Assembly: GCA_022843025.1 (NCBI GenBank)
Contig: JALHOL010000001.1
Coordinates: forward strand, 372,001 to 436,000
Source: Paracoccaceae bacterium
Lineage (GTDB): Bacteria; Pseudomonadota; Alphaproteobacteria; Rhodobacterales; Rhodobacteraceae
Reading direction: 5' to 3'
Length of the DNA stretch: 64,000 nucleotides
Below the pieces are notes generated by a model. That model saw only the letters and a list, made by a program, of their open reading frames with translations. It searched no databases and had not been told where the DNA came from. A program made the translations under genes and the position numbers. Shown here one piece after another: positions 1 to 64,000 of the stretch (its first letter is position 1; every line of letters begins with the position of its first letter).

Positions 1-4
1 TCTG

Positions 5-733
5 ATGGAGGAGCCCCGGCATATCAAGGGGGCCTGGGTGGCGCGGATCGTGACGTTGTTTCCCGAGGCCTTTCCCGGCACGCTGGGCCTGTCGCTGACG
101 GGTAAGGCGCTGGATCAGGGGCTGTGGCGGCTGGAACCCATCGACCTGCGCCCCTTTGGCGAAGGCAAGCATCGCACGGTGGATGACACGCCCGCTGGTG
201 GCGGGGCGGGCATGGTGCTGCGCGCCGACATCGTGCATCGCGCGCTGCGGCAGGCGGCCATCGGCACGCCCGCCGACCGGGCGCGGTGGCCGATCGTGTA
301 TCTGTCGCCGCGTGGTAAGCCGTTCGATCAGGCGCGCGCGCGGGATTGGGCGGCGGCGGATGGGATCACCCTGCTGTGCGGGCGGTTCGAGGGCGTGGAT
401 CAGCGCGTGCTGGACCATTGGGGGATCGAGGAGGTTTCGCTTGGCGATTTTGTCCTGACCGGGGGCGAGATTGCGGCGCAGGCCATGCTGGACGCCACGG
501 TGCGGCTGCTGCCGAAGGTGCTGGGCAATGCGGCGAGCACCGAGGAGGAAAGCTTCTCGGACGGGTTGCTGGAGCATCCGCAATTCACCCGCCCACAGGT
601 TTGGGAAGGGCGGGAGATTCCGGCGGTGTTGATGTCAGGCCATCACGGGCAGATCGCCAAGTGGCGGCGGGCCGAGAGTGAGCGGCTGACGGCAGAGCGG
701 CGGCCGGATTTGTGGGAAAAGCGGAAGGGGTAA
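5..733 (+). CDS. trmD: tRNA (guanine-N1-)-methyltransferase TrmD
   Basis: Methylates G37 of tRNA with S-adenosylmethionine, which protects the reading frame during translation. The 242-aa product has the SpoU/TrmD trefoil-knot SAM site around residues 125-160 (GRFEGVDQR, then SLGDFVLTGGE) and the C-terminal ESFSDGLLEHPQFTRP stretch, whose Asp (about residue 186) is the catalytic base in the family. The N-terminal ARIVTLFPEAFPG block is typical. Length is normal for the family. The start lies 5 bases from the window edge, so an upstream start cannot be excluded. It sits upstream of rplS, as in the usual rpsP-rimM-trmD-rplS order. Confidence 0.97.
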   Translation: MEEPRHIKGAWVARIVTLFPEAFPGTLGLSLTGKALDQGLWRLEPIDLRPFGEGKHRTVDDTPAGGGAGMVLRADIVHRALRQAAIGTPADRARWPIVYLSPRGKPFDQARARDWAAADGITLLCGRFEGVDQRVLDHWGIEEVSLGDFVLTGGEIAAQAMLDATVRLLPKVLGNAASTEEESFSDGLLEHPQFTRPQVWEGREIPAVLMSGHHGQIAKWRRAESERLTAERRPDLWEKRKG

Positions 734-809
734 GGGTTCGTTGACCCTGCCTTGGGGCAAGGCGGGGTGAAGCCCGCCCTGCGCAGTCGTGTTCCGTCCC
801 TTTCCGCCC

Positions 810-839
810 TTGACCAAAGCCCCGTTCCGCCCCTATACG
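810..839 (+). promoter_or_regulatory. candidate sigma-70 promoter for rplS-rpmE
   Basis: TTGACC (810-815), an 18-base spacer, then TATACG (834-839). It lies in the 319-base stretch between trmD and rplS, which has no convincing gene. It would give a transcript with a leader of about 200 bases ahead of rplS. Seen by eye only; TTGAC-like boxes occur by chance. Confidence 0.4.
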
Positions 840-981
840 CGCCCGGTCCGGGGTGGTTTCACCGTTTGGACCCGATTCCTTTTGGCCTCTGCCTTCTTCG
901 GCAGATTGCAGGACAAGGGGGCGGTGCATGAAAAGCAGGCCTGAACCTCTGGCGGGCGCATCCTTTGCGGGATGGCGGACC

Positions 982-1040
982 CGGTCGAAGACCGAGAGCT
1001 CTGGGGCGGCATCACCTCTGCGGATATACCGCAGGTATAT
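982..1040 (+). promoter_or_regulatory. possible structured leader of rplS
   Basis: Two short inverted repeats precede the rplS ribosome-binding site: CGGTC-GAA-GACCG (982-994) and the perfect ATATACC-GCA-GGTATAT (1024-1040). The second ends at the base before the GGAG Shine-Dalgarno sequence (1041-1044), so pairing could influence ribosome access. The rest of the trmD-rplS gap (734-981) shows only weak hairpins (733-748, 761-778). Ribosomal protein leaders often carry feedback sites, but I know of no named L19 leader in this group. Confidence 0.35.
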
Positions 1041-1052
1041 GGAGACTTGGCG

Positions 1053-1427
1053 ATGAACCTTATCGCACAGATCGAGGCGGAGCAGATTGCTGCCCTCGGC
1101 AAGACGATTCCGGATTTCAAGGCCGGCGACACCATTCGTGTCGGCTACAAAGTGACCGAAGGGTCGCGTTCGCGGGTGCAGATGTATGAAGGCGTCTGCA
1201 TCGGCCGCAAGGGCGGGGCGACCATCGCTGCGTCTTTCACCGTGCGCAAGATTTCCTTTGGCGAAGGCGTGGAACGTGTGTTCCCGCTCTATTCGACGAA
1301 CATCGATTCGATCGAAGTGGTCCGTCGTGGCCGCGTGCGTCGTGCAAAGCTGTACTACCTGCGCGACCGTCGCGGCAAATCGGCCCGGATCGCCGAAGTG
1401 ACCAACTACAAAGAAAAATCAGAGTAA
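1053..1427 (+). CDS. rplS: 50S ribosomal protein L19
   Basis: Component of the large ribosomal subunit, located at the 30S-50S interface. The 124-aa protein starts [12 protein letters not shown] and carries the L19 core, including [22 protein letters not shown] split over residues 27-48 and the [13 protein letters not shown] segment. ATG at 1053 is chosen over an in-frame ATG at 972 because GGAG (1041-1044) lies 8 bases upstream and L19 proteins start here. The 27 upstream codons do not resemble L19. rpmE follows after 12 bases, so the two are probably cotranscribed. Confidence 0.97.
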
Positions 1428-1439
1428 GGAGCCGGTGCG

Positions 1440-1661
1440 ATGAAAAAGGGCATTCACCCCGAATATCACATGATCACGGTCAAGATGACCGACGGCACCA
1501 CCTTCCAGACCCGGACCACCTGGGGCAAGGAAGGCGATCAGATGGCGCTGGACATCGATCCGCTGGCCCACCCGGCCTGGACCGGCCAGTCGGCCAAGCT
1601 GATGGACACCGGCGGCCGTGTGTCGAAGTTCAAGAACAAGTACGCCGGTCTGGGTTTCTGA
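1440..1661 (+). CDS. rpmE: 50S ribosomal protein L31 (zinc-free type)
   Basis: Large-subunit ribosomal protein of 73 aa. It begins [19 protein letters not shown] and contains [13 protein letters not shown] and the end [14 protein letters not shown], all typical of L31. It has no cysteine, so it belongs to the C-minus class that does not bind zinc, which is usual in alphaproteobacteria. AAGGAG lies just upstream of the ATG. It shares a transcript with rplS and is followed by a strong terminator. Confidence 0.97.
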
Positions 1662-1684
1662 TCCTTACGGACGTGAAAAGGTTC

Positions 1685-1717
1685 AACGCCGCCCCCCTGT
1701 GGGCGGCGTTTTACTTT
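1685..1717 (+). terminator. intrinsic terminator after rpmE
   Basis: Arms AACGCCGCCC (1685-1694) and GGGCGGCGTT (1701-1710) with loop CCCTGT, followed by a T-rich run (TTTACTTT). It ends the rplS-rpmE transcript 24 bases after the stop codon. Confidence 0.85.
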
Positions 1718-1826
1718 GGGGCAAGGCAAGGAAGGGCTTGCGGATTTCCGCCAACTGGGCCTTATCCCTGTTCCGCGACCTGAGTTCTGCCGCGCGGGGC
1801 GCAGTCTGGTGTCGGGGGAAGGCCAC

Positions 1827-2636
1827 ATGGCGCATATCATCGTTGTCGGAAACGAGAAGGGCGGGTCGGGGAAATCGACCACCTGCATGCATGTGGGCAC
1901 GGCGCTGGCGCGGCTGGGGTTCCGTGTGGGGGCGCTGGACCTTGATCTGCGGCAGCGCAGCTTTGGCCGTTATGTCGAGAACCGCCGTGCCTATATGGCG
2001 CGGGCCGGGTTGACCCTGCCCAGCCCGGACTATCGGGAATTGCCCGAAGTGGCGGCGGATGCGCTGGCCCCGGGCGAGAATGCCTTTGACGCGCGGCTTG
2101 CCAATGCGATTGCCGCGCTGGAGCCGGTATCGGATTTCATCGTGATCGATTGCCCCGGATCGCATACGCGGCTGTCGCAGGTGGCGCATTCGCTGGCCGA
2201 TACGCTGATCACGCCGCTCAATGACAGTTTCGTGGATTTCGACCTGCTGGCGCGGGTGGACCCGGAAACGGGCAAGGTGAAGGGGCCGTCGATCTATTCC
2301 GAGATGGTGTGGAATGCGCGGCAGTTGCGGGCGCAGGCGGGGCTGAAGCCGATTGACTGGATCGTGCTGCGCAACCGGCTTGGCGCGCAGCAGATGCACA
2401 ACAAAAAGAAGGTGGGGGCGGCGCTGGAGGAATTGTCGCGGCGGATCGGGTTCCGCGTGGCGCCGGGCTTTTCCGAGCGCGTGATCTTTCGCGAGCTGTT
2501 TCCGCGTGGGCTGACGCTGCTGGATCTGCGCGATACCGGGGTGGATCAGTTGAACCTGTCCAACATCGCCGCGCGGCAGGAAGTGCGCGATCTTGTGACC
2601 GAGCTTAGATTGCCGGGTGTTCGGGTGGATTTCTGA
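1827..2636 (+). CDS. mipZ: MipZ-type ParA ATPase (division plane positioning)
   Basis: ParA/MinD-family P-loop ATPase. In Caulobacter and relatives MipZ forms a bipolar gradient from ParB-origin complexes and blocks FtsZ polymerization away from midcell. The 269-aa protein opens MAHIIVVGNEKGGSGKST with a deviant Walker A box (KGGSGKST, residues 11-18), then LDLDLRQRSFGRY and the FIVIDCPGSHTRLS Walker B region. ATG 1827 is chosen because GGGGGAAGG (about 1814-1822) precedes it and MipZ proteins start directly at this strand; an in-frame upstream extension to 1716 would run through the rpmE terminator region. No parB lies nearby, so this is not a plasmid-type ParAB pair. Confidence 0.93.
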   Translation: MAHIIVVGNEKGGSGKSTTCMHVGTALARLGFRVGALDLDLRQRSFGRYVENRRAYMARAGLTLPSPDYRELPEVAADALAPGENAFDARLANAIAALEPVSDFIVIDCPGSHTRLSQVAHSLADTLITPLNDSFVDFDLLARVDPETGKVKGPSIYSEMVWNARQLRAQAGLKPIDWIVLRNRLGAQQMHNKKKVGAALEELSRRIGFRVAPGFSERVIFRELFPRGLTLLDLRDTGVDQLNLSNIAARQEVRDLVTELRLPGVRVDF

Positions 2637-2796
2637 CGCCGTCATGGCTGTGGCCCGTGAAGGGGCCAGTCTGCGTGGAGCGCAGATTTTCACGCGCGCC
2701 GATGCGTTGTAGGCGCTGATCATAGGCAGGGTCGATCTGCCCGGCCTTGTGAGGCAGAAGCCCGAATTTTTCGAGCAGGCTGAGGCCGAATTCCAT
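2605..2796 (-). CDS. small hypothetical protein (63 aa)
   Basis: Unrecognised. The product starts MEFGLSLLEKFGLLPHKAG and is rich in polar residues, with no membrane segment or known motif. The start at 2796 is preceded by GAGGAGA at good spacing (a longer frame to 2841 lacks this). It is convergent with mipZ and its last codons overlap the mipZ 3' end by 32 bases. The divergent matB starts about 190 bases away. The good ribosome site is the main support; it could still be a chance frame. Confidence 0.45.
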   Translation of the reverse strand: MEFGLSLLEKFGLLPHKAGQIDPAYDQRLQRIGARENLRSTQTGPFTGHSHDGVRNPPEHPAI

Positions 2797-2981
2797 GTCC
2801 GTCTCCTCTCGGGCCGCGATTGGCTTGGAGTTGTGTGACAATCAGAATTCCAGCAAAGCACGGCAAGAAAGGGGCAAGGGTTGGGTCATTCCACGTCAGC
2901 ACCGAAGGCCGGCTTGGATTGCGGGCAGGGTTGTGGCGCTTGCAAGCCCTGTGCCATGACGTGTGAAATGGGGGAAGACCG

Positions 2982-4487
2982 ATGAAAAACATGCTGTTTG
3001 ACGCGCTTTTCGCACCTTTGGCGGGGCGCGGGACGCCGCTTTTGATCCTGGCGGATGGGCGGACAATCAGCGGGGATGCGTTCCTGCGGATGGTGGCGCG
3101 GCAGGCGAATGCGCTGCGGGCGCTGGGGTTGGGCAAGGGCGACCGGATCGCGGTGCAGGTGGCCAAGACGCCGGAGGCTTTGGCGATCTATGGCGCGGCG
3201 GTGGCGTTGGGGGCGATCTTCCTGCCGCTGAACACGGCCTACACGGCGGATGAGGTGGGGTATTTTCTGGGCAATGCGACGCCGCGCGTCTTTGTCTGTG
3301 ATGGTGGCAAGGCGGGGGTGATGGGCCCGGTGGCGGCGGCGCATGGGGCGCGGTTGGTGACGCTGAACGCGGATGGGTCGGGGGAACTGGCCGATCTGGC
3401 AGCGGGGGCGGCGGATCAGGTGCAGGTGGCCGAATGCGGGGCAGAGGATCTGGCGGCGTTTCTCTATACGTCAGGGACGACCGGGCGGTCGAAGGGGGCG
3501 ATGCTGACGCATCGCAACCTGTTGTCGAATGCCGAGGTGTTGGTGCGGGAATGGCGGTTCACGGAGCGGGACGTGCTGCTGCATGCGCTGCCGATTTTCC
3601 ATACGCATGGGCTGTTCGTGGCGTCCAACGTATCGCTTCTGTCGGGCGGGGCGATGATCTTTCTGCCGGGATTCGAAGCGGGCGTGGTGCTGCGGCTGCT
3701 GTCGGAGGCCACGGTGATGATGGGGGTGCCGACCTTCTACACCCGCCTGCTGGAGGATGCGCGGCTGGACCGCGCGCTGGTGGCGCATATGCGGCTGTTC
3801 GTGTCCGGGTCGGCCCCGCTGCTGGCGGAGACGCATGCGGACTGGGAGGCGCGGACGGGGCACCGCATTCTGGAACGCTATGGGATGACCGAGACGAACA
3901 TGAACACCTCGAACCCCTATGACGGGGAACGGCGGGCGGGGACGGTGGGTTTCCCGCTGCCGGGGGTGGAGCTGCGTATTCTGGCCGAAGGGCAGGAGGT
4001 TGGCCCCGAAGAGGTGGGGATGATCGAGGTGCGGGGGCCGAACGTGTTTCAAGGCTATTGGCAGATGCCCGACAAGACGCGCGAAGAGCTGCGCCCGGAC
4101 GGGTGGTTCATCACCGGCGATCTGGGGAAGCGCGATGCGGATGGCTATGTGCATATCGTGGGGCGGGCGAAGGATCTGGTGATCACCGGGGGGTATAATG
4201 TGTACCCCAAGGAGGTAGAATTGTTGCTGGATGAGGTGCCGGGGGTAGCGGAAAGCGCAGTGATCGGGCTGCCGCATCCGGATTTCGGCGAGGCGGTCTT
4301 TGCCGTGCTGGTGGCGAAGCCGGGCGCGGTTCTGGAGCCAGAGGCGGTGCTGGCGGCGATTGCCGACAAGCTGGCGCGCTTCAAGCAGCCCAAGGGCGCG
4401 GTTGTGGTGGACAACCTGCCGCGCAACACGATGGGGAAGGTGCAGAAGAACCTGCTGCGGGAAGCCCATAAGGGGCGGTTTGCCTGA
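2982..4487 (+). CDS. matB: malonyl-CoA synthetase (MatB-like acyl-CoA ligase)
   Basis: Adenylate-forming enzyme (ANL superfamily) that probably converts malonate, ATP and CoA to malonyl-CoA in the cytoplasm. The 501-aa product has the P-loop YTSGTTGRSKGAMLTH (about residues 161-176), the A5 motif YGMTETNMNTSNPY, the hinge GDLGKRDADGY and the catalytic lysine region PRNTMGKVQKN. Both the YGMTETNMNTSNPYDGERR region and HPDFGEAV match what I know of MatB rather than of acetyl-CoA or long-chain acyl-CoA synthetases. It stands alone here with no malonate decarboxylase or transporter nearby. The exact acyl substrate is inferred from family resemblance. A hairpin cluster starts six bases after its stop. 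Confidence 0.85.
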   Translation: MKNMLFDALFAPLAGRGTPLLILADGRTISGDAFLRMVARQANALRALGLGKGDRIAVQVAKTPEALAIYGAAVALGAIFLPLNTAYTADEVGYFLGNATPRVFVCDGGKAGVMGPVAAAHGARLVTLNADGSGELADLAAGAADQVQVAECGAEDLAAFLYTSGTTGRSKGAMLTHRNLLSNAEVLVREWRFTERDVLLHALPIFHTHGLFVASNVSLLSGGAMIFLPGFEAGVVLRLLSEATVMMGVPTFYTRLLEDARLDRALVAHMRLFVSGSAPLLAETHADWEARTGHRILERYGMTETNMNTSNPYDGERRAGTVGFPLPGVELRILAEGQEVGPEEVGMIEVRGPNVFQGYWQMPDKTREELRPDGWFITGDLGKRDADGYVHIVGRAKDLVITGGYNVYPKEVELLLDEVPGVAESAVIGLPHPDFGEAVFAVLVAKPGAVLEPEAVLAAIADKLARFKQPKGAVVVDNLPRNTMGKVQKNLLREAHKGRFA

Positions 4488-4492
4488 GGGGG

Positions 4493-4615
4493 GCGAAATC
4501 TGACGCAGATTTCGCGACGATTTCTGCACGCAGAAATCGCTGATGGGTGTCATGCCTTTGGGTTGGGGGCGGAGTTTGCGTCAAACTCCGGTGCGAAATC
4601 TGCGTCAGATTTCGC
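4493..4615. repeat. cluster of four perfect hairpins
   Basis: Four inverted repeats: 4493-4515 (arm GCGAAATCTG, loop ACG), 4518-4539 (arm CGATTTCTG, loop CACG), 4571-4589 (arm GGAGTTTG, loop CGT) and 4593-4615 (arm GCGAAATCTG, loop CGT). The first and last are exact reverse complements of each other over 23 bases. The cluster fills the space between the convergent matB and arsR genes; the fourth hairpin supplies the last codons and stop of arsR. Related clusters occur at 34922, 53501 and 62102. It may end transcription from both sides, though no hairpin has a long T run. Confidence 0.85.
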
Positions 4616-4952
4616 TGTCTTCGGGGAGTTCGGAGGCGAGGAAGCGTTCGAAGGCATCCAGATCGACCGGGTCGAACTGGCCAAAGCCCTGCATCCAGAC
4701 GGAAGCCGCGCGCAGGGCATCGGGTTCCAGCTTGCACCATTTCACGCGGCCGCGCTTTTCCTGCGTGATCAGGCCGGCATCGGCCAGCACGGCAAGGTGC
4801 TTTGAGATCGCGGCCAGCGACATGGCAAAGGGATGGGCGACATCGGTGACGGCCATGTCATCCTCTAGAAGCATCGTCAGGATGGCGCGGCGCGTGGGAT
4901 CGGCCAGCGCGGCGAAGACGGTGTCGAGCGGATGGGGCGCGGGGCTGGTCAT
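4605..4952 (-). CDS. ArsR-family winged-helix transcriptional regulator
   Basis: Dimeric DNA-binding repressor of 115 aa. The N-terminal LDTVFAALADPTRRAILTML and the recognition-helix region SLAAISKHLAVLADAGLI are characteristic. There is no metal-binding ELCVC box in helix 3 (the region reads DDMAVTDVAHPF), so it is probably not an arsenic or cadmium sensor; it looks like the ArsR type usually linked to SRPBCC/AHSA1 proteins, but no such gene is adjacent. A perfect operator-like palindrome lies 32 bases upstream, suggesting self-regulation. Its last codons fall in the hairpin cluster at 4593-4615. Confidence 0.9.
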   Translation of the reverse strand: MTSPAPHPLDTVFAALADPTRRAILTMLLEDDMAVTDVAHPFAMSLAAISKHLAVLADAGLITQEKRGRVKWCKLEPDALRAASVWMQGFGQFDPVDLDAFERFLASELPEDSEI

Positions 4953-4983
4953 GCGGCATGTTTGGGGGGCAGGGGTGGGATCG

Positions 4984-4999
4984 TCAACCGTTTGGTTGA
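4984..4999 (-). promoter_or_regulatory. operator-like palindrome upstream of arsR
   Basis: Perfect inverted repeat TCAACC-GTTT-GGTTGA, 32 bases before the arsR start codon. CAACC-N4-GGTTG sites are common in front of ArsR-type regulators of this class. Read on the minus strand, the site lies where the promoter should be, consistent with autorepression. Confidence 0.6.
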
Positions 5000-5112
5000 A
5001 TATGCCAATAGGGCGGGATGTGGGCTGCCGGGGGGTGGCTTGGCTTGTGGCGCCGGAAAATTATGCATTGAAAACAGATCGTTGGGGCAGGGTTTTGGCG
5101 GGATTTCGGTGC

Positions 5113-5141
5113 TTGACTCAGGCACCCCCCCTCCGTAGTTA
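5113..5141 (+). promoter_or_regulatory. candidate sigma-70 promoter of the atp F0 operon
   Basis: TTGACT (5113-5118), a 17-base spacer, then TAGTTA (5136-5141), 29 bases before the atpI start. No other good pair is visible in the 218-base gap between arsR and atpI. Confidence 0.6.
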
Positions 5142-5170
5142 TCCCCCGACTGTTCTGGGGGCACCCAACC

Positions 5171-5503
5171 ATGGCTGAAGACCCTGATCGCGAGCGTCTG
5201 CGGGCGCTTGAGGAAAGGATCGCCAAGGTGAAGGGCGTGGTCGAAGGACCCGCCAAGCGCCATCAGGACAGCCAGTATTCGCAGGCCAATCTGGCATGGC
5301 GGATGGTGGTGGAACTTGTGGCCGGTCTGGGGATCGGCTTCGGCATCGGATACGGGCTGGATGTTCTGTTTGGAACGCTGCCCATCTTCATGGTGCTGTT
5401 CATTTTCGCGGGTCTCGCGGCGGGTGTGAAAACCATGCTGAGATCGGCGAAAGAGGTGCAGGAACGCAAGGCGGCCGAGGCCGCCGAAGAAGGGGACGAC
5501 TGA
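5171..5503 (+). CDS. atpI: ATP synthase protein I (AtpI/AtpQ-like)
   Basis: Small membrane protein encoded first in F0 operons and thought to help assemble the c-ring or supply magnesium. The 110-aa product has a charged N-terminal helix ([14 protein letters not shown]), two membrane segments (about residues 45-65 and 70-88, with [13 protein letters not shown]) and a charged tail. The family is poorly conserved; position and topology carry the call. atpB starts one base after its stop, so they are cotranscribed. Confidence 0.88.
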
Positions 5504-5504
5504 C

Positions 5505-6257
5505 GTGGCGGAAGAGGCGCATAGCGAAGGCGGTCTGGTGTTTCACCCGATGGACCAGTTCATCGTCAAGCCGCTGTTCGGCGATGGTCCGGTGGAATGG
5601 TACACGCCCACGAACGTGACGCTGTGGCTGGGCATTGCGGTGCTGTGCACGGTGGCGCTGTTCGTGATGGGCACGCGCGGCCGGGCGATCATTCCGACGC
5701 GGGTGCAATCCATCGCGGAACTGGCCTACGGGTTCATCTACAAGATGGTGGAAGATATCGCCGGGCCGGATGGCGCGAAGTATTTCCCCAAGATCTTTAC
5801 GCTGTTCGTCTTCATCATGATGACGAACTATCTGGCGCTGATCCCGATGTCCTATAGCCCCACGTCGCATATCGCGGCGACGGCGGTTCTGGGCTTTGGC
5901 GTGTTCATCGCCGTGACGGTGCTGGGTTTCGTCAAGAACGGTGCGCATTTTCTTGGCCTGTTCTGGATGTCCGAGGCGCCGCTGGTGCTGCGCCCGATCA
6001 TCGCGGTGATCGAGGTCATTTCCTACTTTGTGCGCCCGGTCAGCCATTCCATCCGACTGGCGGGCAACATCATGGCCGGCCATACGGTGATCAAGGTGTT
6101 CGCTGCCTTTGCCGGGGTGGTTGCCCTGGCGCCGGTGTCGATCCTGGCGATCGTCGCGATCTATGGGCTTGAGGTGCTGGTCGCCTTTATCCAGGCCTAT
6201 GTCTTTACCATCCTGACCTGCGTCTATCTGCGGGATGCCCTGCATCCCGGCCACTGA
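5505..6257 (+). CDS. atpB: F0F1 ATP synthase subunit a
   Basis: Stator subunit forming the proton half-channels next to the c-ring in the cytoplasmic membrane. The 250-aa protein has several membrane segments, the essential arginine in [14 protein letters not shown] and the C-terminal [15 protein letters not shown] helix. The start is GTG at 5505, one base after the atpI stop, with AGGGGA upstream; the first in-frame ATG would remove conserved N-terminal sequence. Part of the I-a-c-b'-b F0 operon; the F1 genes are not in this window, the split arrangement usual for Rhodobacter relatives. Confidence 0.96.
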
Positions 6258-6304
6258 GGCGCCTGTCGGTTCTAATCAACAGCATTCCATCTAAGGAGAA
6301 AATC

Positions 6305-6541
6305 ATGGAAGGCGATATCGCAAGCATGGGTCAGTTCATCGGTGCCGGCCTCGCCGCCATCGGGTCGGGCGTGGCCGCTGTCGGTGTGGGCAACGTGGCC
6401 GCGAACTTCCTGGCGGGCGCCCTGCGCAACCCGTCGGCAGCCGGTTCGCAGACCGCGACGCTGTTCATCGGTCTGGCCTTTGCAGAAGCTCTGGGGATTT
6501 TCGCGTTCCTCGTGGCACTTCTGCTGATGTTCGCCGTCTGA
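6305..6541 (+). CDS. atpE: F0F1 ATP synthase subunit c
   Basis: Proteolipid that forms the rotating ring of F0. The 78-aa hairpin protein has two membrane helices joined by the polar loop ([11 protein letters not shown]). The proton-binding acid is the Glu in [13 protein letters not shown]. The N-terminal helix has the glycine/alanine-rich [18 protein letters not shown] packing face. AAGGAG lies 7 bases before the ATG, the best ribosome site in the operon, as expected for a subunit made in excess. Confidence 0.97.
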
Positions 6542-6569
6542 TCTGACTTCGTATCCTTATTGGGGGGCA

Positions 6570-6585
6570 CGCCGGGGAACCGGCG
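6570..6585 (+). other. intercistronic hairpin between atpE and atpF2
   Basis: Arms CGCCGG (6570-6575) and CCGGCG (6580-6585) with loop GGAA, in the 80-base gap between atpE and the b' gene. It has no T run, so it is not a full terminator. It could stabilise the atpE part of the mRNA or slow downstream expression, helping to make many c subunits per b subunit. That role is inference. Confidence 0.4.
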
Positions 6586-6621
6586 GCCCTTCGAAGTTCA
6601 AAGGGTCCGACGGAGGACAAG

Positions 6622-7170
6622 ATGGCAACTGAATCGACTGCCGATGTGATCGGAGCCTGCGTGGATGCCAATGGCAGTGCCATTGGGATGCCGCAGCTGT
6701 GCGTGGAGTGGATGCCGAACCAGATCTTCTGGTTGGTCGTCGCGCTGATCGCGATCTATTTCGTCCTGTCGCGTATCGCGCTGCCCCGGATTGGCGGGGT
6801 TCTGGCCGAGCGCAAGGGCACGATCACGAATGACCTGACGGCAGCGGAAGAACTGAAGGCCAAGGCGGTGGAAGCCGAGAAAGCCTATCAGGATGCGTTG
6901 ACGCGGGCGCGGGCGGAGGCTGCAAAGATTGTGGCCGAGGCGCGGGCCGACATCCAGAAGGATCTGGATGCCGCAACGGCGCGGGCCGATGCCGAGATCG
7001 CGGCGCGATCGGCGGAATCGGAAAAGCGGATCGGCGAAATTCGTGCCGGGGCGCTGGAAGCCGTGACCGAAGTGGCGAAGGATACCGCCAAGGAACTGGT
7101 CAATGCGCTGGGCGGCAAGGCGGATGCGCGGTCGGTGACCGCGGCTGTGACCGCACGGCTGAAAGGGTGA
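6622..7170 (+). CDS. atpF2: F0F1 ATP synthase subunit b' (b2)
   Basis: Half of the heterodimeric peripheral stalk. The 182-aa product has one membrane segment near residues 35-52 ([15 protein letters not shown]) followed by a long charged coiled coil rich in Ala, Glu and Lys. The [14 protein letters not shown] run before the membrane helix is typical of b' rather than b. Paired with atpF downstream; organisms with b and b' make a heterodimer in place of b2. Confidence 0.94.
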
Positions 7171-7733
7171 TGGCGATGAGAACGCTTCTGGCATTTCTGG
7201 CGCTGTCTGCCACCCCGGCCTTTGCGGCGGCGGGCAAGCCGTTCTTTTCGCTGAGCAACACCGATTTCGTGGTGAGCATCGGTTTCCTCGTCTTTATCGG
7301 CATCCTGCTGAAGTACAAGGTGCCGGGCAAGATCGTGGGGCTGCTCGACAGCCGCGCGGCGCAGATCAAGGCGGAACTGGAAGAGGCGCGCAGCCTGCGC
7401 GACGAAGCCAAGGCGCTGCTGGCATCCTATGAGCGCAAGCAAAAGGACGTGCAGGAGCAATCCGAGCGGATCGTTGCAAACGCCAAGGAAGAGGCGATGA
7501 ACGCGGCAGAGCAGGCCAAGGCCGATCTGCAGGCGTCGATCGCCCGGCGGATGGCGGCGGCTGAGGATCAGATCGCTTCGGCCGAAGCATCGGCCATTCG
7601 CGCAGTGCGCGAGCAGGCGATTGCGGTGGCGGTTGCGGCAGCGGGCGATGTGCTGGCCAAGCAGATGACGGCAGAGGGCACCTCTGCCTCTATCGACGCG
7701 GCGATTGCGCAGGTGGAAGCCAAGCTGCACTGA
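7170..7733 (+). CDS. atpF: F0F1 ATP synthase subunit b
   Basis: Second peripheral-stalk subunit. The product (about 187 aa) has a signal-like N-terminus (RTLLAFLALSATPAFAAAG), then the membrane helix near FVVSIGFLVFIGILL and a long coiled coil. The start could be ATG 7170, which overlaps the b' stop as TGATG, or ATG 7176; a GTG at 7167 is also in frame. The overlap implies translational coupling. It is the last gene of the operon and is followed by a terminator. Confidence 0.94.
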   Translation: MAMRTLLAFLALSATPAFAAAGKPFFSLSNTDFVVSIGFLVFIGILLKYKVPGKIVGLLDSRAAQIKAELEEARSLRDEAKALLASYERKQKDVQEQSERIVANAKEEAMNAAEQAKADLQASIARRMAAAEDQIASAEASAIRAVREQAIAVAVAAAGDVLAKQMTAEGTSASIDAAIAQVEAKLH

Positions 7734-7759
7734 TCCGGCGGGTCAATTGGAATGGAAGG

Positions 7760-7784
7760 AACCCGGCCTTGCGCCGGGTTTTTT
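7760..7784 (+). terminator. intrinsic terminator of the atp F0 operon
   Basis: Arms AACCCGGC (7760-7767) and GCCGGGTT (7773-7780), loop CTTGC, with a run of six T at 7779-7784. It lies 26 bases after atpF and shortly before the convergent gntR gene ends. Confidence 0.9.
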
Positions 7785-7793
7785 CATGGGCCG

Positions 7794-8561
7794 CTACCGG
7801 CCCTGTTCGTGTTCCAGCCTTTGGCGGGCAATGGATTCGTTGCGTTCGGCGCGGATCTGTTCGTTCAGCGCGGTTTCGACATAGGTGAGGTGGGCCTCTA
7901 TCGCGCTGCGGGCGGCGGCGGGATCGCGGGCTTGTAGGGCGGCGTTGATGGCGCGGTGCTGATCCAAGAGCGCCTCGCGCGTGGTGCGGGCCTTGAACAT
8001 CATCTGGCGATTGTAGAACACGCCCTGACGAAGCAGGTCGAACATCGACCGCATCATGTGCAGCATGACGACGTTATGGCTGGCCTCGATGATGGCCATG
8101 TGAAATTCGGCGTCCAACGCCGCCTCATCCGACGGATCGCGTTTGCCATGGGCGGCTTCCATCTTGGCGTAGATGGCGTTGATGACCATGAGATCGGTGT
8201 CTGAGGCGAGGCGGGCGGCGCGTTCGGCGGCCAGCCCCTCCATATCGCGGCGAAAGGCGATGTAGTCGAACACAGCCTCATCATGGCGGGAGAAGAGGTC
8301 CACCAGCGCGGGGGCAAAGGCGGAACCAAGCACGTCGGCCACGTAGATGCCCGCGTTGGGGCGGGCGACCAGAAGGCCGCGATCCTGAAGATCACCCACG
8401 GCTTCGCGCAGCGAAGGGCGCGAGACATCCATCCGTTCCGACAGTTCGCGTTCGGAAGGCAGGCGTTCGCCGGGGCGCAGGATGCCGCGCAGGATCAGAA
8501 GTTCGATCTGCCGGATCACGGTCTGCGACAGCTTTTCGGGGCGGACTTTGTGGAACGGCAT
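7794..8561 (-). CDS. GntR/FadR-family (FCD) transcriptional repressor, likely of glycolate genes
   Basis: DNA-binding regulator of 255 aa. The winged helix (residues 1-75) has the GntR signature LRPGERLPSERELSERM and RPSLREAVGDLQDRGLL. The C-terminal FCD ligand domain keeps its metal-binding set: Asp and His in LDAEFHMAI, His in LDQHRAINA and His in EAHLTYVE, which usually bind a metal and an organic acid. Start at 8561 (MPFHKVRPEKL) is preferred over an upstream ATG at 8612, because the longer frame would translate the operator. An operator-like site (8576-8596) with TTGGT-N11-ACCAA covers its promoter, and the same pattern lies at glcD (30574-30594), so a GlcC/LldR-like role as glycolate-responsive repressor is proposed. 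Confidence 0.9.
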   Translation of the reverse strand: MPFHKVRPEKLSQTVIRQIELLILRGILRPGERLPSERELSERMDVSRPSLREAVGDLQDRGLLVARPNAGIYVADVLGSAFAPALVDLFSRHDEAVFDYIAFRRDMEGLAAERAARLASDTDLMVINAIYAKMEAAHGKRDPSDEAALDAEFHMAIIEASHNVVMLHMMRSMFDLLRQGVFYNRQMMFKARTTREALLDQHRAINAALQARDPAAARSAIEAHLTYVETALNEQIRAERNESIARQRLEHEQGR

Positions 8562-8575
8562 GGCACCCCCAAGGA

Positions 8576-8596
8576 TTGGTCGGAATTTATGACCAA
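8576..8596 (-). promoter_or_regulatory. operator-like site upstream of the GntR gene
   Basis: Inverted repeat TTGGTC-N9-GACCAA, that is TTGGT-N11-ACCAA, 14 bases before the gntR start. On the minus strand an AT-rich CATAAATT stretch inside the site can act as -10 box with TTGTGG as -35, so binding would block transcription. The same half-sites with identical 11-base spacing lie upstream of glcD. Confidence 0.65.
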
Positions 8597-8612
8597 AGCC
8601 GGGGGTCCACAA

Positions 8613-8643
8613 TGAAAAAGGCCGGGCAGTTTGCCCGGCCTTT
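8613..8643 (-). terminator. intrinsic terminator after the OmpA lipoprotein gene
   Basis: Arms AAAGGCCGGGC (8617-8627) and GCCCGGCCTTT (8633-8643) with a 5-base loop. Read on the minus strand the hairpin is followed by TTTTTC, ending the transcript of the 8663-9322 gene before the gntR promoter. Confidence 0.85.
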
Positions 8644-8662
8644 GACGGTGAGGGATGCGCGA

Positions 8663-9322
8663 TCAGCGGGTCGGGCGGATGATGATTTCCACGCGACGGT
8701 TCTGCGCGCGCCCTTCGGGCGTGAGGTTCGAGGCGATGGGCTGATCCTCGCCCCGGCCAAAGGCCGTGACGCGGGCCGAGGGCACGCCGCTGTTGCGCAG
8801 CACGGACGCGACCGAAACGGCGCGGCGCTGCGAAAGATCCTGATTGTAGCTGGCCGAACCGGTGTTGTCGGTGTGGCCGATGATCTGGATCTGGCTGTTG
8901 GGATAGCGCAGCAGGTTCTGGGCGACAGACTGGATGTCGCTGGCGAGGTCGGGGCGCAGCGAGGCGCTGTCGACAGCGAAAAGAACGTCCTGCGGCATGT
9001 TCACGACAAGGTAGTCACCCATGTTGGTGACGTTGAACTGGCCGTTGATGCCGCGCAGTTCGGCGGCCTGCTGGTCCAGCGTGGTGCCGATGGCACCGCC
9101 GACGATGGCACCAATGCCTGCGCCAACGGCGGTTTTCAGCACGCGGTCATCGCTGCTTTGCGAGCCGAGAAGGCCGCCAGCCATGGCACCGATCAGCGCA
9201 CCCGACTGGGCGCGGGGGCCCATCTGCGGGGTGGTCTGGGTGGCATAGGGATCAGCCGGGACGCAGGCGGTGAGCGCCAGAACGGCGAATGCGGAAAGGA
9301 TGAGGGGGGTCTTGAAGGTCAT
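8663..9322 (-). CDS. OmpA-family outer-membrane lipoprotein
   Basis: Likely anchors the outer membrane to peptidoglycan. The 219-aa precursor has a lipoprotein signal with lipobox LTAC (Cys20), a glycine-zipper stretch at about residues 40-80 (ALIGAMAGGLLG and VGAGIGAIVGGAIG), and a C-terminal OmpA/MotB domain from about residue 105 with the peptidoglycan-binding pattern IIGHTDNTGSASYN, LSQRRAVSVASVL and AQNRRVEI. The order lipobox, glycine zipper, OmpA domain is the YiaD/Pal-like family. It has its own terminator. Confidence 0.92.
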   Translation of the reverse strand: MTFKTPLILSAFAVLALTACVPADPYATQTTPQMGPRAQSGALIGAMAGGLLGSQSSDDRVLKTAVGAGIGAIVGGAIGTTLDQQAAELRGINGQFNVTNMGDYLVVNMPQDVLFAVDSASLRPDLASDIQSVAQNLLRYPNSQIQIIGHTDNTGSASYNQDLSQRRAVSVASVLRNSGVPSARVTAFGRGEDQPIASNLTPEGRAQNRRVEIIIRPTR

Positions 9323-9430
9323 TTTGTCGCCTTGATCTATATCGCCCGCAGGTGCGGGTGCCGGGTGTTCTTATACCAGTCTGTACACGCGCAGGATAGC
9401 ACAGCCCCCGCTGCGGCGACATTCCGCGCA

Positions 9431-10282
9431 TCACATTCCGGTGCGGGCAGATTCCCAGGCGAGGATCGCGCGCTTGACGGGCAGGCCCCAGTGATAGCCG
9501 CCAAGTTCGCCTGATTTGCGCAGGGCGCGGTGGCAGGGGATGAGGAAACTGATCGGGTTGCGCCCCACGGCGGTGCCCACGGCGCGCACGGCCTTTGGGT
9601 GGCCCACAGCGCCTGCCAGTTGCGAATAGGTGGTGACATGGCCTGTGGGGACGGACAGCAACGCCTCCCATACCTTGATCTGGAACGGCGCGCCGATGAG
9701 GTGGATGGGAATTTGAGTCTGGTCGGCTATGCCGAAGGCGGAGTGGACCCAAGGGGACAGCGTTTCACGGTCAGTGATGTAGGTGGCCTTGGGCCAGCGG
9801 CGACGCAGGTCTTCGACGGCGGCCTCGGCCCCCATGTCGGTGGCGAAGCCCATGCCGCAGATCCCCTTGTCGGTGCCCATGACGATGGCAGGGCCGAAGG
9901 GGGTGTCGAACCAGCCTTCGCGGATTGTCAGCCCCTCACCTCCCCGCGCAAATTCGCCGGGGCTCATCGCCTCCCAGCGCAGGAACAGGTCATGCAGGCG
10001 GCCTGTGCCGGACAGGCCGGTGGACAGCGCCGTATCCAGCACGGTGAAGCGTTCAGCCAGCATCTGCCGGGCCTGGCCGAGCGCCAGATACTGCTGATAC
10101 CGCTTGGGCGAGATGCCGACCCATTGGGAAAAGACGCGTTGGAAATGGGCGGGCGACATGTCCATCTGCGCGGCGAGATCGTCGAGCGTCAGGGATGGAC
10201 CGGCCGCGTCGATCACCTGCAGCGCGCGGGCGATGACGGCGTAATGATAGCTGGGGGATTGATGGTCGGTAAGATCGGGCAT
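9431..10282 (-). CDS. Ada-like fusion: AraC HTH plus O6-methylguanine-DNA methyltransferase
   Basis: Repairs O6-methylguanine by transferring the methyl group to its own cysteine; the N-terminal domain probably gives regulation. In the 283-aa protein residues 1-110 form an AraC-type helix-turn-helix (LDDLAAQMDMSPAHFQRVFS, ISPKRYQQYLALGQARQML). Residues 120-283 are the methyltransferase with the active site IPCHR (Cys250). It lacks the N-terminal zinc/methylphosphotriester domain of E. coli Ada, so it cannot sense backbone methylation in the Ada way. Start 10282 is preceded by AGGAGA; a much longer upstream frame is an artefact of G+C-rich sequence antisense to nth. Confidence 0.92.
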   Translation of the reverse strand: MPDLTDHQSPSYHYAVIARALQVIDAAGPSLTLDDLAAQMDMSPAHFQRVFSQWVGISPKRYQQYLALGQARQMLAERFTVLDTALSTGLSGTGRLHDLFLRWEAMSPGEFARGGEGLTIREGWFDTPFGPAIVMGTDKGICGMGFATDMGAEAAVEDLRRRWPKATYITDRETLSPWVHSAFGIADQTQIPIHLIGAPFQIKVWEALLSVPTGHVTTYSQLAGAVGHPKAVRAVGTAVGRNPISFLIPCHRALRKSGELGGYHWGLPVKRAILAWESARTGM

Positions 10283-10387
10283 CGCTGTCTCCTGTAAGGG
10301 CAATCTAGGCGCGCGGGCGGCGACAGGCGACCCGGAATCTGCGCATCCTGACTTGCCCGCTGCGGCGCGGTCGCTTATGGCGGGGCG

Positions 10388-11032
10388 ATGGCCAAGCAGC
10401 TTCCCTATGCCGCGATGAAGGAAATCTTCACCCGCTTTCACGCGCTGGATGCAGCGCCGGAAGGCGAGTTGGAGCATGTGAATGCCTTTACCCTGCTGGT
10501 GGCGGTGGCGCTGTCGGCGCAGGCCACCGATGTGGGCGTGAACAAGGCGACGCGCGGGCTGTTTGCCGTGGCCGACAGTCCGGAAAAGATGCTGGCTTTG
10601 GGCGAAGACGGGCTGATCGGTTACATCAAGACCATCGGCCTGTTCCGCAACAAGGCGAAGAACGTCATCAAGCTGAGCCGTATCCTGATCGAGGAATATG
10701 GCGGCGAGGTGCCATCCTCGCGCGCGGCGCTGCAATCGCTGCCGGGTGTGGGGCGCAAGACGGCGAATGTGGTGCTGAACATGTGGTTCAAGCAACCGGC
10801 GCAGGCGGTGGACACGCATATCTTTCGCCTTGGCAACCGCAGCGGCATTGCGCCCGGCAAGGATGAAACCGCGGTCGAGCGGGCCATCGAGGACCATGTC
10901 CCGGCCGAGTTTCAGCTGCACGCCCATCACTGGATGATCCTGCATGGCCGCTATATCTGCGTGGCGCGCAAACCCAAATGCGGCATCTGCCCGATCCGCG
11001 ATCTTTGTATGTATGAGGAAAAGACCGAATGA
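10388..11032 (+). CDS. nth: endonuclease III
   Basis: Base-excision-repair glycosylase/AP lyase acting on oxidised pyrimidines. The 214-aa protein shows the helix-hairpin-helix LPGVGRKTANVVL with catalytic Lys124, the catalytic Asp142 in VDTHI, and the four cysteines of the [4Fe-4S] loop at 191, 198, 201 and 207 (spacing C-x6-C-x2-C-x5-C). Length and motifs are normal. Its stop overlaps the start of the PfkB kinase gene (ATGA), so the two are translated together although they have no obvious shared role. Confidence 0.97.
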   Translation: MAKQLPYAAMKEIFTRFHALDAAPEGELEHVNAFTLLVAVALSAQATDVGVNKATRGLFAVADSPEKMLALGEDGLIGYIKTIGLFRNKAKNVIKLSRILIEEYGGEVPSSRAALQSLPGVGRKTANVVLNMWFKQPAQAVDTHIFRLGNRSGIAPGKDETAVERAIEDHVPAEFQLHAHHWMILHGRYICVARKPKCGICPIRDLCMYEEKTE

Positions 11033-12012
11033 AGACCTATGATGTCGTGGGCATCGGCAATGCCATCGTCGATGTGTTCAACCAGGCGGATGACAGCTTC
11101 ATCGAGATGATGGGCATCGAAAAGGGCATCATGCAGCTGGTGGAACGTGAGCGGGGCGAGCTGCTCTATGCCGCGATGAAAGAGCGGGTGCAGGCACCCG
11201 GCGGGTCGGTTGCCAATACCATTGCCGGGCTGGGCAATCTGGGCCTGCGGACGGCCTTTATCGGGCGTGTGCATGATGATGCACTGGGGCAGTTCTATGC
11301 GCAGAGCATGACCGATGGCGGGACGGCCTTTCCCAACCCGCCGGTCGCGGGGGGTGAATTGCCGACCTCGCGGTCGATGATCTTTGTCTCGCCCGATGGG
11401 GAGCGGTCGATGAACACCTATCTGGGGATTTCGTCCGAGCTTGGGCCGGAGGACGTGTCGGATGATGTGGCGGGGGCGGCGACGCTGCTTTTCCTTGAGG
11501 GCTATCTGTACGACAAGCCCAAGGGGAAGCAGGCCTTTGAACGTGCGGCGAAGCTGTGCCAGAACGCGGGCGGGTTGGCCGGGATCGCCTTGTCGGACCC
11601 GTTCTGCGTGGACCGCCACCGCGACGATTTCCGGCGTCTGGTGAAGGAACTGGACTACGTCATCGGCAACGAACATGAGTGGGCGTCGCTTTATCAGACC
11701 GACCTGTCGGCGGCGCTGGAACAGGCGGCGGCGGATGCGGGGGTGGTGGTCTGCACCCGGTCTGGGGATGAGGTCATTCTGGTGCGCGGGGATGAGACCG
11801 TGACAGTGCCCGTCCGCCGCGTGGTGCCGGTGGATGCGACGGGTGCCGGCGACCAATTCGCGGCGGGGTTCCTTTTCGGTCTGGCGACGGATCAACCGCT
11901 TGCGGTGAGCGGGCGGATGGGCTGCGTGGCGGCGGCAGAGGTCATCAGCCATTTCGGCGCGCGGCCCGAGACGGACCTGAAGGCGTTGTTCCGCGCGGAA
12001 GGCCTGATCTAG
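11029..12012 (+). CDS. PfkB-family carbohydrate/nucleoside kinase (adenosine kinase-like)
   Basis: Ribokinase-superfamily kinase of 327 aa. It has the N-terminal GIGNAIVDV strand, the substrate motif PGGSVANTIAGLGNLG and the C-terminal signature DATGAGDQFAAGF (residues 269-281) with catalytic Asp275. The motif QAPGGSVANT and overall length resemble the adenosine-kinase branch annotated in Rhodobacterales, but sugar specificity cannot be read from sequence. Coupled to nth by a 4-base overlap. The 365-base region that follows (12013-12377) has no gene and holds two facing copies of a dispersed repeat. Confidence 0.85.
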   Translation: MKTYDVVGIGNAIVDVFNQADDSFIEMMGIEKGIMQLVERERGELLYAAMKERVQAPGGSVANTIAGLGNLGLRTAFIGRVHDDALGQFYAQSMTDGGTAFPNPPVAGGELPTSRSMIFVSPDGERSMNTYLGISSELGPEDVSDDVAGAATLLFLEGYLYDKPKGKQAFERAAKLCQNAGGLAGIALSDPFCVDRHRDDFRRLVKELDYVIGNEHEWASLYQTDLSAALEQAAADAGVVVCTRSGDEVILVRGDETVTVPVRRVVPVDATGAGDQFAAGFLFGLATDQPLAVSGRMGCVAAAEVISHFGARPETDLKALFRAEGLI

Positions 12013-12099
12013 GCCGGGGTGGCGGCTTGCTCGGGCCTGGCCCAAGGGGGCCAAGCCTTCGCGCGCCGCCGCTGCCGCGGAAGAGGGTCCGGACGCCGT

Positions 12100-12146
12100 G
12101 CCTGCGGCGGCGTTGGATTTGGATATTTGGGCAGAGAAGAAATCAG
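12100..12146 (+). repeat. dispersed TATTTG element, copy 1
   Basis: Contains CCTGCGGCGGCGTTGGATTT followed by GGATATTTGGGCAGAGAAGA. It lies about 90 bases downstream of the PfkB kinase gene, in its orientation. See the matching copies at 12305, 16505, 32071, 35004 and 49495. Confidence 0.75.
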
Positions 12147-12304
12147 CTTCGGTTCCGCAAAGCGGGCTAAGGATTTCGTAATCTTTGCCTGAGAAAATCT
12201 GCCTTGCGGTACAGGCTGGGAAGCCGATGACCGCCAGAGGAGAGATGGCACCCCGTGGCTGGCGCGATCCCCCGTCGGGGTGCCGGACATTCCTTGCTGA
12301 AATG

Positions 12305-12359
12305 CCCTATCTTCTCTGGAAAAGTATCCTCCGGGGGTCCGGGGGTGGAAAACCCCCGG
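12305..12359 (-). repeat. dispersed TATTTG element with hairpin, copy 2
   Basis: Read on the minus strand: a hairpin with arms CCGGGGGT and ACCCCCGG (12339-12359), then ACCCCCGGAGGATAC and CCAGAGAAGA. It aligns nearly base for base with the copy at 32071-32124. It lies 19 bases after the sulfotransferase stop, in that gene's orientation, so the hairpin may act as its terminator. Confidence 0.75.
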
Positions 12360-12377
12360 GGGTTGGGTCTTGGCGGA

Positions 12378-13196
12378 TCAGTCGCCCAGCTTGGCGTGAA
12401 CCTCGTCCAGATCGACCTGTCCCTTGGGCATCTTGTTCGACGGATCGTCGAAATCGTATTTGAACAGCTGGAAATCGCGCTTGTAGATTTCCCACATCAG
12501 GTGATGCGACAGGTCGTCGAAATAGGCCTCGACCGGGTGAAGGCGTTTGGGGCCGTGGCCTTCGCTTTCGTTGAACCGGGGGATCTTCTTGAGGTTGATC
12601 TTGTGCTTGGTCTTGATGTTGTCGAGCACGACCTGCATGCCTTCATCGAATTTCTCGGTGAAGAAGATGTGGTCATAGCGCCCGCCATTCACGATGAAGG
12701 TCGAGATATGGCCTGACATGGCAGACCAGTGGATGTCCGGCTCCATCGGTTTCTTGAAGCGGATGGTGTCGCGGGCGAAGAGCAGAAAGCGGCGGAAGCT
12801 GGCGATCTGGTCGAATTCCTGCTTGCCGTCATCCCCGCCGACCTCGACCCCGTATTTCTGCACAAGCAAAGGCACGAGGTTGCCGCGATAGCGTTTTCCG
12901 TTGCGCTGGATGCCGCAGATCTTGTCGAAGAACGACGACAGGATGCGGGTATAGGGGTTGCGCACGCAGGTGAAGGCAAAGGATTTGTGGCCCTTTACAT
13001 TGGCCTCGATCAGGCGCTGGCTGTCTTCTTGCGCCCATTTGTGCAGGCCTGTGGTGCTGTCATGGATGTCGCCATCGAAAAAGCGGCCGTGATCGGAATA
13101 GAACATGATCTGACCGATGGACGAACAGGCGCATTTCGGCACCACGCGGTACACGACGCTTTCGCTTTCGGTCATCCAGGTGCCGGGAAAACCCAT
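12378..13196 (-). CDS. sulfotransferase family 2 protein
   Basis: Probably transfers sulfate from PAPS to a glycan. The 272-aa product has the 5'-phosphosulfate-binding signature in VVPKCACSSIGQI and the 3'-phosphate-binding signature CVRNPYTRILSSFFDK, in the order and spacing of carbohydrate sulfotransferases (CHST-like). The start at 13196 (MGFPGTWMTESES) is preferred; a longer frame to 13280 adds a poorly typical stretch. It diverges from a GT14-like glycosyltransferase gene with about 145 bases between the starts. I recall this pairing from other Rhodobacterales, which suggests one surface-glycan pathway; the acceptor is unknown. Confidence 0.82.
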   Translation of the reverse strand: MGFPGTWMTESESVVYRVVPKCACSSIGQIMFYSDHGRFFDGDIHDSTTGLHKWAQEDSQRLIEANVKGHKSFAFTCVRNPYTRILSSFFDKICGIQRNGKRYRGNLVPLLVQKYGVEVGGDDGKQEFDQIASFRRFLLFARDTIRFKKPMEPDIHWSAMSGHISTFIVNGGRYDHIFFTEKFDEGMQVVLDNIKTKHKINLKKIPRFNESEGHGPKRLHPVEAYFDDLSHHLMWEIYKRDFQLFKYDFDDPSNKMPKGQVDLDEVHAKLGD

Positions 13197-13341
13197 GTAG
13201 AAACTGCCTCCAACGCCGGGCGATCTGACGTGCCCTTGACCCAATGGCCACAAAAAAGCAAAGAAAAGCTGTTTATTCAATGACCGTTGACGTTATTTGT
13301 GCACTCAGTGACACTTAGCGCACCGTATCAGTCCGGATCCC

Positions 13342-14919
13342 ATGGCCAAAATCGCCTACATTCTTTTGTGCCACAAGGATCCCGATGGCATCATCGCGCA
13401 GGCGCAGCGTCTGACGGCGGCGGGGGATTTCGTCGCCATCCATTTCGACGCGCGCGCGCCGCGCGAGGCGTTCGACAAGATCCGCGCGGCGCTGGCGGCC
13501 AATGACGCGGTGACCTTTGCCCGCAAGCGCATCAAATGCGGCTGGGGCGCGTGGAGCCTGGTGGAGGCGACGCTGCTGGCGGTGCGGGCGGCGGTGGATG
13601 CCTTTCCGCGGGCCACGCATTTCTACATGCTGTCGGGGGATTGCATGCCGATCAAATCGGCAGAATTCGCCCATGCTTTCCTTGACCGGGACGAGGTCGA
13701 TTACATCGAAAGCTTTGATTTCTTCACCTCGGACTGGATCAAGACCGGGATCAAGGAAGAGCGGCTGATCTATCGGCACTGGTTCAACGAACGCACGCAT
13801 AAGAAGCTGTTCTACGGGTCGATGCAGGTGCAGCAGAAGCTGGGTCTGGCGCGGCAGGTGCCCGCAGATATCCAGATGCAGATTGGCAGCCAGTGGTGGT
13901 GTCTGCGGCGGCGCACCGTGGAGTGGGTGCTGGATTTCTGCGATCAGCGGCGCGATGTGATGCGGTTCTTCCGCACGACGTGGATTCCGGATGAGACGTT
14001 CTTCCAGACGCTGGTGCGCCATCTGGTGCCCGAGGCCGAAATCCGCACGCGGACGCTGACCTTTCTGATGTTCACCGATTACGGGATGCCGCTGACATTC
14101 TACAACGACCATTATGATTTGCTGGTCAGTCAGGATTATCTGTTCGCGCGCAAGATTTCGCCCGATGCCGATGATCTGAAGGAGCGGTTGGGCAAGCTCT
14201 ATGCCGCCAAGGGCGTGCAGTTTACCATATCGAACGAAGGGCGCAGCCTGTTCCGGTTTCTGACCGGGCGGGGGCGGGTGGGCCGCCGCTTTGCGCCGCG
14301 CTTCTGGGAGCGGGAATCGTCGCTGGGGCGGGAACGCACGCTGATGATGGTGACCTGCAAGAAATGGCACGTCGCCAAGCGGTTGGTAGAGCGGGTGCGC
14401 GATGTGACCAACCTGCCCGCGATGGATTACCTGTTCAATGAAGGATCCACCCCGCTGCCCGATCTGGGCGGCATCCAGACGACGCTGGAAAAGCGGACGC
14501 GGCATCGGCGCGCGCTGGTCAGGATGCTGTTTGATTACTGGCAATCGGACCGGCTTTTGTTCTGCATCGATCCGGCCAATGTGGACCTGATGCAGGATTT
14601 CTATAACGACAAGGCGCAGGTGCGGCTGTTGGAAATCGAATGCGATTTCACGGATGATTATCTGGTGGGCCATGCGCGGCGGGTGGGTCTGGCGGGGGAC
14701 AAGACGCCCAAGGAAACCATTGACCGGCTGCTGCCCACGATCCGCTATGACGTGAAGTTTGAAAGCGACCGGCTGCGGGACGCCAACTTTGCCGGGTTCC
14801 ATCGCATCCGGCAAAGCGCGAGCGTGGATGAAAACACCCTGCCCTTGGCAGAGTTCCTTGATATTCCTGTCGATAAGGCGCGTGAGATCGCGGCGACAGG
14901 GCATCTTTTCGTGGATTGA
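13342..14919 (+). CDS. GT14 (Core-2/I-branching type) glycosyltransferase with C-terminal DUF5928-like domain
   Basis: Likely adds GlcNAc or a related sugar to a cell-surface glycan. The 525-aa protein opens MAKIAYILLCHKDPDGI, and its N-terminal 270 residues resemble the beta-1,6-N-acetylglucosaminyltransferase (Branch) family: VAIHFDARAP, FYMLSGDCMPIKS and GSQWWCLRR. The C-terminal half (about residues 290-525) is a separate domain that I associate with DUF5928, found attached to this enzyme in Rhodobacterales. No signal peptide or membrane helix is visible, so it acts on the cytoplasmic side. Divergent from the sulfotransferase gene; the HIT gene follows 5 bases after its stop. Confidence 0.8.
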   Translation: MAKIAYILLCHKDPDGIIAQAQRLTAAGDFVAIHFDARAPREAFDKIRAALAANDAVTFARKRIKCGWGAWSLVEATLLAVRAAVDAFPRATHFYMLSGDCMPIKSAEFAHAFLDRDEVDYIESFDFFTSDWIKTGIKEERLIYRHWFNERTHKKLFYGSMQVQQKLGLARQVPADIQMQIGSQWWCLRRRTVEWVLDFCDQRRDVMRFFRTTWIPDETFFQTLVRHLVPEAEIRTRTLTFLMFTDYGMPLTFYNDHYDLLVSQDYLFARKISPDADDLKERLGKLYAAKGVQFTISNEGRSLFRFLTGRGRVGRRFAPRFWERESSLGRERTLMMVTCKKWHVAKRLVERVRDVTNLPAMDYLFNEGSTPLPDLGGIQTTLEKRTRHRRALVRMLFDYWQSDRLLFCIDPANVDLMQDFYNDKAQVRLLEIECDFTDDYLVGHARRVGLAGDKTPKETIDRLLPTIRYDVKFESDRLRDANFAGFHRIRQSASVDENTLPLAEFLDIPVDKAREIAATGHLFVD

Positions 14920-14924
14920 GAGCT

Positions 14925-15305
14925 ATGGCCCATACCTATGACGCGACCAATATCTTTGCCCGGATCCTGCGCGGCGAGATTCCGAACAAGACGCTTATTG
15001 AGACTGAGCACACGCTGGCCTTTCACGACATCAACCCGCAGGCGCCGCATCATGTGCTGGTGATCCCGAAGGGGCCCTATGTGACCTTTGATCATTTCTG
15101 TGCGGATGCCAGCGATGCCGAGATCGTGGATTTTCACCGCACGGCGGGCAGTGTCTGCGCCATGCTGGGGGTAAGCCTTGGCGATGGCGGTGCGGGGTAT
15201 CGCGGAATCACCAATGCGGGCGGGGATGGCGGGCAGGAAGTGCCGCATTACCACCTGCATATCGTGGGCGGCGCGCCGCTGGGGCGGATGCTGACGCGCC
15301 CCTGA
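14925..15305 (+). CDS. HIT-family nucleotide hydrolase (Hint-like)
   Basis: Purine-nucleotide phosphoramidase-type protein of 126 aa. The histidine triad is present as HYHLHIVGG near the C-terminus; FARILRGEIPNKTL and DINPQAPHHVLVIPK are typical Hint segments. ATG 14925 is used; an in-frame ATG at 14916 overlaps the preceding gene and adds three atypical residues. It follows the glycosyltransferase gene by 5 bases, so it is probably on the same transcript, without a clear functional link. Confidence 0.93.
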   Translation: MAHTYDATNIFARILRGEIPNKTLIETEHTLAFHDINPQAPHHVLVIPKGPYVTFDHFCADASDAEIVDFHRTAGSVCAMLGVSLGDGGAGYRGITNAGGDGGQEVPHYHLHIVGGAPLGRMLTRP

Positions 15306-15374
15306 AAGCGCAAGGATCGGGTCGATTGATGGCGGCCTGACGGGCAGGGTGGGTGGACCAAGGAGGGTTCACCG

Positions 15375-15839
15375 ATGCTGCGATTTGTTCCGATACCGAC
15401 CGAGATTGCCCGCGCCTATCAGGCGGGGGGTGCAGATTCCTATGGGCTTTTGCCGGAGCGGCAAGTGTCTGATGGGGGTGGGAACCCGTGCCGGCATTGC
15501 CTGCGGATGATCCCGGAAGGGGCGGGGATGCTGGTGCTGGCGCATCGGCCCTTTGGCGCGCTGCAGCCCTATGCCGAGACGGGGCCGATCTTTCTGTGTG
15601 CGGATGCCTGTGCGGCGGGGAATGGGGTGGAGGTGCCGGAGATACTGGCGTCGCCGGATTACATCCTTCGCGGTTATGGGGCGGACGAGAGGATCGTCTA
15701 TGGTACGGGCGGTGTTGTTCCGACCGGGCGGATTGCGGAACGGGCTGCGGAGCTGCTGGCGGATCCGCGGGTGGAATTCGTGCATGTCCGATCGGCGCGG
15801 AACAATTGCTTTCAGCTGCGGGTGGAGCGCGTGGATTAG
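15375..15839 (+). CDS. DUF1203 family protein
   Basis: Protein of unknown function, 154 aa. It begins MLRFVPIPTEIARAYQAGG and carries the conserved GNPCRHCLRMIPEG block, whose two cysteines (C-x2-C) plus a later FLCADAC hint at metal binding, and the RNNCFQLRVER end. These match what I know of DUF1203. No signal peptide. AAGGAGG lies upstream of the ATG. The end overlaps the convergent YdeI-like gene by 4 bases. Confidence 0.8.
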   Translation: MLRFVPIPTEIARAYQAGGADSYGLLPERQVSDGGGNPCRHCLRMIPEGAGMLVLAHRPFGALQPYAETGPIFLCADACAAGNGVEVPEILASPDYILRGYGADERIVYGTGGVVPTGRIAERAAELLADPRVEFVHVRSARNNCFQLRVERVD

Positions 15840-16366
15840 CGGCGGAAGGGGCTGGGCCTGAGATTCTGCGCGGCCGATCCGGCGATGTCTGCGATCCGTT
15901 TTTCGCGCGTTTCCAATGTTTTGGCGGTTTTCAGCCATTCCAGCGTGCCACGCTTTATGCTGCGGGGAAGGGCGGTCCAGAAGACTGTGGTGCCGGACAG
16001 CTCAAGCGCAGCGGCGAGGTCGGGCGGCACCTCCAGCCGTTCGACATCGTCAAGAAAGGCCCACATGCCGTTTGCTTGTGCTGAGGCGATGAGGGCTTCG
16101 CCCGCCGCCGTCATGGCGCCCGAGGCGCGGGCGCGGAGGACATGAGCCTTGTTGATGGCGGACCAAGCGGATTTCGGATTTCGTCGTGAAATCAGGATCA
16201 TGGAGAGGTCGGCGTCAAGCGTGCGGGTGACTGAATCGATCCAGCCCCAACACAGGAGTTCTTCCACCACCGGTTCATAGGCGAGGTAGTCGGGGTGGTG
16301 TTTCTTGTATGTTGCAAGCCAGACCGAGCCGTGGGTGGCGTGATTTGCGGCCAGCCATGTTCGCAT
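15836..16366 (-). CDS. YdeI/OmdA-like protein (first copy)
   Basis: Member of the YdeI family (YdhG/YjbR-like fold), function uncertain. The product (176 aa from the first ATG) has WLAANHATHGSVWLATYKKH, the conserved EELLCWGWIDS segment and a C-terminal LPRSIKRGTLEWLKTAKTLE region. Coding similarity appears to continue upstream of this ATG (in-frame residues read APILTIPTRAD), as expected for the family N-terminus, but no ATG, GTG or TTG is in frame there; the true start may be a rare codon or may have been lost. A paralogue lies at 16913-17503. Confidence 0.75.
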   Translation of the reverse strand: MRTWLAANHATHGSVWLATYKKHHPDYLAYEPVVEELLCWGWIDSVTRTLDADLSMILISRRNPKSAWSAINKAHVLRARASGAMTAAGEALIASAQANGMWAFLDDVERLEVPPDLAAALELSGTTVFWTALPRSIKRGTLEWLKTAKTLETREKRIADIAGSAAQNLRPSPFRR

Positions 16367-16504
16367 GTCGGCCCGGGTGGGGATGGTAAGGATCGGGGCG
16401 TCTTTGGCCGTTATCGGATGTGCCGCGCATTGTGCCGCATTCTGTGCAGCAGAGATTGGCCAAGCGCCAAGCGGCTGGAAAGGGATTTCTTCATCGGCAG
16501 CGTT

Positions 16505-16556
16505 GCGCCTGCGGGGCCGTTGATTTGGGTATTTGGGCCAAGATGAAGCGGCGGGG
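16505..16556 (+). repeat. dispersed TATTTG element, copy 3
   Basis: GCGCCTGCGGGGCCGTTGAT then TTGGGTATTTGGGCCAAGAT and GAAGCGGCGGGG, in the 190-base gap between two minus-strand genes but oriented to the plus strand. Its core is identical to the copy at 35004-35057 over TATTTGGGCCAAGATGAA. Confidence 0.8.
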
Positions 16557-16916
16557 TCAGGGTTGTAGGTTGGTGGCGTCCCAGTTTTTGAGCCAGCGTT
16601 TGGGGGCGGCTTCGCGCCAGTGGCGGATCAGGCGGGGGCGGGCCCAGTCGGGATCGATCCGCCCGGCGCGGACGAGGACGAGGTTGTGGGGGGCGTAATG
16701 GGGGTGCAGGAAGAAGGTGGCGGGGTCGGCCTGCATCAGCATTTCGTGTTCTTCCCGGTCGGCCTTGAACACGGCGGCGTTTTCGTAGGGGGACCAGTAA
16801 CACCAGAGCTTGCCATGCGCTTTCAGCGCTTCATGCCCCCAAGGGGTGGCAAGGGTAACGTCGGGCAGGTTCAGCCCGAGCGCGAAGGCGCGCAACTCGG
16901 GCCATGAGGTGATCAT
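16557..16916 (-). CDS. MmcQ/YjbR family protein
   Basis: 119-aa protein of the MmcQ/YjbR (CyaY-like fold) family, often described as DNA-binding, function unproven. Seen are the N-terminal ELRAFALGLNLPDVTLATPW, the central KLWCYWSPYENAAVFKA and the C-terminal HYAPHNLVLVRAGRID. The start ATG overlaps the stop of the upstream YdeI-like gene (ATGA), so the pair is translationally coupled. Such YdeI/MmcQ pairing is common. Confidence 0.88.
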   Translation of the reverse strand: MITSWPELRAFALGLNLPDVTLATPWGHEALKAHGKLWCYWSPYENAAVFKADREEHEMLMQADPATFFLHPHYAPHNLVLVRAGRIDPDWARPRLIRHWREAAPKRWLKNWDATNLQP

Positions 16917-17503
16917 GGGTTGAAGCCCGCGTCAGCGCCGAGCCCCGCGATGAATTCGGTGATGCGGCGGGCGCGGACAGAGGGGGATTTTGCGGTGGAA
17001 AGCCGGAAGGCCAGCGCAGCGCGGGCCTTGGCAGGCAGGGCGGTGAAGGCCGTTTGCGCGGCCTCGGAGGCGGCGGCCAAGGCGGTGAGGAAATCATCGG
17101 GGATGTCGGCGGGCTTTTCCGCCGCATAGGCCGCGGCCCAGCGGCCATCGGCCTGGGCGCGGGTGACCTCGGTCAGGCCCGGTTCTTCCATCCAGCCACC
17201 TGCGATCAGCTTTTCCGCCGTGGCGCGGGCCTTGGGTGACCACGGGCTGCCGGGGCGGCGGGGGGTGAAGCGGTGGAGCATGTGGAAGGGGCCGTCGGGT
17301 TTTTTCTGCGCGTCGACCCAGCCCCAGACCAGCGCTTCTTCGACCGCCTGTTCCCAATCGATCGAGGCGGCCCCGGTGGCCTTTTTCGCGATGCGGAGCC
17401 AGACGTCCGTTGCCTTGTCATGGCGCATCGATAGCCAGAAATTCCATTCATCCTGCGTGGCGAAGGTGAGGGGGGTGGGCTGTTTCAATGCGCTGCCGCC
17501 CAT
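16913..17503 (-). CDS. YdeI/OmdA-like protein (second copy)
   Basis: 196-aa paralogue of the 15836-16366 product. It has FATQDEWNFWLSMRH, then VEEALVWGWVDAQKK, the family's conserved box, and a C-terminal YdeI-type end rich in Ala and Arg (SVRARRITEFIAGL). It starts inside the last codons of polA (19-base overlap) and ends in a 4-base overlap with the MmcQ gene, so it is read in an operon polA-ydeI-mmcQ. No catalytic residues are established for the family. Confidence 0.85.
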   Translation of the reverse strand: MGGSALKQPTPLTFATQDEWNFWLSMRHDKATDVWLRIAKKATGAASIDWEQAVEEALVWGWVDAQKKPDGPFHMLHRFTPRRPGSPWSPKARATAEKLIAGGWMEEPGLTEVTRAQADGRWAAAYAAEKPADIPDDFLTALAAASEAAQTAFTALPAKARAALAFRLSTAKSPSVRARRITEFIAGLGADAGFNP

Positions 17504-20325
17504 GTCTGGCCTTGGCCTGCCTCAACGATCAGGGGGACCTTGAAGTGGACGGCTGGGTGGGCGGCAGCCTCCATCACCTCTTTCGCGCGGGCGGCGAGGG
17601 TGGGGGCGGCGTCTTCGTCCACCTCGAACAGCAGTTCGTCATGGACTTGCAGCAGCATCTTGGCGGGCAGGTCGGCGATGGCCTGCGGCATGCGGATCAT
17701 GGCGCGGCGGATCACATCGGCGGCGGTGCCCTGGATCGGGGCGTTGATGGCGGCGCGTTTTGCGAAACCTGCGGTGGGGCCTTTGGCGTTGATTTCGGGG
17801 GTGTGGATCTTGCGCCCGAAAAGGGTGGTGACGAAGCCCCGCGCCTGCGCCTCTTTGATGGTGGCGTCCATATAGCCCTTGATGCCGGGGAAGCGCTGGA
17901 AATAGCGGTCGATGAAACCCTGTGCTTCGGCGCGCGGGATGCGGAGGTTGCGGGCGAGGCCAAAGCCGGAAATGCCGTAGATGACGCCGAAGTTGATCGC
18001 CTTGGCCTGACGGCGGATGTCGGACGTCATCTGGTCAAGCGGGACGTTGAACATTTCCGACGCGGTCAGCGCGTGGATATCCAGCCCGTCGCGGAAGGCC
18101 TGCTGCAACTCGCGGATGTCGGCGATATGGGCGAGGATGCGCAATTCGATCTGGGAATAGTCGAGCGAGACGAGGAGTTTGCCCTTTGGCGCGACAAAGG
18201 CCTCGCGGATGCGGCGGCCTTCCTCGGTGCGGACGGGGATGTTTTGCAGGTTCGGGTCGGTGGAGGAGAGGCGGCCCGTGACGGCCCCGGTGATGGAGTA
18301 GGAGGTGTGCACGCGGCCCGTATCGGGGTGGATATGGTCCTGCAACGCATCGGTATAGGTGGATTTCAGCTTGGACAGTTGACGCCAGTCGAGCACGCGG
18401 GCGGCCAGGGTGGCAGCCTTTGGGTTGGTGTCTTCCAGTGTGGTGATATCCTCAAGAATATCGGCGCCGGTGGCATAGGCCCCGGTTTTGCCTTTCTCGC
18501 CGCCCGGCACCTGAAGGCGATCAAAGAGGATTTCGCCCAGTTGTTTGGGGGAACCCACGTTGAAAGGTTCGCCTGCGATGTCCTGAATCTCGGCCTCCAG
18601 CCCCGCCATCTTTTGGGCGAAGGCGTTGGACATGCGCGAAAGCGTGTCGCGGTCGACCTGGATGCCTGCCATTTCCATATCGGCAAGGACCGGGACGAGC
18701 GGGCGTTCGAGGGTTTCATAGACGGTGGTGACATGGCCGCGGTGAAGCTGCGGCTTGAGGTGTTCCCAAAGGCGCAGGGTCACGTCGGCATCTTCGGCCG
18801 CGTATTTCACCGCATCGGCCACGGGGACGCGGTCGAAAGTGATGGCGGATTTGCCCGTGCCGAGCAGGGATTTGATCGGGATGGGGGTATGGCCCAGATG
18901 GGTTTCCGACAGGGCGTCCATGCCGTGATTGTTCAGCCCGGCATGCAGGGCCGAGGACATGAGCATCGTGTCATCAAAGGGGGTGATGCGGATGCCGTGG
19001 CGGGCAAAGATCTTGAAATCGTATTTCATGTTCTGGCCGATCTTCAGGATCGACGCGTCTTCCAGAACAGGCTTCAGCGCGGCAAGCACGGTGTCCATAT
19101 CCAACTGACCTTCGGCCAGTTTGGCGGAGCCGAACAGATCATCGGTGCCGGAGCGGTGGGTAAGCGGGACATAGGCGGCTTTGCCTGCCTCGACACAGAG
19201 CGAGATGCCCACCAGTTCGGCGCGCATTTCATCAAGGCTGGTGGTTTCGGTATCCACCGCCACATAGCCCCGGTCGCGGATCGTGGCGATCCATTGGTCC
19301 AGCGTGGCAAGATCGGTGATGGCCGTATAGGCCGCGTGATCAAAGGGCAGTTGTGCGGCGTTCGCGGCGGGTTCGGGGTGGTTCATGTCGGTGCCCTTGC
19401 CTTCGGGCAAGGGTGCCGGGGGCGCCACTTTCAGACTTTCGGCCACGCGGCGGGTGAGGGTGCGAAACTCCATCTGGTTGAGGAAGGCCATCAACGCCTC
19501 GGGGTCCGGAAGGCGGACCTCAAGATCATCGAGCGTCACGTCGAGGGGCGTGTCGGCCTTGAGCTGGACCAGCTGCTTGGAGATGCGGATCAGTTCGGCA
19601 TTGTCGATCAGCGCTTCGCGGCGCTTGGGCTGTTTGATTTCGCCAGCGCGTTCCAGCAGCGTTTCCAGATCGCCGTATTCCTGAATGAGCAGGGCGGCTG
19701 TCTTGATGCCGATGCCCGGCGCGCCGGGGACGTTGTCGACGGAATCGCCTGACAGGGCCTGCACATCGACCACGCGGTTAGGGGCGACACCGAATTTTTC
19801 GAAGACCTCATCCGGGCCGATGGCGCGGGTTTTCATCGGGTCGAACATCATCACGCCGGGGCCGACGAGTTGCATCAGATCCTTGTCCGACGAAATGATA
19901 GTGACATCGCCGCCCGCTTTTGTCGCCTCGACCGACAGGGTGGCGATGATGTCGTCGGCCTCAAACCCCTCGGTTTCGATACAGGCGATGTTGAAGGCGC
20001 GGGTGGCGTCGCGTGTGAGGGGGAATTGCGGGCGCAGATCTTCGGGCAGTTCCGGGCGGTTGGCCTTGTAGAGCGGGTAGATGGTGTTGCGGAAGGTCAA
20101 CGAGGAATGGTCAAAGATCACCGCCACATGGGTGGGCGCGCCGTTCGGGGCATCGGGGCCTTTGTTGCCTTCGAGATAGCGGAACAGGATGTTGCAGAAC
20201 CCGGCCACGGCCCCGACGGGCAGGCCATCGGATTTGCGCGTCAGCGGTGGCAGCGCGTGATAGGCGCGGAAAATGAAGGCCGATCCGTCGATCAGGTGAA
20301 GGTGGCAGCCCTTGCCGAAGGTCAT
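17485..20325 (-). CDS. polA: DNA polymerase I
   Basis: Repair and Okazaki-fragment-processing polymerase, 946 aa with all three domains. Residues 1-300 form the 5'-3' exonuclease (DGSAFIFRAYHALPPL, ETEGFEADDIIATL, ALSGDSVDNVPG). Residues about 340-530 form the 3'-5' exonuclease, with the DTE acids at 358-360 present, so proofreading is probably active. Residues about 560-946 are the polymerase with DYSQIELRILAHIAD, the O-helix RRQAKAINFGVIYG and the C-terminal LQVHDELLFEV. Start at 20325, reading MTFGKGCHLHLIDGSAF. No upstream gene is coupled. Confidence 0.98.
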   Translation of the reverse strand: MTFGKGCHLHLIDGSAFIFRAYHALPPLTRKSDGLPVGAVAGFCNILFRYLEGNKGPDAPNGAPTHVAVIFDHSSLTFRNTIYPLYKANRPELPEDLRPQFPLTRDATRAFNIACIETEGFEADDIIATLSVEATKAGGDVTIISSDKDLMQLVGPGVMMFDPMKTRAIGPDEVFEKFGVAPNRVVDVQALSGDSVDNVPGAPGIGIKTAALLIQEYGDLETLLERAGEIKQPKRREALIDNAELIRISKQLVQLKADTPLDVTLDDLEVRLPDPEALMAFLNQMEFRTLTRRVAESLKVAPPAPLPEGKGTDMNHPEPAANAAQLPFDHAAYTAITDLATLDQWIATIRDRGYVAVDTETTSLDEMRAELVGISLCVEAGKAAYVPLTHRSGTDDLFGSAKLAEGQLDMDTVLAALKPVLEDASILKIGQNMKYDFKIFARHGIRITPFDDTMLMSSALHAGLNNHGMDALSETHLGHTPIPIKSLLGTGKSAITFDRVPVADAVKYAAEDADVTLRLWEHLKPQLHRGHVTTVYETLERPLVPVLADMEMAGIQVDRDTLSRMSNAFAQKMAGLEAEIQDIAGEPFNVGSPKQLGEILFDRLQVPGGEKGKTGAYATGADILEDITTLEDTNPKAATLAARVLDWRQLSKLKSTYTDALQDHIHPDTGRVHTSYSITGAVTGRLSSTDPNLQNIPVRTEEGRRIREAFVAPKGKLLVSLDYSQIELRILAHIADIRELQQAFRDGLDIHALTASEMFNVPLDQMTSDIRRQAKAINFGVIYGISGFGLARNLRIPRAEAQGFIDRYFQRFPGIKGYMDATIKEAQARGFVTTLFGRKIHTPEINAKGPTAGFAKRAAINAPIQGTAADVIRRAMIRMPQAIADLPAKMLLQVHDELLFEVDEDAAPTLAARAKEVMEAAAHPAVHFKVPLIVEAGQGQTWAAAH

Positions 20326-20376
20326 GGTCGTCTCCCTGGATTGGCGGGGATTATTGGCAGAAAGGCGCGGCGAGGG

Positions 20377-21057
20377 CTACCCGCTTTGGCCGGGAAGATG
20401 CCAGTCAAGCGAAAGGGTGACGGACCAGTTGGCGGGCGTCCAGAGGCCAAAGGGAATGCCCGCGGCGCGCAGGGTTTCGCCAAGCCAGACATTGCAGGTG
20501 CGCAGGGCATGAAAGCGGCCGGTGGCGGGGAAGAAGGCATCCTGCGGGGTGAAGCCGGGATGATCGAGCGGGGTGCGGCTGGCGAAGGTGGCGAGGGTTT
20601 GCGACAGCAGCGCCTGATACTGCGCCTCGGACAGGGTGAGCGTGCGCAGATTGTCCAGCGGGGGCAGGGGGCCGGTCACATCCAGCCGGATCACTGCGCT
20701 GTCGCCGGTGGCGGCGGTCAGGACGGCGGCAGGCGTGATGTCGGCATAAGTGCCGGCGGTGGTGTAGAAGGCCGCCGATCCCCAGCCGAACATCAGCCAT
20801 TCCGCGCCGGGATGGGTGACCGGCACGCCCGCGGCTTCGGCAAAGGCAAAGCGGGCGCGGGTGTCGGGCGACAGGGGAAACAGGATATCGGTATGGATCG
20901 GCCCCTGAATGAGGCCGATGGTGCGGGCGGGCGGGCCAGAGGCCACAGGCCCCGGCCCGGGAATCAGCGGCAGGGTGAAAGAGGCCGCTATGTAGAGGGC
21001 GGGTAGGCCAAGGATCAGCGCGGCAAGGTACAGGACGGGGCGTAGGAGGCGGCGCAT
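20377..21057 (-). CDS. DUF2459 (TIGR02117) family protein
   Basis: 226-aa protein with an N-terminal membrane or signal segment (LLRPVLYLAALILGLPALYIAASF) followed by a periplasmic-looking domain. IGLIQGPIHTDILFPL, EWLMFGWGSAAFYTTAGTY and the HALRTCNVWLGETLRAAGIP segment match what I know of the TIGR02117 family, reported near PHA and urease genes in some bacteria. The Cys in RTCNVW and the His in GPIHTD could be catalytic (papain-like fold has been suggested for relatives), but function is unknown. Confidence 0.8.
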   Translation of the reverse strand: MRRLLRPVLYLAALILGLPALYIAASFTLPLIPGPGPVASGPPARTIGLIQGPIHTDILFPLSPDTRARFAFAEAAGVPVTHPGAEWLMFGWGSAAFYTTAGTYADITPAAVLTAATGDSAVIRLDVTGPLPPLDNLRTLTLSEAQYQALLSQTLATFASRTPLDHPGFTPQDAFFPATGRFHALRTCNVWLGETLRAAGIPFGLWTPANWSVTLSLDWHLPGQSG

Positions 21058-21147
21058 GGGGATTTACCGCCCTGCGCCGGGGCAAGTGGGCGGGTCTGCC
21101 CGCCTTAGCGCTTGATTGCCGGGGACCGGGTGCGGGAGGATGCCGCC

Positions 21148-21372
21148 ATGTCCGACGGGCGGGGGGATGGCATGCGTCGACTGATGGGGGCTGTTCTTGG
21201 GTTTCTGATCGGCGGCGGGGTGGTGCTGGCGCTTGGCCTTGCGTTGCCGTCGGTCTTTTCCATCAGTCAGGCGGAAGGGGCCTATGCGATGGGGGTGGTG
21301 TTCTTCTGGGCGCCAATGGGCGCAGTGGTCGGCGCGATTGTGGGCCTGATCCTGGGCAATCTGCGCAGCTAG
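21148..21372 (+). CDS. small two-helix membrane protein (74 aa)
   Basis: Unrecognised inner-membrane protein. After MSDGRGDGMRRL come two hydrophobic segments (about residues 11-30 and 44-68) with many Gly residues (FLIGGGVVLALGLALP, GAVVGAIVGLILG). GGGAGGA at 21134-21140 favours ATG 21148 over the TTG at 21112. Divergent from the DUF2459 gene; a GGCGGG-TCTG-CCCGCC hairpin (21089-21104) lies in the gap. Confidence 0.65.
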   Translation: MSDGRGDGMRRLMGAVLGFLIGGGVVLALGLALPSVFSISQAEGAYAMGVVFFWAPMGAVVGAIVGLILGNLRS

Positions 21373-21382
21373 GACCGTGCGA

Positions 21383-21568
21383 TCAGTGATCGTCATGGGC
21401 GTGATCGCGGTCGATCACGTAGCGCTTGTCGCAGTAGCCGCATTCGACCCAACCGGTATCGCGCGCGATGGTCAGCCAGACGCGGGGATGGCCCAACGCG
21501 CCTTCGCCCCCGTCGCAGGCCACTTTCCAGGTGGTGACGACTTCGGTTTCTGGGGCGTCGATGGGCAT
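21383..21568 (-). CDS. zinc-finger (NDUFS6/zf-CHCC-like) small protein
   Basis: 61-aa protein with [17 protein letters not shown] and [11 protein letters not shown], giving the Cys-x8-His-x14-Cys-x2-Cys zinc pattern of the zf-CHCC family. In mitochondria and alphaproteobacteria the NDUFS6 homologue is a zinc-binding part of complex I; these 60-aa bacterial proteins are stand-alone and often annotated simply as zinc-finger domain proteins. Convergent with the preceding membrane gene, 10 bases apart. Confidence 0.85.
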
Positions 21569-21644
21569 GGGGCGACCTTTCGTTTCGGTGGCGGTCTTTT
21601 ACCCGCGCGGGCAGGGGCGGCACAAGAGGGTGTTGGCGTGGGCA

Positions 21645-22421
21645 TCACGCCCCAATGAGCCTTGCCCGGCCCTTGAGCGCGGAAAGCCACATCAGCCCGT
21701 GCACGGTGGCGCGGGAGGGAAGGTATTCGGCGGAAATCCAGCCGGGATAGGCGGTCTGGTCCAGTTCGGCGCAGAGGCCGGTCAGATCGAAACCGCCACC
21801 GCCGGGTTCGTTGCGGCCGGGAAAGCCTGCAATCTGGATATGGTTGACGCGGGCCTTGTGGCGCGCCCAGACGGCATCGGCATCGCCGTGGATGCGCGCG
21901 GCGTGCCAGAGATCGAACTGGATGCCCAGATTGGGCAGGGCAAGATCGTCGATGATGCGGGCGGCCTGATCGAAATCGTTCAGAAAGTAGCCCGGCATGT
22001 CATCTGTATTCAGCGGCTCGATCGTCAGGGCAATGCCCGGCGCCTGATCGGCAGCCCAAGACAGGTTGTCGCGATAGGTCGCCTCGGCCTGTTCGCCGCG
22101 CGCAACGCCCGCCATGACGTGGATATGCGACGCACCGAGGGTGGTTGCGAGGTCGGCGGCGCGCAGGAAGCTGGCGCGGAACACCTCTTCCGCGCCGGGG
22201 ACGGCGGCATGGCCACGGTCGCCAAAGGCCCAGTCACCGGGATGGGTGTTGATCAGTGCGACGGGCATACCCGACAGGGCAGACTGCCAGTCGCGCGGGG
22301 GGTGGTCATAGGGAAACAGCACCTCGATGCCGTCGAACCCGGCTTCGCGCGCCAGATCGGGGCGCGCGAGCATCGGGACTTCGGTAAAGAGCATCGTCAC
22401 ATTCGCGGCGAAACGGGGCAT
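21645..22421 (-). CDS. hydroxypyruvate isomerase-like TIM-barrel protein
   Basis: Xylose-isomerase-like TIM barrel, 258 aa, of the Hyi family, which interconverts hydroxypyruvate and tartronate semialdehyde. Seen are RFAANVTMLFTEVPMLARPD, the metal-ligand strand LTIEPLNTDDMPGYFL (Glu and downstream Asp/His), QFDLWHAARIHGD, HIQIAGFPGRNEPG and the last ligand Glu in GWISAEYLPS. The glycolate oxidase operon lies 8 kb away and Hyi-type enzymes belong to glyoxylate metabolism, but there is no direct linkage. It is immediately followed upstream by the DUF1285 gene (no gap), so they form an operon. Confidence 0.85.
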   Translation of the reverse strand: MPRFAANVTMLFTEVPMLARPDLAREAGFDGIEVLFPYDHPPRDWQSALSGMPVALINTHPGDWAFGDRGHAAVPGAEEVFRASFLRAADLATTLGASHIHVMAGVARGEQAEATYRDNLSWAADQAPGIALTIEPLNTDDMPGYFLNDFDQAARIIDDLALPNLGIQFDLWHAARIHGDADAVWARHKARVNHIQIAGFPGRNEPGGGGFDLTGLCAELDQTAYPGWISAEYLPSRATVHGLMWLSALKGRARLIGA

Positions 22422-23021
22422 TCAGGGGAGGTCTTCCGAGGGAATCATCGGGAAGAACCTGCCCCATGACCACAGACCAAACCAGTCTTTTCCCTCGATC
22501 CGTTCATGAACGCACAAATCGACCATGCGATAAAAGGATTTCCGGTCGATCAGAGCCTCTAGCCCCGCGCGGATGTGGATGTAGGGCGACGGCTCGCCCG
22601 TGGCGGGATCGCGGTCCACGCGCAGGGCGTGGTCGGCGTCGAGCGGTACGCTGTCTCCCACCTGCGTGGTGACGGTGATCGTCTGGTCCTTGCCTTGGCC
22701 TGCCGTGTCGAAATCCACCGCGACGAAGGGGGCGTCATCGACGAGGATGCCCACTTTTTCCACCGGGGTGACGAGGAAATACTTGTCGCCTTCCTTCTTG
22801 AGGATGCCGGAGAACAGTTTCACCAGACCGGGCCGCCCGATGGGCGTGCCTTCGTGGAACCATGTGCCATCGCGGGCAATGCGCATGTCGATGTCGCCGC
22901 AAAAGGGCGGATTCCACAGATGCACCGGGGGCAGCCCCTTTTTCGCAACGGCCTGTGCCGAAGCCGCGAGCCCTTCGGCGGAGGGTTTCACAATCATTTG
23001 TCCGCTCATTGTTTTTGCCAT
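22422..23021 (-). CDS. DUF1285 family protein
   Basis: 199-aa protein of unknown function. The conserved features are LWNPPFCGDIDMRIARDGTW, the FHEGTPIGRPGLVKLFSGIL segment and the VEKVGILVDDAPFVAV strand, which match DUF1285. No signal peptide. It is cotranscribed with the Hyi-like gene, which starts at the base after its stop. Divergent from the MoxR operon (60 bases between start codons). Confidence 0.85.
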   Translation of the reverse strand: MAKTMSGQMIVKPSAEGLAASAQAVAKKGLPPVHLWNPPFCGDIDMRIARDGTWFHEGTPIGRPGLVKLFSGILKKEGDKYFLVTPVEKVGILVDDAPFVAVDFDTAGQGKDQTITVTTQVGDSVPLDADHALRVDRDPATGEPSPYIHIRAGLEALIDRKSFYRMVDLCVHERIEGKDWFGLWSWGRFFPMIPSEDLP

Positions 23022-23081
23022 TTGTGCCGGACGGGATAGTTCGGTCTAATGCGATCATATAACTGCGCGAGGAGCAAAGTC

Positions 23082-24082
<1,001 letters not shown>

Positions 24083-24086
<4 letters not shown>

Positions 24087-24982
24087 CGGAGACCACTTCC
24101 CTTTCCGGCGGCGATCTGCGTGGCGATCTGCGGCAGCGGGCCGAAACGCTTGGCCAATCTCTGCCGCCCTTGCTGGCCGAGGCGGAATTGCTGGCATCGA
24201 CCATCATGCTGGGCGAGCATGGCCGCAGGCGGGCGGGGCAGGGCGATGAGTTCTGGCAGTATCGCCCCACCCATGCCGGGGATTCGGCGCGGATGATCGA
24301 CTGGCGGCGGTCGGCGCGGTCGGATGCGACCTTCGTGCGCGAACGGGAATGGCAGGCGGCGCAATCGGTGACGCTGTGGGTGGACCCGGCGAAATCCATG
24401 GCCTTTACCGGGGCCAAGGGGCGGGCAGAAAAGGGTGACCGCGCGCGGCTTCTGGCGATGGCGCTGGCGGTGCTTTTGCTGCGCGGGGGCGAGCGGGTCG
24501 GGCTGGCCGGTGGCGGTGTGCCGCCGCGGCCGGGGCGGGGGCAGTTGCTGCGCCTTTTGATGGCGCTGGAGAGCGGGGGCGAGGCGGATTACGGCACGCC
24601 TGATGCCACGGGTATCGCAAGCCATGGGCGGGCGGTGTTCCTGTCGGATTTCATGGGCGATATGGCCGGGGTCGAGGCGGCGCTGGGCCGCGCATCCGAC
24701 CGGGGCGCGCGGGGCGTGCTGTTGCAGGTGCTGGACCCGGCGGAGGAGGATTTCCCCTTCGACGGGCGGACGATCTTTGAAAGCATGGGCGGCACCGTGC
24801 GGCATGAGACGCTGCGCGCGGGCGATCTGCGCGCCCGCTATCTGGCGCGGTTGGCAGAGCGCAAGGACCGGCTGGCGATGTTGGCCCGCGCGGTGGGGTG
24901 GCATTACCAGTGCCACCATACAGGCGATGCGGCGCAACCGGCGCTGCTGTGGCTCTATCGTGCGCTGGAAGGGGGCCGCTGA
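24083..24982 (+). CDS. DUF58 domain protein
   Basis: 299-aa partner of the MoxR ATPase. It contains the DUF58 core GDEFWQYRPTHAGDSARMID and WRRSARSDATFVREREWQ, then a von Willebrand A-like fold beginning SVTLWVDPAKSMAF, where DPAKSM degrades the MIDAS DxSxS motif (Asp-x3-Ser), so metal binding is doubtful. Start is GTG at 24083 inside the moxR end. Its stop overlaps the next ATG (TGATG), so it is coupled on both sides. Confidence 0.92.
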
Positions 24983-27780
24983 TGTTCATGCTGGGCCCGG
25001 TCGGATTTGTGACGCCTGTGCTGCTTTGGGCGCTGGTGGCGTTGCCTTTGCTGTGGCTGGTGCTGCGCGCCGTGCCGCCTGCGCCGATCCGGCGGCGGTT
25101 TCCGGGCGTTGCGCTGCTGCTGGGCTTGCAGGACGAGGATAACGAGACGGACCGCACGCCTTGGTGGCTGCTGCTGTTGCGAATGGTCGCGATTGCGGCG
25201 GCAATCATCGCCTTTGCCGGGCCGATCCTGAACCCGCGTGAGCGGGTGGCGGGCACGGGGCCGCTGCTGGTGGTGATGGATGGCGGTTGGGCCGATGCGC
25301 GCGATTGGGCGCGGCGGGTAGAACGGGCCGGGGCGCTGGTCGAGGAAGCCGGGCGTGACGGGCGGACGGTGGCCGTGGTGCGGCTGACCGATGCGCCGGG
25401 CGAGATTGCCTTTCAGGCCGCCGATGCCTGGGCAGGGCGGGTGGCCGCGCTGACGCCGCAGGCGTGGTTGCCGGGCGATCTGGCGGGATGGGCCGAGGCG
25501 CTGCCGGATGAGGGGTTTGAAACCTTCTGGCTGTCGGATGGGTTGGACAGGCCGGGGCGATCCGATCTGTTTGCAGCGCTGGACGCGGCGGGGGATGTGA
25601 CGGTGTTCCAAAGCCCGCGCCCGGTGCTGGCGCTTCATCCGGCCGGGTTTGCCGATGGGGCGGTGCAACTGGCCGCAAGCCGCTTGCCTTCGGGCGATGC
25701 GCTGGAGGTGGAAGTTGTGGCGCGCGGGCCTGATCCGGCGGGGATCGAACGGGAATTGGCGCGGGTGACGCTGGGCTTTGGTCTGGGCGACGCGCGGGGC
25801 GAAGTGGCGCTGTCGTTGCCGCCGGAATTGCGCAACCGCATTACGCGCTTTGAAGTGGCGGGGCAGCGGTCGGCGGGGGCGGTCAGCCTGACGGATGACA
25901 GCCTGAAGCGGCGCAAGGTGGCGCTGATCGGCGGGAGGGCGGACAATGCCGAGGGGCTGCAACTGCTGTCGCCCACGCACTACCTGCGGCAGGCGCTGGA
26001 GCCTGTGGCGGACCTGATCGACGGTTCGTTGATGGATGTGCTGCTGGCGAACCCGGATGTGATCGTGCTGGCCGATGTGCCTGCGCTGACGCAGGATGAA
26101 CAGGATGCGGTGCTGGGCTGGCTGGATGGCGGCGGGCTGCTGCTGCGCTTTGCCGGGCCATTGCTGGCGGCGTCAGACGTATCGCGCCTGTCGGAAGACC
26201 CGCTGATGCCGGTGCGCCTGCGCGAAGGTGGGCGCACGGTGGGCGGGGCGATGAGTTGGGGGGAGCCCAAGACGCTGGCGCCCTTCGTGGAGGGGTCGCC
26301 CTTCTTTGGCTTGACGGTGACGGATGAGGTGACGGTGACGGCGCAGGTGTTGGCGCAGCCGGACCCGGAGCTTGCGGCGCGGACAATTGCGGCGCTGGAG
26401 GATGGCACGCCTTTGGTGACGCGCAAAGAGGTGGGGCAAGGGCAGGTGGTGCTGTTCCACGTGACCGCCAATGCGGAATGGTCGACGCTGCCCTTGTCGG
26501 GGTTGTTCGTGCAGATGCTGGAACGGATGGCCGTGTCCACACGGCCCGCGACGCCGGGGGCCGAGGATCTGGCAGGTCAGGTTTGGGTGCCCGAGGTGGT
26601 GCTGGATGCCTATGGCGTGCAGGCCGAGGCGGGCGAGATGTCGGGGGTTGAGGGCACCGCTTTGGCCGAGGCGATTGTCGCCGGGCCGGGGCCTGCGCTG
26701 CCGCCGGGGCTGTATGCCGGGGCCGATCGGCGTGTGGCGCTGAACGCGGTGGGGGCGGAGACGGTGCTGGAGGCGGCAGTCTGGCCTGCCGGGACACCCG
26801 TGGAAGGGTTGGAGATGGCGCAGGAGCAGGTGTTGAAGGGCTGGTTCCTGTCGGCGGCGCTGACGGCGCTGATGATCGACATTCTGGCTGCGCTGTGGAT
26901 TTCGGGCAAGCTGTCGGGGCTGCGTCGCGGGGTGGCGATGCTGGCCGTGGTGATGCTGGCGCTGGCGGCGGCACCGGGGGTGCAGGCGCAGGATGCGCCG
27001 CTTGAGGCGCTGGACCCCGAGGAAGAGGCGCTCGCGCTGGAGGCAACGACAGCGGTGGTGCTGGGTTTTGTGCAGACCGGGGACGCGTCTCTGAATCAGG
27101 TGGCCGAGGCGGGGCTGCGCGGATTGGGCGAGCGGTTGTGGGAGCGCACGTCGATCGAGCCGGAGGCCCCGGTGGGCGTAGATATCGAACGCGATGAGTT
27201 GGCGTTCTTTCCGTTCCTGTATTGGCCGGTATCCACCAGCCAACCGCTGCCTTCGGCCAATGCCTATCGCAAGCTGAATGATTATCTGCGCACGGGCGGG
27301 ATGATCCTGTTCGACACGCGCGATTCCGATCTGGCGCGGTCGGGTGGCAGCACGCCAGAGGCGCTGCATCTGCAACGCATCGCGGCAGGGCTGAACATTC
27401 CGCCGCTGGAACCTGTGCCGGTGGATCATGTGCTGACGCGGACCTTCTATCTGTTGCAGGATTTTCCGGGCCGGTTCGGTGGCGCGCCTGTGTGGGTAGA
27501 GGCCGCCCCCCCCGATGCCGAACAGGTGGAGGGGATGCCGTTCCGCAACCTCAATGACGGGGTGACGCCGGTGGTGATCGGCGGGAACGATTGGGCCGCA
27601 GCCTGGGCGGTGGATGAGATGGGGGTGCCCATGTATCCCGTTGGGCGCGGTTTTGCCGGGGAACGGCAGCGCGAGATGGCGAACCGCTTTGGCGTGAACC
27701 TGATCATGCATGTGCTGACGGGGAATTATAAGTCGGATCAGGTGCATGTGCCTGCGCTGCTGGAAAGGCTGGGGCAATGA
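24982..27780 (+). CDS. large BatA-like/DUF4159 membrane protein
   Basis: 932-aa membrane protein. Residues 1-90 hold two membrane helices in the BatA-type N-terminal arrangement (FVTPVLLWALVALPLLWLVL and LLLLRMVAIAAAIIAFAG). A long extracytoplasmic part includes a glutamine-amidotransferase-like fold (VALIGGRADNAEGLQLLSP to VIVLADVPALTQDE). A membrane segment near residue 650 follows, then a C-terminal DUF4159 domain (LAFFPFLYWPVSTSQPLP, then GGMILFDTRDSDL). Start 24982 overlaps the DUF58 stop (TGATG); a longer frame to 24898 is rejected. Probably anchors the MoxR system at the membrane. Confidence 0.88.
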   Translation: MFMLGPVGFVTPVLLWALVALPLLWLVLRAVPPAPIRRRFPGVALLLGLQDEDNETDRTPWWLLLLRMVAIAAAIIAFAGPILNPRERVAGTGPLLVVMDGGWADARDWARRVERAGALVEEAGRDGRTVAVVRLTDAPGEIAFQAADAWAGRVAALTPQAWLPGDLAGWAEALPDEGFETFWLSDGLDRPGRSDLFAALDAAGDVTVFQSPRPVLALHPAGFADGAVQLAASRLPSGDALEVEVVARGPDPAGIERELARVTLGFGLGDARGEVALSLPPELRNRITRFEVAGQRSAGAVSLTDDSLKRRKVALIGGRADNAEGLQLLSPTHYLRQALEPVADLIDGSLMDVLLANPDVIVLADVPALTQDEQDAVLGWLDGGGLLLRFAGPLLAASDVSRLSEDPLMPVRLREGGRTVGGAMSWGEPKTLAPFVEGSPFFGLTVTDEVTVTAQVLAQPDPELAARTIAALEDGTPLVTRKEVGQGQVVLFHVTANAEWSTLPLSGLFVQMLERMAVSTRPATPGAEDLAGQVWVPEVVLDAYGVQAEAGEMSGVEGTALAEAIVAGPGPALPPGLYAGADRRVALNAVGAETVLEAAVWPAGTPVEGLEMAQEQVLKGWFLSAALTALMIDILAALWISGKLSGLRRGVAMLAVVMLALAAAPGVQAQDAPLEALDPEEEALALEATTAVVLGFVQTGDASLNQVAEAGLRGLGERLWERTSIEPEAPVGVDIERDELAFFPFLYWPVSTSQPLPSANAYRKLNDYLRTGGMILFDTRDSDLARSGGSTPEALHLQRIAAGLNIPPLEPVPVDHVLTRTFYLLQDFPGRFGGAPVWVEAAPPDAEQVEGMPFRNLNDGVTPVVIGGNDWAAAWAVDEMGVPMYPVGRGFAGERQREMANRFGVNLIMHVLTGNYKSDQVHVPALLERLGQ

Positions 27781-29855
27781 CGGCTGCGCTGACACTTGAT
27801 CCGCTGGTGCCGTGGCCGGTGCTGTGGGGCTTGGTGGCCTTTGCTGCCGTTCTGCTGGCCGTGGCGGTGTGGCGGGGCCTGTCGGGCTGGTGGTTGCGGG
27901 GGTTGACGGCGCTGGTGGTGCTGGCGGCGATTGCCAACCCTTCCTTGCAAGAAGAGGAACGGGCGGCGCTGTCGGATATCGTGCTGCTGGTGGTGGATGA
28001 CAGCGCCAGTCAGGGGCTGGGTGACCGGGCCGCGCAGGTAGAGGCCGCGATTGCCGGGGTCGAGGCCGAGGTGGCGCGGCTAGAGAATACCGAACTGCGC
28101 ATACGGCGGTTTTCCGACGCGCCCGAGGATGGCGGTTCGCTGGCCATGACGGCGCTGGCGGAACTGCTGTCGGAAGAACCGCGCGCCCGTGTGGCGGGGG
28201 CGATGATCATTACCGATGGGCAGGTGCATGATGTGGAACTTGCCCCCACCTTGCCCGCGCCGCTGCATGTGCTGCTGACGGGTGCGGCGCAGGATTGGGA
28301 CCGCCGCCTGATCGTGAAGAACGCGCCTGCCTTTGCCATTCTGGGCGAAGAGGTGATGCTGACCCTGCGGATCGAGGATCAGGGCGCCGCGCCGGGGGCC
28401 ACGGATGTGGACCTGACGATCACGGTGGATGACAGCGAGCCGCAGACGTTTCGTGTGCCAGTCGGCGAGGATCTGGATCTGCCCGTCACCCTGCCGCATG
28501 GCGGGATGAACGTGTTGCAGTTTTCCACCCCGGAAGCCGACGGCGAGTTGACCGACCGCAACAATGCCGCCGTGGTGCAGATCAACGGGGTGCGGGATCG
28601 CCTTCGGGTGCTGCTGGTATCGGGTGAGCCGCATGCCGGGGAACGGGTCTGGCGGAACCTGCTGAAATCGGATGCGTCGGTCGACCTCGTGCATTTCACC
28701 ATTCTGCGGCCGCCGGAAAAGCAGGACGGGATTCCGGTGACGGAACTGTCGCTGATCGCTTTTCCGACGCGGGAATTGTTCGTGGAAAAGATCGAGGAAT
28801 TCGATCTGATCGTGTTCGACCGATACAGGATGCGGGGCATCCTTCCGATGTCCTACCTGGAAAACGTCGCGCAATATGTGCGCAACGGCGGCACGGTGCT
28901 GGTGGCGGCGGGGCCGGAATTCGGGGCGGTGGATTCGCTGTGGCGGTCGCCCTTGGCCGATGTGCTGCCGGTGGAGCCCACCTCGCGGGTGATTGAGGGC
29001 GGCTTCCGCCCGGCGCTGACCGATCTGGGGCGGCGCCATCCCGTGACCGAGGGGTTGGAGGAATTGGCGCCCGAAGGCGGCTGGGGCCGCTGGTTCCGGC
29101 AGATCGACGTGATCCCACGCGCGGGGCAAGTGGTGATGTCGGGTGCGGATGACCGTCCGCTGCTGGTGCTGAACCGGGTGGATGAGGGGCGGGTTGCGGT
29201 GCTGGCTTCGGACCACGCGTGGCTTTGGGGCCGGGGGTATGAGGGCGGCGGGCCGCAGTTGGAGTTGTTGCGGCGGCTGGCGCATTGGATGCTGAAGGAA
29301 CCCGAGCTTGAGGAAGAGGCGCTGACCGCCACGACAACGGGGCAGGAACTGACTGTGCGGCGGCGGTCGATTGCCGAGGAACCGCCGGGTGATCTGACGA
29401 TCACGGGGCCAGATGGGGCGGTGGTGGTGCTGCCGATGCCCGAAGTTTCACCGGGGCGGTATGAACTGGTCTGGCAGGCACCGATGATGGGGCTGTACCG
29501 GCTGGAGCAGGGCGAGTTGACGCGAGTGGTGGCGGTGGGGCCGTCTGCCCCGCGTGAATTCGTGGAAACGATCGCTACGGGCGCGGTGCTGGAGCCGGTG
29601 GTGACGCCCACGAATGGCGGCATCCTGCGGCTGGAAGAGGGCGTGCCGGACATTCGCGCGGTGCGCGAGGGGCGGCCTGCGGCCGGGCGCGGCTGGGTGG
29701 GGATCACCCCGCGTGGGGCCTATGTGACGCAGGATCTGACCATCGCGCCCTTGTTGCCGGGATGGGTTTGGCTCCTGCTGGCGGCGGGTCTGGCGATTGC
29801 GGCGTGGTTGATCGAAGGGCGGCGCGGCGCGAAGCGGGTCAGCGCTTCAGCATGA
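27777..29855 (+). CDS. membrane protein with vWA/GATase-like domain
   Basis: 692-aa last gene of the MoxR operon. Two N-terminal membrane helices (residues 10-50) are followed by SDIVLLVVDDSASQGLG, a vWA-like start with a partial MIDAS motif (DDSAS), then a GATase-like segment (LRVLLVSGEPHAGERVWRNL, YVRNGGTVLVAAGPEFG, VAVLASDHAWLWGRG) and a final membrane helix (LPGWVWLLLAAGLAIAAWLI). The frame overlaps the DUF4159 gene by ATGA. Its end overlaps the convergent DUF599 gene by 17 bases. Function is unknown; operon context suggests a cell-envelope quality-control or metallation complex. Confidence 0.85.
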   Translation: MTAALTLDPLVPWPVLWGLVAFAAVLLAVAVWRGLSGWWLRGLTALVVLAAIANPSLQEEERAALSDIVLLVVDDSASQGLGDRAAQVEAAIAGVEAEVARLENTELRIRRFSDAPEDGGSLAMTALAELLSEEPRARVAGAMIITDGQVHDVELAPTLPAPLHVLLTGAAQDWDRRLIVKNAPAFAILGEEVMLTLRIEDQGAAPGATDVDLTITVDDSEPQTFRVPVGEDLDLPVTLPHGGMNVLQFSTPEADGELTDRNNAAVVQINGVRDRLRVLLVSGEPHAGERVWRNLLKSDASVDLVHFTILRPPEKQDGIPVTELSLIAFPTRELFVEKIEEFDLIVFDRYRMRGILPMSYLENVAQYVRNGGTVLVAAGPEFGAVDSLWRSPLADVLPVEPTSRVIEGGFRPALTDLGRRHPVTEGLEELAPEGGWGRWFRQIDVIPRAGQVVMSGADDRPLLVLNRVDEGRVAVLASDHAWLWGRGYEGGGPQLELLRRLAHWMLKEPELEEEALTATTTGQELTVRRRSIAEEPPGDLTITGPDGAVVVLPMPEVSPGRYELVWQAPMMGLYRLEQGELTRVVAVGPSAPREFVETIATGAVLEPVVTPTNGGILRLEEGVPDIRAVREGRPAAGRGWVGITPRGAYVTQDLTIAPLLPGWVWLLLAAGLAIAAWLIEGRRGAKRVSASA

Positions 29856-30528
29856 CATCGCGGGAATGCGACGCGAATTCGCGGCGCATCAGGACGGCGG
29901 CGCTGGCAAGGCCGGCAAAGATCAATCCGTAGGGGCCGAACAGCCACCCAAGCGCGCCGAGGGCGAAATAGATCGACCGCAGGCCCCGGTTGAAGCTGCG
30001 CGCGCCGGTGATGTTGATTTCCGCCGCCTGCCCGGCGCGGATGGCGGCATTGGGATCGGTGATGTTGTTGGGCACTGCCCCCATCAGGATGGAGCAATAG
30101 CCGAACAACCGATGCGCCCAGATGAATTTCAACAGCGCATTGGCAAGGAAGGCGATGACGAGGATGATCTTCATTTCGATCAGCGGGCCGGCCTGACCGA
30201 GGGTCAGGTCGGCGGCCAGACCCTCGACCCGGTCGGAATTGCCGATCAGTGCCACGCCGCCGCCGATGGCGATCATGCAGGCCGAGGCGAAAAAGGCCGT
30301 GCCTTGGCGAAGCGAGTCGATCAGGGTGGCGTCGAAGATGCGGGGTTGGCGGGTGACAAACTCGCCCATCCAATCGCGGCGGTACTGTTTCATGATGACC
30401 GTGACCGATGGGAACCGCGCGGGCGGGTTTTCGATGATCCAGCCGCTGGCCACCCAGAGCAGGATGTACGCCGCCACAGCGATCAGATCGGGTGCAGTCA
30501 GGCTGCCGATATGGAAGGGTATGGTCAT
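29839..30528 (-). CDS. DUF599 membrane protein
   Basis: 229-aa integral membrane protein with four hydrophobic segments (DLIAVAAYILLWVASGWII, FFASACMIAIGGGVALIG, MKIILVIAFLANALLKFIWA and the C-terminal YFALGALGWLFGPYGLIFAG). RYRRDWM-like and RQPRIFDATLIDSLRQGTAFF sequences match DUF599. Start 30528 is used; a longer frame to 30594 would run over the glcD operator. Function unknown. Divergent from glcD with 98 bases between starts. Confidence 0.85.
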   Translation of the reverse strand: MTIPFHIGSLTAPDLIAVAAYILLWVASGWIIENPPARFPSVTVIMKQYRRDWMGEFVTRQPRIFDATLIDSLRQGTAFFASACMIAIGGGVALIGNSDRVEGLAADLTLGQAGPLIEMKIILVIAFLANALLKFIWAHRLFGYCSILMGAVPNNITDPNAAIRAGQAAEINITGARSFNRGLRSIYFALGALGWLFGPYGLIFAGLASAAVLMRREFASHSRDVMLKR

Positions 30529-30557
30529 GGGTTGATGGTTAGGCGCGGGAATGGCGC

Positions 30558-30586
30558 TTGTCAGCCCGGTAAATTGGTTATATCTT
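30558..30586 (+). promoter_or_regulatory. candidate sigma-70 promoter of the glc operon
   Basis: TTGTCA (30558-30563), a 17-base spacer, then TATCTT (30581-30586), about 40 bases before the glcD start. The operator-like repeat at 30574-30594 covers the -10 box. Confidence 0.6.
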
Positions 30587-30594
30587 TTTACCAA
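30574..30594. promoter_or_regulatory. operator-like site upstream of glcD
   Basis: TTGGT-N11-ACCAA, extended by two more pairing bases on each side (AATTGGT 30572-30578 and ACCAATT 30590-30596). Same half-sites and same 11-base spacing as the site in front of the GntR/FCD gene (8576-8596), and likewise placed over the -10 box. Consistent with repression by that regulator and relief by glycolate or a related acid. Confidence 0.65.
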
Positions 30595-30626
30595 TTCCGC
30601 GACGCCCCAGCAAAAGGACCGATCCC

Positions 30627-32060
30627 ATGGAAATGCCCGTTCCCGATCCGGTGATCCTTGCCAAACGCGCGCGGATCGTGGCGCGGCTGGCCGAAGTGCT
30701 GCCTGCAGATGCGCTGATCACCGACCCGACCGAGACGCGGGCCTATGAATGCGATGCGCTGACCGCCTATCGCTGTTTGCCGATGGCGGTGGTGTTGCCG
30801 CGCACGACCGAAGAGGTCGCCGCCGTGATGCGCGCCTGCCATGAGGAAGGCGTGAAGGTGATCCCGCGCGGCGCGGGCACGTCGCTGGCGGGCGGGTCGT
30901 TGCCGACGCCGGATGCGGTGGTGCTGGGTGTGGCGCGGATGAATGCGGTGATCGAGACGGATTATCCCAACCGGTTCATCCGGGTGCAATCGGGGCGGAC
31001 CAACCTTTCCGTGACCGGCGCGGTGGAGGCGGAGGGGTTCTTTTACGCGCCCGATCCATCGAGCCAGTTGGCCTGTGCGATTGCCGGGAATATCGGGATG
31101 AACTCCGGGGGGGCGCATTGCCTGAAATACGGGGTCACCACCAACAACCTGCTGGGCGTGACCATGGTCACCATGGCGGGTGAGGTGGTGCAGGTGGGCG
31201 GGCCTTATATGGATGCGGGCGGGCTGGACCTGCTGGGGGTGATCTGCGGGTCTGAGGGGCAGTTGGGCGTGGTGACGGAGGCGTGGCTGCGCATCCTGCC
31301 CAAGCCCGAAGGCGCGCGCCCGGTGCTGATGGGCTTCGGATCGAACGAGGTGGCGGGGGCCTGCGTGTCCGACATCATCAAGGGCGGGCTGCTGCCGGTG
31401 GCGATCGAGTTCATGGACCGCCCCTGCATCGAGGCGACCGAGGCTTTTGCCAAGGCGGGATACCCCGATTGCGAGGCGCTGCTGATCGTGGAGGTGGAGG
31501 GAAGCCCCGCCGAGATTGATGAACAGCTTGCCCGGATCAAGGCGATTGCCGCGCGGCACAATCCGGTGGCGTACCGCGAGGCGGCAAGCGAGGATGAGGC
31601 CAAGCGCATCTGGCTGGGCCGGAAATCCGCCTTCGGGGCGATGGGGCAGATGGGGGATTACATCTGTCTGGATGGCACGATCCCGGTATCGGAACTGTCC
31701 TTCGTGCTGCGCCGGATTGCGGAATTGTCGGACGGGTACGGGCTGCGGGTGGCGAATGTGTTCCATGCGGGGGATGGCAACATGCATCCGCTGATCATCT
31801 TCAACGCCAACAAGCCCGGTGATCTGGACCTGGCCGAGGCGCTGGGGGCGGATATCCTGAAGCTCTGTGTCGAGGTGGGCGGCTGCCTGACGGGTGAGCA
31901 TGGCGTGGGGGTGGAGAAGCGCGATCTGATGGATGTGCAGTTCACGCGCGACGATATGGAGGCGCAGTTGCGGGTGAAGGATGTGTTCGATCCCGGCTGG
32001 CTGCTGAACCCGGCGAAGGTGTTTCCGCTCTATGTGACGGCGAGCCGTCGCGCGGCCTGA
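30627..32060 (+). CDS. glcD: glycolate oxidase subunit GlcD
   Basis: FAD-binding catalytic subunit that oxidises glycolate to glyoxylate and passes electrons to the respiratory chain with GlcE and GlcF. The 477-aa protein has the FAD-binding type 4 fold (VIPRGAGTSLAGGSLPT, then GNIGMNSGGAHCLKYGVTT) and the C-terminal FAD-oxidase domain with VANVFHAGDGNMHPLIIFN and TGEHGVGVEKRDLM. AAAAGGA precedes the ATG. First gene of glcD-glcE-ORF-glcF; about 120 bases with a hairpin and dispersed repeat separate it from glcE. D-lactate dehydrogenases are close relatives; the glcE/glcF context decides the call. Confidence 0.95.
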   Translation: MEMPVPDPVILAKRARIVARLAEVLPADALITDPTETRAYECDALTAYRCLPMAVVLPRTTEEVAAVMRACHEEGVKVIPRGAGTSLAGGSLPTPDAVVLGVARMNAVIETDYPNRFIRVQSGRTNLSVTGAVEAEGFFYAPDPSSQLACAIAGNIGMNSGGAHCLKYGVTTNNLLGVTMVTMAGEVVQVGGPYMDAGGLDLLGVICGSEGQLGVVTEAWLRILPKPEGARPVLMGFGSNEVAGACVSDIIKGGLLPVAIEFMDRPCIEATEAFAKAGYPDCEALLIVEVEGSPAEIDEQLARIKAIAARHNPVAYREAASEDEAKRIWLGRKSAFGAMGQMGDYICLDGTIPVSELSFVLRRIAELSDGYGLRVANVFHAGDGNMHPLIIFNANKPGDLDLAEALGADILKLCVEVGGCLTGEHGVGVEKRDLMDVQFTRDDMEAQLRVKDVFDPGWLLNPAKVFPLYVTASRRAA

Positions 32061-32070
32061 GAGTGCGGGA

Positions 32071-32124
32071 CCGGGGGTTTCACACCCCCGGACCCCCGTG
32101 GGATATTTGAACAGAGAAGAGGGG
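32071..32124 (+). repeat. dispersed TATTTG element with hairpin, copy 4
   Basis: Hairpin with arms CCGGGGGT (32071-32078) and ACCCCCGG (32084-32091), loop TTCAC, followed by ACCCCCGTGGGATATTTGAA and CAGAGAAGAGGGG. It lies 10 bases after the glcD stop, inside the operon, and could reduce read-through to glcE and glcF. Nearly identical to copy 2 read on the minus strand (12305-12359). Confidence 0.8.
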
Positions 32125-32182
32125 CAGGGCTTTCTCTTTCACCATCGGGCGCAGTGGGGCGCTGAAGGGATGAGGCGTAGCG

Positions 32183-33274
32183 ATGCGACCGGGGAGTGAG
32201 GCGGAGCTTGCGGAGCTGGTGCGCGTGGCCAACGCGCCCTTTGTGCTGCGCGGGGGTGGCACGCGGGGGATTGGCGCGGTTGGACCGGGCGAGGTGATGG
32301 AAACCGGGGGGCTGGCGGGGATCACGCTCTATGAGCCCGGCGCGCTGACGCTGGTGGTGCAGGCGGGAACGCCCTTGGCGCAGGTGGAGGCGGCGCTGGC
32401 GGCCGAAGGGCAGCGGTTGCCGTTTGAGCCGCCGGACATGCGCGGGCTGCTGGGGCGCGCGGGCGAGAGCACCATTGGCGGGGTGGTGGCCGCCAATGCC
32501 AGCGGGCCGCGCCGGGTGCAGGCCGGGGCCTGCCGCGACAGCATGATTGGCCTGCGCTTTGTGGATGGGACCGGGACGGTCATCCGCAATGGCGGGCGGG
32601 TGATGAAGAATGTGACGGGCTATGATCTGGTGAAGCTTCTGGCCGGATCGCATGGCACGCTGGGGGTGATTACTGAGGTGGCGTTCAAGCTGCTGCCCGC
32701 GCCGGAAGTGGCGGGCACGCTGTGCGTGGACGTCCAGACGGATGCGCAGGCGGTAGAGGCGATGGCGGCGGCGCTGGGATCGCCCTTTGACGTGACCGGG
32801 GCGGCATTCTGGCCGGGGCGCGGGGTTTTCCTGCGGGTGGAGGGGTTTGAAACCTCGGTCCGCTATCGGCTGGGGGAATTGACGCGGGTGCTGGCGCGGT
32901 TCGGGGATGTGACCGAGGTGGATGGCGCGGTCTGGCAGGCGGTGCGGGATGTGGCGCCGTTTCATGGGCGCGAGGGCGATGTCTGGCGGCTGGCGGTGAC
33001 GCCGTCCGAGGCGCCGGGGCTGGTGGCGCGGGCGGGGGCGGACGCGGTGATGTATGATTGGGGCGGCGGGCTGGTCTGGGTGTTGGTGGCGGCAGGGGTG
33101 GACCTGCGCGCGCGGCTGGGGCTGTTTGCGGGCCATGCGACGCGGGTGCGCGGGGCAGGCGGAGTGCCGGCCTTTCCGCCGGAGCCTGCGGCCCTTGCCG
33201 CGCTGTCGGCGGGGTTGCGGGCGAAGTTCGATCCGAAAGGGGTGTTCAATCCCGGTTTGATGGGGGCGGTCTGA
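32183..33274 (+). CDS. glcE: glycolate oxidase subunit GlcE
   Basis: Second FAD-binding subunit, 363 aa. It has a shortened FAD type 4 domain: FVLRGGGTRGIGA, EPPDMRGLLGRAGESTIGGV, ASGPRRVQAGACRDSMIGLR, NGGRVMKNVTGYDLVKLLAG and the C-terminal FDPKGVFNPG. The PDM and GPRR-x-GACRD motifs are typical of GlcE as opposed to GlcD. The ribosome site before ATG 32183 is weak. The next gene starts one base after its stop. Confidence 0.95.
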   Translation: MRPGSEAELAELVRVANAPFVLRGGGTRGIGAVGPGEVMETGGLAGITLYEPGALTLVVQAGTPLAQVEAALAAEGQRLPFEPPDMRGLLGRAGESTIGGVVAANASGPRRVQAGACRDSMIGLRFVDGTGTVIRNGGRVMKNVTGYDLVKLLAGSHGTLGVITEVAFKLLPAPEVAGTLCVDVQTDAQAVEAMAAALGSPFDVTGAAFWPGRGVFLRVEGFETSVRYRLGELTRVLARFGDVTEVDGAVWQAVRDVAPFHGREGDVWRLAVTPSEAPGLVARAGADAVMYDWGGGLVWVLVAAGVDLRARLGLFAGHATRVRGAGGVPAFPPEPAALAALSAGLRAKFDPKGVFNPGLMGAV

Positions 33275-33275
33275 G

Positions 33276-33587
33276 ATGGGGGCCCTGCTGATTGCGTATC
33301 CGGTGGCGGTGTTTGTGTCGCTGTGCCTGTTGCCGCGTGCCAGGGCGGCGCTGGGCGTGGGGCTGGCGGTGGCGGCGCTGGGGATTGTCTGGGTGGTGAA
33401 TGATCCGGCTGCGGATAACGGCGCGGTGCGGTTTCTGGTGAAGCTGGGGGCCGCGCCCGTGGCGGTGGCCGCGCTGGCGCAGGCGCTGCGCGGGGTGATC
33501 GCGCCGGACAGCCCGCGCTGGATGTGGCCCGCGCTGGCGGGCGGGGTGGCGCTGACGGCGGTCTTTCTTTTCTTCCTTCTGGTCTGA
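33276..33587 (+). CDS. small membrane protein inserted between glcE and glcF
   Basis: 103-aa protein with three probable membrane helices (YPVAVFVSLCLLP, LGVGLAVAALGIVWVV, and the C-terminal WPALAGGVALTAVFLFFLLV). I do not recognise it. It starts one base after glcE and ends nine bases before glcF, so it is fully embedded in the glycolate oxidase operon. It may help attach GlcDEF to the membrane or take part in glycolate entry; this is inference from position. Confidence 0.75.
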   Translation: MGALLIAYPVAVFVSLCLLPRARAALGVGLAVAALGIVWVVNDPAADNGAVRFLVKLGAAPVAVAALAQALRGVIAPDSPRWMWPALAGGVALTAVFLFFLLV

Positions 33588-33596
33588 GGTGATCTG

Positions 33597-34886
33597 ATGC
33601 AGACGAATTTCACCCCGGAGCAATTGGCAATCCCGGCGCTGGCGCGATCGAACGAGATCTTGCGGTCTTGCGTGCATTGCGGGTTCTGCACGGCGACCTG
33701 CCCCACCTATCAGGTGCTGGGCGATGAGTTGGACAGCCCGCGCGGGCGGATCTACCTGATCAAGGACATGCTGGAGACGGGCCGCGCGGCGGATGCGCGG
33801 ACGGTGAAGCATATCGACCGCTGCCTTTCGTGCCTGTCCTGCATGACGACCTGCCCGTCGGGGGTGCATTACATGCATCTGGTGGACCATGCCCGCGCGC
33901 ATATCGAGGCGACTTATAAGCGGCCCATCACGGACCGGGCGCTGCGGTTCGTGCTGGCCAAGGTTCTGCCTTATCCGATGCGGTTCCGGGTGGCGCTGCT
34001 GTTGGCCAAGATCGGCAAACCCTTTGCGCGGCTGATCCCGGATGCGCGGGTGCAGGCGATGCTGGAGATGGTGCCAAAGCGGGTGCCGCCCGTATCGCGC
34101 AACGACGACCCGCAGAGCTTTGCCCCGATGGGTGCGCGCAAGATGCGGGTGGCGCTGATGACGGGCTGCGCGCAGAAGGCACTGAACACCGATATCAACG
34201 ATGCCACGATCCGGCTGCTGCGGCGGTTGGGATGTGAGGTGGTGGTGCCGCGTGGCATGGGCTGCTGCGGGGCGCTGACGCATCATATGGGGCGCGAGGC
34301 TGAGGCGCATGGATTTGCCGCCGCCAATATCCGCGCTTTCATGGCGGAAGTGGAGGGGGACGGGCTGGACGCCATCGTCATCAACACCAGCGGCTGCGGC
34401 ACGACGGTCAAGGATTACGGCCATATGTTCCGCACCGAAGCCGAGGCCGAGGCGGCAAAGCGGGTCTCGGCGCTGGCCTGTGACGTGTCGGAACTGTTGG
34501 CGCGGATCGGGCTGCCGCAGGGGGCGGCGAAGGGGATGCGCGTGGCCTATCACGCGGCCTGTTCGTTGCAGCATGGCCAGCAGATCAAGACCGCGCCGAA
34601 AGACCTGCTGAAGCGGGTGGGGTTCGAGGTGGTAGAACCTGCCGACAGCCATTTGTGCTGCGGGTCGGCGGGGACGTATAACCTGCTGCAACCCGAGATT
34701 TCCAAGGAGTTGAAGGCGCGCAAGGTGCGGACGCTGGAGGCGAAGGCGCCGGATGTGATCTCGGCCGGGAATATCGGCTGCATGATGCAGATCGGATCGG
34801 GGACCGGGGTGCCGGTGGTGCATACGGTGGAATTGTTGGACTGGGCGACAGGCGGGCCGAAGCCGCGTGCCTTGACCGAGGCGTGA
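33597..34886 (+). CDS. glcF: glycolate oxidase iron-sulfur subunit GlcF
   Basis: Electron-transfer subunit of 429 aa, peripheral on the cytoplasmic membrane. Two [4Fe-4S] ferredoxin motifs are visible: SCVHCGFCTATCP (from residue 24) and RCLSCLSCMTTCP (about residues 78-90). Two CCG domains follow (MGCCGALTHHMG and HLCCGSAGTYNL), as in heterodisulfide-reductase-like proteins. The conserved RGRIYLIKDMLETGR is present. It ends the operon; a hairpin pair and a dispersed repeat follow. Confidence 0.96.
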   Translation: MQTNFTPEQLAIPALARSNEILRSCVHCGFCTATCPTYQVLGDELDSPRGRIYLIKDMLETGRAADARTVKHIDRCLSCLSCMTTCPSGVHYMHLVDHARAHIEATYKRPITDRALRFVLAKVLPYPMRFRVALLLAKIGKPFARLIPDARVQAMLEMVPKRVPPVSRNDDPQSFAPMGARKMRVALMTGCAQKALNTDINDATIRLLRRLGCEVVVPRGMGCCGALTHHMGREAEAHGFAAANIRAFMAEVEGDGLDAIVINTSGCGTTVKDYGHMFRTEAEAEAAKRVSALACDVSELLARIGLPQGAAKGMRVAYHAACSLQHGQQIKTAPKDLLKRVGFEVVEPADSHLCCGSAGTYNLLQPEISKELKARKVRTLEAKAPDVISAGNIGCMMQIGSGTGVPVVHTVELLDWATGGPKPRALTEA

Positions 34887-34921
34887 CGACCGGGGGCGTG
34901 ACGGGGCCAGTTGGGCGCAGG

Positions 34922-34968
34922 AAAATTCTGACACAGAATTTTGCACGATTTCTGGATCAGAAATCGTG
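34922..34968. repeat. two perfect hairpins after glcF
   Basis: 34922-34942 (arm AAAATTCTG, loop ACA) and 34944-34968 (arm CACGATTTCTG, loop GAT). The second shares CGATTTCTG...CAGAAATCG with a hairpin of the 4493-4615 cluster. It begins 35 bases after the glcF stop. The 305-base region between glcF and the first protease (34887-35191) holds this pair, the dispersed element at 35004-35057 and nothing else that I can identify. Confidence 0.8.
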
Positions 34969-35003
34969 GCTACGGCGGGTGCGTTGCGCATCGGTTTGCG
35001 TGC

Positions 35004-35057
35004 GCTGCGCCTGGCTGCGCTGTCGATTGGGTATTTGGGCCAAGATGAAACGGCAGG
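35004..35057 (+). repeat. dispersed TATTTG element, copy 5
   Basis: GCTGCGCCTGGCTGCGCTGT, then CGATTGGGTATTTGGGCCAA and GATGAAACGGCAGGG. Its core is identical to copy 3. It lies between glcF and the first protease gene, in their orientation. Confidence 0.8.
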
Positions 35058-35191
35058 GCGGTCGAATTGCATCACCGGGCATGGGTCTTTTCCTGCGGTC
35101 TTGCGGTGACTGGACGGCGCGCGGGGGGGCTGCCAAACTTCTGCCGGAATGGCGGGGTAGCGGGAATGCGATCCCGGACGGAAGGTGTGGA

Positions 35192-35983
35192 ATGCGCTTT
35201 GTTGCCCTTGTGCTATCGCTGATTGTTGCCCCCGCCTGGGCCGAAGGGCCAAGCATGCGCGCCTTGCAGACGGTGCAAGAGGGCAAGGGCTGGCAGGCGG
35301 TGGGGCGGATCGAGCTGGGCGGGCGGGGGTTTTGCACGGGCGCGCTGATTGCCGATGATCTTGTGCTGACGGCGGCGCATTGTCTGTTCGACAAGGAAAC
35401 CGGCGCGCGCATCGACGAGGCGGATTTGCAGTTTCTAGCCGGGTGGCGCAACGGGCGGGCCGAGGCTTACCGCAATGTGGCGCGGGCGCTGGTGCATCCG
35501 GGCTATGCTTTTGACGTGGGCGAGGATCTGGGGAATGTCGGGGTGGATCTGGCGCTGCTGCGGCTGGACCAGCCGATCCGCCTGCCGCAGGTGACGCCCT
35601 TTGCCACCGACTGGTCGCCGATGATGGGCGAAGAGGTGGGGATCGTGTCCTATGCGATGGACCGGTCGGAAGCGCCGTCCTTGCAGGAGGTCTGCGAGAT
35701 CATGGCGCAGCGCAGCGATCTGATGGTGTTGACCTGCGCGGTGGAATTCGGCGCATCCGGCGCGCCCGTCTTTGCGATGCGCGATGGCGAGGTGCGGATC
35801 GTGTCGGTCGTGTCGGCTAAGGCGGTGGTGGAGGGCAAGCCGGTTTCGCTGGCCGTGCCGCTGATGGAGCCGCTGGCGGTGTTGCAGGCGGAGATGGCGG
35901 CGGGTGCGCCGCGTGCCGCGCCGGGGCCGAAGGTGCTGTCCGGCGGGGGTGGCGGGGCGAAGTTCGTGAAGGTTGCGCCCTGA
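35192..35983 (+). CDS. secreted trypsin-like serine protease, copy 1
   Basis: S1 (chymotrypsin-fold) protease, 263 aa, exported through the signal peptide MRFVALVLSLIVAPAWA. The catalytic set is visible: His in VLTAAHCLFD, Asp in GVDLALLRLD and Ser in FGASGAPVF. GASGAP replaces the usual GDSGGP, so the Asp next to the catalytic Ser is changed. Three pairs of cysteines could form disulfides. GGAAGG lies 6 bases before ATG 35192; an upstream open frame to 34883 runs through repeat DNA and is rejected. A close paralogue lies at 36879-37709. Confidence 0.87.
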   Translation: MRFVALVLSLIVAPAWAEGPSMRALQTVQEGKGWQAVGRIELGGRGFCTGALIADDLVLTAAHCLFDKETGARIDEADLQFLAGWRNGRAEAYRNVARALVHPGYAFDVGEDLGNVGVDLALLRLDQPIRLPQVTPFATDWSPMMGEEVGIVSYAMDRSEAPSLQEVCEIMAQRSDLMVLTCAVEFGASGAPVFAMRDGEVRIVSVVSAKAVVEGKPVSLAVPLMEPLAVLQAEMAAGAPRAAPGPKVLSGGGGGAKFVKVAP

Positions 35984-36013
35984 CGCAGGTGTGACGGATG
36001 GGCTGGCGGGGGT

Positions 36014-36042
36014 CTTGAAACCCGGCGGGGCTGTTCCCAAAT
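36014..36042 (+). promoter_or_regulatory. candidate RpoH (heat-shock) promoter of the Hsp20 gene
   Basis: CTTGAAA (36014-36020), a 15-base spacer, then CCCAAAT (36036-36042), close to the sigma-32 pattern CTTGAAA-N13-17-CCCCATNT. It lies about 97 bases before the Hsp20 start. Confidence 0.55.
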
Positions 36043-36138
36043 CGGGGGGGTACCGGTGCCTGCGACAGGGCCGGTGCGTTCCCCGCCCGTCCGATGAGGA
36101 GGGCATCACATAGCATCGCTCACTGGAGGATGACCCCT

Positions 36139-36612
36139 ATGCGTAATCTTGATTTTGCGCCGCTGTACCGTGCGACCGTCGGTTTTGACCGGATTGCCGA
36201 CCTGATGGATCGCGTGCTGACGACCGATGTCGCACAGCCGACCTATCCGCCCTACAACATCGAAAAGACCGCCGAGGATGCCTATCGCATCTCGATCGCC
36301 GTGGCCGGGTTTACGCCCGAGGAGCTGGGCGTCGAGGTGAAGGACGGCACGCTGGTGGTGACCGCCCGCAAGGCCCCCGAGGATGAGGCCAAGACCTATC
36401 TGCATCGTGGCATCGCGACCCGCGCTTTCGAGCGTCGCTTTGCGCTGGCCGATCATGTGCGCGTGACCGGCGCGGTGCATGAACATGGGATGCTGCACAT
36501 CGATCTGGTGCGCGAGACGCCCGAGGCATTGAAGCCCCGCCGGATCGAGATTGCCCGCACGGGGCAGGTGGCAGCGCCGGTGCTGGAAGGCACGGCGAAT
36601 GTGACGAACTGA
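36139..36612 (+). CDS. Hsp20/IbpA-type small heat-shock protein
   Basis: Holdase chaperone of 157 aa. The alpha-crystallin domain covers about residues 35-135, from PPYNIEKTAEDAYRISIAVA through LGVEVKDGTLVVTARK to RAFERRFALADHVRVTGA and the HEHGMLHIDLVRE strand. The N-terminal RNLDFAPLYRATVGFDRIAD is typical of class A IbpA-like proteins. GGAGG precedes ATG 36139. A sigma-32-like promoter lies upstream and a strong terminator downstream, so it is transcribed alone, between two secreted protease paralogues. Confidence 0.94.
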   Translation: MRNLDFAPLYRATVGFDRIADLMDRVLTTDVAQPTYPPYNIEKTAEDAYRISIAVAGFTPEELGVEVKDGTLVVTARKAPEDEAKTYLHRGIATRAFERRFALADHVRVTGAVHEHGMLHIDLVRETPEALKPRRIEIARTGQVAAPVLEGTANVTN

Positions 36613-36635
36613 TCCGCTGATCGCGGATCGGTAAG

Positions 36636-36671
36636 AGGGGGCGTCCCGGTGATGACCGGGGCGCCCCTTTT
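36636..36671 (+). terminator. intrinsic terminator after the Hsp20 gene
   Basis: Long stem of AGGGGGCGTCCCGGT against ACCGGGGCGCCCCT (one bulge), loop GATG, then TTTT. The GGGCGCCCCTTTT arm and the sequence after it reappear at 37767-37790, so it belongs to a duplicated segment. Confidence 0.8.
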
Positions 36672-36675
36672 GCGT

Positions 36676-36774
36676 TCAGTAGATCAGGTTGTCAAAAACG
36701 GTATAGGTGTCCGAGGCGCTGTCGACCCCGGAATTGAGGCCACGATCGGCGGCAGAGGCGCGATACCGCGCCAT
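36676..36774 (-). pseudogene. remnant of the C-terminus of a peptidoglycan-binding-like gene
   Basis: Reads, on the minus strand, SAADRGLNSGVDSASDTY then TVFDNLIY and a stop, matching the last 27 residues of the intact gene at 37783-38307 (AADRGLQGRIDSASGAY then TVYDSLIY). The upstream domain is missing. A 32-codon frame with its own ATG (36774) remains, but without the signal peptide or domain it is probably dead. DNA similarity to 37783-37880 begins with the shared GTTCAGTAGATCAGG just after the terminator. Confidence 0.8.
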
Positions 36775-36878
36775 GGCCCCGACGCTTCCGTGACTCTGCC
36801 GCCATTTCGCCCGCTTCGCATGTCACGTCTGTGGCCAGAGTCGTGGCCAGAGTCGTGGTCAGTCATGGTAGATGGAGG

Positions 36879-37709
36879 ATGCGGTTGCGTGGCGTTCTGA
36901 TTTGGCTGGCCCTTTTGGCACAACCGGCACTTGCCGGGGATGGCAACCTGCGCCCGCTTGAGACCGGCGTGATCGCCGGGCGATGGGCGGCGGTCGGGCG
37001 CATCGACCTCGGGTCGAAGGGCTTTTGCACCGGCACCCTGATTGCGCCGGATGTGGTGTTGACGGCGGCGCATTGCCTTTACGACAAGGCGACGGGAGAG
37101 CCGTATCGTCCCTCGGACCTGACATTCCTTGCCGGATGGCGCGATGGCCGAGCCGAGGCCCACCGCGAAGGCGCGATGATTCTGCCGCATCCCGACTACC
37201 TCCCCGGTCTTGAGGACGGCAGCGAGGCGCAGATGAACCAGACCGGCAACGATCTGGGCCTGATAAAGCTTGCGCAGCCGATCCTGCTGCCGTCGATCAC
37301 GCCCGCATCGACCGGGTCCTTTCCGCGGGGCGGCGATCGGGTTGAGATCGTGTCCTATGCGAAGGACCGGTCAGAGGCGGCCTCGATGCAGGATGCCTGT
37401 TCTGTGTTGGGCACCGAAGGCCGCGTCGCCGTGCTGGATTGCCCGGTGGATTTCGGCGCATCCGGTGCCCCTGTGTTCCGCGACACCGCCTATGGGTTTG
37501 AGGTGGTGTCAGTCATTTCCGCCAAGGCGGAGATGAATGGCAAACCCGTCGCCATCACCGTTCCGGTCGAAGGCGTGTTGGCCGAGCTGTTGGCCGAGCT
37601 TGACCGCGCCTCGCGGGCGGCGGCGCCGGGGGCGCGGATGATTTCGGGCGCGCGCAGCGGCATGGGCGCGGGCGGGGCCAGATTCCTGAGGGTCGGTGAA
37701 TCGCCCTGA
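36879..37709 (+). CDS. secreted trypsin-like serine protease, copy 2
   Basis: Paralogue of the 35192-35983 product, 276 aa. Signal peptide RGVLIWLALLAQPALA, His in VVLTAAHCLYDKATGEP, Asp in GNDLGLIKLAQPI and Ser in FGASGAPVF, again with GASGAP for GDSGGP. Shared blocks include AVGRIDLGSKGFCTGTL, FLAGWRDGRAEAHR and VEIVSYAKDRSEA. The start is uncertain: ATG 36879 directly abuts GGAGG, whereas TTG 36885 has 6-base spacing and would give the same signal-peptide length as copy 1. A 12-base tandem repeat (GTGGCCAGAGTC) lies just upstream. A terminator follows. Confidence 0.85.
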   Translation: MRLRGVLIWLALLAQPALAGDGNLRPLETGVIAGRWAAVGRIDLGSKGFCTGTLIAPDVVLTAAHCLYDKATGEPYRPSDLTFLAGWRDGRAEAHREGAMILPHPDYLPGLEDGSEAQMNQTGNDLGLIKLAQPILLPSITPASTGSFPRGGDRVEIVSYAKDRSEAASMQDACSVLGTEGRVAVLDCPVDFGASGAPVFRDTAYGFEVVSVISAKAEMNGKPVAITVPVEGVLAELLAELDRASRAAAPGARMISGARSGMGAGGARFLRVGESP

Positions 37710-37752
37710 TCCGGTAGCTGCCCCTGCCCGCGGGGCAGGGGCCGACACTGGC

Positions 37753-37780
37753 GGGGCGCCCAGAAAGGGCGCCCCTTTTT
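37753..37780. terminator. bidirectional terminator
   Basis: Arms GGGGCGCCC (37753-37761) and GGGCGCCCC (37767-37775), loop AGAAA, then TTTTT. It serves the second protease gene on the plus strand and can also stop the convergent peptidoglycan-binding-like gene. Confidence 0.85.
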
Positions 37781-37782
37781 GT

Positions 37783-38307
37783 TCAGTAGATCAGGCTGTC
37801 ATAGACGGTATAGGCGCCCGAGGCGCTGTCGATGCGGCCTTGCAGGCCACGGTCGGCGGCATAGGCGGCGACGGCGCGATAGGTGCCGGGGCCGAAGACG
37901 CCGTCGATGCCGCCGTTATAGTAACCGGCGCGGGCAAGCTGGCGCTGGATCGCGCGGCGTTCCGACGGGCTATAGCTTTTGAAGGCCTGCGCGGCGGCGG
38001 TGGTGGAAAGGCTGGGCCGCACTGGCTGGGCGAAGTAGGCCGGTTCGCGCGGGCCGGGGGTATAGTATTGCGGCTGCTGATGCTGACGCGGCTGCTGGTA
38101 GTGGCGCGGTTCCTGATAATAGCGCGGCTGGGCCTGGGCGCGCTGGGTGTTCAGACCGTTGATGACGGTGCCGACGATGACGGTGGCGGCGACGCCCTTG
38201 AGGAAGTCGCGTTCGCGCTGGCCTGCCTGAACAGGCGCGGCGACCGTAGCGGCAAGGGCGATGGCCGCGATGGCGGCGGTGGTGGCGGTGCGGATCTTGG
38301 GCAGCAT
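37783..38307 (-). CDS. secreted peptidoglycan-binding-domain-like protein
   Basis: 174-aa precursor with signal peptide (MLPKIRTATTAAIAAIALA to VAAPVQAG), a Gln/Tyr/Pro-rich linker (YYQEPRHYQQPRQHQQPQYY), and a C-terminal domain of the PG_binding_1 type (SPSERRAIQRQLARAGYYNG, IDGVFGPGTYRAVAAYAADRG). The pattern AIQRQL...GYYNGGIDGVFGPGTRxA is the classic peptidoglycan-binding repeat, here single. Start 38307 is chosen because it opens the signal peptide; a longer frame to 38376 is rejected. Its C-terminus was duplicated to 36676-36774. Confidence 0.82.
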   Translation of the reverse strand: MLPKIRTATTAAIAAIALAATVAAPVQAGQRERDFLKGVAATVIVGTVINGLNTQRAQAQPRYYQEPRHYQQPRQHQQPQYYTPGPREPAYFAQPVRPSLSTTAAAQAFKSYSPSERRAIQRQLARAGYYNGGIDGVFGPGTYRAVAAYAADRGLQGRIDSASGAYTVYDSLIY

Positions 38308-38430
38308 GATCGTTCCTTTCGGTGGGTCGGCGAAATGCCTTACCTCCGACATGGGCCAAGTGCTGCTGCTAGGCAAAATCGCAAGGCTGATATGCGATAA
38401 CAGGGCCTGTTCAGCGACGCGGCGGCAGTG

Positions 38431-38694
38431 CTATTGCCCGATCTTTGCCGGTGCCTGTGCCGGTGCCGCCCGTTCCAGCCATTTGGTCAACCAAGCCACG
38501 CGGCGGATCGCCTGATGCTTTGCGTCGATATCGCCCTGTGTCACCGGGTTGACGGTGATGGCATCGGCAAGGCGGTAAAGTTCGGTTGCCACATCGGTGC
38601 GTTCGGTGGCGGTCAGGTTCAGAAGGCCATCGTCCATCGCCCGAAGGGCAAGGCGGCGCAGGTGTTCGGGCATGTCATCCACAATCTGGATCAT
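38431..38694 (-). CDS. hypothetical protein (87 aa)
   Basis: Unrecognised small soluble protein starting MIQIVDDMPEHLRRLALRAM. It is helical and charged, with no signal peptide, membrane helix or metal motif. Length and amino-acid composition resemble a real alphaproteobacterial gene rather than an antisense frame, since it has few Arg/Ala-only runs. The ribosome site is weak. It diverges from the tetR gene, about 110 bases apart. Confidence 0.6.
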   Translation of the reverse strand: MIQIVDDMPEHLRRLALRAMDDGLLNLTATERTDVATELYRLADAITVNPVTQGDIDAKHQAIRRVAWLTKWLERAAPAQAPAKIGQ

Positions 38695-38805
38695 CGGAGG
38701 TCCATCAAATTTTCATTTACATTGTAAGTGGAAATAGGAAGGATGGCCGAAAAGCGCAAGACATTGTCTTTGACAATTTCTGCATAGCCGCTACACCCCC
38801 ACGTC

Positions 38806-39435
38806 ATGACGCGCAGTTACACTCTTTCCGAACCCGCCCGCGCCCGCCGTGAGGCGCAGAAGCAATCCACCCGGCAGGCCCTGCTGGATGCGGCGCGCGC
38901 CATCGCGGCCGAGCGCGGGGTTGAGGCGATTTCCGTGGTCGAGGTGTCGCGGCGGGCCGGTGTGTCACACAGCCTGATCAACGCTTATTTCGACGGGAAG
39001 GTCGGGCTGATCGCGGCCTTGGTGAAAGGGGTCTATGGCGCGCTGCTAGAGCGGACCGAGGCGATTGCCGCCGGGCCAGGCAGCGAGGTGGACAGGCTGC
39101 GCGCGATCCTGGTGGATTGGGCCGCGTTCGATCTGGCCGACCCAAAGCTGCTGCGGGTGTTGCAGGCGCATGGCTGGACATGGTCCGAGGCGGCAGAGGC
39201 CGCAAACCGCGCCGACCGACAGGCGTTTCTGGCCCCAGTGGGGGGGCTGATCCGGGCGGGGCAGGCGTCAGGGGTGTTCCGGCAGAAGGCGGCGCTGGAG
39301 GATGCGCTGCCGGCGATCTGGGCCATCTATACCGTCGGGATGCGCGATGCGGTGTTTGCCACGCCGGTGCCCGCCCCCGAAGACGCAGTCGCCGCGATCT
39401 GGGGTCAGATCGCGGCGCTGTTGCTGGAAGGGTGA
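38806..39435 (+). CDS. TetR-family transcriptional regulator
   Basis: 209-aa repressor. The N-terminal helix-turn-helix is TRQALLDAARAIAAERGVEA, then VEVSRRAGVSHSLINAYFDG (recognition helix) and KVGLIAALVKGVYGAL. The C-terminal ligand domain is of the common TetR_C type and cannot be matched to a ligand. No efflux or enzyme gene is adjacent in the usual divergent position, so the target is unknown. Confidence 0.9.
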   Translation: MTRSYTLSEPARARREAQKQSTRQALLDAARAIAAERGVEAISVVEVSRRAGVSHSLINAYFDGKVGLIAALVKGVYGALLERTEAIAAGPGSEVDRLRAILVDWAAFDLADPKLLRVLQAHGWTWSEAAEAANRADRQAFLAPVGGLIRAGQASGVFRQKAALEDALPAIWAIYTVGMRDAVFATPVPAPEDAVAAIWGQIAALLLEG

Positions 39436-39442
39436 TCTGCGG

Positions 39443-39523
39443 TCAGATAAGCGGGACCAGCGGCACCCCGCAGGCCGCCAGCGCAAGGCAAAGCGCAAGA
39501 AGCAGGGGGATGCGTTTGGTCAT
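39443..39523 (-). CDS. tiny lipoprotein (26 aa)
   Basis: Reads MTKRIPLLLALCLALAACGV then PLVPLI. It has a full lipoprotein signal (KR, hydrophobic core, lipobox LAAC with Cys18) and only eight residues after the lipid-bearing cysteine. Such entericidin-like mini-lipoproteins are widespread but often missed. It lies between convergent tetR and gabD, 11 bases upstream of the gabD end on the same strand side. The ribosome site is weak. Confidence 0.5.
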   Translation of the reverse strand: MTKRIPLLLALCLALAACGVPLVPLI

Positions 39524-39534
39524 GCTGTTTCCGG

Positions 39535-41013
39535 TCAGATGCTAAGGCAGATGTATTTCATTTCCAGATAGTCTTCCATGCCGTGATGGCTGCCCTCGCG
39601 GCCAAGGCCGGATTGCTTGACCCCGCCGAAGGGGGCGACCTCGGTGGAAATCAGGCCGGTGTTCACGCCGACCATGCCGTATTCCAGCGCCTCTTGCACG
39701 CGGGTGATGCGGCCGATGTCGCGGGCGTAGAAGTATGAGGCAAGGCCAAAGATCGTGGCATTGGCCAGTTCGATGACCTCTTCTTCGGTGTCGAATTTGA
39801 ACAGCGGGGCGAGGGGGCCGAAGGTTTCTTCATTCGTCACCAGCATGTCGGTGGTGACGCCCGTCAGGATGGTCGGCTGGAAGAACGACCCGCCCAGTTC
39901 GTGGCGGTGGCCGCCGGTTTCCACCTTAGCGCCTTTGGACAGGGCGTCTGCGATGTGTTCCTCGACCTTGACCACGGCCTTGTCGTTGATCAGCGGGCCG
40001 AAGGTCACGTCTTCCGACAGGCCATCGCCGACCTTGGTCTTGGCGACCGCCTCACCCAGTTTCCTGGCGAAAGCGTCATAGACGCCCGCCTGCACATAGA
40101 TGCGATTGGCGCAGACGCAGGTCTGGCCGTTGTTGCGGAATTTGGACACCATGGCACCCGCCACGGCGGCGTCCAGATCGGCATCATCGAACACGATGAA
40201 AGGCGCGTTGCCGCCCAATTCCATCGAGCATTTCATCACCTGTTCGGCGGCCTGCCGCAGCAGGATGCGGCCCACCTCGGTTGATCCGGTGAAGGTGAGT
40301 TTCCGCACGGCGTGGTTTTCGCAGAATTCCTTGCCGATGTCGGAAGAGCGGATGGAGGTGATGACCGAGAAGATGCCCGCAGGCAGGCCCGCGCGTTCGC
40401 CCAGCAGGGCCATGGCCAGCGCCGACAGCGGGGTTTCCGCAGCAGGGCGGGCGACAAAGCCGCAGCCAGCGGCAAGGGCAGGGCCCACCTTGCGGGCGAT
40501 CATGGCGTTGGGGAAGTTCCACGGCGTGATGGAGCCCACAACCCCGATGGGCTGCTTGATCACGGTGATGCGCTTGTCGCGCTGATGGCCGGGGATGGTT
40601 TCGCCGTAGACGCGTTTTGCCTCTTCGCCGAACCATTCAATGAAGGACGCGCCATAGGCGATTTCGCCCTTGGCTTCGGCCAGCGGCTTGCCCATTTCGG
40701 CGGTGAGGATTTTGCCAAGGTCATCCTGATTGGCCATCATCAGGTCGTACCATTTGCGCATGACGGCGGCGCGTTCCTTGCCGGTGCGGGCGGCCCAATC
40801 CTTCATCGCCTTTTGTGCGGCGTCGATGGCGCGGGCGGTTTCGGCCCGGCCAAGGTTGGGCAGGTGGCAGATCACATCGCCGCGCGCCGGGTTCGTCACT
40901 TCAAAGGTGGCGCCATCATCGGCGTCGATCCATTGGCCGGCGACATAGGCCTTGGTGACCAGAAGCGTCGGGTCTTTCAGAAGCGACGCGAGATTGGTGA
41001 CGGAATCGAGCAT
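39535..41013 (-). CDS. gabD: NAD(P)-dependent succinate-semialdehyde dehydrogenase
   Basis: Oxidises succinate semialdehyde to succinate (GABA and related catabolism). The 492-aa product has the ALDH fold with VVGSITPWNFPNAMIARK, catalytic Glu265 in SMELGGNAPFIV and nucleophile Cys299 in NNGQTCVCANR. The GQTCVCANR pair of cysteines is the redox-switch pattern known for GabD. The usual Lys of the KPAE motif is Arg here (FVARPAAETP), which I have seen as a GabD variant. No gabT is adjacent. Confidence 0.9.
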   Translation of the reverse strand: MLDSVTNLASLLKDPTLLVTKAYVAGQWIDADDGATFEVTNPARGDVICHLPNLGRAETARAIDAAQKAMKDWAARTGKERAAVMRKWYDLMMANQDDLGKILTAEMGKPLAEAKGEIAYGASFIEWFGEEAKRVYGETIPGHQRDKRITVIKQPIGVVGSITPWNFPNAMIARKVGPALAAGCGFVARPAAETPLSALAMALLGERAGLPAGIFSVITSIRSSDIGKEFCENHAVRKLTFTGSTEVGRILLRQAAEQVMKCSMELGGNAPFIVFDDADLDAAVAGAMVSKFRNNGQTCVCANRIYVQAGVYDAFARKLGEAVAKTKVGDGLSEDVTFGPLINDKAVVKVEEHIADALSKGAKVETGGHRHELGGSFFQPTILTGVTTDMLVTNEETFGPLAPLFKFDTEEEVIELANATIFGLASYFYARDIGRITRVQEALEYGMVGVNTGLISTEVAPFGGVKQSGLGREGSHHGMEDYLEMKYICLSI

Positions 41014-41138
41014 AGGGGCCTCCGGCTTTTCGGGTTAAGGATGGATGCATCCGCGAGGGGGGGCTTGTCCAGTTCCGGCGGGGAAATATTGCCCCAAGGG
41101 CGCGATTTTTGATCAAATTGACGGAAACGGAAGCAGGG

Positions 41139-41954
41139 ATGGCGGAAACAGAGCAGGCGGCGATGGACCTCGCTTATGCCAACGGGGCCTTCATCGCGGG
41201 GGCCGAGACCTATCCGCCGCGGTGGGAGGCCGAGGCGGCGGCGTTTCGCGATTCGTTGGGGGCGCGGGCGCGGCTGGGTTTGGCCTATGGCGGCGGTGCG
41301 CGGCAGCGGCTGGATCTGTTCCTGCCCGAAGGGGTGGCGCGGGGCGTGCTGGTCTTTGTGCATGGCGGATACTGGATGGCCTTTGGACGCGAGACGTGGT
41401 CGCATCTGGCGGCCGGCGCGGTGGCGCGGGGCTGGGCCTGTGCGATGCCATCCTACACGCTGGCACCCGAGGCGCGGATTGCCGACATGACGGCCGAGGT
41501 GGCGCGCGCCTGCGCCGTGGTGGCAGGCATGGTAGAGGGGCCGCTGGTGGTGACGGGCCATTCCGCGGGCGGGCATCTGGCGGCGCGGATGGGCTGCGCG
41601 GGCATGGCGGTGCCGGGGCTGGCGCGGGTGGTGCCGATCTCGCCCCTTGCCGAGCTTGCACCGCTGATGGGCACGGGGATGAACGAAAAGCTGCGGCTGG
41701 ACGGGCCGGAATGCGCGGCCGAAAGCCCGGCGCGGCTGGGCCTGCAACCGGGCGTGGGCGCGCAGGTCTGGGTGGGCGGGCAGGAGCGGCCGGCCTTTCT
41801 GTGGCAGGCGCGGACGCTGTCAGAGGCGTGGGATTGCGGCTGGACGGTCGATCCGGGCAAGCATCATTTCGATGTGATCGACGGGCTGGCAGACCCGGCC
41901 TCGCCCTTGATCGGGGCCTGTCTGGACGGGCTGCGCTGGGACAAGCTTCATTGA
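41139..41954 (+). CDS. alpha/beta hydrolase (kynurenine formamidase/esterase-like)
   Basis: 271-aa hydrolase of the acetyl-esterase/kynurenine-formamidase branch. The oxyanion motif is VFVHGGYWMAFG, the nucleophile elbow GHSAGGHLAARM, and the C-terminal His in GKHHFDVIDGL. The acid is probably the Asp in WTVDPG or near it. HGGYW is typical of AFMID-type enzymes, but there is no tryptophan-degradation gene nearby, so the substrate is open. GGAAGCAGGG precedes ATG 41139. Confidence 0.82.
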   Translation: MAETEQAAMDLAYANGAFIAGAETYPPRWEAEAAAFRDSLGARARLGLAYGGGARQRLDLFLPEGVARGVLVFVHGGYWMAFGRETWSHLAAGAVARGWACAMPSYTLAPEARIADMTAEVARACAVVAGMVEGPLVVTGHSAGGHLAARMGCAGMAVPGLARVVPISPLAELAPLMGTGMNEKLRLDGPECAAESPARLGLQPGVGAQVWVGGQERPAFLWQARTLSEAWDCGWTVDPGKHHFDVIDGLADPASPLIGACLDGLRWDKLH

Positions 41955-41967
41955 CGCAGGTGCCGCG

Positions 41968-42297
41968 TCAGTTGGCGGCGTGCATCCGTTCGATATAGGC
42001 GCGCATCTCTTCGGCCTCGTGCCGGGCATCGCGCAGGCCTTCCATCGCGGCGCGCAATTCGGCCTCGGTCTGGGCGATCTGGTTCATTAGTTCGGCTTCG
42101 CGTTCCTCAAGGTAGAACAGCGCCTGATCGCGGGCATCTTCCGCCTCGTGCAGGGATTGGGCGAGGTTGTCCATTTCGGCCACATCGCCACCTGCCACGC
42201 GGGTGAAGCGGTGCAGAAGCCAGTACGTGAACCAGCCAAGGGCGAAAGCCAGCAAAAGGATGATGGCAGTCGCGGTGATGAATTCCTGGCGGTTCAT
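41968..42297 (-). CDS. membrane-anchored coiled-coil protein (109 aa)
   Basis: One N-terminal membrane helix (FITATAIILLLAFALGWFTY) followed by a long charged coiled coil from about residue 38 (MDNLAQSLHEAEDARDQALF, EEREAELMNQIAQTEAEL). No known domain is recognised. It lies 24 bases downstream of the double-OmpA gene on the same strand, so it is likely cotranscribed and may work with that envelope protein. Confidence 0.75.
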   Translation of the reverse strand: MNRQEFITATAIILLLAFALGWFTYWLLHRFTRVAGGDVAEMDNLAQSLHEAEDARDQALFYLEEREAELMNQIAQTEAELRAAMEGLRDARHEAEEMRAYIERMHAAN

Positions 42298-42321
42298 GGG
42301 GCCCTAGTCTGTTCGCTGTCC

Positions 42322-44841
42322 TTAACCGTTATTCGCGGGACGGGCGGTTGGACGCAAGGTCTTTTCCTGCGGTGCGACAGAGGGGCTGGTGTCGTTCGAG
42401 AAATCGGGCGGTCCCGCGGAGGGTGTGGCGGTGGCGGGCGCGGCGGTTGCCGCGGTTGCCGCGGCTGCGGGTGCAGGGGTGGCGGCAGCGGTTGGGGCGG
42501 GGGTGCCGATCAGGGTGAATTCGATCCGGCGGTTGGCTTCGCGCCCGTCCTCGGTGTCATTGTCGGCGATGGGTTTGGTTTCGCCATAGCCCACGGCCTT
42601 GAGCGTGGACACATCGACGCCGGTTCCCAACAGGGCCACAAGCACGGCTTTGGCGCGATCTTCGGACAGCGTCAGGTTGTTGCGTTCGGTGCCTTGGGAA
42701 TCGGTATGGCCCGCCACTTCGATCGGAACGCCCGGGCATTGTTGCAGCAGGGCGGAAAGCGCCTCAATCAACGGGATCGAGACATCGGAAATCTCGTCCG
42801 AGCCGGGATCGAAGGTGATCTTGTCCTTGGCGAGAAGGGCCGTGATGTTGGCCACACAGCCCGCGCCATCGGCGGGCGGGGAAAGCGCGGCGATGGTGGT
42901 GCCGTCGGCGGCGGCGGCGGCGGGCGTGTCCGCCTCTGCGGCCGCTGTGACGGCAGGCGCAGGGGCGGCCCCGATCAGCGTAAACTCGATCCGGCGGTTG
43001 GCATCGCGGCCTGCTTCGGTTTCATTGTCGGCGATGGGGCGGCTTTCGCCATAGCCCACGGCGCGCATTTCCGACACCTCGACCCGGCGGCCTTGCAGCG
43101 CCAGAAGCACCGCCTCGGCCCGGGCCTGCGACAGGGCGCGGTTGCCATCTTCGGACCCTTGGGAATCGGTGTGACCGGCAATTTCCAGCGGCATCGCGGC
43201 GCATTCGTTCAGCGCATCGGCGAGACGGGTCATCAACTGGCCGGTGGCGGCGTCAATCTCGGCCGAGCCGGGCGGGAAGGTGATCTTTTGCTGGGCCAGC
43301 AGCCCATCAATCGTGGCAAGGCATTCCTGCGGCGTGGGCAGGGCGGCAAGGGGATCGCGCTCTTCGTCATAGGTGACAGAGACCTTGAAGCCCTGACCCT
43401 GCCCCAGCTTGCCGGAAAGGATCTGGCTGATCCGGTCCCGCGCGTTCAGCGACCCGGTAATGCCCGACACCTCGACCGTATCTTCGCGCACCAGAAGCGC
43501 ACCTTCGTCAAGCTCGGCCAGCGCTTCCATCCCGGCGAGAACGCGGACGGGCCAGCCATCGGGAAGTTCGGAATCAAGCCGCGTCGCGTTATAGACATTG
43601 CCCGCGCCAAATTCGGCCTGGGCGACGCTGTCGACGGCGGCGCGTTGCAGATCATCGGTCAGGCGGCCGCGCAAATCGACCTTGCCTTCGGGCGACAGGG
43701 TGGCGGTAAACTCGGCCGGGCCAGCGGCGGCGGCGGTGGCCGGTTTGGGCAGGGTGGCATCCAGCGAAAAGACCTGCGGCAGGGCGGCCTTCAGTTCCCC
43801 CACGGCGCGGTCAAAGCTGGCTTGATCCGAGCCTTCGGCGGCAACAAGCGAGATATCGGCATCGGAAAACGTCACGGTGCCCTGCCCGATGGCGGCAATG
43901 GCGCGGATGGCGGCTTCGGCGGCATCGGCCCAGCGGGGGCTTGGCACGCCAAGGCCCACGGTGCAGGTGGCCTTGCCCTCAACCCCGGCTGTGACAGCGG
44001 CGGCGAGGATGCGGGCGCGGGCGGCCTCGGTATCGGCCGAGCAGGCATCAAAGCGCGCGCCTTCGGCATCCTTGACGAAACGCAGGGTGAAGGGCGTGAT
44101 CACGGGCCGAGGGGCCGAGATGTTGATCGCCAACGCCATGCCTTCGGGGCGCAGACGGGCGAGTTCGCTTTCCAGCGTGCGTTTTTCGGCATCGCTGGTG
44201 GCGATGGCCGTGACTTCGACCCCATCAGCGGCGACGGAAATCTTGGACCGGGGCAGCAGCTTCAGCGCGGCCAGACCGAAATCAAAGGCGGGTTGCCAAG
44301 TTTCGGGTGCGTCATAGGCGGCGGTTTCCAGCATGTCGGCCACCGGAATGCCGCGCGCCAGTTCGGTGGCGGCGGCGGAGAGGGTGGCTTCGCCTTCGCC
44401 TTCGGGCAGCAGACCGATCAGCTGAATGCCATCATCGTTGCGCAGCATTTCGATGGAAAAGCGGGGCGCTTCGATCTTGTTCGCGGGGGTAACCTCAAGC
44501 TCATCACGGACACGCCCGCTGTCGATCACCGATCCCGCGATGTTGACGGCGCGGAAACGGGCAGCCTCGTTCGGGGCGGTGCCTTGCAGGGTGACCAACA
44601 TGCCATCGGCGCTGGCCTGCACCCAGGTGATCCCCTCATTCGCCATGGCCCAGTTGATCGCCTTGACCGAGCGGCGTTCGATCACGGCCGATGCCGTATA
44701 GGCGATGAACAGCGCAAACAGCCCCGCCACGGCAAAGGCGGCCAGTGCAATCGCCCCTTGGGGCAGGCGCAGGCGGCGCAGGGCGGCGAGGTTGAAATTG
44801 GTCTTGCGCAGATCGGGCAGGCGCAGCTTTGGCAGGCGCAT
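42322..44841 (-). CDS. large membrane protein with two OmpA domains
   Basis: 839-aa envelope protein. An N-terminal basic region and one membrane helix (ALAAFAVAGLFALFIAYTAS, about residues 30-52) are followed by a long periplasmic part with BON-like repeats (TWVQASADGMLVTLQGTAP is one). Two OmpA/MotB domains follow at about 505-620 and 655-773, each with ITF-PGS, then AGHTDSQGSE or AGHTDSQGTE, AVGYGES/AVGYGET and ANRRIEFTLIG. A Pro/Ala/Thr-rich tail ends it. The two domains are about 50 percent alike by eye, consistent with internal duplication. Likely binds peptidoglycan from the inner membrane side. Confidence 0.88.
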   Translation of the reverse strand: MRLPKLRLPDLRKTNFNLAALRRLRLPQGAIALAAFAVAGLFALFIAYTASAVIERRSVKAINWAMANEGITWVQASADGMLVTLQGTAPNEAARFRAVNIAGSVIDSGRVRDELEVTPANKIEAPRFSIEMLRNDDGIQLIGLLPEGEGEATLSAAATELARGIPVADMLETAAYDAPETWQPAFDFGLAALKLLPRSKISVAADGVEVTAIATSDAEKRTLESELARLRPEGMALAINISAPRPVITPFTLRFVKDAEGARFDACSADTEAARARILAAAVTAGVEGKATCTVGLGVPSPRWADAAEAAIRAIAAIGQGTVTFSDADISLVAAEGSDQASFDRAVGELKAALPQVFSLDATLPKPATAAAAGPAEFTATLSPEGKVDLRGRLTDDLQRAAVDSVAQAEFGAGNVYNATRLDSELPDGWPVRVLAGMEALAELDEGALLVREDTVEVSGITGSLNARDRISQILSGKLGQGQGFKVSVTYDEERDPLAALPTPQECLATIDGLLAQQKITFPPGSAEIDAATGQLMTRLADALNECAAMPLEIAGHTDSQGSEDGNRALSQARAEAVLLALQGRRVEVSEMRAVGYGESRPIADNETEAGRDANRRIEFTLIGAAPAPAVTAAAEADTPAAAAADGTTIAALSPPADGAGCVANITALLAKDKITFDPGSDEISDVSIPLIEALSALLQQCPGVPIEVAGHTDSQGTERNNLTLSEDRAKAVLVALLGTGVDVSTLKAVGYGETKPIADNDTEDGREANRRIEFTLIGTPAPTAAATPAPAAAATAATAAPATATPSAGPPDFSNDTSPSVAPQEKTLRPTARPANNG

Positions 44842-44877
44842 CGGGCAGCTTTCCTTGGGGCAGTCGGCGCGCGGCGG

Positions 44878-44896
44878 GAATCCCTGTCAGGGATTC
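44878..44896. repeat. single hairpin upstream of the double-OmpA gene
   Basis: Perfect repeat with arm GAATCCCT and loop GTC, 37 bases before the start of the double-OmpA gene. Its CTG-T-CAG centre and size match the hairpins of the clusters at 4493 and 34922. It lies in the 99-base gap to ubiA. Confidence 0.6.
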
Positions 44897-44940
44897 TCCG
44901 CGCACCGGATGTGCTTACGGCGCGGGGGGCAAAGGTTCAA

Positions 44941-45918
44941 TCAAACCAGCGCGGCGGCGGCAAGAAACAGCGCAGGGATCAGGCCCGTATCGCGGTTGGA
45001 CCGGAACAGGATCAGGCATCCCGCCGGGTCGTCGATATTCAGGCGGCGCAGTTGGGTGAACATGTGCAGCCCCATCGCCCAGACGCCCGCCAGCGCGGCC
45101 AGCAAGGGCCAGGGGCTGGACAGGGGCAGAAGGGCGGTGATGGCGGCGGCGGCCATCAGGATAACCGTGGCAATCAGGAACCCCGCCAGCCAGCGCGGGG
45201 TGTTTTCGGCAAACAGCCGCGCGGTGGAGCGGACGCCGATCAGGGCGTCATCCTCGCGGTCCTGATGGGCGTAGATCGTGTCGTAGAACAGCGTCCAGAC
45301 AAAGCCTGCGGCATAGAGGAACAGGGGGGCCGCGCTCAGGCTGCCGGAATGCGCGGCCCAGAGCAGCAGCGCGCCCCAGTTGAAGGCCAGCCCCAGAAAC
45401 GCCTGCGGCCACCAGGTGAAGCGTTTGGCAAAGGGGTAGATGGCCACAAGGCCAAGCGAGCCGATGCCCAGCGCGATGGCCAGCGGGTGATAGGTGAACA
45501 GGATGGCGGCGGCGATCAGCGCCTGCGCAGCCATCCAGACCAGCGCCTGTTTCACGCTGACCTGACCCGAGGGGATGGGCCGCGACCGCGTGCGCGCCAC
45601 GGCGCCGTCGATGTGGCGGTCGGTGATGTCATTCCAGGTGCAGCCCGCGCCGCGCATCAGAAACGCCCCAATGCCAGAGGAGGCGGCAAGCCAAAGGTCG
45701 CCCAAGGTAAATCCGCCCGTGCTGGCAGCGGCCAGCGCGATGGCCCAAAGGCAGGGCAACCACAACAGCCAGGTGCCGATGGGCCGATCTGCGCGCGACA
45801 GGCGCAGATAGGGGCGGGTGGCGGCGGGGGCGAGGGTATCCACCCAGTTGCCGCGCGGGGCATCGGCCACGGTTCCGCCCGGAAGGGGTGCCTCTGGCAT
45901 TCGGGGCGGTTGGGTCAT
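44941..45918 (-). CDS. ubiA: 4-hydroxybenzoate polyprenyltransferase UbiA
   Basis: Attaches the polyprenyl chain to 4-hydroxybenzoate in ubiquinone synthesis. The 325-aa membrane enzyme has several hydrophobic helices and both Asp-rich motifs: GCTWNDITDRHID (NDxxDxxxD) and YAHQDREDD. RADRPIGTWLLWLPCLWAI at the N-terminus is typical. Start ATG 45918 lies 12 bases from the divergent rsmE start. Confidence 0.95.
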   Translation of the reverse strand: MTQPPRMPEAPLPGGTVADAPRGNWVDTLAPAATRPYLRLSRADRPIGTWLLWLPCLWAIALAAASTGGFTLGDLWLAASSGIGAFLMRGAGCTWNDITDRHIDGAVARTRSRPIPSGQVSVKQALVWMAAQALIAAAILFTYHPLAIALGIGSLGLVAIYPFAKRFTWWPQAFLGLAFNWGALLLWAAHSGSLSAAPLFLYAAGFVWTLFYDTIYAHQDREDDALIGVRSTARLFAENTPRWLAGFLIATVILMAAAAITALLPLSSPWPLLAALAGVWAMGLHMFTQLRRLNIDDPAGCLILFRSNRDTGLIPALFLAAAALV

Positions 45919-45930
45919 AGGGTGCGTGCC

Positions 45931-46653
45931 ATGGAAGCGAAGGTTCGTCTCTTTGTAGATCAGCCCCTCGGGCAGGGGCAAGCCGTGGCCCTGAGCGCGG
46001 ATCAGGCGCATTACCTGTTTGCGGTGATGCGGCTGGCTAAGGGGGCCATGGTCGCGTTGTTCAATGGCCGCGACGGCGAATGGCGGGCCGAGGTGGTGGA
46101 GGCAGGCAAACGCGGCGGCGTGCTGGTTTGTGACAGCCAGACCAAGGGCTTGCAGATGCCACCCGACCTGTGGCTGCTGTTTGCGCCGATCAAGAAGGCG
46201 CGCACGGATTTCATCGTGGAAAAGGCCGCCGAAATGGGCGTGCGGCGGATCGTCCCGGTGCAGACGCGGCATACCAATTCCGAACGTATCCGGCAGGATC
46301 GGTTGCAGGCCCATGCGGTAGAGGCGGCCGAGCAATGCGGCGGGACATTCGTGCCAGAGGTGGCGGACCTTGTGGCGCTGGACCGGCTATTGACCGGGTG
46401 GCCTGCGGATCGGCGCATCCTTTGGTGCGATGAGGGGATGGTGGGCGCGCGCGTGGCGCTGGAGGGGCTGGAGCCGGGGCCGTGGGCCATCCTGATCGGG
46501 CCGGAGGGCGGGTTTTCCGATGGCGAGGCCGCCAAGCTGCGGGCGATGCCACAGGTGGTGGCTGTCAGCCTTGGGCCGCGCATCCTGCGGGCCGATACCG
46601 CGGCGGTGGCGGCTCTGGCGCTGTGGCAATCGGTGCTGGGAGATTGGCGGTGA
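45931..46653 (+). CDS. rsmE: 16S rRNA m3U1498 methyltransferase RsmE
   Basis: SPOUT-class methyltransferase of 240 aa that makes m3U1498 in 16S rRNA. The N-terminal PUA-like part (VRLFVDQPLGQGQAV, HYLFAVMRLAKG) is followed by the knot with IVEKAAEMGVRRIVPVQT, LIGPEGGFSDGEA and SLGPRILRADTAAVAAL. A very long plus-strand frame that runs on to the left from here is antisense to the OmpA and ubiA genes and is not coding. The stop overlaps the GTG start of the next gene. Confidence 0.96.
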   Translation: MEAKVRLFVDQPLGQGQAVALSADQAHYLFAVMRLAKGAMVALFNGRDGEWRAEVVEAGKRGGVLVCDSQTKGLQMPPDLWLLFAPIKKARTDFIVEKAAEMGVRRIVPVQTRHTNSERIRQDRLQAHAVEAAEQCGGTFVPEVADLVALDRLLTGWPADRRILWCDEGMVGARVALEGLEPGPWAILIGPEGGFSDGEAAKLRAMPQVVAVSLGPRILRADTAAVAALALWQSVLGDWR

Positions 46654-47192
46654 TCCGGCCGGATCTGCGCGCCGACCTGTGGCGCTGGCGCGAGGTAATC
46701 GGGGCGGGCGCGGTGGTGGCGCTGGGTCTGTGGATCGCATGGCCGGGCGGGTGGGTGCTGGTGCCTGTCGGGTTGCTGGTGGCCGCGCTGGGCGCGGGGC
46801 TGGCGGTTCAGGGCTGGCGACGGCTGCGCTTTGCACAGGGCAGCGATGCGCCCGGCGTGGTGGCGGTGGATGAGGGCCAGATTTCCTATATGGGGCCGCA
46901 GCTTGGCGGCTTCGTCAGCGTGCCCGAACTAGAGGAGTTGCGCCTGGTCACGCTGCGCGGGCGGCGGCTGTGGCGGCTGCGACAGGTGGATGGGCAGGTG
47001 TTGCTGATCCCGGTCGATGCGGCTGGGGCGGATGGGCTGTTCGATGTCTTTGCCACCCTACCGGGCATGGATATGGCGGCGCTGTTGGCGGCGCTGGCAC
47101 CGCAGGGCGATGGCAGCGGGCGCGGGCTGGTGACGGGCGAGCAGATGGTGGTGATCTGGCGGCGCGCGGGGCGCGGTATGGCGCGGGCCTGA
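46650..47192 (+). CDS. hypothetical two-helix membrane protein (180 aa)
   Basis: Unrecognised. Start is GTG 46650 overlapping the rsmE stop (GTGA); an upstream frame within rsmE is a shadow. Two N-terminal membrane helices (VVALGLWIAWPGGWVLVPVGLLVAALG region, residues 20-50) are followed by a soluble domain with SDAPGVVAVDEGQISYMGPQ, LEELRLVTLRGRRLW and a C-terminal GEQMVVIWRR, reminiscent of a PH-like membrane-protein fold. Coupled to rsmE; role unknown. Confidence 0.75.
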   Translation: MIRPDLRADLWRWREVIGAGAVVALGLWIAWPGGWVLVPVGLLVAALGAGLAVQGWRRLRFAQGSDAPGVVAVDEGQISYMGPQLGGFVSVPELEELRLVTLRGRRLWRLRQVDGQVLLIPVDAAGADGLFDVFATLPGMDMAALLAALAPQGDGSGRGLVTGEQMVVIWRRAGRGMARA

Positions 47193-47315
47193 TCCGTGCT
47201 TCTTGCCACCCCATGCCCGCCACCTTTGGCCCCCCACCTTCGGCCACTTGACTTGCCCCGTCAGGCAAAGCACGAGTCGGGGCCTTGAAGCAGATACGAA
47301 GCGGAGCCGTTGCCT

Positions 47316-48662
47316 ATGTCCATTCCCCAATCCGGCGGCGGCCTGATCGAAAGCTTTGACCAACTGGCCGCCTTCATGGAATCGGGCAACAAGCCCAAGG
47401 CCGATTGGCGCATCGGGACCGAGCATGAAAAGTTTGGCTGGTTGACCGATACGCACCAGCCGCTGCCCTATGATGGTGAACGTTCAATTAACGCCCTGTT
47501 CGCAGGGCTTGAGGCGCAATTTGGGTGGGCGCCAGTGCGCGAGGGCGCGAATGTTATCGGTTTGACACGGAACGGGGCGAATATCAGCCTTGAACCAGGC
47601 GGGCAGTTCGAGCTTTCGGGGGCGGCATTCGCCAGCGTGACAGAGACGGAGGCCGAGTTGAGAAACCATCTCGACGAAGTGCGCACCCTGGCCGAACCGC
47701 TGGGCATCCGCTTCATGGGGATCGGGGCCGCGCCGGACTGGCGGCATGAGGATATGCCGGTGATGCCCAAGGGGCGCTATCGGCTGATGACGGATTACAT
47801 GGGCAAGGTGGGCACCCATGGCACGCAGATGATGTACCGCACCTCGACGGTGCAGGTGAACCTGGACTATGCCTCTGAAGCGGACATGGTGCAGAAGATG
47901 CGCGTGTCGCTGGCGCTGCAACCAGTGGCGACGGCGCTGTTTGCCTCATCGCCCTTCTTTGAGGGCAAGCCCAACGGGCACCGCTCATGGCGGTCGCGCA
48001 TCTGGCGTGATCTGGATGCGTCGCGCACGGGGATGCTGCCATTTGCCTTTGAGGACGGGTTCGGGTTCCAGCGCTATGTCGATTGGGTGCTGGATGTACC
48101 GATGTATTTTGTCTATCGCGATGGCAAGTATATCAATGCCTTGGGTCAATCCTTCCGCGATTTCCTGAAGGGCGAGCTGCCTGCGCTGCCGGGCGAGAAG
48201 CCCACGCTTTCGGATTGGGCGGATCACATGACGACGGTGTTCCCCGAAGCGCGGGTGAAGCGTTACATTGAAATGCGCGGGGCCGATTGCGGGGATGTCC
48301 CGCACATCGTGGCACTGCCGGCTTTCTGGGTGGGGCTGATGTATGACCAGACCGCGCTGGATGCGGCCTGGGATCTGGTGAAGGGATTCGATGCCGAGAC
48401 GCGCGAAGCGCTGCGTGTGGCGGCATCGGTCGACGGGATCGCGGGCCGTGTGGGCGCGGTGAAGATAGCCGATCTGGCGCGAGCGGCGGTGGCCCTGTCC
48501 CATGCGGGGCTGGCCGGGCGGGGCCTGGGCGAAGAACGCTATCTGGAGCCGCTGGTGGCGACGCTGGAAAGCGGGCAGACGCAAGCGGATCGCTGGCTGT
48601 CGCTGTATCACGGCGATTGGGGCGGGGATCTGAGCCGGATTTATCAGGCTGCGAGTCTTTAG
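47316..48662 (+). CDS. gshA: glutamate-cysteine ligase, plant/alphaproteobacterial type
   Basis: First step of glutathione synthesis: joins glutamate and cysteine with ATP. The 448-aa protein begins MSIPQSGGGLIESFDQLAAF and has RIGTEHEKFGW, SLEPGGQFELSGA and the TSTVQVNLDYASEADM segment, which are characteristic of the Arabidopsis-like class and not of E. coli GshA. The plant-type redox cysteines cannot be judged here. ATG 47316 follows GCGGAGCC; an in-frame TTG two codons earlier is possible. Confidence 0.95.
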   Translation: MSIPQSGGGLIESFDQLAAFMESGNKPKADWRIGTEHEKFGWLTDTHQPLPYDGERSINALFAGLEAQFGWAPVREGANVIGLTRNGANISLEPGGQFELSGAAFASVTETEAELRNHLDEVRTLAEPLGIRFMGIGAAPDWRHEDMPVMPKGRYRLMTDYMGKVGTHGTQMMYRTSTVQVNLDYASEADMVQKMRVSLALQPVATALFASSPFFEGKPNGHRSWRSRIWRDLDASRTGMLPFAFEDGFGFQRYVDWVLDVPMYFVYRDGKYINALGQSFRDFLKGELPALPGEKPTLSDWADHMTTVFPEARVKRYIEMRGADCGDVPHIVALPAFWVGLMYDQTALDAAWDLVKGFDAETREALRVAASVDGIAGRVGAVKIADLARAAVALSHAGLAGRGLGEERYLEPLVATLESGQTQADRWLSLYHGDWGGDLSRIYQAASL

Positions 48663-48835
48663 GCCGGAAAGGCTGTGCCGCTGACGGTGCAGACGTCTGT
48701 GCAGACAGATGTGCATACGCATGCCGGGCGATGGGCCGTGAAGCCATGTAGACGCCGCGCGCGTGGTCAATGGGCGGCGACTTCCCCGCTTTGAGCCGGG
48801 ACCGGGTGTTGTGCGCCTTTCGCCATAAGGGAAGA

Positions 48836-48858
48836 CGCCCCGGGTCAAGCCCGGGGCG
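48836..48858 (-). terminator. hairpin terminator after the DUF805 gene
   Basis: Arms CGCCCCGGG (48836-48844) and CCCGGGGCG (48850-48858), loop of 5. On the minus strand it is followed by TCTTCCC, a weak T run, 15 bases beyond the DUF805 stop. The rest of the gap to gshA (48663-48835) shows nothing that I can name. Confidence 0.65.
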
Positions 48859-48873
48859 CGGGGTTTGCCTGTG

Positions 48874-49215
48874 TCAGGCTGTCAGCGGGTCCGCGCCAAA
48901 GCGGTTGGCCCCGGTCTGGCCACGGCTGGCGAAGAAGACGATCAGCACGATCAGCCCGATCACCGGGATGAAGCCGATCAGCAGCCACCAGCCGGACCGG
49001 TCGGTGTCATGCAACCGCCGTGCGCCGACGGCGAGTGACGGCAGCAGCGTGGCCAGCGACCAGATCCCCCCCAGAAGGCCGGGGTTGATCAGGTTCAGGA
49101 CCACCGCGATGATGAAGCTGAAAAGGACAAACCACCAATATTCCGCCCGCCGCGCGCGGCCCTCGAAAGTGGCATATTTGGAAAAGACGGCCTTTACGGC
49201 CTCGATCATGTTCAT
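48874..49215 (-). CDS. DUF805 membrane protein
   Basis: 113-aa inner-membrane protein. MNMIEAVKAVFSKYATFEGR and ARRAEYWWFVLFSFIIAVV are the family's start; ARRLHDTDRSGWWLLIGFIP is its signature. Three to four membrane helices. Function is unknown; relatives are common next to regulators. It has its own terminator. Confidence 0.92.
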   Translation of the reverse strand: MNMIEAVKAVFSKYATFEGRARRAEYWWFVLFSFIIAVVLNLINPGLLGGIWSLATLLPSLAVGARRLHDTDRSGWWLLIGFIPVIGLIVLIVFFASRGQTGANRFGADPLTA

Positions 49216-49321
49216 TCCGGTTCCCTCGTTAAAGTTTTTGGCCTGCGCATCGCATTTCCGGATGGCGGCAGCGAAGACTTACGCAGGTTGGGTTTTCGAT
49301 CAACCGGGATTTCAGGGGGTC

Positions 49322-49376
49322 GGCCCGCGAACTTTGGCCAGTGATCTTTGGCCAGTGATCTTTGGCCCGCGAACTT
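49322..49376. repeat. short tandem repeat flanked by direct repeats
   Basis: The unit CTTTGGCCAGTGAT occurs twice in full (49332-49345, 49346-49359) and once in part, flanked by direct copies of GGCCCGCGAACTT (49322-49334, 49364-49376). It lies in the 336-base gap between the DUF805 and plsY genes (49216-49551), which otherwise contains a dispersed element (49495-49537) and no gene that I can see. Confidence 0.8.
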
Positions 49377-49494
49377 CGCGTGGTGATCTTGCGGAGCGGC
49401 GTGCCGCCGCATTCCTTTTGCGTCGTCGGCGCCTGCGCGCCTCCTCCGGGTGAAGGGGGCGGTCGCCCCCTCTGTCCGCGCGTGCCGCGCGGCC

Positions 49495-49537
49495 ATTCAC
49501 CCCCACGGGTATTTGAGCCAAGATGAAAAGGGCAGGG
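49495..49537 (+). repeat. dispersed TATTTG element, copy 6
   Basis: ATTCACCCCCACGGGTATTT then GAGCCAAGATGAAAAGGGCA and GGG. It lies 15 bases beyond the plsY end, on the opposite strand to plsY transcription. It matches copies 3 and 5 in the core and has part of the ACCCCC segment of copies 2 and 4. Confidence 0.75.
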
Positions 49538-49551
49538 TCGTGTTGGCGCGT

Positions 49552-50175
49552 TCAGACGGGTTTCTTTTTGCCGATCTTCGGTTCCGTCCCTTCGCCCAGG
49601 CGGCGGATGTTGGAGGCGTGGCGGATCCAGACAAGCACGGCGAGCAGGAGGGTCAGGATGACCGCCTCGGAATAGCCCGCAAAGGCGAGAAAGCCGGGGG
49701 TGAAGGCCGAAGCCGCAAGCGCGGAGACCGAAGAGATGCGGCTGATCGCGGCGGCGATGACCCAGGTGGCGCAGGCCATCAGGCCGACGGGCCAGGCCAG
49801 CGCCAGCAGGATGCCCAGGAAGGTGGCCACGCCCTTGCCGCCCCGGAACCCCAGCCAGACCGGGAAGAGATGGCCAAGGAAGGAGGCAAGCGCGGCAAGT
49901 TGCGCGGCATCTTCGCCCACCATGGCGCGGGCGATCAGCACTGCGATCGCGCCTTTGGCGGCGTCAAGGATCAGCGTGGCGGCGGCGGCGGGTTTATTGC
50001 CGGTGCGCAGTACATTGGTGGCCCCGATATTGCCCGATCCGATCTGGCGCAGGTCGCCAAGCCCCATCATGCGCGTGATCACCACGCCAAAGGGGATGGA
50101 GCCCAGCAGATAGGCGAAGCCGCCCGTCAGGGCCAGCGCGAGGGGGGCAGAGGTGATGTCGGGCAGAAAGATCAT
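49552..50175 (-). CDS. plsY: glycerol-3-phosphate acyltransferase PlsY
   Basis: Makes lysophosphatidate from acyl-phosphate and glycerol-3-phosphate in the inner membrane. The 207-aa protein has multiple helices and the three family motifs: YLLGSIPFGVVIT, IGSGNIGATNVLRTGNK and FRGGKGVATFLG. The Lys/Arg-rich end (EPKIGKKKPV) is common. Its ATG overlaps the stop of the dihydroorotase-like gene (ATGA), making it the last gene of the pyrB operon. Confidence 0.96.
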   Translation of the reverse strand: MIFLPDITSAPLALALTGGFAYLLGSIPFGVVITRMMGLGDLRQIGSGNIGATNVLRTGNKPAAAATLILDAAKGAIAVLIARAMVGEDAAQLAALASFLGHLFPVWLGFRGGKGVATFLGILLALAWPVGLMACATWVIAAAISRISSVSALAASAFTPGFLAFAGYSEAVILTLLLAVLVWIRHASNIRRLGEGTEPKIGKKKPV

Positions 50176-51443
50176 GCGCTGTACACCTGGGTTCCGTTAA
50201 CGAAAGTGGCCAGCACCTTACCTTCCATCCGCTGGCCGTCAAACGGGGTATTCTTGGATTTTGACCGCAGCTTGAAACGGTCCATCAGGAAGGGGGCATC
50301 TGGATCGAACAGCACCAGATCGCCGGGCGCGCCGGGCGCCATGCGCCCCTGCGGCAGGCCGAGTCGTTTCGCCGGGTTCAGCGCCATGGCGCGGAACAGG
50401 GTGGGCAGGTCCAGATGGCCCGCGTGATAGAGGCGCATCGCGGCGGGCAGGATGGTTTCCAGCGCCACCGCGCCGGGGGCGGCTTCCTCGAACGGGAGGC
50501 GCTTGGATTCCTCATCCGCCGGGGTGTGGAGCGAGGCGATGCAGTCGATGGTGCCATTCGCCACAGCCTCGACCATGGCAAGGCGGTCTTCCTCGGATCG
50601 CAGGGGGGGCGTGAACTTGAAGAAGGTGCGGTAATCGCCGAGGTCGATCTCGTTCAGCGTCAGATGATGGATCGAGGTGCCGGCGGTGACATCCAGCCCT
50701 GCCGCCTTGGCGCGGGTCAGGGCGGGCAAGCTCTGGGCAGTGGTGATCTGATCGGCGTGGTAGCGCACGCCTGTCATTTCGACCAGCGCGAGGTCGCGGT
50801 CCAGCCCCATGCGTTCGGCGATGGGCGACACGGCGGGCAGGCCGCGCAGCGAGGCGAACTTGCCCGAGGTGGCGGCGGCCCCGTGCGACAGGCCCGGTTC
50901 CTGCGGGTGGCCGATCACCAGCGCGCCGAGGGACCGGGCATAGGTGAAGGCGCGCGACAGGACCTTGGCATTGGACGTCACGGCGAAGGCATCGGTAAAG
51001 GCGATGGCGCCTGCGTCGAGAAGGAAGCCGATTTCCGTCATCTCGCGCCCTTCGCGCCCTTTGGTCAGGGCGGCCATGTGGCGGATGCGGACGGGGCTGG
51101 CTTCGGCCGCGCGGCGGGTGACGAATTCCAGCGTTTCGGGCGTGTCGATGGCGGGGGTGGTGTCGGGGCGGGCGATGATGGTGGTTACACCGCCTGCGGC
51201 CGCGGCGAGGCCGGCGGAGCGGAAGGATTCGCGGTGGCGTTCACCGGGTTCGCCGATCTTGACCCCGATATCCACGATGCCGGGGGCGAGGTGGTGACCG
51301 GCGCAGTCGATCTCTGTCGCGCCCTTCGGTTTGGGGCCGTTGATCGCGGCGATCACGCCTTTGGCGAGGGTGACGGAGCCTTGGGTGATGGTGCCAGCCT
51401 CGGGGTCGATAATGCGGGCGTTGGTCAGGTGGAGCGTGGTCAT
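50172..51443 (-). CDS. dihydroorotase-like protein lacking catalytic residues (pseudo-DHOase)
   Basis: 423-aa amidohydrolase-fold protein. Its sequence follows dihydroorotase, but the metal ligands are missing: the HxH motif reads GVKIGEPG in place of HVHLREPG, and the catalytic DHAPH region reads SLHTPADEE, without the Asp. SIHHLTLNE and VIGHPQE keep His residues. In Pseudomonas and others, an inactive PyrC' next to pyrB is needed to assemble active aspartate transcarbamoylase; the operon position fits that role. An active dihydroorotase must then be elsewhere. It overlaps both neighbours by 4 bases. Confidence 0.88.
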   Translation of the reverse strand: MTTLHLTNARIIDPEAGTITQGSVTLAKGVIAAINGPKPKGATEIDCAGHHLAPGIVDIGVKIGEPGERHRESFRSAGLAAAAGGVTTIIARPDTTPAIDTPETLEFVTRRAAEASPVRIRHMAALTKGREGREMTEIGFLLDAGAIAFTDAFAVTSNAKVLSRAFTYARSLGALVIGHPQEPGLSHGAAATSGKFASLRGLPAVSPIAERMGLDRDLALVEMTGVRYHADQITTAQSLPALTRAKAAGLDVTAGTSIHHLTLNEIDLGDYRTFFKFTPPLRSEEDRLAMVEAVANGTIDCIASLHTPADEESKRLPFEEAAPGAVALETILPAAMRLYHAGHLDLPTLFRAMALNPAKRLGLPQGRMAPGAPGDLVLFDPDAPFLMDRFKLRSKSKNTPFDGQRMEGKVLATFVNGTQVYSA

Positions 51444-51823
51444 GTGCTGTGTCCGGGCTGGATCGCGCGCGCGGCGGCTGCGGGATCGGGAAGGTAGCGG
51501 ATCAGATGCTTGTCGCCCGACGCGGTGATGACCTGAACCGCGCCAAGCAGGCTGCGGGTCTGGGTGATCTGGGAGCGGGGGATATTGCGGCCAGCGGGGC
51601 CGGTCAGGTGGGTGTCGGTCAGGGTCCAGACCTCGGCCATCGCTTCGGATTTCACGTAAGCCGCGCGGATGCCGATGGCGAGTGCGGCGCCAAGGGGGCC
51701 GACCCAAGGGGCGGGGTTGCCCAATGCCACAAGGACGAGGCCCGCGACGATGCCGCCCGCCAGTGCCATGATGCCATGGGCGCGCCAGTAGGTGGCAGGG
51801 TCGGGGCGGAAGTCGGTGGTCAT
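51440..51823 (-). CDS. small membrane protein of the pyrB operon (127 aa)
   Basis: Two membrane helices near the N-terminus (HGIMALAGGIVAGLVLVALG, PLGAALAIGIRAAYV) are followed by a PH-like region (WTLTDTHLTGPAGRNIPRSQ, VQVITASGDKHLIRYL). It resembles bacterial PH-type membrane proteins, and its partner at 51936-52451 has the same architecture. Unrecognised in detail. Coupled by ATGA to the 39-aa gene upstream and the dihydroorotase-like gene downstream. Confidence 0.75.
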   Translation of the reverse strand: MTTDFRPDPATYWRAHGIMALAGGIVAGLVLVALGNPAPWVGPLGAALAIGIRAAYVKSEAMAEVWTLTDTHLTGPAGRNIPRSQITQTRSLLGAVQVITASGDKHLIRYLPDPAAAARAIQPGHST

Positions 51824-51939
51824 GCCATCACGACGAAGGCGATGGTGAACAGCGCAAGGAAGATCAGCACAAGGGCGGCCACCTTGCCGCCGGCGCGCAT
51901 CTCTTCCTTGGTGGGTTTGCGGTTGGGATCGGGGGTCAT
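51820..51939 (-). CDS. 39-aa single-helix membrane protein
   Basis: Too short for routine gene calling. It reads [20 protein letters not shown], then AALVLIFLALFTIAFVVMA: a charged N-terminus and one membrane helix. Its start overlaps the 51936 gene's stop (ATGA) and its stop overlaps the next start (ATGA), so it sits exactly in the operon's coupled chain. That double overlap is strong evidence that it is translated. Function unknown. Confidence 0.75.
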   Translation of the reverse strand: MTPDPNRKPTKEEMRAGGKVAALVLIFLALFTIAFVVMA

Positions 51940-52451
51940 GCGGGGACCTTTCCGGGGTTGCGCATCAGATCGCGGACCTGATCGGCGTCTTTCGGCGCAA
52001 GGATCACGCTGCCACCAAAGGTGCCAAAGCGGATGACGCCGCCGATGCCTTTTCGCGCGGGGGTGCCAGTGTAAAAATGGGCACGGATGCGGCGGCGGGG
52101 CCAGTCGGACACGCGGATCAGGCGGCGGTTGGTCAGCAGGATCGCGCCCTGCGCCCGGCCCGATGTCAGGGCGCGGCGTTCCAGCATGTCAAAGGCCTGA
52201 AAGCCGGTCAGCAAGAGCGCAAGCGGGGGGATTAGGCGGTAGATTGTCCCGCACGCCCCCTGACCGGCGGAAGCGGCGCAGATTTCAGCCTCGGACTGGA
52301 TCACCCAGAGCGAGACAGCGCTATAGACCGTCAGCAAAAGCAGCAGTGCCGTCAGGATCGGCGAAGAGGTGAGGTTGAAGCCGATGCGCCCTTGCCAGAG
52401 CAGGGTTTCACCCGGTTGAAGCACCTCGCTGAAAGGAGCGTTTGGCGTCAC
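51936..52451 (-). CDS. membrane protein with PH-like domain (171 aa)
   Basis: Two hydrophobic segments ([40 protein letters not shown]) separate an N-terminal region [14 protein letters not shown] from a C-terminal PH-like part ([36 protein letters not shown]). GETLLWQG plus YxLTNRRL is the usual pattern of bacterial PH-domain membrane proteins. It starts inside the pyrB end by a 4-base overlap and is the second gene of the operon. Role unknown. Confidence 0.75.
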
Positions 52452-53410
52452 ACCATCGACCCCACGATCTTGCGCCCACGTTCGGCGCGCAGGTTGCGGG
52501 CCAATAGGTCCATGCAGGCCATGCGGACGGCGACGCCCATTTCGACCTGATCCTGAATGACCGAGCGGTTGATGTCATCGGCGAGGTCGCCGTCGATTTC
52601 CACGCCGCGGTTCATAGGCCCCGGATGCATGACGATGGCATCGGGTTTGGCATGGGACAGCTTTTCCGCGTCCAGCCCGAAGCGGTGATAATATTCACGC
52701 TCTGACGGGATGAAACCGCCATCCATCCGCTCTTTCTGAAGGCGCAGCATCATCACCACATCTGCCCCTTCGAGGCCTTTCTTCATGTCGTCGAACACCT
52801 CCACCCCAAAGGCACCGATGCCGGCGGGCATGAGGGTGGGCGGGCCGATCAGGCGGATGCGGTTTTCCATCTTGCCCAGCAGGATGAGGTTGGAGCGCGC
52901 CACGCGGCTATGGGCGATGTCGCCGCAGATGGCGATGGTCAGGCGCTGAATCCGGCCTTTGGCGCGGCGGATGGTCAGTGCATCCAGCAGGGCCTGCGTC
53001 GGGTGTTCGTGCCGCCCGTCGCCCGCGTTCAGCACGGCGCAGTTCACCTTGGAGGCCAGCAGGTTGACCGCGCCCGAGGACGGATGGCGCACGACCAGAA
53101 GGTCGGGATGCATGGCGTTGAGCGTGAGCGCGGTGTCGATCAGGGTTTCACCCTTTTTCACGCTGGATTGGCCCACGGCCATGTTCATCACATCGGCCCC
53201 CAATCGCTTGCCCGCCAGTTCGAAACTGGCCTGCGTGCGGGTGGAGTTTTCAAAGAACATGTTGATCTGCGTCATCCCTGCCAGCACGTCGGACTGTTTC
53301 ACCGTGCGGCGGTTGAGGTCGACATAGCGGTCGGCCAGATCAAGGACGGTGGTGATTTCCAGCGGAGCCAGTGGTTCGATCCCCAGAAGGTGGCGGGCGC
53401 GAAAGGTCAT
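52448..53410 (-). CDS. pyrB: aspartate carbamoyltransferase catalytic subunit
   Basis: Condenses carbamoyl phosphate and aspartate, the first pyrimidine-specific step. The 320-aa protein has [20 protein letters not shown] (carbamoyl-phosphate site), [44 protein letters not shown] and [11 protein letters not shown]. No pyrI regulatory subunit is present, fitting the class that works with a dihydroorotase-like partner encoded downstream. First gene of a six-gene chain joined by 4-base overlaps. Start 53410; a longer frame to 53944 is antisense to the glycosylase gene. Confidence 0.97.
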
Positions 53411-53500
53411 CTTGGGCGGCTCCTGCTGGGTGTGGTGGCTTGGCTTATAGGAAGGGCGGGGGTTCGGGGCAAGCATCGGGCCGGGGCTGCGGCATCGGGG

Positions 53501-53559
53501 GCCAAATTCGTTGGCCAAATTCGTTGGAACGAATTTGCAAGTTTCTTCCAAGAAATTTG
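53501..53559. repeat. hairpin pair with a duplicated half-arm
   Basis: GCCAAATTCGTTG occurs twice in tandem (53501-53513, 53514-53526). A hairpin of arm CAAATTCGTT, loop GG follows at 53516-53537, then a second of arm CAAGTTTCTT (one G-U pair), loop CC, at 53538-53559. The pair sits between the divergent pyrB and glycosylase genes, in the promoter region of both. Confidence 0.7.
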
Positions 53560-53599
53560 TGGGTGGCGTGGGGGGGTGGGGCGGCCTAGGTTTCCGCGC

Positions 53600-54463
53600 A
53601 TGGGAATCGAGTTCGACACCACGACGCCGGAAGGCTGGCACGCGGCGCTGGCGGCGCTGCAATGGCAGCTTGAAATGGGCGTAACCGAGGTGATCGGGGA
53701 CACGCCCTTCAACGGCTATGAGGTTGCGGACCGTGCGCCGTGGCTGCCCCCGGTACAGGGGCAGGGCGCGGCCGTCCCAGTGCGCGGGGGGGCGCCCAAG
53801 GCGGCCGAGCCTTATGTGCCGCAGATATCCGAGGCCGAGCGCGCGGCACAGGCCAGTGATGCCGCCGTGGCCGAGGCGCAGGCGCGGGCGGCGGCGGCCG
53901 GATCGCTGGACGCCCTGCGCGAGGCGATGGCGGGATATGACCATTGCGAGCTAAAGCGGGGCGCGCGCAACCTTGTCTTTGCCGATGGGCGGGCGGGGGC
54001 GCGGGTTCTGGTGCTTGGTGAGGCGCCGGGGCGGGAAGAGGATATGGAAGGCCGCCCCTTTGTGGGTGCGGCGGGGCAGTTGCTGGACCGGATGTTCGCG
54101 GCCATCGGCCTGTCGCGCGACAACCCTGATCTGGAGCGGGCGCTTTACATCACCAACGTCATCCCGTGGCGGCCGCCGGGCAACCGTGACCCATCGCCCG
54201 AGGAAATCGCCATGATGCGCCCCTTTGTCGAGCGGCATATCGCCTTGGCCGCGCCGGAGATTGTGGTGCTGATGGGCAATGTGCCCTGTTCGGCGGTGCT
54301 GGGGGCCAAGGGCATCTTGCGGCTGCGCGGGACATGGACCACCGCACTGGGCCTACCGGTGATGCCGATGGCGCATCCGGCCTATCTGCTGCGCAACCCT
54401 GTGGCCAAGCGCGAGGCATGGGCGGACCTGCTGGAGATACAGGCCAAGTTGAGGGCGCGATGA
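53600..54463 (+). CDS. uracil-DNA glycosylase, family 4-like without Fe-S cysteines
   Basis: Removes uracil from DNA. The 287-aa protein has an Ala-rich N-terminal extension (about residues 40-105) and the UDG core: [49 protein letters not shown] and the C-terminal [11 protein letters not shown]. Only two cysteines are present (in DHCELK and VPCSAV), so the [4Fe-4S] cluster of typical family 4 enzymes cannot form. Alphaproteobacterial homologues are similar. ATG 53600 is chosen at the first sensible start after the hairpins. Coupled to lysE by ATGA. Confidence 0.88.
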
Positions 54464-55092
54464 GCTTTGTGGTGGACCCGCTGGTTCTGTTGGCCTTTGT
54501 CCCTGCCGGGCTGGCGTTGAACCTGACGCCGGGGGCGGACATGATGTTCACACTGGCGCAGGGGCTGCGGGGCGGGCCAAAGGCAGGGATGGCGGCGAAT
54601 GCAGGCATTGCGGCTGGCGGTCTGATCCAGACGCTGGTGGCGGGGCTGGGGTTGGGCGCGCTGGTGGCGGCGCATCCGATGGCCTTTGACGTGATCCGCT
54701 GGGGCGGGGTGGCCTATCTGCTGTATCTGGCGGTGCAGTCCCTGCGGGCGGGGCCGCTGGTGGCGCGCGGGGCGGCGGAGGCGCGGCCCTTGGTGCGGGT
54801 GTTTCTGGACGGGATGATGGTGAACCTTCTCAATCCCAAGGTGATGCTGTTCATTCTGGCCTTTCTGCCGCAATTCGTGGATCCGTCGCGCGCGGTGTTG
54901 CCGCAGTTTCTGGTGCTGGGCGGGGTCTTTGCGCTGGGCGGGCTGGTGGTGAACGGGGTGGTCGCTGTGTTTGCCGGGGGCGTGGGGCAGCGGTTGGCAG
55001 GATCGGCAGTGTTTGCGCGCTGGCTGGGCCGGGCGGGGGCAGTGATCTTTGCCGGGCTGGCGCTGCGGCTGGCGCTGATCCAGAAAGGGTAA
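54460..55092 (+). CDS. LysE-family amino-acid exporter
   Basis: 210-aa inner-membrane transporter, probably of the RhtB type. LAFVPAGLALNLTPGADMMF is the family start; the motif GLGLGALVAAHPMAFDVIRW and ARPLVRVFLDGMMVNLLNPK (the FxxGxxxNxLNPK signature) follow, with about six helices. Substrate cannot be read. Its start overlaps the glycosylase stop (ATGA) and moaB follows after 4 bases, so three genes form one unit. Confidence 0.9.
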   Translation: MSFVVDPLVLLAFVPAGLALNLTPGADMMFTLAQGLRGGPKAGMAANAGIAAGGLIQTLVAGLGLGALVAAHPMAFDVIRWGGVAYLLYLAVQSLRAGPLVARGAAEARPLVRVFLDGMMVNLLNPKVMLFILAFLPQFVDPSRAVLPQFLVLGGVFALGGLVVNGVVAVFAGGVGQRLAGSAVFARWLGRAGAVIFAGLALRLALIQKG

Positions 55093-55096
55093 GGGC

Positions 55097-55639
55097 ATGA
55101 GCCGGATTGACGAAACGAAAGACTTCATCCCCGTACGGATCGCCGTGCTGACAGTGTCCGACACAAGGACCGCCGCCGATGACCGGTCGGGTGATACGCT
55201 GGTGGAGCGGTTGACCGAGGCGGGGCATCTGCTGGCCGCGCGGGGGATCGTGCAGGACGACCGGGCCGAGATTGCCGCACAACTGCGGGCCTGGATCGCC
55301 GATCCGGGGGTGGATGTGATCCTGACCACAGGCGGCACCGGATTGACGGGTCGCGATGTGACAGTCGAGGCGCATCGCGATGTCTATGAGAAAGAGATCG
55401 AGGCGTTCGGCACGGTGTTCACCATCGTGTCGATGCAGAAGATCGGCACCAGCGCGGTGCAGTCGCGCGCCTGTGGCGGAGTGGCGGGGGGGACCTATCT
55501 TTTTGCCCTGCCGGGCAGCCCCGGCGGGTGCCGGGATGCCTGGGATGAGATCCTGAAATGGCAGCTGGATTACCGCCATCGGCCCTGCAATTTCGTGGAA
55601 ATCTTCCCGCGGCTTGAGGAACATCGCCGCCGGAAGTAG
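55097..55639 (+). CDS. moaB: molybdenum cofactor biosynthesis protein MoaB
   Basis: MogA/MoaB-type protein of 180 aa that adenylylates molybdopterin or assists it. AVLTVSDTRTAADDRSGDTL, DVILTTGGTGLTGRDVTVEA and the C-terminal FALPGSPGGCRDAWDEIL are the family motifs, with GGTG and the Asp-rich SGD box in place. Cytoplasmic. Other moa genes are not in the window. Confidence 0.95.
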   Translation: MSRIDETKDFIPVRIAVLTVSDTRTAADDRSGDTLVERLTEAGHLLAARGIVQDDRAEIAAQLRAWIADPGVDVILTTGGTGLTGRDVTVEAHRDVYEKEIEAFGTVFTIVSMQKIGTSAVQSRACGGVAGGTYLFALPGSPGGCRDAWDEILKWQLDYRHRPCNFVEIFPRLEEHRRRK

Positions 55640-55755
55640 CGACGGAAGCGCGCGGGACGGGCGTTTAACAGGGTATTGGCCTGTTTCACGCAGGCTTCAT
55701 TGGTCTTTGGCGGCGGGCGGGCTAGCCTTGTCGGGCCGGTTGCAAAGGGAATTTC

Positions 55756-57210
55756 ATGCGGTTTTTCGGACGCGCGATGAGCGGGCTGTTCCTTGCGGCG
55801 CTGACGCTGGCCCTGCTGGCATTGGCGGTGGGTGTGGTTTTGGGCGCGCTGCGGGAACGGATGGCGGATGACGGGCCGGCAATGCCAGCGGCAGAGCCGG
55901 TGGTATCGGCCAATGTGCTGCGGGTCGAGGCGGGGCGTATCGTGCCGCTGCTGACCGCCTATGGCGAGGTGCGGTCGGTCCGCACGCTGGAACTGCGCGC
56001 GCCGCAGGGGGGGCGGGTGGTGGAACTGGCCCCTGGCTTTGCCGATGGCGGGTTCGTGACGGCAGGCGAGGTGCTGCTGCGGCTGGACCCGGCCGAGGCG
56101 ACGGCGGCGCAGGGCCTTGCGGCGGCGGCGCTGGCCGAGGCCGAGGCGGCGCAGCGCGAGGCGGGGCGGGCCTTGGCGTTGGCGCGGGATGACCTGACCC
56201 AGTCGCAGGCGCAGTTGGCGCTGCGCGCGCAGGCGGTGCAGCGTCAGCGCGACATTGCCGCGCGCGGGGCGGGATCGGCGGCGGCGGTGGAAACGGCAGA
56301 ACTGGCGCAGGCGCAGGCCGAACAGGCACTGCTGTCCAGCCGGTCGGCACTGGCGCAGGCCGAGGCGGCGGTGGACCAGACGGCGATTGCCGTTGATCGC
56401 GCGCGCATCACCCTGACCGAAGCCAACCGCGCTTTGGCGGAAACCGTGATCCGGGCGGCGTTTGATGGGCGGCTGAATGCCGTCGCGCCGGTGGTCGAAG
56501 GCGGGCAGGTCAATGCCAACGAGGTGCTGGGCCAGATCATCGACCCGACCGCGCTGGAGGTGACGTTCCGCCTGTCCACCGCGCAATATGCGCGGCTGAT
56601 CGACGGGGCGGGTGCGTTGATCGAGGCACCCGTCACGGCGCGGCTGGATGTAGCGGGCGCTGCGCTGGCGGCCGAAGGGCGGGTGGTCCGGGCCGGTGCA
56701 TCAGGGGCCGAGGCGGGGGGCGGGCGGGTGGTCTATGCCACGCTCGACGCGGCCCCCGGCCTGCGTCCGGGGGATTTCATGACCGTGACGGTGGCCGAAC
56801 CCGCGCTGGAGGACGTGGCAGACCTGCCCGCCACGGCGGTTGATGCGGCGGGGCGCGTGCTGGCCTTGAACGCCGAGGAACGGTTGGAAGATGTGGCGGT
56901 CGAGGTGCTGCGCCGGCAGGGCGACCGGGTGATCGTGGCCCCCGGCGCGCTGGTCGGGCGCGAGGTGGTGGCCGAACGCTCCCCCCTGATCGGGGCAGGT
57001 ATCAAGGTGCGCCCGGTGCGCCCCGGTGTGGAAGAGGCGGCACTGGAAATGCTGGACCTGACGGAAGATCGCCGCGCGGCGCTCATCGCGGCGGTTGAGG
57101 GCAACGCAAGGATGCCTGATGAGGCCAAGGCGCGGGTGATCGAACAATTGCGACAGGATCGCGTGCCCGCCGATGTGGTGGCGCGGATCGAAGCACGGGC
57201 GGGCGGCTGA
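55756..57210 (+). CDS. RND efflux periplasmic adaptor subunit with C-terminal extension
   Basis: Membrane-fusion protein of 484 aa. A signal-anchor helix (GLFLAALTLALLALAVGVVL, residues 13-32) is followed by a lipoyl half (EVRSVRTLELRAPQGGRVVE), a long alpha-hairpin rich in Ala and Gln (about 95-210), the second lipoyl half (VIRAAFDGRLNAVAPVVEGG) and beta-barrel domain. Beyond the usual end, about 60 residues (MLDLTEDRRAALIAAVEG, then MPDEAKARVIEQLRQDRVP) form a charged helical extension. Its stop overlaps the pump gene's start (TGATG). Confidence 0.92.
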   Translation: MRFFGRAMSGLFLAALTLALLALAVGVVLGALRERMADDGPAMPAAEPVVSANVLRVEAGRIVPLLTAYGEVRSVRTLELRAPQGGRVVELAPGFADGGFVTAGEVLLRLDPAEATAAQGLAAAALAEAEAAQREAGRALALARDDLTQSQAQLALRAQAVQRQRDIAARGAGSAAAVETAELAQAQAEQALLSSRSALAQAEAAVDQTAIAVDRARITLTEANRALAETVIRAAFDGRLNAVAPVVEGGQVNANEVLGQIIDPTALEVTFRLSTAQYARLIDGAGALIEAPVTARLDVAGAALAAEGRVVRAGASGAEAGGGRVVYATLDAAPGLRPGDFMTVTVAEPALEDVADLPATAVDAAGRVLALNAEERLEDVAVEVLRRQGDRVIVAPGALVGREVVAERSPLIGAGIKVRPVRPGVEEAALEMLDLTEDRRAALIAAVEGNARMPDEAKARVIEQLRQDRVPADVVARIEARAGG

Positions 57211-60200
57211 TGCGGTCGCGCGGAATCCTGTCCTATTTCGTGCGGCACCGGACGCTCGCCAATCTGGTGATGGTGCTGATGCTGGTGGGCGGGCTGGTGG
57301 CCGCGCTGAACATCCGCGCGCAATACTTCCCCGATGTTGTCCTGTCCGAGGTGGATGTCGATGTGTCCTGGCCCGGCGCGGGGGCCGAGGATGTGGATCG
57401 CGGCATCGTTCAGGTTCTGGAACCCGCGCTGAAGACGGTGGAGGGGGTGGCCGCCACCTATGCGCGGTCTTCCGAAGGGCGGGCGTCGATCGAGATCGAG
57501 TTTGAACCCGGCGTCGATCTGGACCGCGCCGCGCAGGATGTGGCCGCGGCGGTCGAGGGCGTATCAACCCTGCCCGCCGATGCCGAGGAGCCGGAGGTCA
57601 GCCGCAGCGCGTGGCGCGATCAGGTGACGGATGTGGTGATCACCGGGCCGGTTGCGGTGGACCAGTTGGCGCGGCTGGCGGATGAATTCACCGGGCGGCT
57701 TTTCGCGGCGGGCGTGACGCGGGCCACGATCAGCGGTCTGGCCGCCCCCCAGACAGTGGTGGAGGTCACGCCCGTCGCCCTGATGCGCCATGACGTGACG
57801 ATGGAACAGATTGCCAATGCCATCGCATCCGCCGTGGTGACGCGCCCGGCGGGCGAGGTGGCGACCGGGGCCGCGCGGGTGCGCACGGGCGAAGAACGCC
57901 GCGCCGCCGAAGAGATCGGTGATATCGCCCTGCGCGCGGGGCCGGATGGCACCGTGCTGCGCATCCGCGATGTGGCGACGATCCGCGTCGAAGGCGCGGA
58001 CCGGGGCCGCGCGGCCTTTGTCGGGCCGAACCCGGCCATGGTGATCCGGGTGGAGCGCGGACCCGAGGGCGATGCCATCGACCAGCAGGCCCGGGTGGCC
58101 GACGCGGCGGCGGCAATGCGCCCCGCCTTGCCCGAAGGCGTGACGCTGGACCTTGTCCGCACGCGGGCCGAACAGATCACCGACCGGCTGACGCTGATGC
58201 TGGACAACGCGCTGTCGGGGATGGTGCTGGTGGTGCTGATGTTGTTCCTGTTCCTGAACGGGCGCATTGCGCTTTGGGTGGCGGCAGGGATTCCCGTGGC
58301 CACGATTGCCGCCATCGGCGTGATGTGGATGGGCGGGGTCACGCTGAACATGATCTCGCTCTTTGCGCTGATTCTGGTGCTGGGCGTGATCGTGGATGAT
58401 TCCATCGTGGTGGGGGAGCATGCTGATTTCCGGGTGCGCCAGATGGGCGAAACGCCCATGGTGGCGGCGGAACGGGCGGCGGTGCGGATGGCGGGGCCGG
58501 TGCTGGCCTCGACCCTGACCACGGTGATCGCCTTCCTTGCATTGGCCGCGATTGGCGGGCGGTTCGGCGACCTGATCAAGGATATCCCCTTTACCGTCAT
58601 GGCGGTGATGGTGGCGTCGCTGATCGAATGTTTTCTGATCCTGCCCAATCACATGGCCCATGCCTTGGCGGATTCGGTGAAGGAGAAATGGTATGACGCG
58701 CCAAGCCGGTTCACCAACCGGCAGCTCGACCGTTTCAAGGACGCGGTGATGAAGCCGCTGATGCGGGGAGTGATCGCCGCGCGGTATCCGGTGCTGGCGG
58801 CGGCGGTGCTGGCGCTGGCCACGCAGGCGGCGCTGTTTGTGCGCGGCGATGTGCAGTTCCGGTTCTTCAACGCACCCGAACAGGGATCGTTGAGCGGGAA
58901 TTTCGCGATGCTGCCGGGGGCCACGCGCGATGACACGCTGGCGATGATGGCCGAGTTGCAGCGCGCGGTGGATGCCGTGGGCGCGGCGTTTGAGGCAGAG
59001 CATGGCCTGAACCCGGTGGAATTTGTAATGGCCGAGGTGGGCGGCGGTTCGGGGCGCGGCCTGTCGGGCGCGGCGACCAAGGACCCGGATCTGCTGGGCG
59101 GCGTGTCCATCGAGATCGTCAATCCCGACCTGCGCCCCTATTCCAGCGCAGCGGTGATCGCCGCCATCGAGGCCGAGGTGCGCCGCCACCCGCTGCTGGA
59201 GGAGCTGAGCTTTCGCGGTGGCCGCTTTGGCCCCGGTGGGGCCGCGCTTTCGGTGGATTTCTACGGCGCGGATGCGGGCGTTCTGAAGGCGGCGGCCGAG
59301 GCGTTGAAGGCACGGCTGGCGGTGTTTCCCGAAGTGTCGGGGCTGGAGGATACGCTTGCCTATGACAAGGAGGAACTGGTTCTGAGCCTGACGCCGACAG
59401 GGCAGGCGCTGGGCTTTTCCATCGACGGGTTGGCGGCTGACCTGCGGGACATGCTGGGGGGCATCGAGGCCGCCACTTATCCTGACGGGCCGCGATCCGC
59501 CGCGATCCGGGTGGAACTGCCGCCGGGTGAATTGACGGCAGATTTCCTGGATCGGATGCAGATGCGGGCGGTCGGCAGCGAAGGCACAACGGTCTATGTG
59601 CCGCTGGCCGATATCGTGACGGTGGCGCAGGCTTCGGGCTTTTCATCCGTGGTGCGGGAAAACGGGCTGCGGGTGGTCACCGTTTCGGGCGAACTGTCCG
59701 AAGATGACCCGGCGCGGGCAAGCGAGATTCAGGTCGCGCTCCGGGCGGAGTTCGTGCCGCAGGTGGAGCAGGATTTCGGCGTGATGGCACGCTATTCCGG
59801 GCAGGCCGAACAGGAGCAGGAATTCCTCAGCGGCGCGGCCGTGGCGGTGGTGCTGGCATTGTTGGGCATCTACCTGTGCCTCGCATGGATTTTCGCCAGC
59901 TGGTCACGGCCGATGGTGGTGATGTCGGTCATTCCCTTTGGTCTGGTGGGCGCGATCTTTGGCCATTGGGTGTGGGATGTGCCGTTGTCGATGTTTTCCA
60001 TCGTGGGGATCATCGGCATGTCGGGGATCATCGTGAACGATTCCATCGTTCTGGTATCGACCATCGACGAGTATTCTGAAAAGCGCGGGCTGATCCCGGC
60101 GGTGGTGGATGCGGTGGCGGATCGCTTGCGCCCGGTGCTGCTGACGACGCTGACCACTGTGCTGGGGTTGGCGCCCCTGCTGTTCGAGCGGTCCAGTCAG

Positions 60201-60578
60201 GCCGAGTTCCTGAAGCCCACGGTGGTGACGCTGGTCTTTGGGCTGGGTTTCGGGATGTTTCTGGTGCTGTTGGTGGTGCCCGCGATCACGGTGGTGCTGA
60301 ACGATGGTGGGCGGCGGTTCCGTGCGCTGCGGCGGGCGGTGCGGGCGCGCGGGCGGATGCAGCGCGCGATGCGCGGGGCCGTGCTGGCCGTGGCGGTGGC
60401 GTTGGTCGCGGTGATGGGGCCTGTGCTGGCAAGCGGTGCGCTGCCCGGCTGGTTGCTTTCTGTACTGCCGGGGCTGGGCGGGCTGCCCGTGGGGTTGGCC
60501 GCGCTGCTGGTGGTGGGGGCAACGGCTGCGCTGGTGACTGGCGGGGTCTGGCTGGCTGGGCGGCGGCGCGCGGCCTGA
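57210..60578 (+). CDS. RND-family efflux transporter permease
   Basis: Inner-membrane proton-driven exporter of 1122 aa. It has twelve expected helices in two halves with large periplasmic loops. The first half opens RHRTLANLVMVLMLVGGLVA; TM4 carries the proton-relay pair in GVIVDDSIVVGEH. The second half has GIIGMSGIIVNDSIVLVSTI. The AcrB-like TQDPKGS of drug pumps is not seen, and this belongs to the heterogeneous AcrB/AcrD/AcrF group annotated in alphaproteobacteria. Two extra hydrophobic segments (residues about 1045-1115) extend the C-terminus. No outer-membrane gene is adjacent, so a shared TolC is implied. Confidence 0.93.
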   Translation: MRSRGILSYFVRHRTLANLVMVLMLVGGLVAALNIRAQYFPDVVLSEVDVDVSWPGAGAEDVDRGIVQVLEPALKTVEGVAATYARSSEGRASIEIEFEPGVDLDRAAQDVAAAVEGVSTLPADAEEPEVSRSAWRDQVTDVVITGPVAVDQLARLADEFTGRLFAAGVTRATISGLAAPQTVVEVTPVALMRHDVTMEQIANAIASAVVTRPAGEVATGAARVRTGEERRAAEEIGDIALRAGPDGTVLRIRDVATIRVEGADRGRAAFVGPNPAMVIRVERGPEGDAIDQQARVADAAAAMRPALPEGVTLDLVRTRAEQITDRLTLMLDNALSGMVLVVLMLFLFLNGRIALWVAAGIPVATIAAIGVMWMGGVTLNMISLFALILVLGVIVDDSIVVGEHADFRVRQMGETPMVAAERAAVRMAGPVLASTLTTVIAFLALAAIGGRFGDLIKDIPFTVMAVMVASLIECFLILPNHMAHALADSVKEKWYDAPSRFTNRQLDRFKDAVMKPLMRGVIAARYPVLAAAVLALATQAALFVRGDVQFRFFNAPEQGSLSGNFAMLPGATRDDTLAMMAELQRAVDAVGAAFEAEHGLNPVEFVMAEVGGGSGRGLSGAATKDPDLLGGVSIEIVNPDLRPYSSAAVIAAIEAEVRRHPLLEELSFRGGRFGPGGAALSVDFYGADAGVLKAAAEALKARLAVFPEVSGLEDTLAYDKEELVLSLTPTGQALGFSIDGLAADLRDMLGGIEAATYPDGPRSAAIRVELPPGELTADFLDRMQMRAVGSEGTTVYVPLADIVTVAQASGFSSVVRENGLRVVTVSGELSEDDPARASEIQVALRAEFVPQVEQDFGVMARYSGQAEQEQEFLSGAAVAVVLALLGIYLCLAWIFASWSRPMVVMSVIPFGLVGAIFGHWVWDVPLSMFSIVGIIGMSGIIVNDSIVLVSTIDEYSEKRGLIPAVVDAVADRLRPVLLTTLTTVLGLAPLLFERSSQAEFLKPTVVTLVFGLGFGMFLVLLVVPAITVVLNDGGRRFRALRRAVRARGRMQRAMRGAVLAVAVALVAVMGPVLASGALPGWLLSVLPGLGGLPVGLAALLVVGATAALVTGGVWLAGRRRAA

Positions 60579-60604
60579 CGGCGCAGGTCAGGGCCCGGCG
60601 TCGC

Positions 60605-61405
60605 TTAAGGTGCCGGGCAGCCCCGGATTTCCACCGCGCGATTGGCCGAGATGACGGTCACGGTAACGCCGGACCGGTCCAGCGCAAAGGGCGTGCCCTG
60701 CGGTGGCACCATTTCGGCGCTGGCGGTCAGGGTGCCGCCGCTGCGGTTGGCGCTGGCCTCGGATACCCAGACATCGGAATGCCCGCTTTCGAACACCACG
60801 GTTTCCGCGCCGCCGCCTGCGGGCAAGCCCATGGTTGCGGTGATGCGCAGCCCGTCGCTGATCGGGTCCACTGCACAGCCGATGCCGGACAGCCCCGCCT
60901 GCCGCGCCGATATCGGACGGTCGGCCAGCGCCGCATCGATCACCGCATCCGGCGCACCGGGGCCTGCGATCACGCTGTCCAGAGTCAGGCTCGCCGGGAT
61001 GCAGATGTCATCACACACGCCCAGATCGACCGTCGCTTTCAAGCGTACGGGTTGCGACGGATCGACGGGGATCACCTCGATCGGCAGGACAAGATCGTTC
61101 TTGTAGCCCACCGTCGTCATCCCGTTCAGGGTAAAGACATGCGGGCGTGGCCAGTGGAACTGCACCGCGCGCAGGTTTTCGCTGCCCGACCAATCAAAGC
61201 TGGGCGGGATGCCCGCATCGCCGGGGCTGCGCCAATAGGTCTTCCACCCCGGGGCCATGGTCAGGTGCAGCGCCGTCATATGCGCGCCGCTTTCGGCCTG
61301 CCATCCCGTGCGCAGATCACCCGACAGCACGTCTTCCTGTGAAAAGGCAGCGGCGGGCAGGGCGGGGGCAATAAGGGCAAAGGTAAGAAGGGCTATCTGG
61401 CGCAT
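60605..61405 (-). CDS. orphan DsbD N-terminal-domain (DsbC/DsbD-alpha-like) protein
   Basis: 266-aa secreted protein with signal peptide RQIALLTFALIAPALPAAAF. The region MTALHLTMAPGWKTYWRSPG, FHWPRPHVFTLNGMTTVGYK and the LGVCDDICIPASLTL cysteine pair match the nDsbD fold of thiol-disulfide exporters. The transmembrane and gamma domains of DsbD are absent. A similar pattern is seen in ScsB-like and cytochrome c biogenesis proteins. Start 61405; a longer frame to 61744 is antisense to yqgE. Divergent from yqgE. Confidence 0.85.
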   Translation of the reverse strand: MRQIALLTFALIAPALPAAAFSQEDVLSGDLRTGWQAESGAHMTALHLTMAPGWKTYWRSPGDAGIPPSFDWSGSENLRAVQFHWPRPHVFTLNGMTTVGYKNDLVLPIEVIPVDPSQPVRLKATVDLGVCDDICIPASLTLDSVIAGPGAPDAVIDAALADRPISARQAGLSGIGCAVDPISDGLRITATMGLPAGGGAETVVFESGHSDVWVSEASANRSGGTLTASAEMVPPQGTPFALDRSGVTVTVISANRAVEIRGCPAP

Positions 61406-61532
61406 GGGGCCAAGATAGGCAGGGCGGCTGTAATGGGAAATCACGTTCCAGAGAAACCATGTGACAGGAATGCCCTTGAGGCAGGGGCGCAACAGGCCCA
61501 TCTTGATGGGAAGATGTGCAGGGGAGGTGCCG

Positions 61533-62096
61533 ATGTCGGAACTGGATCTGGACGGAAAGCTGCTGGTCGCCATGCCGGGGATGGGCGATCCGCGCTTTGA
61601 AAAAAGCGTCATCCTGATCTGCGCCCATTCGGCTGAGGGCGCGATGGGCCTGATCATCAACCGCCCCGCGCGCGATCTGACCTTTGGCAATCTGCTGGAC
61701 CAGCTGTCGATTCCCCGTGTGCCCGAAGGGCGGGACATCCGCATCCATTCCGGCGGCCCGGTGGAACGCGGGCGCGGCTTCGTGCTGCATTCGCCTGACT
61801 ATACCGGGGGGCCTGCAACGATGCGAATCGGGTCGGATTACGGGATGACCGCGACGCTGGATATCCTTGAAGCGCTGGCGCGGGGCGATGGGCCTGCGCG
61901 CGCGCTGCTGGCGCTGGGCTATTCCGGCTGGGGGCCGGGGCAGTTGGAGGATGAGATCCGCGCCAATGGCTGGCTGATTGCGGACGCGGCGGAGGATCTG
62001 GTGTTCTCAGCCGACGACGCGGGCAAATGGGTGGGTGCGCTTCGGGCCATGGGCATTGACCCGCTGATGCTGTCCGCAGCGGCGGGCCGGGCCTGA
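61533..62096 (+). CDS. YqgE/AlgH family protein
   Basis: 187-aa cytoplasmic protein of unknown biochemical role; in Pseudomonas AlgH affects alginate regulation. LDLDGKLLVAMPGMGDPRFE, EGAMGLIINRPARDLTFGNL, IRIHSGGPVERGRGFVLHS and ALGYSGWGPGQLEDEIRANG are the full family set. GGGGAGG lies 5 bases before ATG 61533. Followed by the hairpin cluster 62102-62210. Confidence 0.95.
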   Translation: MSELDLDGKLLVAMPGMGDPRFEKSVILICAHSAEGAMGLIINRPARDLTFGNLLDQLSIPRVPEGRDIRIHSGGPVERGRGFVLHSPDYTGGPATMRIGSDYGMTATLDILEALARGDGPARALLALGYSGWGPGQLEDEIRANGWLIADAAEDLVFSADDAGKWVGALRAMGIDPLMLSAAAGRA

Positions 62097-62101
62097 GCGG
62101 G

Positions 62102-62210
62102 CGCAAATTTTTCAGGGAAAAATTTGCGGTTCCGGGCAAATTTTACCTGTAAAATTTGCAGGCCTTCGCAGAAGGCCTGCGCGGGAAAAGTTTTCAGTGA
62201 AAACTTTTCC
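62102..62210. repeat. cluster of four perfect hairpins after yqgE
   Basis: 62102-62128 (arm CGCAAATTTTTC, loop AGG), 62136-62159 (arm GCAAATTTTAC, loop CT), 62158-62180 (arm GCAGGCCTTC, loop GCA, sharing GC with the previous one) and 62184-62210 (arm GGAAAAGTTTTC, loop AGT). They fill the 116-base gap between convergent yqgE and the ALDH16 gene. Arms differ in sequence but all have 10-12 bp stems and 2-3 base loops, as in the 4493-4615 cluster. Confidence 0.85.
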
Positions 62211-62212
62211 TC

Positions 62213-64000
62213 TCACTCGCCATAGGGCACCCAGACCGTCTTGATTGCGGTGGCATGGCGCAGAAATTCTCGCCCTTCGCCGGCTGCACCCATCCAGTCG
62301 CGCAGGCGGGCGTTGTTCACCCAGGTGCGCTTCAGGTTGGTGGCGGATTCGGCTTCGATCAGCGCCGACAGGTCGGTCGAAGAGAAGGACCAGAGCGCGT
62401 CGATATCCATATGCCCGGCCATCGGCTTGGCCAGTTCGGCATGCGAACCGGTCACGAAGTTCACCACGCCGGGCGGCAGGTCCGAGGTTTCCAGCACCTG
62501 ATAAAGGTCCGTTGCCACCAGCGGAAAGGGGTCCGACGGAACCAGAACGCAGGTATTGCCCATGGCAATCGCGGGTGCCATGGCCGAGATCAGGCCCAGA
62601 AGCGGCGCTTCATCCGCGCAAAGTGCGCCGATCACGCCGACGGGTTCGTTCAGTGCCAGTGCGATGCCGCGCAGGGGAACGGATTTCGCCTGACCGTCAA
62701 ATTTGTCCGACCACGCCGCATAGGTGAACAGCCGCGCGATGCTGGCCTCTACCTCGGCCCGGCCATCACGACCGGTCAGGTCGCGCAGGCGGGCGGCGAA
62801 TTCCCCGGTGCGCGCCGACAGGTTTTCGGCGATGTAATACAGGATTTGCGCGCGGTTATGCCCCGTGGCCTTACCCCAGCCCTTGGCGGCATGGGCAGCC
62901 TCGACCGCATTGCGGATATCCTTGCGGTTGCCAAGGCCCACATGGCCCAGCAGCGCGCCCTTGGGCGAAAAGACCGCGCGGGAATAGCCACCGTCGTGGC
63001 GGGCCTGCTTGCCGCCGATGAACAGCTTGGCCGTACGGTCCAGTTCGGGGGCCGCAAAGCTGGCGGGTTCGGCGACCGGGGTGACAGGTTTCAGCGGTTT
63101 CACTGTCGCGGCGGGTTTGAGATAGGCCAAGAGCCCCTCCCACCCGCCTTCGCGGCCAAAGCCGCTTTCGCGCACGCCGCCAAAACCTGCGGCGGCGTCG
63201 AACAGGTTGGTGGCATTTACCCAGACCACGCCTGCCTTGACCTTGGGCGCGATGTCGAGCGCGAGGTTGACGTTTTCCGTCCAGATGCTGGCCGCAAGGC
63301 CGTAGCGGGTGTTGTTGGCCAGTTCCACCGCTTCGGTCGGGGTGCGGAAGGTCATCGACACGAGGACGGGGCCGAACACCTCTTCCTGCATCAGGCGCGA
63401 TGCAGTGCCGAGGCCGGTGATCAGCGTGGGCGGGTAATAGCAGCCGCCGGTGGGAAGCGGTGTGTTGGCGTGGTAAACCTCGCCGTCTGATCCGTTGACC
63501 ATATCGGTGATGGTCGCCAACTGGATCGGATCGACCACCGCGCCCACGTCGATGCATTTGTCCAGCGGGTCGCCGATGCGAAGGCCATCCATCCGGCGTT
63601 TCAGCTTGTCATGGAACCGCTCGGCAATGCCTTCCTGCACCAGAAGGCGGGAACCGGCGCAGCAGACCTGTCCCTGATTGAACCAGATCGCATCGACAAG
63701 GCCTTCGATGGCGCTGTCGATATCGGCATCGTCTAACACGATATAGGGGGATTCCCCCCCCAACTCGAGCGTCAGCGCCTTGCCCGTGCCTGCGGTCGCG
63801 CGGCGGATGGCCTTTCCCACAGAGGTGGAGCCTGTGAAGGCGATCTTGTCCACACCCGGATGGGCCACCAGCGCCGCCCCGGTTTCGCCGTCGCCCGTGA
63901 CGATGTTCAGCACGCCTTTGGGCAGCCCCGCCTCACGCGTGATTTCAGCGAAGAGAAGCGCGGTGAGAGGTGTGTATTCGGCGGGTTTGAGGACGACGGT
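62213..64000 (-). CDS. ALDH16-type double aldehyde dehydrogenase (N-terminus outside window)
   Basis: Frame is open to the window edge and the visible 595 residues start with TVVLKPAEYTPLTALLFAEI, so the beginning lies beyond 64000. The first, catalytic domain has FTGSTSVGKAIRRA, LELGGESPYIVLDDADIDSA with the Glu, and the nucleophile in NQGQVCCAGSRLL. A second ALDH-like domain (from about TAKLFIGGKQARHDGGYSRA) repeats the fold but the counterpart of the Cys site reads SFSSTDLSALIEA, with no nucleophile. This one-plus-inactive arrangement is the ALDH16 family, known in bacteria including Rhodobacterales. Substrate is unknown. Confidence 0.88.
   Translation of the reverse strand, partial: TVVLKPAEYTPLTALLFAEITREAGLPKGVLNIVTGDGETGAALVAHPGVDKIAFTGSTSVGKAIRRATAGTGKALTLELGGESPYIVLDDADIDSAIEGLVDAIWFNQGQVCCAGSRLLVQEGIAERFHDKLKRRMDGLRIGDPLDKCIDVGAVVDPIQLATITDMVNGSDGEVYHANTPLPTGGCYYPPTLITGLGTASRLMQEEVFGPVLVSMTFRTPTEAVELANNTRYGLAASIWTENVNLALDIAPKVKAGVVWVNATNLFDAAAGFGGVRESGFGREGGWEGLLAYLKPAATVKPLKPVTPVAEPASFAAPELDRTAKLFIGGKQARHDGGYSRAVFSPKGALLGHVGLGNRKDIRNAVEAAHAAKGWGKATGHNRAQILYYIAENLSARTGEFAARLRDLTGRDGRAEVEASIARLFTYAAWSDKFDGQAKSVPLRGIALALNEPVGVIGALCADEAPLLGLISAMAPAIAMGNTCVLVPSDPFPLVATDLYQVLETSDLPPGVVNFVTGSHAELAKPMAGHMDIDALWSFSSTDLSALIEAESATNLKRTWVNNARLRDWMGAAGEGREFLRHATAIKTVWVPYGE

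What the first reader, a model, noticed from the sequence alone, without database searches (positions are those of the whole stretch)
4493..62210. Family of tandem near-perfect hairpins with fixed shape but changing sequence
Clusters at 4493-4615 (four), 34922-34968 (two), 53501-53559 (two) and 62102-62210 (four), plus a single one at 44878-44896, share stem length (8-12 bp), loop length (2-4 bases) and often a CTG-N-CAG or TTTC-N-GAAA centre, while the arm sequences vary. Two hairpins of cluster 1 are exact reverse complements 100 bases apart, and one arm pair (CGATTTCTG/CAGAAATCG) recurs in cluster 2. Keeping the fold while the sequence changes suggests selection on RNA or cruciform structure, or a copying process that makes palindromes. 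Three of the four clusters lie at gene ends (two in convergent gaps).
Basis: seen in the sequence. Interest (0 to 1): 0.75.

Follow-up and report, generated by a model that had tools for sequence, protein, structure and literature searches.

The report
Paired hairpins after stop codons
In this group of bacteria, many genes are followed almost directly by short rows of DNA hairpins whose shape is kept by matched changes in both arms while the letters drift, which points to a little-studied kind of gene-end signal that reads the same on either strand.

Summary
The hairpins are real and far above chance: 13 perfect stems of 10 bp or more in the window against 0.85 in shuffles. The genome belongs to the Rhodobacter/Tabrizicola group. 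The clusters belong to at least three REP-like formats: F1, a mirror-symmetric quartet (4493-4615); F2, a run of TTC-apex hairpins (62102-62210); F3, a 44-nt pair of abutting hairpins (53516-53559). F1 is found in 19 of 19 genomes of the genus, F3 in 59 of 248 of the family. At matching sites in eight other species, 57 base pairs changed on both sides to another Watson-Crick pair and 28 on one side only. Adjacent F3 hairpins never share arms in the sample (0 of 75, 9.7 expected), G-U pairs are as rare as A-C, and arrays start within 10 bp of a stop codon more often than chance (21 of 28, 13.2 expected). Best explanation: orientation-independent mRNA 3'-end elements that work like REP/BIME elements. 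The function is inferred; RNA barrier, DNA element and template-switch upkeep are not separated. New variant of a known kind.

The parts
4493..4515 (.). F1 quartet, hairpin 1: 10-bp stem, loop ACG; starts 5 bp after the matB stop codon
   Evidence: matched by F1 model R1 (L178:16493-16540)
4518..4539 (.). F1 quartet, hairpin 2: CGATTTCTG, loop CACG
4540..4569 (.). F1 spacer; no similarity to other F1 spacers seen by eye
   Evidence: read by eye, not tested
4570..4590 (.). F1 quartet, hairpin 3: CGGAGTTTG, loop CGT (mirror polarity)
   Evidence: L178:16569-16615, minus
4593..4615 (.). F1 quartet, hairpin 4: 10-bp stem, loop CGT; exact reverse complement of hairpin 1; overlaps the last codons of the arsR-like ORF
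34922..34942 (.). F1-like doublet, hairpin A (AAAATTCTG, loop ACA), 35 bp after the glcF stop
   Evidence: R1 match of 34.5 bits (L180)
34944..34968 (.). F1-like doublet, hairpin B (CACGATTTCTG, loop GAT)
   Evidence: perfect hairpins with changed arms at the same site in L137 and L138
53502..53514 (.). partial tandem copy of the first half of the next hairpin
   Evidence: read by eye
53516..53537 (.). F3 doublet, hairpin A (CAAATTCGTT, loop GG)
   Evidence: L181:5516-5559 = window
53538..53559 (.). F3 doublet, hairpin B (CAAGTTTCTT, loop CC; one G-T mismatch), abutting hairpin A
62102..62128 (.). F2 run, hairpin 1 (CGCAAATTTTTC, loop AGG), 5 bp after the yqgE stop
62136..62159 (.). F2 run, hairpin 2 (GCAAATTTTAC, loop CT)
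62158..62180 (.). F2 run, hairpin 3, GC-richer (GCAGGCCTTC, loop GCA)
62184..62210 (.). F2 run, hairpin 4 (GGAAAAGTTTTCA, loop G), ending 2 bp before the facing stop
2982..4487 (+). malonyl-CoA synthase (matB) gene upstream of cluster 1
   Evidence: NF005702, above cut-off
4605..4952 (-). ArsR/SmtB-type regulator gene facing cluster 1
   Evidence: NF033788, above cut-off
33597..34886 (+). glycolate oxidase iron-sulfur subunit (glcF) upstream of cluster 2
   Evidence: NF008434, above cut-off
61533..62096 (+). YqgE/AlgH family gene upstream of cluster 4
62213..64000 (-). aldehyde dehydrogenase family gene facing cluster 4 (predicted to run past the window end)

Best explanation
The clusters are members of REP-like families of short palindromic elements of Rhodobacteraceae, each a fixed array of small hairpins that fold on their own. 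F1 is [hairpin, loop ACG][hairpin, loop ACG]-spacer-[hairpin, loop CGT][hairpin, loop CGT]. F3 is two abutting 22-nt hairpins CAA.....TT-NN-AA.....TTG. F2 is a run of TTC-apex hairpins. Shown here: the pairing is kept by changes on both sides at matching sites; neighbouring hairpins avoid being alike, so that each folds with itself; F1 and F3 read much the same on both strands; and the arrays start mostly within 10 bp of a stop codon, most densely where two genes face each other in three of the four genomes examined. Inferred: the array is an orientation-independent gene-end element. Whichever gene is read into it, the mRNA ends in a row of independent stem-loops just behind the stop codon, which block 3'-to-5' exonucleases and so fix and protect the 3' end, much as REP elements are thought to do (recalled). 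Pairing has to hold on both strands because both are transcribed at convergent sites. Template switching at replication may help to restore broken arms.
For: Enrichment over shuffles. Half-element alignment A1: 98.9% of cells paired, 139 cells changed on both sides against 48.0 in shuffles (rows were picked for pairing, so biased). Less biased: in 75 F3 doublets whose inner five pairs the search pattern left free, 732 of 750 inner pairs are Watson-Crick (75 of 161 forward matches, the listed part; two pairs of doublets share a hairpin). At matching sites in 8 other species 67 of 118 hairpins were found again: 704 pair cells, 612 same, 57 changed on both sides to a Watson-Crick pair, 28 changed on one side, 7 double changes without pairing; within the species 57 of 57 hairpins, 553 cells same, 8 single, 0 double of 561. 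Neighbour avoidance: F3 0 of 75 doublets with identical inner arms against 9.7 expected; 0 of 46 after collapsing repeats against 4.2 (P 0.010); F1 0 of 37 (1.9 expected, P 0.12), mean difference 3.11 against 2.58 (P 0.0014; on 22 unique pairs P 0.044). For the alternative fold that pairs neighbours, all 500 shuffles reach or exceed the observed covariation in both families. Position: of 28 arrays in convergent or codirectional gaps 21 start within 10 bp of a facing stop, 13.2 expected (P 5e-05); 12 of 14 codirectional arrays are nearer the upstream stop than the downstream start (G041 and 6 unclassed arrays left out). Density per kb, convergent / codirectional / divergent: G000 2.07/0.65/0.41, G041 2.09/0.59/0.32, G002 4.06/0.80/0.
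Against: No RNA data. 5 of 36 arrays lie in gaps that I called divergent and 3 inside predicted genes; window cluster 3, which the array filter missed because of its mismatch, is one more outside gene ends. In G005 the convergent bias is missing (0.63, 0.64 and 0.51 per kb). A one-strand RNA element should tolerate G-U pairs: stems of 16 tRNAs in DNA of these genomes and relatives have 28 G-U of 346 pairs and no A-C, while these stems have 6 G-U and 6 A-C of 750. AT-rich stems are modest barriers (RNA -5.4 to -12.4 kcal/mol in the eight folded). In the window's F1 quartet the RNA minimum-energy fold pairs hairpin 1 with hairpin 4, not each with itself. The same sites are often empty or hold other palindromes in relatives (15 of 34 G000 hairpins not found again in G002), so no single site is essential.
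Confidence: 0.5

Rival explanations
1. Mutational upkeep: the elements are old dispersed palindromes without much function. Template switching at replication forks copies one arm onto the other, so that any single mutation is soon made into a perfect pair, and they persist behind stop codons because nothing is harmed there.
For: Template switching has been proposed to fix stems and make paired changes in one step (PMC8794818, abstract and opening read). 30 of 57 paired changes are of transversion type, which G-U intermediates do not explain. G-U and A-C mismatches are equally rare. F2 shows 3 inverted of 41 loops; one is clean, a 2-nt loop CT to AG with unchanged arms in G001, the other two are 1-nt loops with changed arms. 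Loop inversion is a signature of the process according to the start of the abstract of PMC8604942 seen in a search listing.
Against: F1 loop polarity is kept: 44 same, 24 other, 0 inverted of 68 non-palindromic loops. Within the species there are 8 single and 0 paired changes, so the paired state is not reached in one step at high rate. It does not by itself explain the place behind stop codons or the mirror-symmetric layout.
Confidence: 0.25
2. DNA-level element: hairpins or cruciforms in the DNA are bound or cut by a protein (as gyrase, IHF or a transposase act on REP/BIME elements; recalled), and act on supercoiling or chromosome structure at gene ends.
For: Pairing is nearly all Watson-Crick, with no G-U preference. 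Loops and feet are conserved while inner arms drift, and loop dialect differs between genomes: mostly ACG/CGT in the genus, mostly GCG/CGC in the G211 stretches.
Against: Nothing at DNA level explains why arrays begin directly behind stop codons; no binding protein is known. The 2-nt loops of F3 do not discriminate: the folding program opens the last pair for RNA and for DNA alike.
Confidence: 0.13
3. Intrinsic (Rho-independent) terminators, bidirectional where genes converge.
For: Place behind stop codons and in convergent gaps. Gaps with AT arrays rarely hold a canonical terminator as well: G000a 0 of 21, G002a 1 of 14, G005a 1 of 14. Some F2 runs include a GC-rich hairpin followed by TTTT (site 276127, L095).
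Against: The rarity just named is weak evidence: canonical terminators are rare by my rule in other gaps too (G000a 13 of 63 convergent and 10 of 273 codirectional gaps without arrays). F1 and F3 hairpins have no T-run behind them (read by eye) and their stems are AT-rich.
Confidence: 0.1

Closest known systems
REP elements and BIMEs (GTAG- and CGTC-tagged palindromic repeats, PMC3733652, passages read)
   Same: Short palindromes in many copies, outside genes, mostly between convergent and unidirectional genes and behind coding regions; stems with alternative complementary residues; dimers in opposite orientation, often heterodimers.
   Different: No GTAG or CGTC tag at the foot and no CCA tail; nearly perfect stems with loops of about 2-4 nt; fixed arrays (2+2 or 1+1) with mirror-symmetric loops; inner arms free but paired; hardly any G-T pairs, which that paper often saw in GTAG repeats; neighbours never alike in the sample.
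REPINs / RAYT-mobilised palindromes
   Same: Two or more palindromes in inverted order, many per genome.
   Different: REP-associated tyrosine transposase (NF047646) is found in only 6 of 19 genus genomes, not in G000, G041 or G002, while F1 is in 19 of 19. In L091 the RAYT gene lies by a GTAG-type palindrome.
Intercistronic and 3'-end mRNA-stabilising hairpins (such as the puf operon of Rhodobacter; recalled, no call)
   Same: Hairpins behind a coding region in the same family of bacteria; would work by the proposed mechanism.
   Different: As recalled, those are single local structures; these are repeated families in fixed array formats.
Rho-independent terminators
   Same: Hairpins at gene ends, bidirectional at convergent gaps.
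   Different: No T-run for F1 and F3, AT-rich stems, several hairpins in a row.

Membership tests
REP/BIME-like extragenic palindromic repeats (broad sense) | Short palindrome repeated many times per genome, mainly outside genes | tested here: met
   F1 1-138 matches per genus genome (both strands counted, at most 150 candidates scored); 33 of 36 classed arrays outside predicted genes
REP/BIME-like extragenic palindromic repeats (broad sense) | Preference for positions behind coding regions | tested here: met
   21 of 28 within 10 bp of a facing stop, 13.2 expected
GTAG- or CGTC-tagged REP super-families | Unpaired GTAG or CGTC at one foot of the hairpin (CGTC repeats: 8-9-bp stem, 4-5-nt loop, CCA tail) | tested here: not met
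   Aligned F1 and F3 units have paired CG or CAA/TTG feet and no such tag or tail (tag definition from PMC3733652). CGTC appears only across F1 loops. F2 was not aligned.
RAYT-mobilised REP/REPIN | Presence of a RAYT gene with the element at its flanks | tested here: not met
   NF047646 in 6 of 19 genomes against F1 in 19 of 19; flanks seen for one RAYT gene only (L091). PF01797 misses this RAYT type, so alone is no test.
MITE / active mobile element | Presence/absence polymorphism between close strains | tested here: not met
   57 of 57 hairpins of the 19 arrays on G000 C1:1-740000 found again in G041 of the same species. Identical F3 copies at several places in one genome point to past copying.
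Rho-independent terminator | GC-rich stem followed by a T-run | tested here: not met
   for F1 and F3 (by eye); some F2 hairpins do have a T-run
Described RNA families (Rfam 15) | Match at or above the gathering score | tested here: not met
   none in the window; only matches far below gathering scores
mRNA 3'-end stabiliser | mRNA 3' ends or decay stops at the hairpin; loss of hairpin shortens half-life | not testable with these tools
   no RNA data held

The most novel reading that the evidence does not exclude
A bidirectional gene-end module of Rhodobacteraceae built from 'orthogonal' hairpins: a trans-acting factor reads hairpin shape plus loop (ACG/CGT, GCG/CGC, GG/CC), the inner arms are free except that each must pair with itself and not with its neighbour, and replication-coupled template switching keeps them perfect. 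It would be a natural set of self-insulating palindromes in which structure, not sequence, is inherited.
Probability: 0.25. Interest if true: 0.8.

Novelty: new variant of a known kind. Interest (0 to 1): 0.6.

Why it matters
It adds abundant gene-end elements, not described in the papers I could search, to a large bacterial family. It also bears on two open points: why heterodimers are preferred among REP dimers (said to have no obvious explanation in PMC3733652), and whether perfect stems are kept by selection through mismatch intermediates or by template switching. Many short, independent hairpins per genome that can be matched between species, at codirectional and convergent sites, make both questions testable.

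Tried and rejected
Rfam scan: nothing relevant. Y1_Tnp PF01797 in the genus: none over the cut-off, later seen to be the wrong model for this RAYT; replaced by NF047646. Long-range pairing of hairpins 1x4 and 2x3 of F1: 165 of 250 pairs form over 14 quartets, some of them the same site in two strains, although in the window cluster the RNA minimum-energy fold does pair hairpin 1 with 4. Complementary loops (kissing) between halves: possible in many elements, not demonstrated; in F3 the right loop equals the reverse complement of the left in 50 of 75 against 40.5 expected (P 0.0008), which common descent would also give. First count of paired changes let two hairpins of one element match the same target and inflated doubles (76); replaced by the ordered one-to-one count (57). 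The loop comparison has the same fault and is not used. MAFFT alignments of the yqgE gap are not structure-aware (one search also had three rows on the wrong strand); not used for counts. Mismatch count by strand of transcription: only 2 codirectional cases (1 A-C, 1 other), too few. Searches for prior description (open-access papers only, titles and abstract starts seen) listed none of these elements that I could recognise.
Full report
1. Observation. Every hairpin in the finding is present at the given place. With perfect stems and loops of 0-6 nt the window has 20, 13 and 6 inverted repeats of at least 9, 10 and 11 bp; twenty dinucleotide shuffles give means of 3.8, 0.85 and 0.2. Not all 20 belong to the finding: several are GC-rich and of another kind. 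In 400 kb of the same genome, AT-rich hairpins in gaps between predicted genes number 14 (convergent, 5.6 kb), 15 (codirectional, 19.2 kb) and 3 (divergent, 12.6 kb), where shuffles give 0.0, 0.0 and 0.2.

2. Source. The closest named relatives by GlcF are Rhodobacter sp. BC.021, Rhodobacter ruber CCP-1 and Tabrizicola sp. TH137. Genes were called with a small hexamer-based finder of my own; it over-extends some starts (pyrB, for example), so gap types are approximate.

3. Anatomy. Three formats emerge. F1 is a quartet: a 10-bp hairpin with loop ACG, about 2 nt, a 9-bp hairpin with loop ACG or CACG, a spacer of 16-39 nt in the genus stretches fetched and 10-14 nt in G211 (from the match places), then the mirror image with loops CGT. 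The spacers show no common sequence by eye. The 47-nt half-element keeps a skeleton CG....TG-ACG-CA....CG twice, and the inner positions vary in pairs. F3 is two abutting 22-nt hairpins CAA.....TT-NN-AA.....TTG. F2 is a run of two to four hairpins with a TTC/GAA apex, the least well defined of the three. Window clusters 1, 3 and 4 are F1, F3 and F2; cluster 2 is an F1-like doublet (model R1, 34.5 bits). The single hairpin at 44878-44896 fits none.

4. Pairing is what is kept. On 37 half-elements, 98.9% of 703 cells pair and 139 cells are changed on both sides, against 48.0 in shuffles; sliding the partner by one column drops pairing to 40-43%. Those rows were picked for pairing. A freer sample is the pattern search, which fixed the feet and the apex but left the five inner pairs of each F3 hairpin open: of 750 inner pairs in the 75 doublets listed (of 161 forward matches in 8 genomes; the reversed control pattern found 0), 732 are Watson-Crick, 6 G-U, 6 A-C, 6 other. 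In the 26 F3 loci with the exact layout, 504 of 520 pairs are Watson-Crick, 4 G-U, 3 A-C, 9 other. At matching sites between G000 and eight other species, hairpins were matched in order and one to one: 67 of 118 found again, 704 pair cells, 612 unchanged, 57 changed on both sides to another Watson-Crick pair, 28 on one side (6 G-U, 10 A-C, 12 other), 7 doubly changed without pairing. Against the genome of the same species: 57 of 57 hairpins, 561 cells, 553 same, 8 single, 0 double. The reference hairpins are perfect by choice, so single changes on the G000 side are missed. From within the species (flanks 97.5% identical) to other species (flanks 81-88.5%), mismatched cells rise from 1.4% to 4.0% and paired changes from 0 to 8.1%: single mismatches are mostly transient, paired changes accumulate.

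5. Neighbours avoid each other. In F3 no doublet of 75 has the same inner arms in both hairpins where 9.7 are expected on shuffling within genomes; after collapsing repeated doublets 0 of 46 against 4.2 (P 0.010). In the 26 loci it is 0 of 26. In F1 0 of 37 adjacent pairs are identical (1.9 expected, P 0.12, not significant alone), but their mean distance is 3.11 against 2.58 (P 0.0014; P 0.044 on 22 unique pairs). For the alternative fold that pairs neighbours, all 500 shuffles reach or exceed the observed covariation in both families. Each hairpin is therefore kept from pairing with its neighbour. Slippage deletion of identical tandem units, or cleavage of longer palindromes (the explanation offered for REP heterodimers in PMC3733652, passages read), would give the same pattern.

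6. Place. One search lists 63 arrays in four genomes. With G041 left out to avoid counting a site twice, and 6 of the remaining 42 dropped because they fitted no format (four in G005, three of them GTAG-like, and two F1-like ones in G002), 36 remain: 14 convergent, 14 codirectional, 5 divergent, 3 inside predicted genes. Of the 28 in convergent or codirectional gaps, 21 start within 10 bp of a facing stop codon, 13.2 expected for random placing in the same gaps (P 5e-05); 12 of 14 codirectional arrays are nearer the upstream stop than the downstream start. Of 38 loci with F3 could be read and 22 of them lie within 11 bp of a predicted facing stop, one overlapping it. G005 lacks the convergent excess. 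Window cluster 3, not among the 36 because of its mismatch, lies in a divergent gap. The rule is a strong tendency only. At the same sites relatives may have other palindromes instead: GC-rich CGGGGGGC hairpins with CCCCGAGGATATTT, or GTAG-type repeats.

7. Spread. The F1 half-element model finds matches in 19 of 19 genus genomes (1 to 138 matches, both strands counted, at most 150 candidates scored per genome, E <= 0.001) and in 30 of 248 family genomes (E <= 0.01, 24 candidates scored). The F3 model finds 59 of 248 (E <= 0.001, 25 candidates scored). In 800 kb of G000 there are 22 half-elements. Loop dialects differ: mostly ACG/CGT in the genus, mostly GCG/CGC in the five G211 stretches. F3 loops in G000 are GG, TG or CG on one side and CC or CG on the other, while CG/CG prevails in G005 (13 of 21) and G008 (18 of 21). 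All 57 hairpins of the 19 arrays compared are present in G041, so they do not seem to be jumping now; identical F3 copies at several places in one genome show that they once spread. RAYT genes occur in 6 of 19 genus genomes, not in G000, G041 or G002.

8. Mechanism. Free inner sequence with strict pairing argues against an ordinary double-stranded binding site, because a dimeric protein would not force symmetry at bases it does not read (inference). That leaves a fold of one strand, as RNA or as single-stranded DNA. For RNA: place behind stop codons, excess at convergent ends in three of four genomes, and the view that REPs there act in the transcript (PMC3733652, passages). Against a one-strand RNA: 6 G-U and 6 A-C in 750 pairs, where stems of 16 tRNAs from the fetched DNA have 28 G-U and 0 A-C in 346; the palindromes are not oriented, so even if all 12 were G-U in the transcript it would be 1.6%. 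A need for the fold on both strands, which the mirror-symmetric layout also suggests, would account for this. I therefore commit to an orientation-independent 3'-end barrier (0.5), with template-switch upkeep (0.25), a DNA-level element (0.13) and termination (0.1) as rivals. On checking, the DNA rival went from 0.15 to 0.13: I had counted the 2-nt loops of F3 in its favour, but the program opens the last pair for RNA and DNA alike. Shown: fold, pairing, avoidance, place, spread. Inferred: transcription of the arrays, exonuclease blocking, need on both strands.

9. Known kinds. The elements work like, and in the broad sense belong with, REP/BIME elements. They fail the defining tag of the GTAG and CGTC super-families (F1 and F3 tested) and the RAYT link. 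I recognised no description in ten searches of an open-access library; subscription papers were not covered. PMC12306157 and PMC2267715 were seen only as passages, and the word Rhodobacter does not occur in their main texts.

Noticed in passing
L091:955-1428 (minus), downstream of yqgE in G012: A REP-associated tyrosine transposase gene (NF047646, 162 bits) beside a GTAG-type palindrome sits where other species have the four-hairpin F2 array; Pfam finds no family in it at E 0.01.
   Followed up: partly
L096, L097, L099, L102, L115, L117-L119 (gaps behind yqgE and matB): One subclade of the genus has GC-rich CGGGGGGC/GCCCCCCG hairpins plus a CCCCGAGGATATTT-like motif at the same gene ends where the window's subclade has AT-rich arrays.
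   Followed up: no
window 37720-37742 and 37753-37775; 39390-39417; 8617-8643: GC-rich perfect hairpins, two of them in tandem; 8617-8643 has an AAAGG...CCTTT stem that resembles an ordinary terminator.
   Followed up: no
window 53502-53537: A partial tandem duplication (about 13 bp) of the first half of the F3 hairpin, as expected from replication slippage at a palindrome.
   Followed up: no
L111 and L113 (matB gap in G006 and G014): The left arm of F1 hairpin 1 is missing and the remaining letters TGACG supply the matB stop codon, so the element runs into the end of the gene.
   Followed up: no
L155, L159 and L162: F1-like arrays with GC-richer arms (CGGCGTTTG, CGATGTCTG) in loci that came in with weak GlcF-like hits; they suggest a further F1 arm dialect.
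   Followed up: partly
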